Below, piece after piece: positions 1-33,258 of a stretch of DNA of 33,258 nucleotides. Position 1 is the first letter of the stretch; every line of letters begins with the position of its first letter. Source of the DNA: a virus. The stretch covers positions 1 to 33,258 of IMG/VR virus record IMGVR_UViG_3300011114_000212; one strand, 5' to 3'. The position numbers were made by a program, and so were the translations under genes. A model generated the notes under the pieces. The model was not told the DNA's origin. It saw only the letters and a list, made by a program, of their open reading frames with translations, and did no database searches.

Positions 1-510
1 TCTGCTGGTATGTTATCAGTCAATTACACATCAACAATTACTAATGGATTGTTTGTAGTTTCATCAAACGGAACAAAGCAGTCGCTTCTAGTTTCAAATG
101 ATGATTCTGTTAAGTTATATTCTCTTGGTACAGGCACAGTTACTTGCTCTGGTGGTGTTTTGGGGTTTACATCCGATGAAAGAATAAAAATTGATGACGG
201 TAATTATTCTGGCGGTCTTAATGCTGTTTTAAACATAACGCCAAAATATTTTTACTATAAAAATTCTGAAGGAAACAAAGACGAAACCAAAGGCAGAGAA
301 CTGGGGTTCTTTGCTCAAAATATCCAACAAACTTGCGGCCTTGAAGTTGTACACCAACCTGAAGACCCCGATGCTTTATTGGGCATCCATGACAGGGGTG
401 TAATGGCTGTTTTGGTTTCAGCTATTCAAGAGATGAAAGCAATCATCGACACCCAAGCGTCAACCATCACAACCCTGACTGACCGAATCACAGCACTGGA
501 AAACAAATGA
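1..510 (+). CDS. Tail fibre/spike C-terminal part with S74 intramolecular chaperone domain (5' partial)
   Basis: The frame is open to the left edge, so this is the end of a longer receptor-binding fibre or spike. The last ~110 codons match the peptidase S74 (endosialidase-type) chaperone: a Ser-Asp-x-Arg-x-Lys block (SDERIK, Ser codon at 172), then a long helix start (TPKYFYYKN), the GFFAQ block near 310, and a terminal coiled-coil-like ITTLTDRITALENK. In this family the domain trimerises the fibre and cuts itself off just before that serine. The preceding residues are beta-rich and repetitive as in fibre shafts. The segment is clearly richer in A/T than the genes that follow, consistent with exchange of fibre tips. 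The stop overlaps the next ATG (ATGA). Which receptor it binds cannot be seen. Confidence 0.9.
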   Translation, partial: SAGMLSVNYTSTITNGLFVVSSNGTKQSLLVSNDDSVKLYSLGTGTVTCSGGVLGFTSDERIKIDDGNYSGGLNAVLNITPKYFYYKNSEGNKDETKGRELGFFAQNIQQTCGLEVVHQPEDPDALLGIHDRGVMAVLVSAIQEMKAIIDTQASTITTLTDRITALENK

Positions 511-671
511 TAAAACTGGAACTGCCAATTGACGCTGTAAACATGATCCTTGGGGCTTTGGGGGAACTCCCAGCCAAGACCAATGCAATGGCTTTGATGT
601 TGCTCATCAAGGAACAGGCTGACCCCCAAGTGCCTCCTGAGACTGTAACGGAGCAGCCATTGACCCAATAA
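507..671 (+). CDS. Small conserved-type phage protein (54 aa)
   Basis: ATG at 507 overlaps the fibre stop by four bases, a coupling used all over this genome. The 54-residue product begins MIKLELPIDAVNMILGALGE and ends in a proline- and glutamate-rich tail. This amphipathic layout (short beta strand, then helix with a LPxxVN-ILxALG pattern) is familiar from small proteins placed between tail and lysis genes of many phages, but no function is established. It has no signal peptide or membrane segment. It overlaps the next gene by 13 bases if that gene starts at 659. Confidence 0.7.
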   Translation: MIKLELPIDAVNMILGALGELPAKTNAMALMLLIKEQADPQVPPETVTEQPLTQ

Positions 672-1228
672 CGGCATTTGCCCTTTGCAAATCTGCCTAT
701 GAGGGCATAAAAGGGTGCGTTGCCGTCTACCAAGACCTGAAGAAAACCGGGTCTGATCTGTCAAAGATCACGGGTGAAGTTGGCGGGGCATTGTCCAGTT
801 TCTTCAAGGGCCAAGCAGAACTTGAATCAAGCCATGAAAAAGCAGAGGTTCAACGGGAAGAAAACAAGCGCAAAGGAATCAAAGACGATCTAGCCACCCA
901 AGCCATTGATAACGTAATGTACCTACGGCAAACCAAGCAGTTCTATGCCGATCTTGAGAAAATGGTGCGCTGGGAGATGGGGCAACCCGATCTCTGGCGT
1001 GAAATCGTAGAAGAGTATCAGCGGCTGTTGGATCAAAAGGCCGAGGACAACGCAAGGGAACTGCACAAAAAACGGGTGTCTGAATGGCGGCGACAAAGGT
1101 TAAAAAACAAAATCTTGGACAGGGCGCTGGAAACGGTGGGGGTGGTTTTCGTAGTCGTATACCTGATTATCCTGATGTGGATGATAAGCCTGCACAAGCG
1201 GGGTCGGTTGGATACCTATTTGTCTTGA
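659..1228 (+). CDS. Membrane-anchored phage protein, probable ATT start (189 aa)
   Basis: The frame is open from 641, and its N-terminus reads (I/M)DPITAFALCKSAYEG, which resembles the MIDPI/MDPIT beginning of a common phage protein type. No ATG, GTG or TTG occurs in frame before TTG at 791, which would remove this N-terminal helix. ATT at 659 sits five bases after GGAG (650-653), so I take it as the start. The middle is a long charged helix (about residues 50-155). One hydrophobic segment, GVVFVVVYLIILMW (about 159-177), follows, then a short basic tail, predicting a C-terminal membrane anchor. Its position before holin and endolysin suggests a lysis or virion-membrane role, unproven. The 3' end overlaps the next ORF by 145 bases. 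If TTG 791 is used the protein is 145 aa. Confidence 0.65.
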   Translation: MDPITAFALCKSAYEGIKGCVAVYQDLKKTGSDLSKITGEVGGALSSFFKGQAELESSHEKAEVQREENKRKGIKDDLATQAIDNVMYLRQTKQFYADLEKMVRWEMGQPDLWREIVEEYQRLLDQKAEDNARELHKKRVSEWRRQRLKNKILDRALETVGVVFVVVYLIILMWMISLHKRGRLDTYLS

Positions 1229-1404
1229 TCCTGTTTGCGCTGGTGTTTGTTTTGGTCTTGCCCCTTGTTGGGTTGATGTATGTTGACACAATGGTCGTGA
1301 AGCGGGAGGCCAAGGCCCAAATGGAGAAAACCGAAAAACTCCAAAAGCAAATTGAAGCTGAAAGGAAAAAAGATGATTCCAATAGTCGCCTCCCTGCTAG
1401 GTAG
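1084..1404 (+). CDS. Single-TM coiled-coil protein, possible spanin-like (106 aa)
   Basis: This ORF lies in another frame over the end of the previous gene. It has a Gly-rich N-terminal stretch, one strong hydrophobic segment (about residues 43-65, YLFVLILFALVFVLVLPLVG), and a short charged coiled-coil-like tail (KREAKAQMEKTEKLQKQIEAE). An N-in membrane helix followed by a periplasmic coiled coil next to holin and endolysin genes resembles an inner-membrane spanin, though it is shorter than usual. The ATG at 1084 has no clear Shine-Dalgarno; GTG at 1177 would still keep the membrane helix. It overlaps the next start by 32 bases. The hydrophobic and coiled-coil pattern argues it is real; the exact start and function are uncertain. 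Confidence 0.6.
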   Translation: MAATKVKKQNLGQGAGNGGGGFRSRIPDYPDVDDKPAQAGSVGYLFVLILFALVFVLVLPLVGLMYVDTMVVKREAKAQMEKTEKLQKQIEAERKKDDSNSRLPAR

Positions 1405-1891
1405 CCTCGCCTCAAATGGCTTGGGTCTTTTGTCATCTGCAATCCAAGCAAAGGGCAAAGAAGTTGTCGAGCAAACGCTTGGAGTCAAAATCTCTGACAA
1501 CCCAAGCCCCGAAGAAGTGGCAAAGCTGCGTCAGCTTCAGTATGACCACGAAGAACGCCTGCTTGAGCTTGGTATTGAAAAAGCCAAGATGGAATTAGCC
1601 GAGCTAGATTTACTGGCAAAAGCCGCCCAGAATGATGCTGACAACATCACAGACCGCTGGCAGGCTGATATGGCTTCTGACTCTTGGCTGTCTAAAAACA
1701 TACGCCCCATGTCACTCATTGCTATTTTTGTGGGGTATTTCCTTTTTGCCATGATGTCGGCGTTTGACTACAACGCCAATGAGTCCTATGTCACCCTTTT
1801 AGGTAATTGGGGGATGCTCATCATGGGCGCTTACTTTGGTGGGCGTACTGTCGAGAAAGTAATGGAGATGCGCAAAGGGGGTGACAAATGA
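1373..1891 (+). CDS. Holin, 3-TM GTA-type family (172 aa)
   Basis: ATG 1373 is preceded by AAGGA with six-base spacing. The protein has a small-residue hydrophobic N-terminus (IPIVASLLGSLASNGLGLL), a charged helical middle with the DRWQADMASDSWLSKNIRP block (about 94-112), then two membrane helices (about 113-131 and 140-156) around a short polar loop, and ends GAYFGGRTVEKV. This order is characteristic of the GTA_holin_3TM family, first noted with gene transfer agents and common in phages. Such holins permeabilise the inner membrane so the endolysin can reach peptidoglycan. The stop overlaps the endolysin ATG by four bases, supporting coupled expression of the lysis pair. Confidence 0.85.
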   Translation: MIPIVASLLGSLASNGLGLLSSAIQAKGKEVVEQTLGVKISDNPSPEEVAKLRQLQYDHEERLLELGIEKAKMELAELDLLAKAAQNDADNITDRWQADMASDSWLSKNIRPMSLIAIFVGYFLFAMMSAFDYNANESYVTLLGNWGMLIMGAYFGGRTVEKVMEMRKGGDK

Positions 1892-2229
1892 GTTTATCCC
1901 AAGAACAAGCGGCGTTCCTGCTGGACATGTGCAAACTGATCCAGTACGCTACGGATCAAGGATTCGTGGTGACCGGTGGGGAACTTGCTCGTACACCCGA
2001 ACAGCAGGCAATCTATTTCAAAACGGGGCGTTCCAAGACCATGAACTCCATCCATCTAAAGCGGTGCGCTGTTGACTTGAACTTCTTCAAGGATGGGAAG
2101 ATAATCTGGGACAAGGGTATTCTCGCCCCCTTAGGCGTGTACTGGGAGTCTCTGCATCCTAAAAATCGGTGGGGCGGGAATTTCTCGACTCTTGTTGATT
2201 GCCCCCATTTTGAAAGAAACGTGGGTTAA
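1888..2229 (+). CDS. Endolysin, M15-type peptidase (113 aa)
   Basis: This is a compact zinc peptidase of the M15 (D-Ala-D-Ala/L-Ala-D-Glu carboxy/endopeptidase) type used as phage lysin. The family signature is visible: H56 and D63 in SIHLKRCAVDLNFF, the acidic residue E87 in YWESLHP, and H107 in the CPHFE block; the His, Asp and His are the expected zinc ligands and the Glu the catalytic base. No signal peptide is present, so export depends on the holin immediately upstream. The length is normal for single-domain M15 lysins. It should cut stem-peptide bonds of peptidoglycan late in infection; the exact bond is not predictable here. Confidence 0.9.
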   Translation: MSLSQEQAAFLLDMCKLIQYATDQGFVVTGGELARTPEQQAIYFKTGRSKTMNSIHLKRCAVDLNFFKDGKIIWDKGILAPLGVYWESLHPKNRWGGNFSTLVDCPHFERNVG

Positions 2230-2231
2230 AA

Positions 2232-4349
2232 ATGCCACTCAAAAAGCTAACTCTCAGACCCGGTGTAAACAAGGAGAACACCCGCTACACCAATGAGAAT
2301 GGGTGGTATGACTGCGACAAAATTCGCTTTCGCCAAAGCACTCCTGAGAAGATTGGCGGCTGGCAACAAATCTCTGCAACCACATTCCTTGGCTACGCTC
2401 GTTCTTTGTGGAACTGGGTGACGCTGGGCAGTTTAAACCTTCTGGGCGTTGGCACAAACCTGAAGTTCTACATAGAGCGTGGCGGTGTGTACAACGACAT
2501 CACCCCAATACGGAAGACAGTAACCCTGACCAACCCGTTTACCGCAACAACAGGTTCTGCCGTCATTGCAGTGGCTGATTCATCCCATGGGTGCATCACG
2601 AACGACTATGTTACTTACAGTGGCGCAGGTATAACCAGCCTTGGCGGGAACATAACAGCCGCTGTTTTGACTGGTCAGTTCCAAGTTACGGTCATCGACA
2701 TAAACAACTACACCATCACGGTGTCGGCCACCGCCAACGCCTCAGACACGGGACACGGCGGTACAGTCGTTACCCAGTACCAGATCAATACTGGGCCTTC
2801 CTTTACTGTTCCTTTGACGGGCTGGGGCACTGGGCCTTGGGGTTATGGCACATGGGGCAATGGGCAAACACAGACCGATGCCATGCGGTTGTGGAGTCAA
2901 AGCAACTTCGGCCAAGACTTGATTTTCGGCCCAAGGGTTGGGCCAATGTATTTATGGAATGCCAATCTGGGTGTTGCCGCATCTGAATTTACAGTGACCA
3001 TTGCAAGTCCTGCGGTCGTTACGTTTGCTTCTATAAGTAGCGTTCCCAATGGAACAGCCATTCAATTCACGACCACCGGGGCATTGCCTACAGGTCTTTC
3101 TGTGGGCACGGTCTACTATGTGGCCGGGTCATCTGGGGGGACTTGTAACCTGACTGCTACCTATGGCGGGGCAAACATCAATACCACTGGAGCGCAGTCT
3201 GGCACTCACTCTGTCTCACCACGGGGTATAAACATTACCAGCTTGGCAAGCGCCTCTGATGCGCCAACCATTCAAAACTATATTTTGGTTTCTGACACAA
3301 GCCGGTTTACGTTTGCATTTGGGACTACCGACTACGGTTCAACCACCCAAAACCCCATGCTGGTGCGCTGGTCTGATCAGGAATCTGTGGTGAACTGGAC
3401 ACCCGCCGCCACAAACCAAGCTGGTAGTTTGTTGCTGTCTCATGGTTCCCAAATCATCACAGCCATGCAGGCCCGTCAAGAAATATTGGTCTGGACAGAT
3501 TCATCCCTGTATTCCCTTCAGTATGTCGGAGCACCCATTGTGTGGGGTTCCCAGCTTGTGGGGGATAACGTATCCATTGCGTCAGAAAACGCAGTGGCTT
3601 ACGCCAACGGCGTGGCTTATTGGATGGGCGTGGACAAGTTCTACAGATATCAAGGAACCACCCAGACTCTGAACTGCGATCTGCGCCAATATGTCTTTGA
3701 GAACATCAACAAGCAACAGTTTGATCAGGTGTTTTCTGGGACAAACGAAGGCTTCAACGAAATCTGGTGGTTCTACTGCTCTGGTACAAGCACTACTGTG
3801 GACAGCTATGTAATCTTTAACTACGCCGAAAACCAAGGCCAAGGGTGCTGGTATTACGGCTCTCTGGCCCGTACAGCGTGGTTGGATTCAGGCTTGCGGG
3901 ATTACCCCCTTGCGGCTACCTATGACAAGAATCTGGTCAACCATGAGATTGGGGTGGATGACAACACCACCGGAACGGCTGTGGCAATTGAATCCTTCAT
4001 CACCTCCGCAGAGTTTGATGTGGATGATGGGGACAAGTTTGGTTTTGTGTGGCGGGTGCTGCCTGATGTGAAGTTTGATGGGTCAACCGCTACCAACCCT
4101 CAGATCACCATGTATCTCAAACCCATGCAGAACTCAGGTTCTGGGTATAACGACCCTCAATCTTTGGGCGGTTCAAGTAACGCAACTGTTACCCGCACTG
4201 CCACAGTCCCTATTGAGCAGTACACGGGTCAGGTCTACATCAGGGTGCGTGGCCGTCAGATGGCAATGGAGTACCGCTCGACTGCACTGGGCGTTCAGTG
4301 GCAAGCTGGCTCGCCCCGTATTGACATCCGTCAGGACGGCAGACGCTGA
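2232..4349 (+). CDS. Large virion structural protein, tail-complex type (705 aa)
   Basis: It starts three bases after the endolysin stop. The N-terminus, KKLTLRPGVNKENTRYTNENG followed by WYDCDKIRFR and a GGW, is a recognisable opening shared by podovirus structural proteins often labelled tail or stabilisation protein. The rest is rich in beta strands, Thr, Ser and Gly, with W/Y-rich blocks (GWGTGPWGYGTWGNGQ near 2820-2870) and no enzyme motif. No signal peptide or TM segment is seen. The size, composition and place between lysis and internal-virion genes support a virion component. Which part of the tail it forms is inference. The next ATG overlaps the TGA (TGATG). Confidence 0.75.
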   Translation: MPLKKLTLRPGVNKENTRYTNENGWYDCDKIRFRQSTPEKIGGWQQISATTFLGYARSLWNWVTLGSLNLLGVGTNLKFYIERGGVYNDITPIRKTVTLTNPFTATTGSAVIAVADSSHGCITNDYVTYSGAGITSLGGNITAAVLTGQFQVTVIDINNYTITVSATANASDTGHGGTVVTQYQINTGPSFTVPLTGWGTGPWGYGTWGNGQTQTDAMRLWSQSNFGQDLIFGPRVGPMYLWNANLGVAASEFTVTIASPAVVTFASISSVPNGTAIQFTTTGALPTGLSVGTVYYVAGSSGGTCNLTATYGGANINTTGAQSGTHSVSPRGINITSLASASDAPTIQNYILVSDTSRFTFAFGTTDYGSTTQNPMLVRWSDQESVVNWTPAATNQAGSLLLSHGSQIITAMQARQEILVWTDSSLYSLQYVGAPIVWGSQLVGDNVSIASENAVAYANGVAYWMGVDKFYRYQGTTQTLNCDLRQYVFENINKQQFDQVFSGTNEGFNEIWWFYCSGTSTTVDSYVIFNYAENQGQGCWYYGSLARTAWLDSGLRDYPLAATYDKNLVNHEIGVDDNTTGTAVAIESFITSAEFDVDDGDKFGFVWRVLPDVKFDGSTATNPQITMYLKPMQNSGSGYNDPQSLGGSSNATVTRTATVPIEQYTGQVYIRVRGRQMAMEYRSTALGVQWQAGSPRIDIRQDGRR

Positions 4350-5008
4350 TGGCTACAGTGTTTACACGGTTCCTCAGAAAGTTTAAAGCACCTGCTTTAT
4401 CCATTCCTCCTATTGACTACGCAAAGGTGGACGAGGATCAGTTTCGCAACATGCTTCGCATCTACTTCAACCAGATTGACAGCACGTTTGGGAACCTGCT
4501 GGATACAACTGGGGGTAAGTATGTCAACTTCCCATACGGAGCATTTTCTTCTGGGGTGGATCAATCTACCACGGCCAACACAGCCACCTTGATGACGCTG
4601 GACACCACGGACTTTGCCAACGGGGTCAGCATTGCTTCATCCAAAATCACGGTGGAGAACGCTGGTATATACAACCTCCAGTTCTCAGCGCAGTTCCAAA
4701 ACACCGACAACCAGATACAAGACATCAGCATTTGGCTGAAGCAAAACGGCACGGACATTCCCGGTTCCACGGGCCTTGTGTCTATCCCTGCCAGAAAGAG
4801 CGCATCAGCCGGGGAAGAGGCTCACCAGATCACCGGATGGAATTACTATGTGTCCATGGCTGAAAACGATTACATTGAAATCTACTGGTCAACCACCAAT
4901 GCCTCAGTGACAATCCAGTATTACGCTGCCTCCACAGGCCCAGTGCGTCCAGCAACCCAATCGGTTGTTGCTACGCTTTCATTTGTTTCAGCTTTACCGG
5001 TAACATAA
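4349..5008 (+). CDS. Beta-sandwich virion protein, C1q/TNF-like fold suspected (219 aa)
   Basis: After a basic N-terminal stretch (FTRFLRKFKAP) and a helix that may anchor it (DEDQFRNMLRIYFNQIDSTFG), the protein becomes an all-beta domain. The order GVSIASSKITVENAGIYNLQFSAQF, then ISIWLKQNG, then DYIEIYWST resembles the jelly-roll of C1q/TNF-like phage proteins, where the A-G-x-Y-x-L-x-F-S strand is typical. Such domains serve as trimeric virion decorations or tail knobs. The call is by pattern only. It is translationally coupled to the preceding structural gene and followed one base later by the next start. Confidence 0.65.
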   Translation: MATVFTRFLRKFKAPALSIPPIDYAKVDEDQFRNMLRIYFNQIDSTFGNLLDTTGGKYVNFPYGAFSSGVDQSTTANTATLMTLDTTDFANGVSIASSKITVENAGIYNLQFSAQFQNTDNQIQDISIWLKQNGTDIPGSTGLVSIPARKSASAGEEAHQITGWNYYVSMAENDYIEIYWSTTNASVTIQYYAASTGPVRPATQSVVATLSFVSALPVT

Positions 5009-5009
5009 T

Positions 5010-7229
5010 ATGGGATGGGATCCTTTTGAAGCGTTTTCAGAGGCTATTGGAACTAACAAAAGTTCAGGGGCACTTGCTCAAGCAACCGGCAATGTATTGG
5101 CCCCCGGCGGTACGATTGCTCCTTGGGCGGGCAATTTAAACCCGCTTAATCCCGACGCATTAGTTGGTCAGATGACCAGAGACGTTGGTGCTTTAAACCC
5201 ATTTAACCCTGATTCTACGGCGGGCAAAGTCGTCAATAATATTGGCAAGGACATGGCCGCAGATCCGGCTAAATGGGTTGCTATTGCGGCGGCTGTGGCA
5301 ACTGGGCAACTTTGGGCCATCCCCTATATTAATGGGGTAGCCGCCCTTACCAAAAAGAATAGCAGCCCCGAAGAGTGGCTTACCGAAGGTGTAAAAGCTG
5401 CGGCCATTCAAATGGGTGGGGAATGGGTTGCTAGTAATATCGGAGGAGTTGGCCCGCAGACCGACATTACTACCGGAGAAACATTTGCTGGCACAGGCGC
5501 GTCCGGCGCTACTGGATCGGCTGCTGCTGGTTCTGTTGCGGGAAACATTAGCCGCAATATTTTTGCAACTGCCGCACGAAAAGGCAGTACGGATATAAAC
5601 AGTGCAACGATCATAACGAACGCGCTATCAACTGAAGGGCTTAAAGAAGCGTTTGCCCAAATACCGGGGTTCTCTGATTTAAGCAAAGACGAGCAATCTG
5701 CGGGTATTAACGCTTTTAAAGTCGCGTTCAATAAAGATTCAAACGCTGCAACTATGTTGCTGAATCAGGGGTTTCAGGCTACCTACAAAGAATTAAACAA
5801 CAAAGCCCTTTGGACAGGATATAACGATTTAAATCAGCAAAATACCGTTACTAACTACGTTATATCTGGCGGGAGTAAAGAAGACGTTGCTGCCTTTGCT
5901 GACCAAGAAACTAAATTAACCGCTGCATATAACGATTACAGAGCGTACACGGTAAAAGGCGACGCCTACGACGAACTTTGGAACCAATACAACGCCGCTA
6001 CTACGTGGGGCGCAAGAAATAAAATAGCCGCGCAAATGCGAACGGCATGGGCGGACCTTCAAAGCCCAGAAACTATTGCGGGGTCAACTGCTGCGTACAA
6101 CAAATACGCCGATACATGGCAATCCACTAACGCTACTCGGTCCCTTGCGTTTACCGCGCTTAATGAAGGCTGGGACAGTATTACCCAGAAAAACGAAGCG
6201 GCAGCGGCGGGTTTTACAACACCTGAAGCCTATGACACATACCTGACGGACAAAAAAGCTCAGGAAGACGCCGCCACTGCTCAAGCCAAAGCCCAAGCAG
6301 ATGCGCAAGCAGCCATAGATGCAGAAGCCGCAAGAGCAGCTCAAGAAGCTAAAGATGCCGAAGAACAGGCTAAGCGCGTTGCTGACTTTAATAAGGATTT
6401 GACCGGTGGTGGGGTTCAAAATTTAGGTAAAGTTGATACAAATACCGATTTCTATGGCAAAGACTCCACAGGAAAGGGAGCCTATAAGTACGATCCAGAG
6501 ACGGGCAACTACACGTTTACAGCCGATGATGGTTCTACAATAACAATTGATGAAGACACTAATATTGTCGGTGTTACAGAAGCTACGGATACGCCTTGGA
6601 CTGGATTAACTGACACTTCCACTGGAAACATTAGGCTACCAAAACTCCCCTCAGGAAAAACTCCAAATGTGAATGTAAACACTATGAAACAAACAGATAC
6701 GGGATTACCAGCCCTCACACCACTTATGGCTGCTGGGATGTTTGGCGCCTTAACTCAAGACCAAGGATCAGGGTACAACCCCGCGCCGGTACAAGCGCCA
6801 AACGTCACCATGAATTGGAACGCCCAACCAGTTCAGGCGCCAGAAAACGGCATATCGTATGGACAGCAATTTTTGAACCCAACTTACTCGACAGGAGAGG
6901 CTGGCGGTGGTTTAATGTCACTTGCCGCCGGTGGAATGACTGGTAAATTTACCACTCTTGGGTCATACTCGGACGGTGGCCGATTGCTTCGTGGGCCTGG
7001 GGACGGGATGTCAGACAATATCCCCGCTACCATAGCCAACAGACAGCCGGCCCGGTTGGCCGATGGAGAATTTGTAATCCCAGCAGATGTTGTGTCCCAT
7101 CTTGGTAATGGATCTACAGATGCTGGAGCAAAGGTCTTGTATGAAATGATGGACCGGGTTCGCAGGGCGCGGACCGGGAAAGCCAAGCAAGGCAAGAAGA
7201 TCATGCCACAAAAGTTTGTACCGAATTAA
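5010..7229 (+). CDS. Internal/tail structural protein with coiled coil and conserved GEFVIPADVVS tail (739 aa)
   Basis: The N-terminal ~190 residues are Gly/Ala/Asn-rich (LNPLNPDALVG, ALNPFNPDSTAGK), suggesting flexible or membrane-interacting segments. An Ala/Gln/Glu-rich coiled coil lies near residues 410-465. The C-terminal ~110 residues hold a pattern I know from phage virion proteins: GGLMSLAAGGM, a Gly-rich spacer, RGPGDGMSDNIPATI, GEFVIPADVVSHLGNGSTDAGAK and a basic helix. No catalytic motif is seen. The gene sits in a run of virion genes, so an internal core or tail-associated protein is likely. A copy of the TGGTAAATTTACCA palindrome falls in its Gly-rich linker (6941-6954). Confidence 0.7.
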   Translation: MGWDPFEAFSEAIGTNKSSGALAQATGNVLAPGGTIAPWAGNLNPLNPDALVGQMTRDVGALNPFNPDSTAGKVVNNIGKDMAADPAKWVAIAAAVATGQLWAIPYINGVAALTKKNSSPEEWLTEGVKAAAIQMGGEWVASNIGGVGPQTDITTGETFAGTGASGATGSAAAGSVAGNISRNIFATAARKGSTDINSATIITNALSTEGLKEAFAQIPGFSDLSKDEQSAGINAFKVAFNKDSNAATMLLNQGFQATYKELNNKALWTGYNDLNQQNTVTNYVISGGSKEDVAAFADQETKLTAAYNDYRAYTVKGDAYDELWNQYNAATTWGARNKIAAQMRTAWADLQSPETIAGSTAAYNKYADTWQSTNATRSLAFTALNEGWDSITQKNEAAAAGFTTPEAYDTYLTDKKAQEDAATAQAKAQADAQAAIDAEAARAAQEAKDAEEQAKRVADFNKDLTGGGVQNLGKVDTNTDFYGKDSTGKGAYKYDPETGNYTFTADDGSTITIDEDTNIVGVTEATDTPWTGLTDTSTGNIRLPKLPSGKTPNVNVNTMKQTDTGLPALTPLMAAGMFGALTQDQGSGYNPAPVQAPNVTMNWNAQPVQAPENGISYGQQFLNPTYSTGEAGGGLMSLAAGGMTGKFTTLGSYSDGGRLLRGPGDGMSDNIPATIANRQPARLADGEFVIPADVVSHLGNGSTDAGAKVLYEMMDRVRRARTGKAKQGKKIMPQKFVPN
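6941..6954. repeat. Dispersed palindrome TGGTAAATTTACCA, copy 1
   Basis: A perfect 14-bp palindrome inside the Gly-rich C-terminal linker of the 739-aa structural gene, read there as GKFTT. It is the core of the longer copies at 25321 and 29531. Confidence 0.75.
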
Positions 7230-7238
7230 GGAACTACC

Positions 7239-8342
7239 ATGTCATTTTTAGATTCACCTGGACTGACAAAAACGCCAACGACTGCAGTTGTAAACACGCC
7301 AACTCCAGAGCTGCAGCCATATGTGCAAAATGTTTTGCAAAAGGGTAATGCATTAGTTAATACCCCTATGCCTGCGTATACAGGTCAATTAACAGCTGGT
7401 CCATCTGATTACCAAACACAAGCTTGGCAAGGTTTAAGCAACTTAACTTTGCCTTCTACATTGACTCAGTCAAGTCAAAATCTACAAGACATTCAACAAA
7501 AGGCGCAAAACGTTTCATTTGACCCATCGCAAATTGGTCAATACATGAACCCATATTTGCAGCAGTCTTTGAATCCGCAGCTAGAAGAAGCCCGGCGCCA
7601 GTCGCAGATTACGCAGATGGGTAATGCGGCCAAGTCTACCCAGGCCGGAGCATTTGGTGGTTCACGACAAGCTATTATGGATGCGGAAACCCAAAGAAAT
7701 CTGGGCACAAACTTGGCAAACATCACGGGCCAGGGGTACAAGACCGCCTACGATGAGGCCATGAAAGCAGCTCAGTACGGCACTGATGTGGGTTTGCGCG
7801 GTCTTCAACAAGCAACAACTGCCAATCAAGCCGCTGGTAACATTGGCGCTCAAGAAGCTCAATATGGTTTGCAAAACCTGCAAGCATTGGGTACGGCTGG
7901 CAATGTTCAGCAAGGTCAAAACCAAGCTGCATTGAATGCTCAATACAATGAATACCTCAGGCAGCTCAAGTATCCCCAGGATATCTTGAAGTTCCAGCAG
8001 GGGTTAATCCAGAATATGCCTGGAGGTTCTCAGCAATTAACTTATGGCTCCCAACAAAGTGATTTGGCAAAGATTTCTAGTACGGCCGCTGGTATTGCTA
8101 CTTTGCAAAAGAATCTTAAAGATGCAGGCCTGACACCTGACGCAATTAAGACCGCAATGTCATCTATGGGTTATACGCAAGATCAAATTTCCAACCCATA
8201 TTATAAAGTTCCAGGGACTGATAACGCCGATGAATATAACCCAACTGAACCCTATAATCCATATAGATCGGTAGACATACCAGATATGTCTTATGATTTT
8301 GGGAATATGGGTGGATATCGTGAAGAAGAACCCAACCCTTAA
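7239..8342 (+). CDS. Gln/Ala-rich virion-associated protein (367 aa)
   Basis: The start follows AAGGA. The product is dominated by Gln, Ala, Asn and Gly in helical segments, with a conserved-looking core around residues 95-175: YMNPYLQQSLNPQLEEARRQ, FGGSRQAIMDAE, and a YKTAYDEA block. This pattern occurs in structural genes of diverse short-tailed phages, next to the same neighbours. No signal peptide, TM helix or catalytic residues are seen. The last 60 residues are acidic and Tyr/Pro/Asn-rich. Virion or ejection-core membership is inferred from family pattern and neighbours. Confidence 0.7.
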   Translation: MSFLDSPGLTKTPTTAVVNTPTPELQPYVQNVLQKGNALVNTPMPAYTGQLTAGPSDYQTQAWQGLSNLTLPSTLTQSSQNLQDIQQKAQNVSFDPSQIGQYMNPYLQQSLNPQLEEARRQSQITQMGNAAKSTQAGAFGGSRQAIMDAETQRNLGTNLANITGQGYKTAYDEAMKAAQYGTDVGLRGLQQATTANQAAGNIGAQEAQYGLQNLQALGTAGNVQQGQNQAALNAQYNEYLRQLKYPQDILKFQQGLIQNMPGGSQQLTYGSQQSDLAKISSTAAGIATLQKNLKDAGLTPDAIKTAMSSMGYTQDQISNPYYKVPGTDNADEYNPTEPYNPYRSVDIPDMSYDFGNMGGYREEEPNP

Positions 8343-8373
8343 TTTTGAAATATAAAATATTTAAGGATATTAA

Positions 8374-9990
8374 ATGATTTCAGCTCGTCCATATTCTGCG
8401 GAATCTAAAGATTTAATTCAGATTCAAACTGATCTTCAAGATCCTTCATTAATCACTTTGCCTGATTTAATGAAGTATGCCAACGGGTCTAATCCTGAGG
8501 TTCCTCCATTTCTGGCGTTGCTAGAGATGAATCGCCGAAAGCATATTCAAGAAACTTCTAAAGAGTTTGCCAGCCCTGAGGGAACGATTAAAGACCAGAC
8601 CATTGGTGCTTTGTTGGGGGAGCCAGCGGCCAATCCTACTCAAGCGCCGGCCGGGGTTAGCCCAGCTGCGGCTCAGCCCATGGCAAATCCCGCGGCAGCT
8701 CAGCCAATGATGAACCCTGGGGCAGCACCGCCTATGGTTGATCCTACGCAGATGCAGCAGCAAGTTAATCCCACGATGAGAGCTGCCCAAGGCGGGATTA
8801 TGTCTTTGCCTGTGAATATGTTTAAGATGCAGAACTATGCTGGCGGCGGGATTGTTGCCTTTGGTGACCCGGCTCTGAACCCTAATGAGGACCAAAAAGT
8901 CGAGAGCGACTGGGTTGAAGTAACGCCAGGGCAATACAAACACAAGTCAGATCTTCCACAAGGTAGATTGCCTTTGAAGTTGGGGGACACGACCATTCCC
9001 CAGGGCCGTACCACTGATGAAGTGCTTGCATCTTTGCCGGGGATTGAACCCCTCTCAATGAAGCGGCCTGAACAATATACATTGGAGCAATTGGCCGAGC
9101 GTCAGAAACAAATGGACCGGTTGGCCGGCGTGTCTGCTGATCCTTACAAAGAAGTAAAAGATCAGATAAAGTCAATGGAAGATCGTCAGAAGTCTCAATA
9201 TAAAGACGCTGGCTATGATCGTTTGATTGCGCAGCTGGAAGCTTTTGGTTCAGCCGACCCTTCTAAAGGTTTTGCTTATGGAATGGGGGCAAGCTCCAAA
9301 GCATCGCGTGAGATGGAAAAAGAGCAAAACAAACTGCGTGATGACCAAGAGAAGGTAATTTTGGAGTACCGTAAAAATTTGGCAAAAGAGGAAGATGCTC
9401 GTGCCAAAGGTAACTCTACGGCAATTGCGGCTGCTGAAGCGGCTATGCAAAAGAACCAGTTTGACTATGCCGCTCTTGAAAGACAACAGCAAGAGCTGGG
9501 CATTAAGAACTTGCAAGCCGCAGCAACTATTGCCGGGACTGAAGCTACGCAAGCCAAGTTGCCAGTGGATATTTATAACGCCGTATCTCAGCGTAAACAT
9601 AATGAATCTATGGAGCAATACTATAAGAGAATGGCTGATGCTGCATCTCTTCGGGCAAGCAATGTTGAAGACAAAGATGAAAAACTTATGGCAAAGGTAG
9701 ATCGTCTAATAAATACAGATCCGGAATATAAAACACAGATGGATTTAATTAAAGCTGGGACGATTTCCCCTGGAACTCCAGATTATGAAGCTGCCATGGA
9801 TCGTATAGATTCCATTAGACGTCGTTATCTCAAGCGATATCAATTGGAAGATTATTACGTTCCTCGTGACATACCAACAGCACCATCCAAGCCAAAAGAA
9901 GAGCCGGGGTTTTTCCAAGGTTTAAAAGGAATATTCTCAAAACCCGCAGATGAGTTTGCTCGTAAACCCACACCCATCAAACTTGACTGA
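8374..9990 (+). CDS. Virion-associated protein with Pro/Ala repeats and coiled coil (538 aa)
   Basis: ATG 8374 follows AAGGA in an A/T-rich 31-base gap. The N-terminus has LPDLMKYANGSNPEVPPFLAL and EMNRRKHIQE (about residues 29-60), a block common in phage structural proteins. Residues ~84-135 are degenerate Ala-Gln-Pro-Met-x-Asn-Pro repeats. A GGIMSLPVNMF/YAGGGIVAFGDP block (about 140-166) echoes the GGLMSLAAGGM of the 739-aa protein. Residues ~225-400 are strongly helical and charged, likely coiled coil. There is no enzyme motif. The neighbours suggest an internal core protein that may pair with the giant protein downstream. Confidence 0.7.
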   Translation: MISARPYSAESKDLIQIQTDLQDPSLITLPDLMKYANGSNPEVPPFLALLEMNRRKHIQETSKEFASPEGTIKDQTIGALLGEPAANPTQAPAGVSPAAAQPMANPAAAQPMMNPGAAPPMVDPTQMQQQVNPTMRAAQGGIMSLPVNMFKMQNYAGGGIVAFGDPALNPNEDQKVESDWVEVTPGQYKHKSDLPQGRLPLKLGDTTIPQGRTTDEVLASLPGIEPLSMKRPEQYTLEQLAERQKQMDRLAGVSADPYKEVKDQIKSMEDRQKSQYKDAGYDRLIAQLEAFGSADPSKGFAYGMGASSKASREMEKEQNKLRDDQEKVILEYRKNLAKEEDARAKGNSTAIAAAEAAMQKNQFDYAALERQQQELGIKNLQAAATIAGTEATQAKLPVDIYNAVSQRKHNESMEQYYKRMADAASLRASNVEDKDEKLMAKVDRLINTDPEYKTQMDLIKAGTISPGTPDYEAAMDRIDSIRRRYLKRYQLEDYYVPRDIPTAPSKPKEEPGFFQGLKGIFSKPADEFARKPTPIKLD

Positions 9991-9998
9991 GGCTTTAC

Positions 9999-12900
9999 AT
10001 GCCAATTTATGAATATCAAGGTCAGCAATATGATATTGCTACTGAAGATCATGCTGCAGCTAAAGCCAAAATTCTTAGTTATCTTGAGACTAAGCCGCCG
10101 CTTTTCTTTGCGCCTAAACCAGCAGAAAGACCGTTGGCGCCAACTATGCCTCCCGAGCCAGAGGCTGGCATTGCATCGTTGCCACAGGTAACAAAACCTC
10201 CAGAAACCGCGCCTGCAGAGTCAAAATACTTAACTGCTGCAAAGTATTTGGCAGAAGTTGAGGCAAGAAAACAAGAGTCTCCTGACCGATCTGTTAGTGA
10301 TGCGGTCTTGGACTCTGGCATTACCTTACTTAAGGGAACCATTGGGTTGCCCGAAGCCTTTGTGGGTTTGGCTGACATTCCAAGCCGCGGGGCCATTGGT
10401 AAATTTCTGGAACGTGCGGGGTACAAGCCCAAAGAAGCAAGTGCAATTCTGGACACTTACTTGTCTGAAGCACAGCAAGCAGCAAACCGAAAGGTCAGCG
10501 AGGCCAAAGGCTTTGTCCCGACCATTCAAGCGTCATTACAAAACCCTAGCACGATTGCCACTTCTATTGGCGAATCCCTGCCTCAGATGATTGGTGGTGC
10601 TGGTGTAGCCAGGGGCTTGTTGAAGGCAGCTCCTGCACTAGGCCCGGTCATTGCTGGCGCTCTTGGTGAAGGTATCTTGGGTGCTGGTTCTGCGGCTGAA
10701 AACATTCGCGCACAGAATGCCGATAAATTACTTACCACTAAACAATCATTGGCTGCTTTAGGTAGTGGTGCTGGCACGGCTTTGTTTGGTTTTCTTGGTG
10801 GTCGTGCTGCTCAAAAGTTAGGTTTTGACGATATAGATACTATGCTTGCAGCTGGAGGCAATCGCGGCGGTTCTAAATCAGTTGCTGACTTTGCAAAACG
10901 GGTATTAGGTTCAGGCGTTTCTGAAGGTGCATTTGAGGAAATGCCTCAGTCTGCCCAAGAAACAGTATGGATGAACTACGCTACAGACAAGCCATTGTTT
11001 GAAGGCGTTTCGGAAGCAATGGCTAAAGGCTTGCTTGCTGGCTTTGGAATGGGTGTTGTTGGTGGAGGTCTGGGATCTCTTAAAGAATCTCAGCAAGCTC
11101 AACAGGATAGATATCAGCGCCCAGTTGGTGGTGAAGCTGAGAAGCTTGCCCGGCAGAAAGGGTTCCTCACACCTCAGGCCGAGCCCGGCATTGCTTCGCT
11201 TGTGCCACCGGTCACGCCAAGCGAAGCCCCCATTGTTGCTACGATGAGGATGAATATTGACGGCGAGGAAACTGTAAAAGTAACCCGTCAAGATGGCAGC
11301 GTAGAGTTGGATGGTGTGCAAGTTATAGCGCCTAAACCCCCGGCGCCACCAGCTCAACCACCCGCAACTCCTCCAGCAGCCCAGCAGCCTATGCCTCAGT
11401 CTGAGTCTATGGACAAAGATTTAATGATGCGTGAGCTTATGGGTCAGCCGGCGTCCTCTCAAATCCCGCCAGTCTCACCGGCAAAAACTACTAACATTGA
11501 TGAAGTTATAAAAGCATATCGTGATGATCCAGATGTTCTTGCTGGTTTACTTGCAGACGATTTAAATGGGCAAACACATTTGACTGGTGAAATACGTCAA
11601 ATTGCAGAAACCTATTTAACAGCTGGACCGGACGTAGGACGATTAAAATTAAAAGAAGATATGCAAAACCCAGATAGTGGGTTTAGTCTTTTGGGTTTAA
11701 CACAACCTGAAATGGACAATTACTTTGCAGAATTAGATCAATATTTAACTGAAAAATCTAATCTATTCAAAGCAAAGCCTGCCGCACCGCCTGAGGCTGG
11801 TATAACTTCGGCATTGCCGCCAGCTGAGCCGCCGCCATCCGAAGTTGAAACTGTAGCCAAACCTGTAGAAGAGATGCCCGTATCTGTTGGGCAAATCTCA
11901 TTTGACGCCCATCCTAAAGGTGCAAAGCCAGCTAAAGTGCCACCCCAGGATACAGGTCGTCCGACAGCCGCCCAAATTCACAACGGCATCATTGATGGCT
12001 GGCAAGGGAACGCAGACAAGTTGCCAGAAAATGTTCGCTCATGGATGACTGAAAAAGGTCTAATTGATGGGAAAAACACTTTGCCGTTGGGGCAACGTTT
12101 GTTGGACACCCTAAGGCAGGCCAGCGATCAGCACAAAAATGACCAGATGCTAGGTGTCATGGAGGCTCAAAGGGCCGGGATTGAAGTGCCAGCTCCTACG
12201 CCTTTGACTACAGCTGAAGCCGATGAGGTGGTTGATAAGTTCCTTGCGTCCAACAAGCCAGCTCCAAAGCCTGCGCCCAAGCCGGCGGCTGTTGCGCCAG
12301 CAGCTCCTGTAGAAACGGCTCCTGTTGAAACAGCTGCGCCGGAGATGACCAAAGCGCAGATTGAACAGCGTTTAAAAACGTTGATGATGGAATCTATCCG
12401 GTCCAAGACTGAAGATCCAGCTCGTGATGCTGAGATGGACAGGCTGACAAAGCAGTTGAAAGGTTTGGAAACTGAGAAAAAGCAGCCCACTCCTAAACTG
12501 AAGCCTACGCCTAAGGCTGAAGCTCCGGTAGACACTGCCGAGCTGGACAAAAAGATCAATGCCGCCCGTAAGAAGATGGAAGCTGAGCCAGAAGGTAGCC
12601 CGGCTTACATCCAGCATCAAAGGGAAATGAAAGCCTTTCAGCAGCAAAAGGGCAAAGCAACAGCAAAGCAAGACTTGAATGATGCGCTTGGTGACTTAGC
12701 CATGCTCATGACCAAGAAGGGCCGCTTAAACATTGTTCCTGAAGATGAACAGCAGCTGCTGCCTATCCTGACTAGGGTTATGGATGCGGCATTCCGGCTT
12801 GGTTACTACAAGTTCAAAGACGCCGCCAAATTCACTCTGGACACAATTCGTGAGAAGCTTGGTGACGATGTTGCAGATCAAATCACCTTAGACCATCTTC

Positions 12901-15900
12901 AGGGTTCCTACATTGGCATGGCCGGTAAGTACCAGGACCAAGGCGCTAGCTCCAAGAAGGAAGTTGTCTCTGTTGAATCCATTGAAGAGCTGCAGGCCGA
13001 GGAAGTTGCAGAGGCTGAAGAAGTTCCTGCCGGTGAGATGGACATCAACAACCCATCTGACAAGTATGAAGTAGCTCAAAGAATCTCTGAGTTCTTCATG
13101 GATGAAGGCTCGTTTGAGAACATCAATCAAGCGCGCAAAATGATCGCTGAGCTGACCGGCCAAGAGATCAAGCCTGGAACCCAAGAAGCCAAAGCAGCTG
13201 ATGAGGCTGTAGAGGTTGGCGTGGTTTTGGCCGCGCGGGACATTGTGGCTTCAGGGCGTCAGTCTAAGCTCACAAGCGATCAGATTTATGACCAGTTGGT
13301 TGATCTGTATGAGCGCCAGCCAAACTTGAGTATGCGCAGTTCTACCAGCGTGGCAGAGCAGGCTTACTCCACCCCTGCTCCTTTGGCCTTTGTGGCCTCT
13401 GAGCTGGCTGGGATCACCAATAAAACACCCGTGTATGAGCCCACAGCTGGAAACGGAATGCTGTTGATTGGTGCCAATGAGGCCAACATTACTGCCAATG
13501 AGTTGAACAAAGACCGCTTTGAAATGTTGGAGCGCATCTATGAAGGTGCTGAAGTTACTCAAGGCAATGCGCTAGAAGCAAATATTGCAAACAGTTCCAT
13601 GCCTGTTGTGATTGCCAATCCACCATTTGGCAAAGTGGGAAATATCAGCAACATCGACCATGACATTGCCATAAAGTCTTTGGTTAGCCTGCAGGATGAT
13701 GGCCGTGCTGTCTTGCTTGTTGGCGGGGTACAGGCAACAACTGAAGATGGTCGCCGTGAGGGCTACAGAAACATTACTAAACGTAAATTTTACTTTGAGC
13801 TGTACAACCTTTACAACGTTGTAGACCACTTTACCGTTGGTGGCAGCATGTACTCAAAGCAGGGTGCAAGCTACCCTGTGGATGTAATCGTTATTAATGG
13901 CGTGGGCAAATCATCCCGCGATCTTCCCGCGGCAGATCTGCCACAAATCATTACCTCATATGAACAACTGAAGGAGAAACTAAATGAAAGTCGCTTGGTA
14001 TCCAGAGGAGATCGTGGCACCAGTGGAGCTGACAGCGGTGTTGGTGCCGCAGGGGAAGCTAAGCCGCAAGGAGTGGGTGGAGGCACTGAGCGACCGAGTG
14101 GCGGCGTTAGCGGAGAAGGAGCCGGACCCGCTGCAGGCGGCAAACGTGGCGTGTCGGAAGCTGGACCTACCACAGGTGGACAACGCGAACCAAGTGGGCG
14201 AGGCGCTGGTGAAGTACAACCTGAATCTACTAACAAACCTAAATTGCCAGCAGAGGGAAAACCAGTTCCCAGCCAAGGTGGGCGAGTCGAAGGAAGAGGC
14301 AAGGCAAGCACTGAAGGACGTAAACCTGGAGAGCTGGGTGGAGTTAGCGTTGTCTCAGGTGAACGTGTCGGATCTAGCCTAGCAAGCCGGGCTGACCAAG
14401 AGCAGGAAACTGCAGGCCAAGTCAGCTACACCCCGTTCTCCCAAGCAAATGCCGTGGGCACATTGGTTCCTAGAGCCATGGCCCAGTCCATTCAGGAATC
14501 GATTGCACGTATTGAATCTGACGTTGGTAACGTTGATGAGTATGTGGCAAATGCTTTGGAGATGGAGCCTGAAACACTTCGGGAGCTGTTCTCAGCTGAG
14601 CAAATTGATGCTTTGACCCTAGCTATCCGCAACGCTGAAGCTGGCAAAGGCTTCATCATTGGCGACCAGACCGGCGTGGGTAAAGGCCGTGTTGTTGCGG
14701 CCATGATCCGTTTTGCAATGATCAATGGCAAAGTTCCAATCTTTGTAACCGAGAAGCCCAACCTGTACTCTGACATGATCAGGGACTTGGATGATATTGG
14801 GATGACTGATGAGCTTAGCCTTGATACAGGCAGGCCCAAGATCCTGATGACCAACGGCGATGCAAAGGTTCCATATACGCTGTTGCGTAAATCAGGCGAT
14901 AGGTTTATTGAGAACAACATGACCCTCAGAGCCCCGGCAAAAAAGGCTAAGTTGGATGGTTTGTTGAAGCAAATGGCTGAAAGTGGTGACATTGGAAACT
15001 ACAAAGTAATTTTCACCACATACAACCAACTGCAGACTGTCAAGGGTCAAGCGACAGAGCGCCAACGGTTTGTTAAAGCGATAGGAGCTGATAACTATTT
15101 GATCTTTGACGAAAGCCACAACGCTGGTGGAGCTGGAGAAGGTCAGGCCAGGACTAAAGAGCAACGTGCAAAGGAAAAAGCTGGTGAAAGTATTGTCACC
15201 GGCCGCGCATCCTTTGTGCGTAACCTTGTCCAGAACGCATATGGCACCTTCTTCTCGTCTGCTACATATGCCAAACGCCCAGATGTGATGGACCTGTACT
15301 CCAGCACAGACATGAAACTGGCTGTGCAAAAGATGGACGATCTTGCTGGCGCCATCAAAGAGGGTGGCATTCCAATGCAGCAGATCGTTGCCAATATGCT
15401 GACTCAAGCGGGTCAGTACATTCGCCGCGAACGCACCTTTGCCGGGGTTTCCTATGACACCCAAGAAACAAAGGTAGATAAACAGACCGCGGAAAACATG
15501 GCAACGTCCATGCGCGACATTTTGGAGTTTTCTAGGAACAAAGAAATAGTTGTCAAGGGAATCAAGAAAGAGCTAGACAAAAAAGGCGGCATTGCCAAAG
15601 AGATGGGCGAGAAGACTACGGTCCAAAGCGCCAACTTTGGCTCAACCATGCACAACTTGATTGATCAGATGTTGCTTTCGCTCAAATCGCAGGACTCAGT
15701 TCGCTTTGCGGTGGAGCGTTTGGAGGCTGGTGAAAAGGTTGTTTTGACTGTGTCAAACACCATGGGATCATTCTTGCAAGATTATGCAGACGAAATGGAT
15801 TTAAATATCAACGATACAGTTGATCTGTCGTTTGCAAATTTGTATCTGCGGTATTTGGAAAAGCAGCGTGAAATCACAATTAAGAAGCCCGGCGGTGCAA

Positions 15901-18900
15901 CAGAAAAGTATCGCCTGACTGATAACGATCTTGGGCCTGTCTTGACCCAGCAATTCAATAACATCAAAACGTTTATTGAGAACGCCGGGTTTGGTGCAGC
16001 TCCCATTTCTCCAATTGACTATTTGCACAGTGAGCTGCGTAAGGCTGGTTACAAGACCGAAGAGATCACCGGCCGCACTGTTACGCTGAACTATGACAAC
16101 TACTTTGACAGCAAAAACCCCGTGTTGGCGTCACGCACCGCTACTATTGAGCAACGGGTTAATACTGTTAAAGACTTCAACAGCGGCAAGTTGGATGTTT
16201 TGATCTTGAACCAAGCCGGTTCAACGGGCATATCTTTACACGCCTCTGAGAAAGTCTCAGACAAGCGTAAGCGCCATATGATCCTTGTTCAAGCTGAGAA
16301 GAACATTGATACCCATATGCAAATGCTTGGCCGGGTGCATCGTACCGGGCAAGTAGTTACACCTGCATACTCACAGATGATGGCAGACATACCAGCTGAG
16401 ATGCGTCCAGCTGCGGTGTTGCTCAAGAAGATGGCGTCACTGAGCGCCAATACCACCGCATCACGCAAGTCGGCCGTGGCTGCAGAGGGCGCTGTTGACT
16501 TCATGAATGATTACGGCGGTCAGGTGGCTCAAGAGTATTTGAGGGACAACCCTGAGATATATGAAGCCATTGGCGGCAACCGTATCGTTGAGTTGGTTGA
16601 TGATCCAACTGAAGCAGACGAAAACGATATTCGCCGGTTGACCGGTTACATCCCAATCCTGCCTATTGCTCAGCAAGAAGAAGTCTACAAAGACATCATT
16701 GAGCGTTACAACGATTTGATTGTTCGTGAAGACAGCATGGGAACCAACAAGCTGGAAGCTAAAGCCAGCGACTTGGATGCCATAACCTTGTCTTCCAAGG
16801 CCATTACTGAGGACAAAGGTGACTACCAATCTGTGTTTGCCCAGCCTGCCTATATGGAACAGGTTGATGTCAAGCGCACGGTCAAGCCTTACTCAAAAGA
16901 GGAAGTCCAACAGATGGTCAAGGACAATCTGGATGGAAAGAGCGCCAGCGAAAGCTCAAGTGCTGCATGGCATGACTTGAGTGACCGGTCAAAAGCATTT
17001 GGCGCTGCTGAAGTTGCACGAATGGAAGGGTCTTTAGAGCCTGATCCAATCAAGATTGAGAAATTCAAAAGCCAGCTCAACGCGCAATACACCCACGCCA
17101 AGTCTGTATTGACCAACTACCCAATCGGTACGCCGCTACTCATCAAGAACAGCAAAGGCTTGTTGGTCAAGGGTGTAGTGGTCAATATTGAGAACAAGCG
17201 CAAGACCAAGAATCCTGCGGCTGGGTCTGATTGGAAGATCTCGATTGCTTTGGCTGATGGTGATGCCAAAGTAATACCAATGAGCTTCTCCCAGATTGGG
17301 ACCACATACGACTTCAAGCTTGAGCCTGAAACCCCGTACTTCAATCCTGAGACTCAGCAGTTTGATTACATCCCCATGTTGGACCTGTTCGACAAGGGGG
17401 CGACTGTTCGCCGCGAGAAGCGATGGATGGTGACCGGCAACATCCTGGCTGGTTTTACAGCTGTGGATAACCGTGGTCAGATCATGACCTACACCAAGCA
17501 AGATGGGACTACGGGCCAGGGCGTACTGATGCCCCGTATCTTTGACTTTGAGAAGCAGCAGAAAGACGCGCCGGTCAAGCTGCGTAGCGTCAATGATGTA
17601 CTAAACTTCTTTGAACAGTTTGGCTATGGCTCTAAAGTTACCACTGCCAATGGCATTCTTTCCATAACCAACAAGGGTGGCTCCTACCGATTCACAACCC
17701 CCAGCTCAAAGCGCGAGGGTGGATCGTTCTACCTGGACCCTGACCTGACTGACATTGTTGGCGACTTCTACAAGTCCGGCCAAGCCATGAACGCGCAGAT
17801 CAGCGCACCTGACCGGCTCAAGAATGCCATTCAGTACTTGCTGGCCGAGCGCGGTGAGACACTTATTGCCGGGTCAAACAAAGACGAAGCCCGTAAGCTG
17901 TTTGGCCTAGACACTCCAACCACCAAGCCACCGGTGATTGATGCGCCAATAGCCCAAATCGACTTCACTAACGAAGCTGTAGAGGCGCAAAACGACATAA
18001 TCGAAGCGCAGATAGACAAGAACCTCAGACAAGAGCAGATTGTTTCGCTTGAGAAGTTTTACGAAGCTGATCGTGGATCGGATAAGTTCCTCAACAGTCT
18101 TCGCAATGACATCGTCACCTTTATTACCAAAGGTGCTGAAGCAGTACATGGGAAGATTCGCCAAATTATTCGGGCGTTGTCCAGCGGGTTGTTGTCTGTG
18201 GCGGTTGTTTTCAACCCCATGAACACAAGCCAGATCCAGAACTATGTTCTATCGCCCAAAAATGTGGTGACGGTTGAGCGGCAGGTTTATGCAGCAGTGC
18301 CTGCTTCTGTGGCTGACAAAATGTCACCCGCTGCCAAGTCTGCCTACGAAACAATCCTGCCTGCCGTTAAAGATGATTTGAAGGCACGGGATAAGCTGCT
18401 GATCATCACCGACAAGCCAACTGGAAGAATCTTTGTATTTGACCCAACCGGCAAGCCGATTCTGGACAAGAAGGTTTTGGTTGGAGCTGTCCAGCCAAAG
18501 GCTAGCGATCCAGGCAACTCTGACTATTACAAGGGCAACAACGACAACCCTGCCAACCGCATAACGCCGGCCGGGCTGTTCCAGATCAAGTTGATCGATG
18601 CTGCCAAGGGCGCAGATGAAAAGCGCACCGCTGGCGAATACGACTTTGGAAAAGTGTTTGTCTACGAAGACGAAGGCTACTGGGTTACGACCATGCACTC
18701 AGTTTGGCTGCATGAGAAAGACGCCAAGAAACGAGCAGCTGCCTTAAAGAGTGATGATCCTTTAGATTCTCGCTACTCCTTTGGCTGCATCAACGTAGAC
18801 AAAGAAACGTACAAGTATTTGCTGGACAACCATGAAAAGCAAATTGACGGCGCAATGATGTTTGTAGTCCCAGACAACCAAAAGGCTGTCATGGACTTTG

Positions 18901-21900
18901 TGACCAACAAGCTGGGCATCAAGGATGATCTGACCCGCATGGGCGTTACGCCGGTGACGGAAACAGTTACCGTTCCTGTGCGTGGAGCTGGTCAGATTGC
19001 CGGGGTTGAGCGCAAGGTTGTGGGCAAAGGGGATGAAGGTATTCCCCTGGCAAATTTACCACCTGGGCGTTCTCCTCAGTTGACCATGGGGGCGCAGCTG
19101 GTGCAGTCTGGCGCCATGACCGCCGCTGAGTACGATGAGCTGGTTAACTTTTACAAGCCCATCAAGGCATACGCAGAGGCGATAGAGCCTGCAACCAACG
19201 ATCAGGTCTATGACGCCCTGGACAAAGTCAAGCGTGAGCGCATGGACCCTGAGATTGAGAATGGCACCCCTGTCGGTCTGCGCCTGGATATCCCGGCGTT
19301 TAACCGCAAAGGTGTGTACGTTGTTAGCATCCATCAAAAGGGAACCAAGAGCGGCCCCGGCCGTGTGCTTGGCTACTCCAGCGTTGCCAAAGCGCGGGAC
19401 GTTACCTTTGGCCTGGGCAATGAGCGGGATGCACTGAAGATCGCTGCCGGCGCTGCCAAGGATGCCTTGCAAACTGTTGAGGGCAAGTACGTCAATATCA
19501 GCCCTGAGGCCGCATATCGCCAAGCTCAAGAGGCCATATCTGATCCAGCCTGGGTGCAGGTCGGCGTAGATCCTACCCGCCACTCCTACTTCTACGACAA
19601 GAACAACACCCAACCTGTGGTGGCTGCAGAAGAAGTCATCCAGATCGGGAACATGGTCCTGGCTAAGAACGTCACCTATGGAAGCAAAGATGACTTCTTG
19701 TTTGACCAGGGGCTGAACACTGATGAGAACTTCATCACAGACCGGCAAGACTTGATTCGCCGGTACGCAAAGATTCGTCAACGCCGCGCATACATCCTGA
19801 CCAAGTTTGCCAAGGGCGAAGCAGGATTGAATGAGCAGGCCGAGATGCATGGCCTAGCTTCAATTGCCAAGTCTCTAAAGATGGACATTGACTTGTCCAA
19901 GAAAGAACGCATCAGTGCAGGCAACTTCTTTGCTGATGCTACGGCGCAATGGGATGCTGGAAACATCAGCGGGGATGTGTATGCGGCCATCGAAGCTTTG
20001 TACAAGAAGTACCCGTTTGTGCTGGAGCAGCTCAAGTTTTCAGTACGCCGCCAGCCTGAGGAAAGAAACGCAGCCGGTCAGTTCATGGCCCTACCTCGCA
20101 TTGTGCGTTTGTACAAAGGTACTGTTGGTGTCACAGATCCAGTGACCATTCGTCACGAAATTGTTCACTCGCTTGAGCAAATGATGTCGGCCGAAGCCGC
20201 GGCTGATGTGATCATGGACTGGTCTGACAAGCTTGGCAAAGCCATTAAGACCGACAAGAACCCCAAGGCACAAGCGTACTTCCGTTTGGTCATGGAGTTT
20301 TTGAATAAACCAACTACAGAGTCATACAACGCCGCGATCAGCGCAATGCCAAGTTATGACTACTATCAGTACATCAACCCCTCTGAGTACTGGGCGGTCA
20401 ATGCTGAGAAGCTCATGCAGCGCAAGCTGGGCTCTGGCTGGGACCGTTTTGTCTTGGGTGTTCGTAAGCTGCTGGAAGGCCTGAAGTCAATCTTCGGATT
20501 TGACAACAACTACGCCGTCCACAAAGCCTTTGATGCCATCATGTCGGCCAAGCAGGAGCGCACTACCAAGAGGGTGCTGAACGACTATGTGCTGACTAGC
20601 AAGATGGCTTTGCTAAACCAGAACATTCGCCGCAACTACAAAGGTGGCGCAGCTCCCCTGGCTACGTGGGATTCAGCTGAAGAGTCCAAGATGGACTGGT
20701 GGGTTCGCAAAGTTGCGGATCGTCACGTTGATACCAAGCGGGTGGTTCAAGCTATCACCGAAGAGATCGGGGATATTGGTGACCGTTGGGACCCATACCT
20801 GAACGAGGAATTGTTCCACGGCCGTACATCTACGCAAACGCAAGACTTCCTCAAAGATGAATTGCAGCCACTGCTCAAAGACATGGTGGCCCGTGGTGTA
20901 CAGCTTGATGAGTTTGAGGAATACCTTCACAACCGTCACGCCGAAGCTCGTAACAACTTCATCGCCACGCGCAATCCCAACATGCCGGATGGCGGTTCTG
21001 GAATCTTTAACCAAGAAGCCCAGGACTATCTGTCTAAGCTTGACAAAACCAAGAAGGCCAACTTTGAAGCTTTGGCTGCAGAGATTGACAAGATTGTTGA
21101 TCGCACACAAGAGCTGCTGGTATCTAGTGGCCTGGAAACACAAGAAACCATTGATGCTTGGCGTAAAAACTTGCCCTTCTATGTTCCATTACAGCGGGAT
21201 CAAGATGAGCTGGACTTTGTTAACCCAAGCTCCGGCATGGGCAAAGGCTATTCAACGCGCGGCGGTTTCTCGCGGTCAGCCACTGGCTCACTGAAGTCGG
21301 TTGTCGATATCTTTGGCAACGTTGCATTGCAGCGTGAAAGGGCAATCGTCAGGGCAGAGAAAGCTCGTGTTGGCCGGGCTTTGTACGGCTTGGCAATCAT
21401 GGCGCCAAACCCAGACTTTTGGATGCCCATCAACCCTGAGGCAATCAAGAATAAGAAAAAGTTGCTTGCTGAGCTGCAAGGCCTTGGCCTGTCACCATCG
21501 GACGCAGAGAACATCCTTCTGGAGCCGCGTACAGCTCGTATCGACAAGGTGACCGGGCTGGTTACTTACAAGGTCAATCCTGCACTGCGTAACTCGCCTA
21601 ACGTGTTCCACGTTCGTGTAGATGGCAAAGATCGTTTCATCATCTTTAACCCAGGTGATCCGCGCGCGAAGAACATGGTTGAAGCACTAAAGAACTTAGA
21701 TGCTAACCATGTCAGCGAAGGCCTTGGCACAGTTGCTGAAGCCACAAGGTTACTGGCCGCGATGAACACCCAGTACAACCCTGTATTTGGTGCGTGGAAC
21801 TTTGCGCGGGACGTAAGTGCTGGAACAATTAACTTGGCAAGCACTCCAATTGCTGACCGCAAGAGCGAAGTCTTGTTCAATTCCACTTCGGCATTACGGG

Positions 21901-23345
21901 CGATCTACCGTGACCTGCGCGGCAAAGGTGCAACCACACCGCAAATGCAGCAGTGGATTGACTTGTTTGACCGATTCCAAAAGGCCGGTGGGCAAACTGG
22001 GTATCGTGAGCAATTCAGCCGCAGCAAAGAGAAGGCAACAATCATCCAGCGCGAGTTGGCAAAGCTTGATCGTAGCAATGCTCGTAAAGCAGCTGACGCA
22101 GTATTCAACTGGTTATCGGACTACAACGATGCCATGGAAAACGCTGTTCGTTTGTCAGCGTTCAAAGCGGCCCTTGACTCAGGGATGACCGAAGACCGTG
22201 CAGCTAGCCTTGCAAAGAACCTGACCGTCAACTTCAATCGCAGAGGCCAAATCTCTGCAAATGCCAATGCTTTGTATGCGTTCTTTAATGCATCAGTGCA
22301 AGGCACAGCCAGGATGATTGAGCTGCTCAAGAGTCCGGCCGGCAAGAAGATCATTGCTGGCGGCATCTTGATCGGTGTTATTCAGGCGGTTGCTTTGGCT
22401 ATGGCTGGCTTTGACTCAGATGAGCCGCCAGAGTTTATAAAGAACAAAGGCTTGATCATCCCAGTCGGTGGTGGAAATTATTTGGTAATTCCTATGCCAT
22501 TGGGCTTGAACGTGTTCCCCAACATTGGCCGTCTGATCACTGAATATGCTTTGAGCAATTCCGGCGGGATGACTGGAAAGCGGACGTTGGGCAAGACCAT
22601 CACCAGCATTACTGCAGCGGTGTTTGATGCGTTCAATCCTTTGGGATCAAGCGGCCTTGCGCAAACCATGGCGCCGACATTGTTGGACCCTTTTGTTGCC
22701 CTGTACGAAAACAAAGATGCCTTTGGCCGGCCCATCTCCAAAGAAGATCGGGCAACTTCACCAACGCCTGGGTATCAGCGCAGCCGCGAGACAGCAACCA
22801 CGTTCAGCAAAGGCTTGGCTTATGCAATCAACTATCTGACCTTTGGTGGGCAATACAAGAAGGGCGTCTTTAGTCCAACGGCTGATGACATTGACTACTT
22901 GATTGGTCAATACACCGGCGGTGTGGGCCGGGAAAGCATGAAGTTAATTGAAGCTGCATCAGCCAAAGCCAAGGGTGAAGAGCTGCCGTCTTACCGGGTT
23001 CCATTGGTTGGCAAAGCTTATGGCGAGACAACCACCCCGGCCGCTATTGCTGACAAGTTCTACAAGAACGTCACCATGATGGCTGAGCATGAGAACGCCC
23101 TCAAGATGATGCAAAAGAACCGGGTGAGTACAAGTGAATACTTGAAAGAAAACCCTGAAGCTCGTTTCTACAATCAGGCCAACCAGTTAGAAAACCAAGT
23201 TTCTAAGCTAAACCAGACGAAGAAGAAGCTTCAGGAAATGGAATCAACCCCGGCCAGGGAAGCTCAGATCAAGCGGCTTGATGAGCAAAAGACCAGGATC
23301 ATGTTGAACTTCAACAATAGAATCAAGGCTAGCGAATCGAAATGA
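9999..23345 (+). CDS. Giant polyvalent protein: methylase, strawberry-notch helicase, L,D-transpeptidase, metallopeptidase-like (4448 aa)
   Basis: This single ORF fills 40% of the window; the start has GAGG upstream. Order by residue: short N-terminal domain (1-30); hydrophobic/Gly stretches (~180-270, ~344-360); Pro/Ala linkers to ~850; a conserved lead-in helix domain (~858-978); an N6-adenine methylase with EPTAGNG (~1147) and NPPF (~1207); a Gly/Ser-rich linker (~1329-1470); an SF2 strawberry-notch helicase with Walker A GDQTGVGKG (~1555), DESH (1704-1707), GSTGISLHA (~2074) and QMLGRVHRTGQ (~2106); a YkuD domain (~2798-2961; H2900/H2905, SFGCIN with C2930); HEIVH (3386-3390); and an LPD38-like region (~3700-4190) with a coiled-coil end. 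This is the polyvalent-protein plan described for phages and conjugative elements, whose members are thought to enter the host with DNA and act in defence evasion and envelope passage. The virion role here is inference. Confidence 0.9.
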   Translation: MPIYEYQGQQYDIATEDHAAAKAKILSYLETKPPLFFAPKPAERPLAPTMPPEPEAGIASLPQVTKPPETAPAESKYLTAAKYLAEVEARKQESPDRSVSDAVLDSGITLLKGTIGLPEAFVGLADIPSRGAIGKFLERAGYKPKEASAILDTYLSEAQQAANRKVSEAKGFVPTIQASLQNPSTIATSIGESLPQMIGGAGVARGLLKAAPALGPVIAGALGEGILGAGSAAENIRAQNADKLLTTKQSLAALGSGAGTALFGFLGGRAAQKLGFDDIDTMLAAGGNRGGSKSVADFAKRVLGSGVSEGAFEEMPQSAQETVWMNYATDKPLFEGVSEAMAKGLLAGFGMGVVGGGLGSLKESQQAQQDRYQRPVGGEAEKLARQKGFLTPQAEPGIASLVPPVTPSEAPIVATMRMNIDGEETVKVTRQDGSVELDGVQVIAPKPPAPPAQPPATPPAAQQPMPQSESMDKDLMMRELMGQPASSQIPPVSPAKTTNIDEVIKAYRDDPDVLAGLLADDLNGQTHLTGEIRQIAETYLTAGPDVGRLKLKEDMQNPDSGFSLLGLTQPEMDNYFAELDQYLTEKSNLFKAKPAAPPEAGITSALPPAEPPPSEVETVAKPVEEMPVSVGQISFDAHPKGAKPAKVPPQDTGRPTAAQIHNGIIDGWQGNADKLPENVRSWMTEKGLIDGKNTLPLGQRLLDTLRQASDQHKNDQMLGVMEAQRAGIEVPAPTPLTTAEADEVVDKFLASNKPAPKPAPKPAAVAPAAPVETAPVETAAPEMTKAQIEQRLKTLMMESIRSKTEDPARDAEMDRLTKQLKGLETEKKQPTPKLKPTPKAEAPVDTAELDKKINAARKKMEAEPEGSPAYIQHQREMKAFQQQKGKATAKQDLNDALGDLAMLMTKKGRLNIVPEDEQQLLPILTRVMDAAFRLGYYKFKDAAKFTLDTIREKLGDDVADQITLDHLQGSYIGMAGKYQDQGASSKKEVVSVESIEELQAEEVAEAEEVPAGEMDINNPSDKYEVAQRISEFFMDEGSFENINQARKMIAELTGQEIKPGTQEAKAADEAVEVGVVLAARDIVASGRQSKLTSDQIYDQLVDLYERQPNLSMRSSTSVAEQAYSTPAPLAFVASELAGITNKTPVYEPTAGNGMLLIGANEANITANELNKDRFEMLERIYEGAEVTQGNALEANIANSSMPVVIANPPFGKVGNISNIDHDIAIKSLVSLQDDGRAVLLVGGVQATTEDGRREGYRNITKRKFYFELYNLYNVVDHFTVGGSMYSKQGASYPVDVIVINGVGKSSRDLPAADLPQIITSYEQLKEKLNESRLVSRGDRGTSGADSGVGAAGEAKPQGVGGGTERPSGGVSGEGAGPAAGGKRGVSEAGPTTGGQREPSGRGAGEVQPESTNKPKLPAEGKPVPSQGGRVEGRGKASTEGRKPGELGGVSVVSGERVGSSLASRADQEQETAGQVSYTPFSQANAVGTLVPRAMAQSIQESIARIESDVGNVDEYVANALEMEPETLRELFSAEQIDALTLAIRNAEAGKGFIIGDQTGVGKGRVVAAMIRFAMINGKVPIFVTEKPNLYSDMIRDLDDIGMTDELSLDTGRPKILMTNGDAKVPYTLLRKSGDRFIENNMTLRAPAKKAKLDGLLKQMAESGDIGNYKVIFTTYNQLQTVKGQATERQRFVKAIGADNYLIFDESHNAGGAGEGQARTKEQRAKEKAGESIVTGRASFVRNLVQNAYGTFFSSATYAKRPDVMDLYSSTDMKLAVQKMDDLAGAIKEGGIPMQQIVANMLTQAGQYIRRERTFAGVSYDTQETKVDKQTAENMATSMRDILEFSRNKEIVVKGIKKELDKKGGIAKEMGEKTTVQSANFGSTMHNLIDQMLLSLKSQDSVRFAVERLEAGEKVVLTVSNTMGSFLQDYADEMDLNINDTVDLSFANLYLRYLEKQREITIKKPGGATEKYRLTDNDLGPVLTQQFNNIKTFIENAGFGAAPISPIDYLHSELRKAGYKTEEITGRTVTLNYDNYFDSKNPVLASRTATIEQRVNTVKDFNSGKLDVLILNQAGSTGISLHASEKVSDKRKRHMILVQAEKNIDTHMQMLGRVHRTGQVVTPAYSQMMADIPAEMRPAAVLLKKMASLSANTTASRKSAVAAEGAVDFMNDYGGQVAQEYLRDNPEIYEAIGGNRIVELVDDPTEADENDIRRLTGYIPILPIAQQEEVYKDIIERYNDLIVREDSMGTNKLEAKASDLDAITLSSKAITEDKGDYQSVFAQPAYMEQVDVKRTVKPYSKEEVQQMVKDNLDGKSASESSSAAWHDLSDRSKAFGAAEVARMEGSLEPDPIKIEKFKSQLNAQYTHAKSVLTNYPIGTPLLIKNSKGLLVKGVVVNIENKRKTKNPAAGSDWKISIALADGDAKVIPMSFSQIGTTYDFKLEPETPYFNPETQQFDYIPMLDLFDKGATVRREKRWMVTGNILAGFTAVDNRGQIMTYTKQDGTTGQGVLMPRIFDFEKQQKDAPVKLRSVNDVLNFFEQFGYGSKVTTANGILSITNKGGSYRFTTPSSKREGGSFYLDPDLTDIVGDFYKSGQAMNAQISAPDRLKNAIQYLLAERGETLIAGSNKDEARKLFGLDTPTTKPPVIDAPIAQIDFTNEAVEAQNDIIEAQIDKNLRQEQIVSLEKFYEADRGSDKFLNSLRNDIVTFITKGAEAVHGKIRQIIRALSSGLLSVAVVFNPMNTSQIQNYVLSPKNVVTVERQVYAAVPASVADKMSPAAKSAYETILPAVKDDLKARDKLLIITDKPTGRIFVFDPTGKPILDKKVLVGAVQPKASDPGNSDYYKGNNDNPANRITPAGLFQIKLIDAAKGADEKRTAGEYDFGKVFVYEDEGYWVTTMHSVWLHEKDAKKRAAALKSDDPLDSRYSFGCINVDKETYKYLLDNHEKQIDGAMMFVVPDNQKAVMDFVTNKLGIKDDLTRMGVTPVTETVTVPVRGAGQIAGVERKVVGKGDEGIPLANLPPGRSPQLTMGAQLVQSGAMTAAEYDELVNFYKPIKAYAEAIEPATNDQVYDALDKVKRERMDPEIENGTPVGLRLDIPAFNRKGVYVVSIHQKGTKSGPGRVLGYSSVAKARDVTFGLGNERDALKIAAGAAKDALQTVEGKYVNISPEAAYRQAQEAISDPAWVQVGVDPTRHSYFYDKNNTQPVVAAEEVIQIGNMVLAKNVTYGSKDDFLFDQGLNTDENFITDRQDLIRRYAKIRQRRAYILTKFAKGEAGLNEQAEMHGLASIAKSLKMDIDLSKKERISAGNFFADATAQWDAGNISGDVYAAIEALYKKYPFVLEQLKFSVRRQPEERNAAGQFMALPRIVRLYKGTVGVTDPVTIRHEIVHSLEQMMSAEAAADVIMDWSDKLGKAIKTDKNPKAQAYFRLVMEFLNKPTTESYNAAISAMPSYDYYQYINPSEYWAVNAEKLMQRKLGSGWDRFVLGVRKLLEGLKSIFGFDNNYAVHKAFDAIMSAKQERTTKRVLNDYVLTSKMALLNQNIRRNYKGGAAPLATWDSAEESKMDWWVRKVADRHVDTKRVVQAITEEIGDIGDRWDPYLNEELFHGRTSTQTQDFLKDELQPLLKDMVARGVQLDEFEEYLHNRHAEARNNFIATRNPNMPDGGSGIFNQEAQDYLSKLDKTKKANFEALAAEIDKIVDRTQELLVSSGLETQETIDAWRKNLPFYVPLQRDQDELDFVNPSSGMGKGYSTRGGFSRSATGSLKSVVDIFGNVALQRERAIVRAEKARVGRALYGLAIMAPNPDFWMPINPEAIKNKKKLLAELQGLGLSPSDAENILLEPRTARIDKVTGLVTYKVNPALRNSPNVFHVRVDGKDRFIIFNPGDPRAKNMVEALKNLDANHVSEGLGTVAEATRLLAAMNTQYNPVFGAWNFARDVSAGTINLASTPIADRKSEVLFNSTSALRAIYRDLRGKGATTPQMQQWIDLFDRFQKAGGQTGYREQFSRSKEKATIIQRELAKLDRSNARKAADAVFNWLSDYNDAMENAVRLSAFKAALDSGMTEDRAASLAKNLTVNFNRRGQISANANALYAFFNASVQGTARMIELLKSPAGKKIIAGGILIGVIQAVALAMAGFDSDEPPEFIKNKGLIIPVGGGNYLVIPMPLGLNVFPNIGRLITEYALSNSGGMTGKRTLGKTITSITAAVFDAFNPLGSSGLAQTMAPTLLDPFVALYENKDAFGRPISKEDRATSPTPGYQRSRETATTFSKGLAYAINYLTFGGQYKKGVFSPTADDIDYLIGQYTGGVGRESMKLIEAASAKAKGEELPSYRVPLVGKAYGETTTPAAIADKFYKNVTMMAEHENALKMMQKNRVSTSEYLKENPEARFYNQANQLENQVSKLNQTKKKLQEMESTPAREAQIKRLDEQKTRIMLNFNNRIKASESK
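13984..14382 (+). CDS. Overlapping gene nested in the giant ORF (132 aa, function unknown)
   Basis: ATG 13984 has a textbook Shine-Dalgarno (AAGGAG at 13971-13976, seven-base spacer) and an in-frame TAA immediately before it. The frame (+1 relative to the giant ORF) stays open for 132 codons to TAG at 14380-14382. The product looks like a folded, helical, acidic protein with Trp, Tyr, Cys and Leu spread normally (MKVAWYPEEIVAPVELTAVL at the start, ESWVELALSQVNVSDLA at the end). The giant frame over the same bases encodes only Gly/Ser/Arg/Pro-rich linker. Third positions of the nested frame are mostly G or C. I do not recognise a family. The overlap covers exactly the linker between methylase and helicase domains. 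Confidence 0.7.
   Translation: MKVAWYPEEIVAPVELTAVLVPQGKLSRKEWVEALSDRVAALAEKEPDPLQAANVACRKLDLPQVDNANQVGEALVKYNLNLLTNLNCQQRENQFPAKVGESKEEARQALKDVNLESWVELALSQVNVSDLA
19048..19061. repeat. Degenerate copy of the dispersed palindrome
   Basis: TGGCAAATTTACCA differs from the core by one base. It lies in the linker of the giant protein just after the L,D-transpeptidase region (read as LANLPPG). It may be chance or a decayed copy. Confidence 0.35.
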
Positions 23346-23619
23346 GGTCACGCAGGAAGAACTCCCCCATAGTCTTCCTGTGTGCCCACTCCCACAGTTC
23401 CCTGCGCTCATCTTTGGTCAGGCTTGAACCCTGATCAATGTCGGTATGGCACGTAAAACACAAGCTTGCGATTCGGAAGTCATGAGCCTTGATGCCGGTC
23501 CCTTTGCCATCGCGCTGCTGGTTTGAATGCGCGGCCACCACCGTCCCATCCTGTCTGCCGCATTGTTGGCACGGCAGCTCCCTCGCCAACTCAAGCAGCT
23601 TTTTGTTTCGGTAGTTCAT
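23329..23619 (-). CDS. YbcO-like (DUF1364) HNH-type nuclease (96 aa)
   Basis: The product matches the YbcO/DUF1364 pattern: CQQC near residue 17-20, an AAHSNQQRDGKGTGIKAHD block, then SLCFTCHTDIDQG and a helical WEWAHRKT. The paired cysteines suggest one zinc site, and the His residues (AHS, CHTDID) the metal-dependent nuclease centre of this small HNH-like fold. Relatives occur in nin-like recombination regions of phages, which fits the ERF and exonuclease genes upstream in the same operon. It is the last gene of the minus-strand operon. Its 3' end overlaps the end of the convergent giant gene by 17 bases, with no terminator seen between them. Confidence 0.85.
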   Translation of the reverse strand: MNYRNKKLLELARELPCQQCGRQDGTVVAAHSNQQRDGKGTGIKAHDFRIASLCFTCHTDIDQGSSLTKDERRELWEWAHRKTMGEFFLRDLISIR

Positions 23620-23622
23620 TGA

Positions 23623-23838
23623 TTAGCCTTTTTTAACAGGGCGCTTCTTTTTGATGGCCGCAATGCCCTCTTCCAAAGGCGGGGGTTTACGGGCTTCCAT
23701 AAAGGAATCGGCCATTTCAAAAGCAGCTTCTGTAAAGCGGTTGTTTGACCAATTATCTGCAGAGGAGTTTCTGATGATCAGGCCGGTCAAAGCAAACATA
23801 GCAGCCAGATCGCGGAGGTTTTCTTCGTGTTCTGTCAT
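23623..23838 (-). CDS. Small acidic phage protein (71 aa)
   Basis: It starts with ATGA overlapping the stop of the gene upstream and ends three bases before the YbcO-like frame. The sequence (LRDLAAMFALTGLIIRN, then FTEAAFEMADSFMEARKP) is a helical, acidic core with a Pro/Lys tail, a type seen often among small phage operon genes. No catalytic motif or membrane helix is seen; function unknown. Confidence 0.7.
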   Translation of the reverse strand: MTEHEENLRDLAAMFALTGLIIRNSSADNWSNNRFTEAAFEMADSFMEARKPPPLEEGIAAIKKKRPVKKG

Positions 23839-24113
23839 GGCTTGAGCTGCTCAATTTGTTCGCACAAGAGGTTGTCCAAATACTTCCCACTGATGGCAAT
23901 GACCTGGATCTCCTTGCAAGCCTTGATGGTCTTCACGGCGTCTTTGATGCCCTTGGAATAACCGGCCTGATAGCTGTCATCCCCGTCCAAGATCATGCAC
24001 AAGGCATCCCGAACCGTGCTGGAAGCTTTACGCTCCTTGGCAAGCTCTTTGATCTTCTTGTGATATTTGGGCGGCAAATAGACGCTATACGGGATTAAAT
24101 TGTTTTCTGTCAC
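23835..24113 (-). CDS. Ribbon-helix-helix-like DNA-binding protein (92 aa)
   Basis: GTG at 24113 is chosen because GGAGG ends five bases before it and it overlaps the previous TAG; TTG at 24125 would add four residues and place the SD inside the gene. Residues ~7-45 (PYSVYLPPKYHKKIKELAKE, then SSTVRDALCMIL) have the strand-helix-helix pattern of Arc/MetJ-type repressors or antitoxin N-termini. A second helical part (YQAGYSKGIKDAVKTIKACK) may mediate oligomerisation. A repressor encoded inside the recombination operon could control its own promoter at 27406-27435, but that is inference. Confidence 0.65.
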   Translation of the reverse strand: MTENNLIPYSVYLPPKYHKKIKELAKERKASSTVRDALCMILDGDDSYQAGYSKGIKDAVKTIKACKEIQVIAISGKYLDNLLCEQIEQLKP

Positions 24114-24535
24114 TATTTCCTCCAAGAATCAAAACTAGCCTTCAAGCGGTTGAAAAGATCCCGCGCTTCTTGGTTTTTCTTCAGCTCCGTGCGGGACTCT
24201 ATGTCCAGATAGGAGGTCAACCATTCGGTGCAGGCTCTTTCTGTCTTTTCAAACAACCACTCTTTGGCATGGAGCCATTCCCAGAAGTCGGGATCTCTAC
24301 AAAGAATCCCGGCCATCTTGACGGCATGATCACCGGGGAACTCATTCCCGCGGTGCATCGGCTGCTCTTGCTCATTGAGTCGAACCATCACAACCACATA
24401 CCTGGAGCCAACAAAGTCACGCACCAGATCGTCTGGAATCTCATCAGGATGGACTGCCAAAGTCAGGATGTATCCATCCTTCGATTGCTTCAGCCCAGCC
24501 TTGATGGCTTCAAACTGGATCGTTGTTTCGCTCAA
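24113..24535 (-). CDS. Conserved phage protein of the recombination operon (140 aa), TTG start
   Basis: TTG 24535 overlaps the upstream TGA (TTGA) and has GAGGA about eight bases before it, so a 140-aa product (SETTIQFEAIKAG...) is preferred over longer starts. It has a beta-rich first half with DGYILTLAVHPDEIPDDLV and RYVVVMVRLNEQEQP, then a helical half containing KMAGILCRDPDFWEWL and an SRTEL block. This layout occurs in phage operons next to ERF or exonuclease genes, but its biochemical role is unknown to me. There is no TM segment or nuclease motif. Confidence 0.7.
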   Translation of the reverse strand: MSETTIQFEAIKAGLKQSKDGYILTLAVHPDEIPDDLVRDFVGSRYVVVMVRLNEQEQPMHRGNEFPGDHAVKMAGILCRDPDFWEWLHAKEWLFEKTERACTEWLTSYLDIESRTELKKNQEARDLFNRLKASFDSWRK

Positions 24536-24786
24536 TCCTTTTTCCTCGCTGTTTCGTACTTTTGAATAATTGTTTCCAGATATGCAATGACGCCTTCCTG
24601 TCTTATTGCAGTAAGGCAAGCCTCTTGAAACTTCTCCTCCAGCTCATTGTTCTCTTGGATGCTGGATTCCAAAGCGTCTTGAACCTTAAAAGCCAAGTCT
24701 TTCCAATCGTAAATAGCTTTTTCTTGGTAAACAGCTTGCTCTTTAATCTTCTTTGGCCGGCCGCGGCCGCGTTTTTGCTCAGTCAT
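24532..24786 (-). CDS. AT-hook-like basic/coiled-coil protein (84 aa)
   Basis: ATG 24786 overlaps the upstream stop by eight bases; an earlier in-frame start at 24804 would lengthen the overlap. The first 15 residues (TEQKRGRGRPKKIKEQ) contain the GRGRPKK AT-hook core that binds the DNA minor groove. The remainder is a long charged helix (ESSIQENNELEEKFQEA, IAYLETIIQKYETA), likely a dimerising coiled coil. Architecture suggests an accessory DNA-binding protein in recombination or replication. Confidence 0.7.
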   Translation of the reverse strand: MTEQKRGRGRPKKIKEQAVYQEKAIYDWKDLAFKVQDALESSIQENNELEEKFQEACLTAIRQEGVIAYLETIIQKYETARKKD

Positions 24787-25048
24787 CCCATGGGTCCTTT
24801 CCATCTGTTTGAACGGGTTCTTGCTTTTTATACGTGTTGACCTTCAGGGAAACCATAGGCTTCCCCTCTGCGTCCTTCTTGCGCCAGCCGTCCAACTTGA
24901 TCTTGACGCTGGACATACCAGCAGCCTCATCAATCAGGGTCAGTAACAAGTCTTTCTCAATGTCAATTGTCCCGGTCATGTCGGGCGCTTTGTCATTGCG
25001 CTTGGGGTATTTGGAGGTCCATACGCCTCCAGAATTCGGATAATCCAT
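24779..25048 (-). CDS. Small replication/recombination-associated protein with acidic PWDD tail (89 aa)
   Basis: ATG 25048 follows AGGAG with six-base spacing, so the upstream TTG is ignored. The body (SGGVWTSKYPKRN, TGTIDIEKDLLLTLIDE, MVSLKVNTYKK) looks like a small beta-rich domain. The C-terminus ends KDPWDD, which recalls the acidic tails of SSB-like proteins used to recruit partners. Similar short proteins beginning DY/N-N-x-G-x-W occur in phage replication operons. SSB-like function is only a suggestion; no OB-fold can be proved by eye. Confidence 0.6.
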   Translation of the reverse strand: MDYPNSGGVWTSKYPKRNDKAPDMTGTIDIEKDLLLTLIDEAAGMSSVKIKLDGWRKKDAEGKPMVSLKVNTYKKQEPVQTDGKDPWDD

Positions 25049-25051
25049 CAA

Positions 25052-25765
25052 TCACTCCTGGGTAAATTTAGTTTTTGCTTTCTTGAACTTGGCAAGCAGC
25101 TCGGCATAAATGGTTGGGGTTTCCTCCTTCAGGCGGTCATAGTGAACCCGGTTCTTCTTGAAGATGGTATTAATATCCTCTGAAGTACCGGCGTATCGCA
25201 TAGCCAGCTCTGTAGCGTCCACGATTGCAGTCGCCCAATCGCCGTCTTCGCGTTCGGTAATGGTGATGTTCCACTCACCTGGGTGGCCGCTAATCACCTT
25301 AACCTTATCATTTTGAGTAAGTGGTAAATTTACCACCTCCTTTACTACCTCTTTTGGCACAAGCTTTGGCACGGGCTTGGGCGGGGGTTCTGAGCCAGCT
25401 GATGCATCGATGATGTCATGCTCAACGATCTCCATCGCTGCCAACCACAGGTAACGGCGTTGGTAACTCTCAACAGCGCCCAGGTTTTGAATGGGGTGGG
25501 CACCCTTGAGGTTGGCCTCGGCCATGGGAGAGGTGATGGTGAGGGTTGTCCCATCTTCTGTATCCGTGATGCACAACCGGGCGTAGTCGGTGTCAAATGA
25601 GACAACGCTGCACAGCTGCAGATCATGGAAGATTTGCATCGTCTGGGGCAAGAAGTCCCCCAGTTCAAAGTACTTGTACCCGGCAAACTTGTTCTCGCCG
25701 GATTTCTTCAGCTCAGTGTTTTGCAGTTTGATGCGTGCTTGCATCAATTTTTTGTGGACGGTCAT
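25052..25765 (-). CDS. erf: ERF-family single-strand annealing protein (237 aa)
   Basis: The N-terminal ~120 residues show the ERF pattern: FAGYKYFELGDFLPQTMQIF, an LCIT-type strand pair with DGTTLTITSPM, and the diagnostic GAVESYQRRYLWLAAMEI (residues 96-113). ERF proteins form rings that anneal complementary strands in phage recombination and circularisation. A Pro/Lys/Val-rich linker (about 126-149) separates a smaller C-terminal domain that may contact partner proteins. A 16-bp perfect palindrome lies in that linker (25321-25336). The start is coupled by ATGA to the gene before. The neighbouring Cas4-like exonuclease would supply the single strands. Confidence 0.9.
   Translation of the reverse strand: MTVHKKLMQARIKLQNTELKKSGENKFAGYKYFELGDFLPQTMQIFHDLQLCSVVSFDTDYARLCITDTEDGTTLTITSPMAEANLKGAHPIQNLGAVESYQRRYLWLAAMEIVEHDIIDASAGSEPPPKPVPKLVPKEVVKEVVNLPLTQNDKVKVISGHPGEWNITITEREDGDWATAIVDATELAMRYAGTSEDINTIFKKNRVHYDRLKEETPTIYAELLAKFKKAKTKFTQE
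25321..25336. repeat. Dispersed palindrome GTGGTAAATTTACCAC, copy 2
   Basis: A perfect 16-bp palindrome located in the codons for the flexible linker of the ERF protein, read there as VVNLP. It shares the 14-bp core with the copies at 6941 and 29531. Confidence 0.75.
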
Positions 25766-25959
25766 ACGGTTCCTTCTCGGTTCTTTTTAAACTCAAAGTC
25801 ATTGCGATACTCGCTTGGTGCTGTCCAGCCGTACTTTCTCCATGTTTGTTGTACGTCCGAACCCTTTTTGTAAACAAACGCTGCATCCAGTATTCCCCAG
25901 TTTTTAATTGGGGCTTTACCTGCTTTAACGATGTTCAACTTCTTCTTTAGCAAAAACAT
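25762..25959 (-). CDS. Small basic protein between exonuclease and ERF genes (65 aa)
   Basis: ATG 25959 is chosen because AAGGA lies six bases upstream; the overlapping ATG at 25965 has its SD too close. The product (MFLLKKKLNIVKAGKAPIKN, later WRKYGWTAPSEYRNDF) is basic with several aromatic residues. No family is recognised. Its position between nuclease and annealing genes and its ATGA overlap with erf suggest an accessory role in the same process. Confidence 0.65.
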   Translation of the reverse strand: MFLLKKKLNIVKAGKAPIKNWGILDAAFVYKKGSDVQQTWRKYGWTAPSEYRNDFEFKKNREGTV

Positions 25960-25961
25960 AA

Positions 25962-26840
25962 TCATTCCTTTGTGGAAAGGTATTGTTGATACTGCGTACA
26001 AAATTTATTGACCTGACAATAGCGTTCGCACCGGGTGCGTTCGCCTTGTCGGATCTCAATTTCGTAGCCCTTGCCATACTCGGCCACTTTTGCATTGGCT
26101 TCTTCTTCAGTTGGGCAGACGTTCCGCGCTTTCACGCCGCCTGTCTTCTTGACCGCATATGTGGTTTGCTTTTCCCACATTTGGTCTGGTGTACAGAGTG
26201 GCAGCTCCTCTTCCAGCTCCATGGACAACAGGGCACCTGAATGCTCTGTAATCTTGTCGCGGATGAACTGCTCTCGTACTTCGTAATCCCATAGGTGGAT
26301 GGGGATTACCTTGATTGGGGCATCGGGGTAACCTTCTTTTGAAAGGGCATCCCGGCGGGTCCAATCACGAATGATAGCCACAATCTCTAGCTTCTTGATG
26401 GGCACCTTCTTAACGTGTTCTACCAGCCAAGCGTAGATGTTGAGCTGGTATTCCCAGTCAATCTTCTCGTTCATGACTGACCACGCGCCGGTAGTTTTGT
26501 AGTCATTGACCGTGATAGATCCATCCTCATTGACGATCTGTAGGTCGATTGCACCTGAGATAGACCAGCCGTCCAGCTCCGCGTGGAGCCGCTCTTCGAC
26601 AAGGTGGTTCTCGTCCTTGCCGTGTTCTAGAACGCCGTGGATCGCTGTTCCAAAGATGGACCAGACCATGTCGGATACATCAGTCTCCAGCTCTTGATCG
26701 TGCTTTTTACGCAGCTGCACAATCCTGGGCGCGTTGATGATCTCAGTGGCTGACAGGTGAGCCCGGCCCTTGGAGTAGGTGGGGCGCTTGGTGATGTTGA
26801 CGAATGTCTGCGGAAGGTTGAATCGGTTTGTAATAATCAT
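25962..26840 (-). CDS. PD-(D/E)XK exonuclease, Cas4/RecB-like with Fe-S cysteines (292 aa)
   Basis: The nuclease core is readable: H68 in GTAIHGVLE, D99 in SGAIDLQI, D113-x-K115 in VNDYKTT, and the Q132-x3-Y136 helix motif. This is the RecB/Cas4 arrangement of PD-(D/E)XK exonucleases. C216 together with C271, C275 and C281 at the C-terminus (RCERYCQVNKFC) are placed as the four ligands of a [4Fe-4S] cluster in Cas4- and AddB-type proteins. It probably degrades one strand at DNA ends and hands ssDNA to the ERF protein two genes downstream. It is coupled by ATGA overlap to the GIY-YIG gene before it. No CRISPR genes or arrays are nearby, so it is a phage recombination exonuclease, not an adaptation protein. 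Confidence 0.9.
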   Translation of the reverse strand: MIITNRFNLPQTFVNITKRPTYSKGRAHLSATEIINAPRIVQLRKKHDQELETDVSDMVWSIFGTAIHGVLEHGKDENHLVEERLHAELDGWSISGAIDLQIVNEDGSITVNDYKTTGAWSVMNEKIDWEYQLNIYAWLVEHVKKVPIKKLEIVAIIRDWTRRDALSKEGYPDAPIKVIPIHLWDYEVREQFIRDKITEHSGALLSMELEEELPLCTPDQMWEKQTTYAVKKTGGVKARNVCPTEEEANAKVAEYGKGYEIEIRQGERTRCERYCQVNKFCTQYQQYLSTKE

Positions 26841-27379
26841 TTCTTTTTGCTTTCTAAGTGGTTAATGAAGTCAATCAATGCCCAGCCACTAACCATGGTT
26901 TTCATCTTGACGCCTTTTGACTTGTGAGACATTCTTCCTTCAACCTCAAAGGTAGAAAGCCGGCCTTCAGCGACATGGCGGTAAAGCTCATCCCGTGTAA
27001 TGTTCAAAAGCCCTTTTAAGTCATCAAGGTGATATGCCAACTGGTGCTGAACGTATCGTGCTTGCACTCCCTTTTTCTCTGCCATGGCAAGTGTTTCAAG
27101 CTTGAGCTTTTGTGTCAGAGCTTTTTGCTCCTTCTCAATCTCGGCCATGGTCTTACGCATGGCAATATTGAACTTGGGATTCTCTGACTTGATTGCCGTT
27201 CGCTCTGCAGCCATAGCTTCTTCGCGGGTTGAAAAGTGCTCAATCGTTACGTTCTTGATTCTTTTAAACCAATCAGAGTGATCTCTGTGCTGGCTCAGTC
27301 GGTGAAACGTGCCAAGAGAGATGCCAACGTAAAGCAAACTGTTGTTCTCATCAAAATGTCTGTAAAGCTGGGTGTGCAT
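26837..27379 (-). CDS. GIY-YIG domain protein with helical C-terminus (180 aa)
   Basis: Residues 4-71 form a GIY-YIG nuclease domain: YRHFD around Y6, LLYVGIS around Y17, R27 and H31 in TFHRLSQH, E59 in AMAAERTAI, and N71 in ENPKFN. The second half is helical, with a possible winged-helix or excisionase-like DNA-binding segment (LLNITRDELYRHVAEGRLSTF). It is the first gene of the minus operon. ATG 27379 gives a leader of about 20 bases from the predicted start site; ATG 27400 would be leaderless, and GTG 27403 lies upstream of that site. No good Shine-Dalgarno precedes either ATG. It could be a recombination nuclease or a homing-type or regulatory protein. Confidence 0.8.
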   Translation of the reverse strand: MHTQLYRHFDENNSLLYVGISLGTFHRLSQHRDHSDWFKRIKNVTIEHFSTREEAMAAERTAIKSENPKFNIAMRKTMAEIEKEQKALTQKLKLETLAMAEKKGVQARYVQHQLAYHLDDLKGLLNITRDELYRHVAEGRLSTFEVEGRMSHKSKGVKMKTMVSGWALIDFINHLESKKK

Positions 27380-27381
27380 GG

Positions 27382-27410
27382 TTGATAAATCTGTTATCAT
27401 CACACATTAT
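27382..27410 (+). promoter_or_regulatory. Divergent promoter for the RuvC-like gene
   Basis: TTGATA (27382-27387), a 17-bp spacer and CATTAT (27405-27410) match sigma70 moderately (5/6 and 4/6). Transcription would start near 27417, leaving about 27 bases with AAGGAG before ATG 27444. It shares the -10 bases with the minus-strand promoter. Confidence 0.45.
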
Positions 27411-27435
27411 ACCCACATCATTCCATGTGTTGCAA
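27406..27435 (-). promoter_or_regulatory. Sigma70-type promoter of the recombination operon
   Basis: On the minus strand TTGCAA (27435-27430), an 18-bp spacer and a perfect TATAAT (27411-27406) lead into the GIY-YIG gene. The predicted start is near 27398-27400. The -10 overlaps that of the opposing promoter. Confidence 0.7.
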
Positions 27436-27443
27436 GGAGTTTT

Positions 27444-27920
27444 ATGAAATATTTAATTGGCATCGATCCTGGTGTGTCTGGCGCCATAGCAATCTTCACA
27501 TCTGAGGGTACGCTGCTGCACGTATTTGATGCTCCAACTGTGCAGATGAAGGTAGGCAAGGCGTTTAAGCGCCGGATCAGTCCGGAGCTATTGGTAAGCA
27601 TCTTGCAGCCCTACGCAGACGCCTCTGCATGGGTCGAGCAGGTATCAGCCCGGCCTGGGCAAGGGGTGAGTTCCATGTTTGCCTTTGGCGAGTCCTACGG
27701 CCTTGTAAAAGGGGTCTTGGCGGGGATGAAGATCCAGACCAATACAGTAACCCCAAACGCTTGGAAGAAGGCGCTGCAGCTCAATGCCGGCAAAGATGCC
27801 AGCCGGGCCAAGGCAGCTCAGATGTGGCCGCAGCTGTGCGAGAGCTTTGCCAGGGTTAAAGATGATGGTAGAGCTGAAGCGGCTTTGATTGCGGAATACG
27901 GCCGGCGGCACACTTTCTGA
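27444..27920 (+). CDS. RuvC-like Holliday junction resolvase (158 aa)
   Basis: ATG 27444 is preceded by AAGGAG; an upstream in-frame extension lies in the promoter and is ignored. The RNase H-like fold of RuvC is evident: D8 in YLIGIDPGVSGAIAIF, E65 in AWVEQV, and D140/D141 with E145 in KDDGRAEAALIA. The middle (FGESYGLVKGVL, VTPNAWKKAL) matches the phage/RuvC-like resolvase group. It should cut four-way junctions formed by the ERF-based recombination or during packaging. It is transcribed away from the recombination operon and ends 66 bases before an intrinsic terminator. Confidence 0.9.
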   Translation: MKYLIGIDPGVSGAIAIFTSEGTLLHVFDAPTVQMKVGKAFKRRISPELLVSILQPYADASAWVEQVSARPGQGVSSMFAFGESYGLVKGVLAGMKIQTNTVTPNAWKKALQLNAGKDASRAKAAQMWPQLCESFARVKDDGRAEAALIAEYGRRHTF

Positions 27921-27985
27921 TATAGTTAAGTTGCAGTTGCTGGGTTACTCCCCCCGGTTCTGTGTTTTCAAGAGAAGTGAAATTT

Positions 27986-28015
27986 AATCCCTGGTCAAAA
28001 GCTGGGGATTTTTTT
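27986..28015 (+). terminator. Intrinsic terminator after the RuvC-like gene
   Basis: AATCCCTGG and CTGGGGATT form a nine-pair stem with two G-U pairs around TCAAAAG, followed by a run of seven T. It ends the resolvase transcript. Confidence 0.8.
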
Positions 28016-28157
28016 CCAAGACGCATGGGGATTGGAGTGGGCCATCCTGCATCTTACCCTTCCAAGTAATTGGATAGACGCACGAAGTCGAAAGACGGGG
28101 CGTAGATGTGCAGTCCCCAGCCGTGTTGGTGTCCGTGTTGAACGAGCGTGGCATTAA

Positions 28158-28253
28158 ATGAGCATGAACAAAGCCGCCAACAACCTTAACTCTGCGTTTT
28201 TCGGTCTGTATGCTACGCCGAAGATGCATCTAGAGTACCTATTCCAAATTTAG
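28158..28253 (+). CDS. Possible micro-ORF ending in HLEYLFQI (31 aa)
   Basis: ATG AGC ATG AAC opens a 31-codon frame (MSMNKAANNLNSAFFGLYAT, then PKMHLEYLFQI). There is no clear Shine-Dalgarno. The amino-acid mix is reasonable, and its HLEYLF codons recur in frame in the second copy of the direct repeat at 28439, with a silent CTA/TTA difference. The surrounding 28020-28157 holds no other feature I can support. It may be a real leader peptide or only part of the repeat structure. Confidence 0.3.
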   Translation: MSMNKAANNLNSAFFGLYATPKMHLEYLFQI

Positions 28254-28259
28254 GGATAT

Positions 28260-28318
28260 AAACTTACAGAAGATACAGATAGCAATTCCTCTGTCTCCTC
28301 TGTCTCCTCTGTAAGTTT
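28260..28318. repeat. 11-bp perfect inverted repeat
   Basis: AAACTTACAGA (28260-28270) is exactly complementary to TCTGTAAGTTT (28308-28318). The right arm joins the pyrimidine repeat to the first iteron. It could extrude as a hairpin with a 37-base loop or be a protein site. Confidence 0.75.
28288..28312. repeat. 9-bp pyrimidine tandem repeat
   Basis: CCTCTGTCT occurs twice and is followed by a third partial copy, CCTCTGT. The tract is strand-asymmetric (pyrimidine-rich on +). Confidence 0.8.
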
Positions 28319-28359
28319 TGCTGAAAGTTTGAAAGTTTTGCTGAAAGTTTCAAAGTTTA
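28313..28359. repeat. 20-bp iteron-like tandem repeats
   Basis: AAGTTTTGCTGAAAGTTTGA (28313-28332) and AAGTTTTGCTGAAAGTTTCA (28333-28352) are followed by AAGTTTA. The TTTTGCTGAAA core returns at 28384-28394. Direct repeats of this size near A/T-rich sequence are typical of iteron origins bound by an initiator. Origin function is inference. Confidence 0.75.
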
Positions 28360-28361
28360 GA

Positions 28362-28377
28362 ACGCTGGTACCAGCGT
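28362..28377. repeat. 16-bp perfect palindrome, operator-like
   Basis: ACGCTGGTACCAGCGT is fully self-complementary and lies right after the iterons in non-coding DNA. There is no T-run, so a dimeric protein site is more likely than a terminator. Confidence 0.7.
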
Positions 28378-28471
28378 ACCGTTTTTTGCTGAAAACCGGC
28401 AGTATGTAGATCGGCGCGTTGCTTTTTTCAGAAATAGCGCATTTAGAGTACCTATTTTTTCATGAGGGTTG

Positions 28472-28501
28472 TTGACATCTGTTGAGACTTCATGGCACAA
28501 T
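28472..28501 (+). promoter_or_regulatory. Promoter for the structured RNA
   Basis: A perfect TTGACA (28472-28477), an 18-bp spacer ending in an extended -10 TGG, and CACAAT (28496-28501) predict a start near 28508, just before the folded RNA segment. Confidence 0.6.
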
Positions 28502-28507
28502 CGCAAC

Positions 28508-28628
28508 CAGCTAGGCAGTGGAATGCCATGCAAGTGAAAGCCGTTAAGTCAGATCCCGACCCCGAAATGGGGTTGCTCCAGCCAAAAGCTGGTGTCATTC
28601 CACCGGGGTCTGTCTTAACGGCTTTTTT
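28508..28628 (+). ncRNA. Candidate structured small RNA with pseudoknot and terminator stem
   Basis: Between a promoter and a T-run lies about 120 bases with nested pairing. A 20-pair stem has arms 28538-28558 and 28104+500 onward, i.e. 28604-28624, with one T-T mismatch at 28549/28613. It encloses two hairpins (28559-28573, ACCCC/GGGGT with loop GAAAT; 28578-28592, CCAGC/GCTGG with loop CAAAA). The segment GTGGAATG (28518-28525), outside the stem, is exactly complementary to CATTCCAC (28596-28603) inside it, so an 8-bp pseudoknot can form, abutting the main stem. The base of the stem followed by TTTTTT (28623-28628) makes an intrinsic terminator. I do not recognise an Rfam family. The 12-base link between the two stems is short for a fully stacked form, so the pseudoknot may be transient or an alternative state. 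Confidence 0.6.
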
Positions 28629-28748
28629 GCTTTCCACTTCCTTCCGTGTAGCGCCAGCACGGGGGACAGAAATCCTCCCCCCGCCGCATGTAAAGCGACC
28701 AGACCCTGCCGGTGGTAGCAAGGGGAAGACTGCAAAGACCGACTCGGC

Positions 28749-28898
28749 GTGACCCGCGCCCCTAAGTACCGCAAGGGAAAGGGATATACAGGACCGGAAT
28801 TAATTCCACATACCCAATATCGCTGGGAGATGATCGACTGCTTGGCTAAACCTCGGCAGATCGGGATTCCAGGGGTGGGGCGGACTGGCCTCCGATAG
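28749..28898 (+). CDS. Possible small basic protein, GTG start (49 aa)
   Basis: GTG 28749 opens a 49-codon frame that reads like protein: VTRAPKYRKGKGYTGPELIP, then YRWEMIDCLAKP and a GVGRTGLR end. It is basic with Trp, Tyr and Cys, unlike random non-coding frames. The start forms a GTGA overlap with the end of an ORF from 28492 that I otherwise reject. There is no good Shine-Dalgarno directly before it. If real it would need read-through of the RNA terminator or its own promoter. Function unknown. Between the RNA and this frame (28629-28748) I see only a G5/C5 hairpin (GGGGGA...TCCTCCCCC near 28661-28682). Confidence 0.4.
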   Translation: MTRAPKYRKGKGYTGPELIPHTQYRWEMIDCLAKPRQIGIPGVGRTGLR

Positions 28899-28931
28899 TT
28901 TCATAGCGAGACAAGGCGTCCTGGTAAAGAG

Positions 28932-28978
28932 CGTGAATCCCCCTAATACCGCAATGCAGTGGGTGGGTGGGGTTCACG
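28932..28978. other. 10-bp hairpin between micro-ORF and promoter
   Basis: CGTGAATCCC (28932-28941) pairs with GGGTTCACG-type bases at 28969-28978 with one G-U pair, around a 27-base loop. No T-run follows, so it is not a classical terminator. It is the only structure noticed in 28899-29010. Confidence 0.4.
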
Positions 28979-29010
28979 GGTGAGGGTGCTTGGGCCTGCT
29001 CTTGCAACAG

Positions 29011-29040
29011 TTGACATGGATTTAAGTCATGTGGTACATT
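29011..29040 (+). promoter_or_regulatory. Promoter of the accessory small-gene array
   Basis: TTGACA (29011-29016), an 18-bp spacer ending TGTGG (extended -10), and TACATT (29035-29040) lie just before an AGGAGG ribosome site. The organisation mirrors the promoter at 28472. Confidence 0.6.
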
Positions 29041-29058
29041 CCAGATCAGGAGGTACAG

Positions 29059-29181
29059 ATGGAGACAATACTTGTTGTAATGATGTTGGGGTTTGTTGGC
29101 GCCGTAGCAGCTGGAGGAGTGAGCTGGATGCTGATGGCTTTGTGGAGTGCAATGGAAGAAAAGGAGCGGTGGAAAAAATGA
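29059..29181 (+). CDS. Single-TM micropeptide (40 aa)
   Basis: ATG 29059 has the strongest ribosome site in the window (AGGAGG, six-base spacer) and is the first gene after the promoter at 29011. The 40-residue product, METILVVMMLGFVGAVAAGG followed by VSWMLMALWS, is one membrane helix (about 3-29) with a charged tail, EEKERWKK. Early, highly translated membrane micropeptides in phages are candidates for superinfection exclusion or host-membrane modulation, but nothing here proves that. The stop overlaps the next start (ATGA). Confidence 0.75.
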   Translation: METILVVMMLGFVGAVAAGGVSWMLMALWSAMEEKERWKK

Positions 29182-29576
29182 TTGACTATGTATCAACTCA
29201 AGCTGGAATTGACTCTCAGTCTGCAGCTTGCGCGCGCTTATTGGCTTCGGTGATAGCGAAAGCTTTGGAAGATTTGGCAATAAAGCCTACTGAGAAAGAA
29301 TGGAAGAACGGCGTCAACTTGCAAGCTGAGCCGACCCGTAGTGTGCGGTTTTTCAAGAGTAAGTTGTTTCCCCACTATGCGGCCCTGATTGGCATGGATG
29401 CTGAATCGTTCATGTACTACCTCACTCAAGAGGGTAAGAAGGGGCACCGGGGCAGCAGGTTTGATGAGATGGACTATCGAACGATCCGGTCCCGGCTGCG
29501 TTGGAAACTGCCCCCCATGGGCTCAAGGCGGGTGGTAAATTTACCACCTTCAGAAAACGAGAGGGGGGACAGATGA
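29178..29576 (+). CDS. Hypothetical helical protein (132 aa)
   Basis: It starts at ATG 29178, coupled to the micropeptide stop; a longer upstream frame runs through the promoter and is not credible. The product is helical: AACARLLASVIAKALEDLA, then TRSVRFFKSKLFPHYAALIG and FDEMDYRTIRSRLRWKL. Basic residues and the SRLRWK block would fit nucleic-acid binding. The last 20 residues, which include VVNLPP encoded by the 18-bp palindrome at 29531, look like a loose tail. No family is recognised. The stop overlaps the HNH gene start. Confidence 0.7.
   Translation: MIDYVSTQAGIDSQSAACARLLASVIAKALEDLAIKPTEKEWKNGVNLQAEPTRSVRFFKSKLFPHYAALIGMDAESFMYYLTQEGKKGHRGSRFDEMDYRTIRSRLRWKLPPMGSRRVVNLPPSENERGDR
29531..29548. 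repeat. Dispersed palindrome GGTGGTAAATTTACCACC, copy 3
   Basis: The longest copy, 18 bp and perfectly self-complementary, in the tail codons of the 132-aa gene and 24 bases upstream of the HNH start. It contains the 16-bp copy at 25321 and the 14-bp core at 6941. Confidence 0.8.
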
Positions 29577-30361
29577 CCTATGGGCCACCTGTAATCAAGC
29601 AGTGTGAGTATTGCAAGAAAGAATACAAGTGCCCCAACCATAGGGCGCACAAATCACTTTTTTGCACAATCACTTGCCGCAATAAGAGTGGTTTGCTTGA
29701 GCGCCTTGAATACACTTGTGTGAACTGTGATGACAAATTTATGGCCCGTCCAGATCACGGTGCAGATCGGCGTTTTTGTAGCCGTAAATGTTTTTTGGAA
29801 AACTGCGTACAACCAGAAGAAAAAGAGTGCAAAAACTGCGGCGGCATGTTTACTGCGGCTAGATCATCCACAGCTACGCAGGGCGATGGGCGGCGACTTT
29901 ACTGCTCTAAGAAATGTTACACAGAGGGTTCGCGTTCGTTTGAAGAAAAACCATGCGTTGTTTGCGGAAAATTTTTTTACCCAAGAAGTCATCAGCATGA
30001 TTTGACGCAAAAAACTTGTTCCATGGAATGTAAGTCTAAATTTTTCTTTGGCGTTAATGGACATAACTTTCAAGGGGGGGAGCACATAGTTAAAACATCT
30101 AATCACAAAATGGTGCTCATTGGAAAGCGCAAAGGATATGTTGGCAAATACACAGCAGAACACCGTTTACTTATTGCCAAGTACCTTGGAAGAATGCTGA
30201 CGCGAAACGAAGTTGTTATACACATAAACAATCATGGATTGGATAACAGGCTGTCAAATTTATTCTTGTGTGAATCAATGAGCGAGTTTTCCTCAAGAAG
30301 AACCGGATCTTTGCCGTGGCCCAATAAAAGTAACTTAAGTAGTTTTAAGGAGAACACATGA
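29573..30361 (+). CDS. HNH endonuclease with zinc-knuckle array (262 aa)
   Basis: ATG 29573 overlaps the previous stop and follows GAGGGGGG. Residues 11-153 contain repeated Cys pairs (C11/C14-C31/C35, C49/C52-C69/C73, C86/C89-C111/C115, C128/C131-C149/C153), i.e. four C4 zinc modules with a FCSRKC-like second half. Residues ~170-232 form an HNH domain: EHRLLIAKYLGR, then NEVVIHINNHGLDNRLSNL with H217 and N225. The position usually held by a metal-binding His or Asp before H217 is Ile, so activity may be altered. It is A/T-rich compared with its neighbours, suggesting a recently acquired homing-type gene. It ends coupled to the next gene. Confidence 0.85.
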   Translation: MTYGPPVIKQCEYCKKEYKCPNHRAHKSLFCTITCRNKSGLLERLEYTCVNCDDKFMARPDHGADRRFCSRKCFLENCVQPEEKECKNCGGMFTAARSSTATQGDGRRLYCSKKCYTEGSRSFEEKPCVVCGKFFYPRSHQHDLTQKTCSMECKSKFFFGVNGHNFQGGEHIVKTSNHKMVLIGKRKGYVGKYTAEHRLLIAKYLGRMLTRNEVVIHINNHGLDNRLSNLFLCESMSEFSSRRTGSLPWPNKSNLSSFKENT

Positions 30362-30567
30362 AAACTTGCGATACCTGCTTACACTGGACGGACGAAGCGC
30401 CGTATGACCAGCCTGAACGCTTCACTGTTCGAGTATGCGGGAATGAGAAGCTGAGTGAAGATGGCGGCTTCCATGAGCCAGACGGACTCTACTACTCATA
30501 CAGCGAAGGTGGGTGTTTTTACACTGGGCCAAAGTTTGGATGCGTACATCATAGGGAGAACACATGA
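30358..30567 (+). CDS. Cys-rich small protein, zinc-ribbon-like (69 aa)
   Basis: It starts at an ATGA overlap with AAGGAG upstream. C4/C7 (KTCDTCLHW) with later C27, C53 and C62-x-H64 could bind one zinc ion. The opening CxxCxHW resembles small phage proteins of unknown role. No catalytic motif is seen. Confidence 0.7.
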   Translation: MKTCDTCLHWTDEAPYDQPERFTVRVCGNEKLSEDGGFHEPDGLYYSYSEGGCFYTGPKFGCVHHRENT

Positions 30568-30854
30568 TTAACCGAGCCAACATATCAGACTGGCTTAACC
30601 GAACTAACTACACGGCAGAAGAACGCCGCATCATATGCGCTCAAATCATGTCGGAAGCGCAGTATTGGGATAGCACTCAATACCAGAAGATGATGCACGA
30701 CAGCACCAAGCGCCTGCGGGTTGATCTGACAGATGCACAAATTGAACAGGTCTACTTTGAAGTGCTAACGAAACACCGAGGCGCACCCATGCCTTGGGGC
30801 CAAGTGCAGTTTGGCAGAGCGTTGTTGGAGAAATTCAAAGAGGTAAACACATGA
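30564..30854 (+). CDS. Hypothetical helical protein (96 aa)
   Basis: ATGA-coupled on both sides; GGGAG precedes the start. The product is all-helical and charged (INRANISDWLNRTNYTAEER, then MHDSTKRLRVDLTDAQIEQV). No family is recognised; it belongs to the accessory array by organisation. Confidence 0.7.
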   Translation: MINRANISDWLNRTNYTAEERRIICAQIMSEAQYWDSTQYQKMMHDSTKRLRVDLTDAQIEQVYFEVLTKHRGAPMPWGQVQFGRALLEKFKEVNT

Positions 30855-31093
30855 ACGAAGAAGACGAAGCATTCGAGGAACTAGCACTCAAACAAGGGCA
30901 GTGGCATCACGAATCGGGCTGGCGCAAGAAACAGATTGCACACATGGATGTCCACTCACACCCCGCTGAGTTTGTACACCTGCACCGCAATGACACGCTG
31001 GAGGAGGTGGCAAAAGTTGTGGAAAAGGTAATGATGAAGTCATACGACACGCCGCAAGATATTGCACGGCTTATTAGGAGCATGAAGCGATGA
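30851..31093 (+). CDS. Hypothetical acidic/His-rich protein (80 aa)
   Basis: ATG 30851 overlaps the previous TGA and follows GAGG; an upstream in-frame start is not needed. It has an acidic start (NEEDEAFEELALKQGQ) and a His-rich middle (WHHES, HMDVHSHPAEFVHLH), possibly metal-binding, then an amphipathic helix (EEVAKVVEKVMMKS). Function unknown. Confidence 0.7.
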   Translation: MNEEDEAFEELALKQGQWHHESGWRKKQIAHMDVHSHPAEFVHLHRNDTLEEVAKVVEKVMMKSYDTPQDIARLIRSMKR

Positions 31094-31323
31094 CCTACAG
31101 CGCAGAGCAGATTACCTACATGTTGGCTGATGCCATAGACAAAGACCGTGAGTACAAGTCTTGGCACGTAAGTACAAAGCACTTGATGACTCTTGTTGAA
31201 GCGGCTGTGTTGGCAGAGCGTGAGGCGTGTGCAAAGGTGTGTGAAGATTATGGTCGTGCTGAAGAAATGCAAGCCATTGGAAATGATTATGCCGAAGCCA
31301 TCCGAGCAAGGGGACAAGCATGA
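31090..31323 (+). CDS. Small-array paralogue A, EREACAKV...RARGQA type (77 aa)
   Basis: The first of several small proteins sharing a C-terminal half: LAEREACAKVCEDYG, then a variable loop, then AEAIRARGQA at the very end. The N-terminal half (TYSAEQITYMLADAIDKDRE) differs between paralogues. The EREACAKV-RARGQA pattern is widespread in small phage proteins of unknown role. Its last codons (AGGGGACAAGCATGA) also supply the ribosome site and start of the next gene. Confidence 0.75.
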   Translation: MTYSAEQITYMLADAIDKDREYKSWHVSTKHLMTLVEAAVLAEREACAKVCEDYGRAEEMQAIGNDYAEAIRARGQA

Positions 31324-31550
31324 CTTGGGAAGAATACAACAGACTGTTTCACAAAGAACAACTAAACCTTGTTGCATTTAAACGCTTGATGGATTGTGAC
31401 GAAGAGGTTCTGCGGTTGGTCAACAGTGCGATTGAGATGGAGCGTGAGGCGTGTGCAGAGGTGTGTGAGACAAAACATTTCAGTTCCCCAGTCAGGGAGT
31501 TTGGGGCGAAAGAATGCGCCATCGCCATCAGAACAAGGGGACAAGCATGA
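31320..31550 (+). CDS. Small-array paralogue B (76 aa)
   Basis: A distinct N-terminus (TWEEYNRLFHKEQLNLVAFK) is joined to the shared C-terminal block EMEREACAEVCETKH...AIRTRGQA. It is coupled upstream and downstream through the repeated junction. Function unknown; likely a duplicate of paralogue A's C-terminal half with a different head. Confidence 0.75.
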   Translation: MTWEEYNRLFHKEQLNLVAFKRLMDCDEEVLRLVNSAIEMEREACAEVCETKHFSSPVREFGAKECAIAIRTRGQA

Positions 31551-31735
31551 CAGAAGATGAAATTATGAGCCTATGGAATGAACACGCAGACGGCATGAAT
31601 GGCGACACCCTTATGAGGTTTGCCAACGCAGTAGCTTCCAAGGAAAGAGAAGCCTGTGCCAAGGTAGCAGATGGATGGCCTGACTACGATGTACAGGGGT
31701 TGGCAGAAGCCATCAGAGCAAGGGGACAAGCATGA
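31547..31735 (+). CDS. Small-array paralogue C (62 aa)
   Basis: ATG 31547 is at the junction overlap, so an earlier in-frame start at 31514 is ignored. The head TEDEIMSLWNEHADGMN is followed by SKEREACAKVADG...AEAIRARGQA. It is the shortest paralogue, with a compressed loop between the two shared blocks. Confidence 0.75.
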   Translation: MTEDEIMSLWNEHADGMNGDTLMRFANAVASKEREACAKVADGWPDYDVQGLAEAIRARGQA

Positions 31736-31950
31736 CACAAGATTTAAAAATTGGAGACATTGTGCAAGTCCACCCCGACAAAGAAATGTTTGGGGCTTGT
31801 ATGGTGGTAGTTACAGAGCTTAAAAGCTGGGGCATTCAAGGGTATGTGCAATCTGCTGGTGTGCCGGGACAGCAGTACATCCGCTTGAAGTTTGATGAAT
31901 TTGAACCTACGGGCGGTAAAGCCGTGTGGGTTGTAGGAGAACAAGCATGA
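31732..31950 (+). CDS. Small beta-rich protein, SH3/KOW-like appearance (72 aa)
   Basis: This one lacks the EREACAKV block. It has TQDLKIGDIVQVHPDKEMFG, MVVVTELKSWGIQGYV and QQYIRLKFDEFEPTGG, a strand pattern like small SH3-type barrels. The end GEQA plus ATGA reuses the junction in the GGAGAACAAGC form. Function unknown. Confidence 0.7.
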   Translation: MTQDLKIGDIVQVHPDKEMFGACMVVVTELKSWGIQGYVQSAGVPGQQYIRLKFDEFEPTGGKAVWVVGEQA

Positions 31951-32093
31951 CAAAAGAACAAGCCCTGCAAATCATCAAGCTGTTGTCAGCAGTTGAATCA
32001 TGGTCATTTGCAGACAATCACCGAATGCCCGATTACTTATATGAACAAATTGAAAAAGCTATGGCAGTGTTGGAACAAGAGGTGCTGAAATGA
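31947..32093 (+). CDS. Micro-ORF in the array (48 aa)
   Basis: ATG 31947 follows GGAGA at the repeated junction. The product, TKEQALQIIKLLSAVESWSF then NHRMPDYLYEQIEKAMAVL, is a two-helix small protein with well-spread hydrophobics. The stop overlaps the next start (ATGA). Function unknown. Confidence 0.7.
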   Translation: MTKEQALQIIKLLSAVESWSFADNHRMPDYLYEQIEKAMAVLEQEVLK

Positions 32094-32248
32094 CACAAGA
32101 AGAAATCATGGGCATGACATATTTTCTTTGCTTTCTGCTGGGGATTGTTTGCATTGGATTTATGTGGTGGAGCGATATATCTTCGCAAAAACATATTGAG
32201 AAAGGCTGGGATGAAGCATGGAAGGGGGACAAGCATGACACAAGATGA
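32090..32248 (+). CDS. Single-TM micro-ORF (52 aa)
   Basis: ATG 32090 overlaps the previous stop, with GAGGTG upstream. After TQEEIMGM comes one membrane helix, TYFLCFLLGIVCIGFMWW (about 10-27), then a charged helix (SSQKHIEKGWDEAW). Its 3' end overlaps the next gene by 14 bases and its last codons carry the junction motif out of the usual frame. A small phage membrane protein of unknown role. Confidence 0.65.
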   Translation: MTQEEIMGMTYFLCFLLGIVCIGFMWWSDISSQKHIEKGWDEAWKGDKHDTR

Positions 32249-32501
32249 AATCATTGAGATGGCCCGTGACTCTGGCATGGAGTTATATGGCCTTGGCAAA
32301 GACAGAGCCAAGTTTATCCACTACCTTGAAGCCTTTGCCAAACTGGTGGCAGAAGCAGAGCGTGAGGCTATCTTGCCGTTGCTAAAGGGTATTGACGAGA
32401 CAGAGACAGAAAGTGCAGACGGGTGGTGGGAAACATCAACAGGCGCAAATTTGGGGGCCGAGATACTTTCCGCAATCAGAGCCAGAGGAGAACAAGCATG
32501 A
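32235..32501 (+). CDS. Small-array paralogue D (88 aa)
   Basis: ATG 32235 follows GGGGGAC in the junction motif; earlier in-frame starts lie inside the preceding gene. The head TQDEIIEMARDSGMELYGLG is followed by VAEAEREAILPLLKGID and ends SAIRARGEQA. The Cys of the ACAKV block is replaced by AILPLL, so it is a diverged member of the group. Confidence 0.75.
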   Translation: MTQDEIIEMARDSGMELYGLGKDRAKFIHYLEAFAKLVAEAEREAILPLLKGIDETETESADGWWETSTGANLGAEILSAIRARGEQA

Positions 32502-33013
32502 AACAAGAAGCATTGAAGCTGGCGCTTGAGGCGTTGGAAGAGTTGCACAACACAAACAGCCATTGGTGGCAAGAAGTCGATGAGCAAACACTTAAAAAAA
32601 TAGAACATTCCATCACCGCCAGCAAAGAAGCATTGGCACAGCCAGAGCAAGAGCCTGTGGCGTGGGCAACAAAAGAAGATTTTTATCGTGAATTAGAGCG
32701 TGAGCTTGAGCGTATTCGTGAAGAAATGAAAATCAAATCTGTCACTATGCGTTGCAAAGACTATGACATTGCCTTGCCTATTATTGGTACTGATTTTGGG
32801 CGTGTCTTGGTTGGTCAAGTATCCGCCCCACCACAGCGCACAGAGCCTGTAATTGACAAATCTGCGGCAATCCGCATTGCAACTGCACTAGGGTGGACAC
32901 CGCCCCGCACATGGGTTGATCTGACGGATGAAGAGATTGACAACATCAACTACACATCGGCACACATGCTGGCAAAAGAAATTGAAGCCAAACTTAAGGA
33001 GAAGAACACATGA
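32498..33013 (+). CDS. Modular phage hypothetical protein (171 aa)
   Basis: ATG 32498 is coupled by ATGA; GGAGA lies upstream. The opening KQEALKLALEALEELHN, followed by SITASKEALAQPEQEPVAW, is a common phage module of unknown function. A charged coiled-coil segment follows (YRELERELERIREEMK), then a C-terminal part with DKSAAIRIATALGWTPPRTW and LTDEEIDNI, a pattern also recurrent in phages. It looks like a mosaic of short exchangeable modules. Confidence 0.75.
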   Translation: MKQEALKLALEALEELHNTNSHWWQEVDEQTLKKIEHSITASKEALAQPEQEPVAWATKEDFYRELERELERIREEMKIKSVTMRCKDYDIALPIIGTDFGRVLVGQVSAPPQRTEPVIDKSAAIRIATALGWTPPRTWVDLTDEEIDNINYTSAHMLAKEIEAKLKEKNT

Positions 33014-33195
33014 CTGAGTTATCAGAAGCCAGCCTAGAAGCCTTGCTTGTAGAACTACGCAAACACATGGATGAGACTAGCGACAGGGTTGCCAAAATAC
33101 CAACGTATTTTATTGTCCGCCCAGCAGATTTGGTTGCGCTTGGACTCACTGTGGATGATGTCAAAAAAATGATTAAGGAGCAGAACAATGTATGA
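33010..33195 (+). CDS. Small helical protein (61 aa)
   Basis: ATGA-coupled start with AAGGAG upstream. TELSEASLEALLVELRKHMD, YFIVRPADLVALGLTVDDVK and a Lys-rich end form two helices around a short strand. No family is recognised. Confidence 0.7.
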   Translation: MTELSEASLEALLVELRKHMDETSDRVAKIPTYFIVRPADLVALGLTVDDVKKMIKEQNNV

Positions 33196-33258
33196 CGATG
33201 AACTGCACGAAAAGGCATCAGCCTATGCCAGCAATCGCAGAGATGCTTACCTTGCACA
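33188..33258 (+). CDS. Start of next array gene (3' partial)
   Basis: ATG 33188 has AAGGAG seven bases upstream and reads MYDDELHEKASAYASNRRDA before the window ends. ATG 33192 in another frame would make an ATGA overlap but is spaced worse from the SD. Too short to assign. Confidence 0.5.
   Translation, partial: MYDDELHEKASAYASNRRDAYLA

Follow-up and report, generated by a model that had tools for sequence, protein, structure and literature searches.

Dispersed palindromes in a tailed-phage fragment as probable recognition sites of a ParA-less, ParB-like protein

The window, i.e. the entire virus record of 33,258 bases, looks like a fragment of a tailed phage, in which a short palindrome recurs within four different genes. 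The genes and sites relevant here are compiled below; further genes in the record encode a PD-(D/E)XK nuclease and a GIY-YIG protein, and a search of the window against Rfam gave no match. Related loci and records are denoted by L or G and a number.

5010..7229, plus strand: 739-aa protein, carrier of site 1, its final ~70 residues conserved
6941..6954, no strand: site 1, a perfect copy of TGGTAAATTTACCA with the reading GKFT, located towards the C-terminus of the 739-aa structural-region protein
9999..23345, plus strand: 4448-aa polyvalent protein with site 2 (Strawberry-notch helicase, YkuD, LPD38)
19048..19061, no strand: site 2, TGGCAAATTTACCA, one mismatch, fitting TGGNAANNTTNCCA, read LANLPP, within the polyvalent protein
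25052..25765, minus strand: ERF single-strand annealing protein, 237 aa (Pfam PF04404, E 2.3e-8), carrier of site 3
25321..25336, no strand: site 3, GTGGTAAATTTACCAC, 16 bp, read VVNLPL, in the ERF linker
29178..29576, plus strand: 132-aa orphan ORF that contains site 4; viral contigs and phage records yielded no homologue
29531..29548, no strand: site 4, GGTGGTAAATTTACCACC, 18 bp, read VVNLPP, close to the C-terminus of the 132-aa ORF
29501-30361: HNH-like ORF
31732..31950, plus strand: 72-aa ORF, synteny anchor
32423..33013, plus strand: second anchor ORF, with homologues in L086 and L274

The exact 14-mer TGGTAAATTTACCA occurs at 6941-6954, 25322-25335 and 29533-29546, and its single-mismatch version at 19048-19061; besides these four copies, the window contains no further match to TGGTAAATTTACCA at up to two mismatches. 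The perfect palindrome arms extend over 14 bp in the copy at 6941, over 16 bp in that at 25321 and over 18 bp in that at 29531, such that mismatch scan and arm measurement confirm the set of copies described in the first-pass annotation, which had also placed three exact 14-mers far above chance. This, too, was borne out: the four copies compare with a shuffle expectation of 0.14, and four or more were reached in none of 100 shuffles. Palindromes as a class are not enriched in the window, as 33 ten-bp palindromes were observed and 32.5 expected; of the four 14-bp palindromes present, three are the same word, TGGTAAATTTACCA. Upon synonymous codon reshuffling (300 windows) a repeated 14-bp palindrome never appeared, compared with three copies in the real window. 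A chance origin of the repeated word was rejected on all three counts, namely base shuffles, palindrome numbers and codon reshuffles.

The proposal that the reading frame differs between the copies holds for the copy at 6941 versus the rest, but not among the copies at 19048, 25322 and 29533, which all share one frame. This common frame of three of the four copies, together with the similar residues that follow (VVNLPLTQNDK and VVNLPPSENER), is what a short linear peptide motif, VVNLP/VATLP, would leave behind, the DNA palindrome then being a by-product of the codons. Such an origin is extremely improbable, given that site 1 reads GKFT, that no 14-bp palindrome recurred in the codon-shuffled windows, and that 113 distinct sites of a related word, TGGCAACGTTGCCA, chance matches in unrelated genes included, are distributed over all three frames (66, 33 and 13, with one site outside any ORF).

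The exact word itself is not conserved across relatives. Within one mismatch, TGGTAAATTTACCA gave a single match, the exact copy at L073, in the 1.1 Mb of loci related by ERF or structural protein (81 loci, L127 included; the ERF queries fetched 80 loci), and one near-match in 26 whole records, so that conservation of the word was rejected as an explanation. The 16-mer GTGGTAAATTTACCAC was found in 42 viral stretches with no common context, and none of these 42 loci had a ParB match. What the relatives carry is a palindrome of their own: L049, L051 and L086 repeat TGGCAACGTTGCCA, with one copy in the same ERF linker, and the relatives' palindromes follow the form TGGNAANNTTNCCA, with 4 to 17 copies per record in the richest ones. 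This form occurred 96 times in 22 records, compared with two matches to the reversed control, and 15 times in G038, where the control was absent. With at most one mismatch allowed, whole records contained as many as 17 copies of TGGCAACGTTGCCA (27.7 kb), 12 (15.8 kb), 10 (45 kb) and 9 (32 kb); the reversed control gave no match in any of the 26 whole records, six of which were free of any match. A scan with GTGGCAACGTTGCCA returned at least 120 stretches, and among the matches listed, 20 of 120 stretches encode relatives of window proteins. From phage to phage the two halves of the palindrome vary together. On this comparative sequence evidence, the window palindrome is a lineage-specific member of a dispersed family of putative ParB-type sites.

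The ERF protein provides the closest view of how such a site is accommodated. Among 71 distinct ERF proteins of related loci, five carry a consensus site, all inside the linker; in each case it is TGGCAACGTTGCCA, read VATLP, in the same linker as site 3 of the window, and the linker location of the ERF copy thus holds in the comparison. The closest ERF relatives, L047 and L048, have an ERF gene without a site, and site-free homologues, where aligned, show neither VVNLP nor VATLP at this position; homologues keeping the residues without the palindrome, a case that would have spoken against a DNA element, were not encountered. The linker of the window's ERF is longer than in its relatives, and among homologues this segment is too variable to reveal an empty site. 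Linker placement fits selection acting on the DNA where the peptide matters little.

As one reading of copies lodged in linkers, the first-pass annotation had suggested a small palindromic element that inserts where proteins tolerate it. In favour of such a mobile element, similar to the Rickettsia palindromic elements, are the linker placement, the length of the window's ERF linker relative to that of its relatives, and some bacterial copies (L249, L250 and L251) that are paired inside longer similar flanks. We consider this very unlikely, and the idea of insertion did not find support: no longer repeated unit was seen around the 14 bp, neither at the window copies nor in the 113 distinct TGGCAACGTTGCCA flanks, where no base is fixed outside the 14 bp (the best being G at -1, 130/226), and the arms co-vary between phages and follow a ParB recognition helix (see below), which is not expected of an inserting element.

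A scan of bacterial genomes for paired copies 20-50 bases apart returned five stretches in four genomes. In Variovorax sp. WDL1 (8.1 Mb), all five copies are confined to a prophage-like segment of 11.8 kb, beside integrase-like and tail-like ORFs, and in a Blastocatellia MAG (8.3 Mb) all six copies are located on one phage-like contig with tail-, portal- and terminase-like ORFs, the gene names in both segments being a reading of the translations. In a Gemmataceae MAG, nine copies are spread over seven contigs. The latter distribution, and the dispersed, mostly intragenic placement in general, is reminiscent of a host-wide signal (an uptake sequence, or a Chi- or HIP1-like word) copied by phages; confinement of the Variovorax and Blastocatellia copies to one phage-like segment each, and the difference in word between related phages, render this reading hardly credible. 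In the Blastocatellia genome, as well as in a Lentisphaerae genome, the site is found inside parB, directly after the helix-turn-helix (HTH).

This position recurs in the phages: site-bearing phages encode a ParB-like protein, and in several its own gene carries the site shortly past the HTH. The AlphaFold model of the protein from L260, which is not from the window (pLDDT 83.7), shows a ParB-N fold, an HTH at residues 143-164 with a recognition helix beginning SHTFV, a disordered segment (175-196) and then a coiled coil; the site codons correspond to residues 175-179 and thus fall in the disordered linker. Foldseek with this model returned ParB, Noc and KorB (E 3e-8 to 1e-5), and KorB was the best structural match (Z 12.9, 135 residues, rmsd 2.8). 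PHROG 1033, a ParB-like partition protein family, matches the L260 protein at E 1.5e-16, while Pfam ParBc gave no match at E<=0.1 among four proteins, and TIGR00180 stayed below its cut-off (15.1 bits vs 58.45, in one of six proteins). The canonical boxes GERR and EN..R were each absent from all 31 proteins searched, all of which have the divergent boxes GxxRxx[AG] and N..[HN]G; none of the 31 has the ParA-binding motif [LFI]G[KR]G[LFI]. Furthermore, no ParA (PF13614) was found in 22 records, many of them fragmentary, and the control was detected in 14 of 14 genomes. In a profile alignment, SHT falls opposite SRA of the Spo0J/parS structure 4umk. According to a study of Caulobacter ParB and of Noc (PMC7383237), S172 and R/Q173 are positioned at the DNA, and residue 173 is one that determines specificity; the SH of the phage helix would probably occupy positions 172-173.

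A tblastn search with the ParB-like protein matched 53 loci, and two ParB queries led to 29 and 60 loci. Comparison of 93 unique ParB ORFs revealed that recognition helix and site type go together: SHTF and SHTY with TGGCAACGTTGCCA, SHPF and SHVFI with TGGTAACGTTACCA or words close to it, SHVT with TGGTAATATTACCA, and SHPT (L073) with TGGTAAATTTACCA, while helices like SKMTVGR have no site. The association was then counted over 70 non-redundant parB loci, assembled with ERF or ParB as queries, independently of the site. The 35 loci with an SH[TPVI] helix, a class chosen after viewing the 93-ORF comparison, hold 42 sites in 487 kb, with at least one site in 20 loci and none in 15; the 35 loci with other helices, three of them without a readable helix, hold two sites in 542 kb. 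Twenty-nine permuted half-site controls averaged 0.3 (SH[TPVI]) and 0.4 (others), with a maximum of three. At single positions, T as helix residue 4 goes with C at base 4 in 8 of 11 loci, compared with 1 of 8 for P or V (p 0.02), and F or Y as residue 5 with a CG centre in 11 of 14, compared with none of 3 for T (p 0.03); these per-locus tests of helix against base give modest indications. Exceptions to the correspondence are L335, SHPF with TGGCAACGTTGCCA; L310 and L313, SHTF with T or A at base 4; and L094, SVTLV with TGGCAACGTTGCCA. The palindrome sequence thus appears to track the ParB recognition helix, which is supported as an association with a class defined post hoc.

As to the word of the window itself, L073 has it exactly, 51 bp upstream of the parB start, with a helix of SHPTV, and is the only locus that connects exact TGGTAAATTTACCA to a helix type; in the 5.3 kb of L275, whose helix is SHPTV as well, no site is present. 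L047 and L048, the nearest loci by ERF, have parB (SHMTV) and lack sites. An additional set was fetched with the 72-aa ORF, in which parB is present in 6 of 80 loci. Both SH-helix loci of this set have sites (six at L350, one at L273, the latter also part of the earlier set), the four non-SH parB loci have none (one of them, L412, is also an earlier record), and L372 has one site and no parB. A de novo palindrome search near non-SH parB genes yielded nothing convincing apart from the 12-mers of L323. Repeated 12-mers, with three copies each within one mismatch, were observed in L323 (SNTFV) and likewise in L328 (SHVFV, without a consensus site).

Sites for another DNA-binding protein, e.g. an RHH-like 96-aa protein, the 132-aa orphan or some other repressor, with the ParB link being indirect, have to be weighed at this point. 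The 132-aa ORF has a site near its own end and, together with the HNH-like ORF, occupies the place of parB in the near relatives L047/L048; furthermore, parB was not found in the site-rich fragments G004, G013, G016, G018, G020, G021 and G022 (5.7-32 kb), in the Variovorax prophage, or in the Gemmataceae genome with nine copies. The orphan, however, has no homologue in the remaining site-bearing phages, and the recognition-helix match is specific to ParB. The RHH-like protein, which had been put forward as the binder, is not the best candidate, since its RHH match is weak (E 0.057) and it is also present in site-free relatives such as L047 and L050, whereas the ParB helix tracks the sites. A different binder is accordingly a minor prospect, somewhat less remote than a mobile element.

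Within the 33,258-b record, parB is absent. In six loci with a homologue of the 72-aa ORF, a parB on the same strand begins 1,290-1,867 bp further downstream; transferred to the window, this corresponds to 33,240-33,817, and the record stops at 33,258. The second anchor ORF has its homologues in L086 and L274, two stretches of a single contig, where a same-strand parB follows 1.14 kb downstream. When every right-end ORF is considered, a same-strand parB within 4 kb downstream accompanies 25 of 72 gene-locus pairs (20 loci), the remainder being without. The greatest right-end similarity is that of L350 (88% over 401 nt and 82% over 523 nt), which projects the parB start to about 33,550; its parB has the helix SHVFV and a site within the gene, and its 57.6-kb record contains 15 sites. 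By synteny, we infer that the window's parB would lie at or just past the right end, and by the L073 precedent it would carry an SHPT-like helix.

Taken together, the palindromes probably serve as recognition (loading) sites for a ParB-like protein that the phages encode without ParA and whose architecture is that of KorB, Noc and ParB; it would bind them directly. The view that they are binding sites kept in permissive codons gains support from the relatives, whose palindromes retain the layout but differ in their cores in step with the recognition helix. From N- to C-terminus, the protein would consist of a nucleotide-binding fold of the ParB/sulfiredoxin type, the HTH, a disordered linker and a coiled coil, and in the dimer each HTH would read one half-site (TGGNAA). 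The variable bases would be set by the residues that start the recognition helix, such that every phage lineage would have its own palindrome. As genes leave little free space in phage genomes, the sites, one every few kilobases, would be accommodated in linker or tail codons, the parB and ERF linkers included.

Several known systems may be compared. ParB-parS shares the ParB-N fold, the HTH, the palindromic site and the placement of sites inside parB, parS of B. subtilis being located within spo0J; it differs in that the phage system has no ParA (22 records), no ParA-binding motif and no GERR or EN..R boxes, and in that the sites are dispersed. Specificity of ParB and Noc has been located at the recognition helix (PMC7383237). 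Noc-NBS of Bacillus and Geobacillus has the same fold as the phage protein, and Noc is described as a ParB paralogue with sites scattered along the genome (PMC4331003); Noc, however, controls cell division at the membrane. KorB-OB of plasmid RK2 combines ParB fold and HTH, is the best structural match and provides the nearest working analogue: its sites may be far from the promoters they control, and KorB slides and represses over more than 1 kb (PMC11790492). KorB belongs to a plasmid system, whereas the present one is from phage and its clamp activity is putative. The stoperators of cluster A mycobacteriophages are likewise many short sites, genome-wide, for one phage protein (PMC9283540), but they lack symmetry, and their binder is a monomeric immunity repressor, in contrast to a palindrome and a ParB-like protein. 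A 2025 survey of the ParB-CTPase fold includes phage members, and the string "palindrom" is absent from its main text (PMC12704722). In the accessible portion of the open-access literature, covering the site words, phage-encoded or orphan ParB and phage parS, no recognisable report of such dispersed sites was found. Fold and site logic are known; within that portion, no published account of the dispersed phage version lacking ParA, or of the match between its helix and site, came up.

By analogy, the most likely function would be KorB- or Noc-like loading of the protein along the phage genome, for transcription control or for organisation of phage DNA during infection. More tentatively, and as a possibility we would rate below even, a widespread group of environmental, apparently lytic phages may use a ParB clamp without ParA, with a loading site roughly every 4-6 kb, that coats the genome in infection, marking or organising the DNA (silencing, compaction, shielding from host enzymes, packaging timing), with lineage-specific protein-site pairs. 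If this were true, a protein-site pair per lineage, set by a few helix residues, would allow co-infecting phages to keep separate "addresses".

With these assignments, an odd repeat becomes a testable protein-DNA system whose likely sites, along with part of a recognition code, can be extracted from genome sequences. The natural variants in helix residues and site cores constitute a ready series on the evolution of ParB/Noc specificity, and the retention of recognition sites in permissive codons illustrates that a phage can keep such sites there. The dispersed, ParA-less layout raises the question of what use a DNA clamp is to a phage.

The position held by parB, the gene for the ParB-like protein proposed to read the dispersed palindromes, in L047 and L048 (the nearest relatives by ERF) is occupied in the window by an orphan ORF and an HNH-like ORF, which looks like a local replacement; the latter shows 70% identity in loci L066/L068.

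Features of the window's right-hand part
28362-28377: 16-bp palindrome ACGCTGGTACCAGCGT, single copy
28466-28985: low-coding stretch, few evident coding features
29178-29576: orphan 132-aa ORF
29501-30361: HNH-like zinc-rich ORF, next after the orphan
31282-32509: group of small ORFs with a common junction and alike C-terminal ends

Besides the recurrent palindrome, ACGCTGGTACCAGCGT is the sole perfect palindrome of at least 14 bp in the window. The low-coding stretch, 82% identical across 523 nt to L350, the closest relative at this end, contains a strong inverted repeat (arms 28537-28558 and 28604-28625) with a partial counterpart in L273; Rfam gave no match, and a terminator, a structured RNA or an origin is possible. 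Among the small ORFs, the junction GGGGACAAGCATGAC with its variants recurs in 4-5 copies and the C-terminal ends are related (RARGQA), a sequence pattern that suggests a tandemly duplicated gene family.

In the Gemmataceae MAG (L249, L251), TGGCAACGTTGCCA occurs exactly nine times over 7 contigs, partly in pairs ~50 bp apart with similar flanks; no ParB match was found in this genome, and these copies may represent a different repeat. Two loci with ParB variants, L323 (recognition helix beginning SNTFV) and L328 (SHVFV), repeat other 12-mers, GCCAACGTTGAC and GCCAAAATTGGC, respectively, each in 3 copies within one mismatch, with one copy per locus close to or within parB; these are possible additional site classes.

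Follow-up and report, generated by a model that had tools for sequence, protein, structure and literature searches.

The window analyzed here, a 33,258-nucleotide stretch of viral DNA (IMG/VR record IMGVR_UViG_3300011114_000212), carries a giant gene that encloses a second, complete open reading frame (ORF) in another frame. Is this inner ORF a gene, and if so, what might its product do and how did it come to lie there?

A complete ORF at the methylase-helicase junction

The giant outer gene (positions 9999 to 23345, plus strand) encodes a polyvalent-type protein of 4448 aa. Part of an N6-adenine methylase domain with an NPPF motif was found at positions 13350 to 13643 (plus strand; PHROG methyltransferase match, aa 1118 to 1215). 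Downstream, also on the plus strand, lies a Strawberry-notch-type helicase, with its N-terminal module at 14580 to 15491 (AAA_34, aa 1528 to 1831) and its C-terminal module at 16059 to 16544 (Helicase_C_4, aa 2021 to 2182). At 13983 to 14382 (plus strand), the outer frame encodes a low-complexity linker, which stays open and whose residues show no detectable purifying selection. A first reading, made from the sequence only, had placed this linker between the methylase and helicase domains, and the domain matches agreed with it. Its description of the linker as pure Gly/Ser/Arg/Pro was slightly overstated, the region being rich in G, S, E, V, A, R, and P (Gly, 26%). The contrast that it drew with a less low-complexity remainder of the protein was too sharp, as other parts, mainly aa 1 to 1000, are likewise Pro/Ala rich.

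Polyvalent proteins include a methylase-helicase dyad, some members of which have Strawberry-notch-type helicases (Iyer et al. 2017, PMC5512222); its suggested role is the protection or marking of invading DNA (PMC5512222). The outer gene has the defining order of this dyad, an adenine methylase with an NPP(Y/F) motif located N-terminal to an SF2 helicase, and it resembles the described cases in that the methylase is fused to an SF2 (Strawberry-notch) helicase in a giant multidomain protein. The published description (PMC5512222) makes no mention of an other-frame gene embedded at the junction. No LPD36 domain was found among the Pfam matches at an E value of ≤1, and LPD38 lies near the C terminus of the giant protein. 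By analogy with the biology of polyvalent proteins, the giant protein may be a virion protein. It also contains an L,D-transpeptidase (YkuD) domain (window positions 18399 to 18830, aa 2801 to 2944), which is odd beside DNA-acting domains. Elsewhere in the window, a recombination set made up of an Erf-like annealing protein, a PD-(D/E)XK exonuclease, and a GIY-YIG endonuclease is found at 25052 to 27403 (minus strand), and an HNH endonuclease is found at 29501 to 30361 (plus strand).

The inner ORF extends from 13984 to 14382 on the plus strand (ATG at 13984 to 13986, TAG at 14380 to 14382) and has 132 codons plus the TAG in the +1 frame of the giant gene. A Shine-Dalgarno (SD) sequence, AAGGAG (13971 to 13976, plus strand), is located 7 nt ahead of the ATG, and the same letters encode part of SYEQLKEKL, which is invariant in the outer protein. 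An inner-frame TAA (13981 to 13983, plus strand) abuts the ATG. The well-spaced AAGGAG, the ATG, the 132 codons, and the stop had all been noted in the sequence-only reading, with exact coordinates. As in an overprinted gene, a complete ORF with its own start and stop is thus contained in an ORF of a different frame. A frameshift fusion of the methylase with the inner protein was considered and disfavored, since a stop is found directly ahead of the inner ATG in 41 of the 44 close homologues.

When the giant protein residues were re-coded with the gene's own codons, the +1 frame stayed open in 15.6% of the trials. On this genome alone, the inner ORF is therefore not beyond chance (P about 0.16). 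This agrees with the possibility that the ORF is no gene and merely follows from a linker that is rich in GC and poor in T, and so do two other observations: the antisense frame of the same region is mostly open too, by composition, and in darB of phage P1, +1 ORFs as long as 177 codons have arisen by chance. P1 DarB, an anti-restriction protein carried in the virion, has a methylase and then an SF2 helicase in one polypeptide (PMC5512222). Its helicase matches SNF2-rel_dom, whereas that of the window matches Strawberry-notch models. We rejected darB as a further carrier: its +1 ORFs are Arg/Ser rich, have no SD, give no match to the inner family, and resemble a coding sequence read out of frame, and no linker is encoded there by the outer frame. 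An antisense gene in the window was also rejected; the antisense frame is often nearly open, but its stops vary among relatives.

A scan of IMG/VR with the outer protein gave 21 relatives with 57 to 71% identity. The +1 ORF was present in all 21, with 130 to 134 codons, the same ATG, the same AAGGAGAA, and no internal stop, and the AAGGAG-ATG start was identical in 22 of 22 close homologues. A search for the inner protein in phage and metagenome sequences, as the sequence-only reading had proposed, did find homologues: a scan of IMG/VR with an inner-protein profile returned 45 contigs, where all 45 matches lay inside a long ORF in the -1 frame and 44 were complete. An SD of at least 5 nt preceded 73 of the 113 inner starts, compared with 17 of the 820 start codons that served as controls. 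Judged by comparison across the relatives, the inner ORF is beyond chance. A tblastn search of the inner protein against the INPHARED phages gave no match. A first scan of bacterial genomes with the inner profile was also empty, because patterns from close phage relatives miss divergent copies; a methylase-helicase scan of bacterial genomes did reach the divergent copies.

Selection in the two reading frames

In the overlap, the mean identity was 61% for the inner proteins versus 49% for the outer residues, and it was 69 to 71% in the outer flanks. Pairwise differences at the third position of the outer codons (the second of the inner codons) fell from 0.56 to 0.22 in the overlap. This was the only dip along the aligned outer gene (9999 to 22000), and further overprinted genes in the giant gene were rejected on this ground. 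The dip recurred in the L135-L147 phages (0.11 versus 0.40/0.45), in Bacteroidales (0.28 versus 0.48/0.50), and in three cyanobacterial groups (e.g., 0.20 versus 0.57/0.54), and it was absent from a Bacteroidetes clade without the ORF.

For independent close pairs, the outer pN/pS was 1.67 in the overlap versus 0.32 and 0.25 in the flanks, and the inner pN/pS was 0.48; these ratios and the classes of changes below come from simple counting, with transitions given a fixed weight, rather than from a tree-based codon model. Among inner-nonsynonymous changes, those that were outer nonsynonymous were not rarer than those that were outer synonymous (0.112 versus 0.089). Stop-creating changes were strongly depleted: inner-silent changes making an outer stop had a value of 0.007, versus 0.235 for other inner-silent changes, and no outer stop was found in any embedded case. 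When the inner protein was re-coded at random, a mean of 7 outer-frame stops appeared, compared with 0 observed (33 representatives). Based on the pN/pS pattern and the depletion of outer stops, these counts indicate that the inner frame is under purifying selection as a protein and that the outer frame is a free-form linker in which selection only keeps stops out. The outer pattern fits a linker that is translated but unconstrained. The comparison of synonymous-site variation in both frames, suggested at the outset, thus located the constraint in the inner frame. An RNA element was rejected as the source of the constraint; there was no Rfam match in the window, and the codon-periodic pattern fits a protein.

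The selection pattern, as counted here, already contradicts an ORF that is a mere by-product of linker composition, because the inner-frame constraint is position specific and is found in several independent clades. The conserved start, SD, and stop, the well-predicted fold, and the stand-alone homologue (see below) also speak against such a by-product, which we regard as extremely unlikely. Almost certainly, then, 13984 to 14382 is a real gene that encodes a protein and is contained entirely in the methylase-helicase gene, with its own putative ribosome-binding site. The sequence-only reading had named three outcomes as incompatible with a gene: no homologue in any frame, frequent inner-frame stops in close relatives, and purifying selection in the giant frame only. 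None of them was encountered, as homologues exist, the inner frame has no stops, and selection is not restricted to the giant frame.

Two Vibrio loci (L192 and L194) have flanks that are ~98% identical and an inner gene that is ~11% diverged at the nucleotide level, through either local recombination or rapid change.

Distribution and origin of the inner gene

Further loci were sought with a more diverse methylase-helicase alignment (A7), which reached Cyanobacteria, Desulfovibrio, Alphaproteobacteria, Bacteroidetes, Vibrio, Nitrospira, and others, as well as more phages. An iterated profile seeded with the close phage relatives was run on all ORFs of the loci, and it matched 203 ORFs. These came from 202 loci, some of them redundant, and all but one of the ORFs were embedded in a long ORF at the junction. 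Among 159 largely nonredundant methylase-helicase loci, 115 had the family, 33 had another +1 ORF of at least 85 codons, and 11 had none. One of the 33 (L214) was a split-gene artifact, which left about 32 ORFs of similar size at the same place, some of them backed by position and length only. A Thalassospira lucentensis plasmid (L268) has a giant gene of ~18.5 kb with an inner-like +1 ORF at 3827 to 4243, and the methylase-helicase gene of Hydrococcus rivularis (L199) looks decayed by frameshifts.

Profile homologues were found at the same site in Cyanobacteria, Alphaproteobacteria, Desulfovibrio, and others. Profile comparison indicated that the phage groups are homologous (97.6% probability); the L135 group was weak in the direct comparison and was reached by the iterated profile. 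Between the Bacteroidales inner ORFs and the main family, no sequence homology was detectable by profile comparison. From this distribution, the arrangement is ancient, with one embedded family occupying this junction across many phyla, on chromosomes and plasmids as well as in phages. The inner gene is retained in cyanobacterial plasmids and chromosomes, and hence it does not serve a need restricted to the virion.

One stand-alone homologue was identified in the 292 cyanobacterial genomes searched, with 4 of 7 matches inspected in context. This copy, in Coleofasciculus sp. LEGE 07092 (L203:1328-1846, minus strand), has 172 codons (i-Evalue, 4.6e-17); 3 kb away, on the other strand, is a methylase-helicase gene with an embedded copy of its own.

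As to the origin, it had been suggested that a methylase gene, a small gene, and a helicase gene were once separate and became fused through the loss of stops. The inner protein, unlike the outer linker, is well folded, so that the inner frame looks like the informative one, and the linker is shorter when the inner gene is absent (median, 72 versus 177 aa); both points would suit such a fusion. However, four outgroup genes, on plasmid or phage elements of Acinetobacter, Cupriavidus, and Vogesella, are already fused and have no inner ORF. In the rooted tree, whose root rests on distant, long-branched outgroups, the presence of the inner ORF needs two changes, the best reading being that the ORF was gained once after the fusion and lost once in Bacteroidetes. 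Moreover, split methylase and helicase genes occur only within one Bacteroidetes clade that has no inner gene, and no arrangement of a separate methylase, a small gene, and a separate helicase was found among the loci. An origin by stop loss thus seems quite unlikely, and there is moderate evidence that the methylase-helicase fusion predates the inner gene. In L214, L217, L218, and L272, all from Bacteroidetes, the methylase and helicase genes are separate and slightly overlapping, without an inner gene.

The shorter linkers in genes without the inner gene make the linker look like the shadow of the latter. The proposal that the linker is a by-product of a conserved inner gene therefore largely stood, with the constraint in the inner frame, but the fusion across a small gene that was to explain it did not. 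By codon usage, both frames scored alike, which does not show which of them is older. The inner gene may have arisen de novo in the linker or been inserted there.

Predicted fold, possible role, and known embedded genes

AlphaFold2 gave confident models for the inner protein of the window (pLDDT, 92.6; pTM, 0.86) and for a Bacteroidales inner protein (pLDDT, 90.3; pTM, 0.84). The order of elements is alike in both: a strand, a short helix, one or more strands, a long helix of 17 to 18 residues, more helices, a strand, and C-terminal helices. A common fold is suggested for the two proteins by this order in models that were not superposed. The window protein represents a new family with a predicted compact beta-alpha fold. 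Neither model had a PDB fold match at an E value of ≤0.001, and the window's model had none in BFVD. No sequence match to the inner protein was found in Pfam, PHROG, NCBIfam, PADLOC, or PDB; weak Pfam (SRCR; E, 0.02) and PHROG (E, 0.06) matches varied between members and were taken as chance. About 34 inner residues are invariant, reaching the very C terminus.

We propose that ribosomes would initiate within the giant mRNA at the inner AAGGAG/ATG, just past the methylase part, and produce a mostly helical protein of ~130 residues. This protein would serve the methylase-helicase as a dedicated partner or regulator; it might, for example, hold, load, or restrain the enzyme until its action on incoming DNA. 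The inner gene tracks the Strawberry-notch methylase-helicase and is found almost nowhere else, which suggests that its product works on or with that enzyme; a function tied to the methylase-helicase is thus likely, although the co-occurrence could also stem from the overlap hindering separation. No catalytic motif, domain match, or fold match was found for the inner protein, so its biochemical role was guessed from this association, and a physical partner or regulator is about evenly balanced against other roles. As a whole, the proposal of an embedded gene, internal initiation, and a partner or regulator is the one we favor with some confidence. The methylase-helicases of the Vogesella, Cupriavidus, and Acinetobacter elements and of one Bacteroidetes clade have no inner gene, and therefore it is not essential to every such enzyme. 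A broader version, to which we give slightly less than even weight, is that the inner protein would be an obligate partner with a new fold, a third, hidden component of Strawberry-notch systems that is encoded only in the linker and kept since before the phage, plasmid, and chromosomal lineages found across many bacterial phyla diverged, the linker existing because of it.

The inner protein might instead be an independent counter-defense or take-over protein with host targets that merely rides in the carrier gene. Giant polyvalent proteins and their neighborhoods are rich in conflict proteins (PMC5512222), the inner protein is small and changes fast in sequence, and the Vibrio pair differs far more in the inner region than in the flanks, as in an arms race. 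However, the gene has no other genomic setting, its sole stand-alone copy lies beside a methylase-helicase gene, and it is retained in cyanobacteria, where the carrier is a modest gene of 1500 to 2450 codons; we consider this alternative unlikely. It is less likely still that the peptide does little and that internal initiation tunes translation of the giant message, through ribosome traffic or pausing between folding domains. A strong SD and a start codon exactly at the domain boundary would suit such tuning, but a traffic signal does not need an inner pN/pS of 0.48 over the whole length, and the confident fold, the invariant residues up to the C terminus, and the stand-alone copy would all be superfluous. 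A dedicated partner or regulator of the methylase-helicase thus remains our preferred reading, and it suggests that the methylase-helicase systems used in phage-host and plasmid-host conflict have a component that was overlooked.

Several phage genes are embedded in others, such as Rz1 in lambda Rz and, in phiX174, E in D and B in A. Like them, the inner gene is a complete shifted-frame gene with its own start site. Unlike them, it is carried by an enzyme gene that occurs across many phyla, on chromosomes and plasmids and in phages; within the overlap, the outer frame appears unconstrained save for stops, and the predicted inner fold is new. The inner protein has no hydrophobic N terminus, and its carrier is a methylase-helicase rather than an Rz-like gene, so it does not resemble an Rz1-type spanin. 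A known HNH endonuclease gene also lies out of frame within a methylase gene; that one is a homing-type endonuclease, whereas the inner protein has no nuclease family match and its position in the linker is conserved across phyla. Most known examples of same-strand embedded genes come from small viral genomes, where coding space is tight, whereas the inner gene occurs in several phyla, on chromosomes and plasmids and in large phages. A linker of low complexity that joins two enzyme domains can thus be the shadow of another gene, and third-position dips in linkers offer a simple screen for more such genes. If the linker does exist because of the inner gene, this would reverse the usual view of overprinting.

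The inner gene has been missed by standard annotation, and no report of it was found in the open-access literature, the scope of our search. It was unannotated in the two annotated cases checked, Bacteroides phage BS-TP4 and the Picosynechococcus plasmids, the plasmid gene table being incomplete. In plasmid pAQ6 of Picosynechococcus PCC 7002 (L267), the unannotated embedded ORF lies near 5001 to 5504, and a second N6-methylase gene and a RelE-like toxin gene are found upstream.
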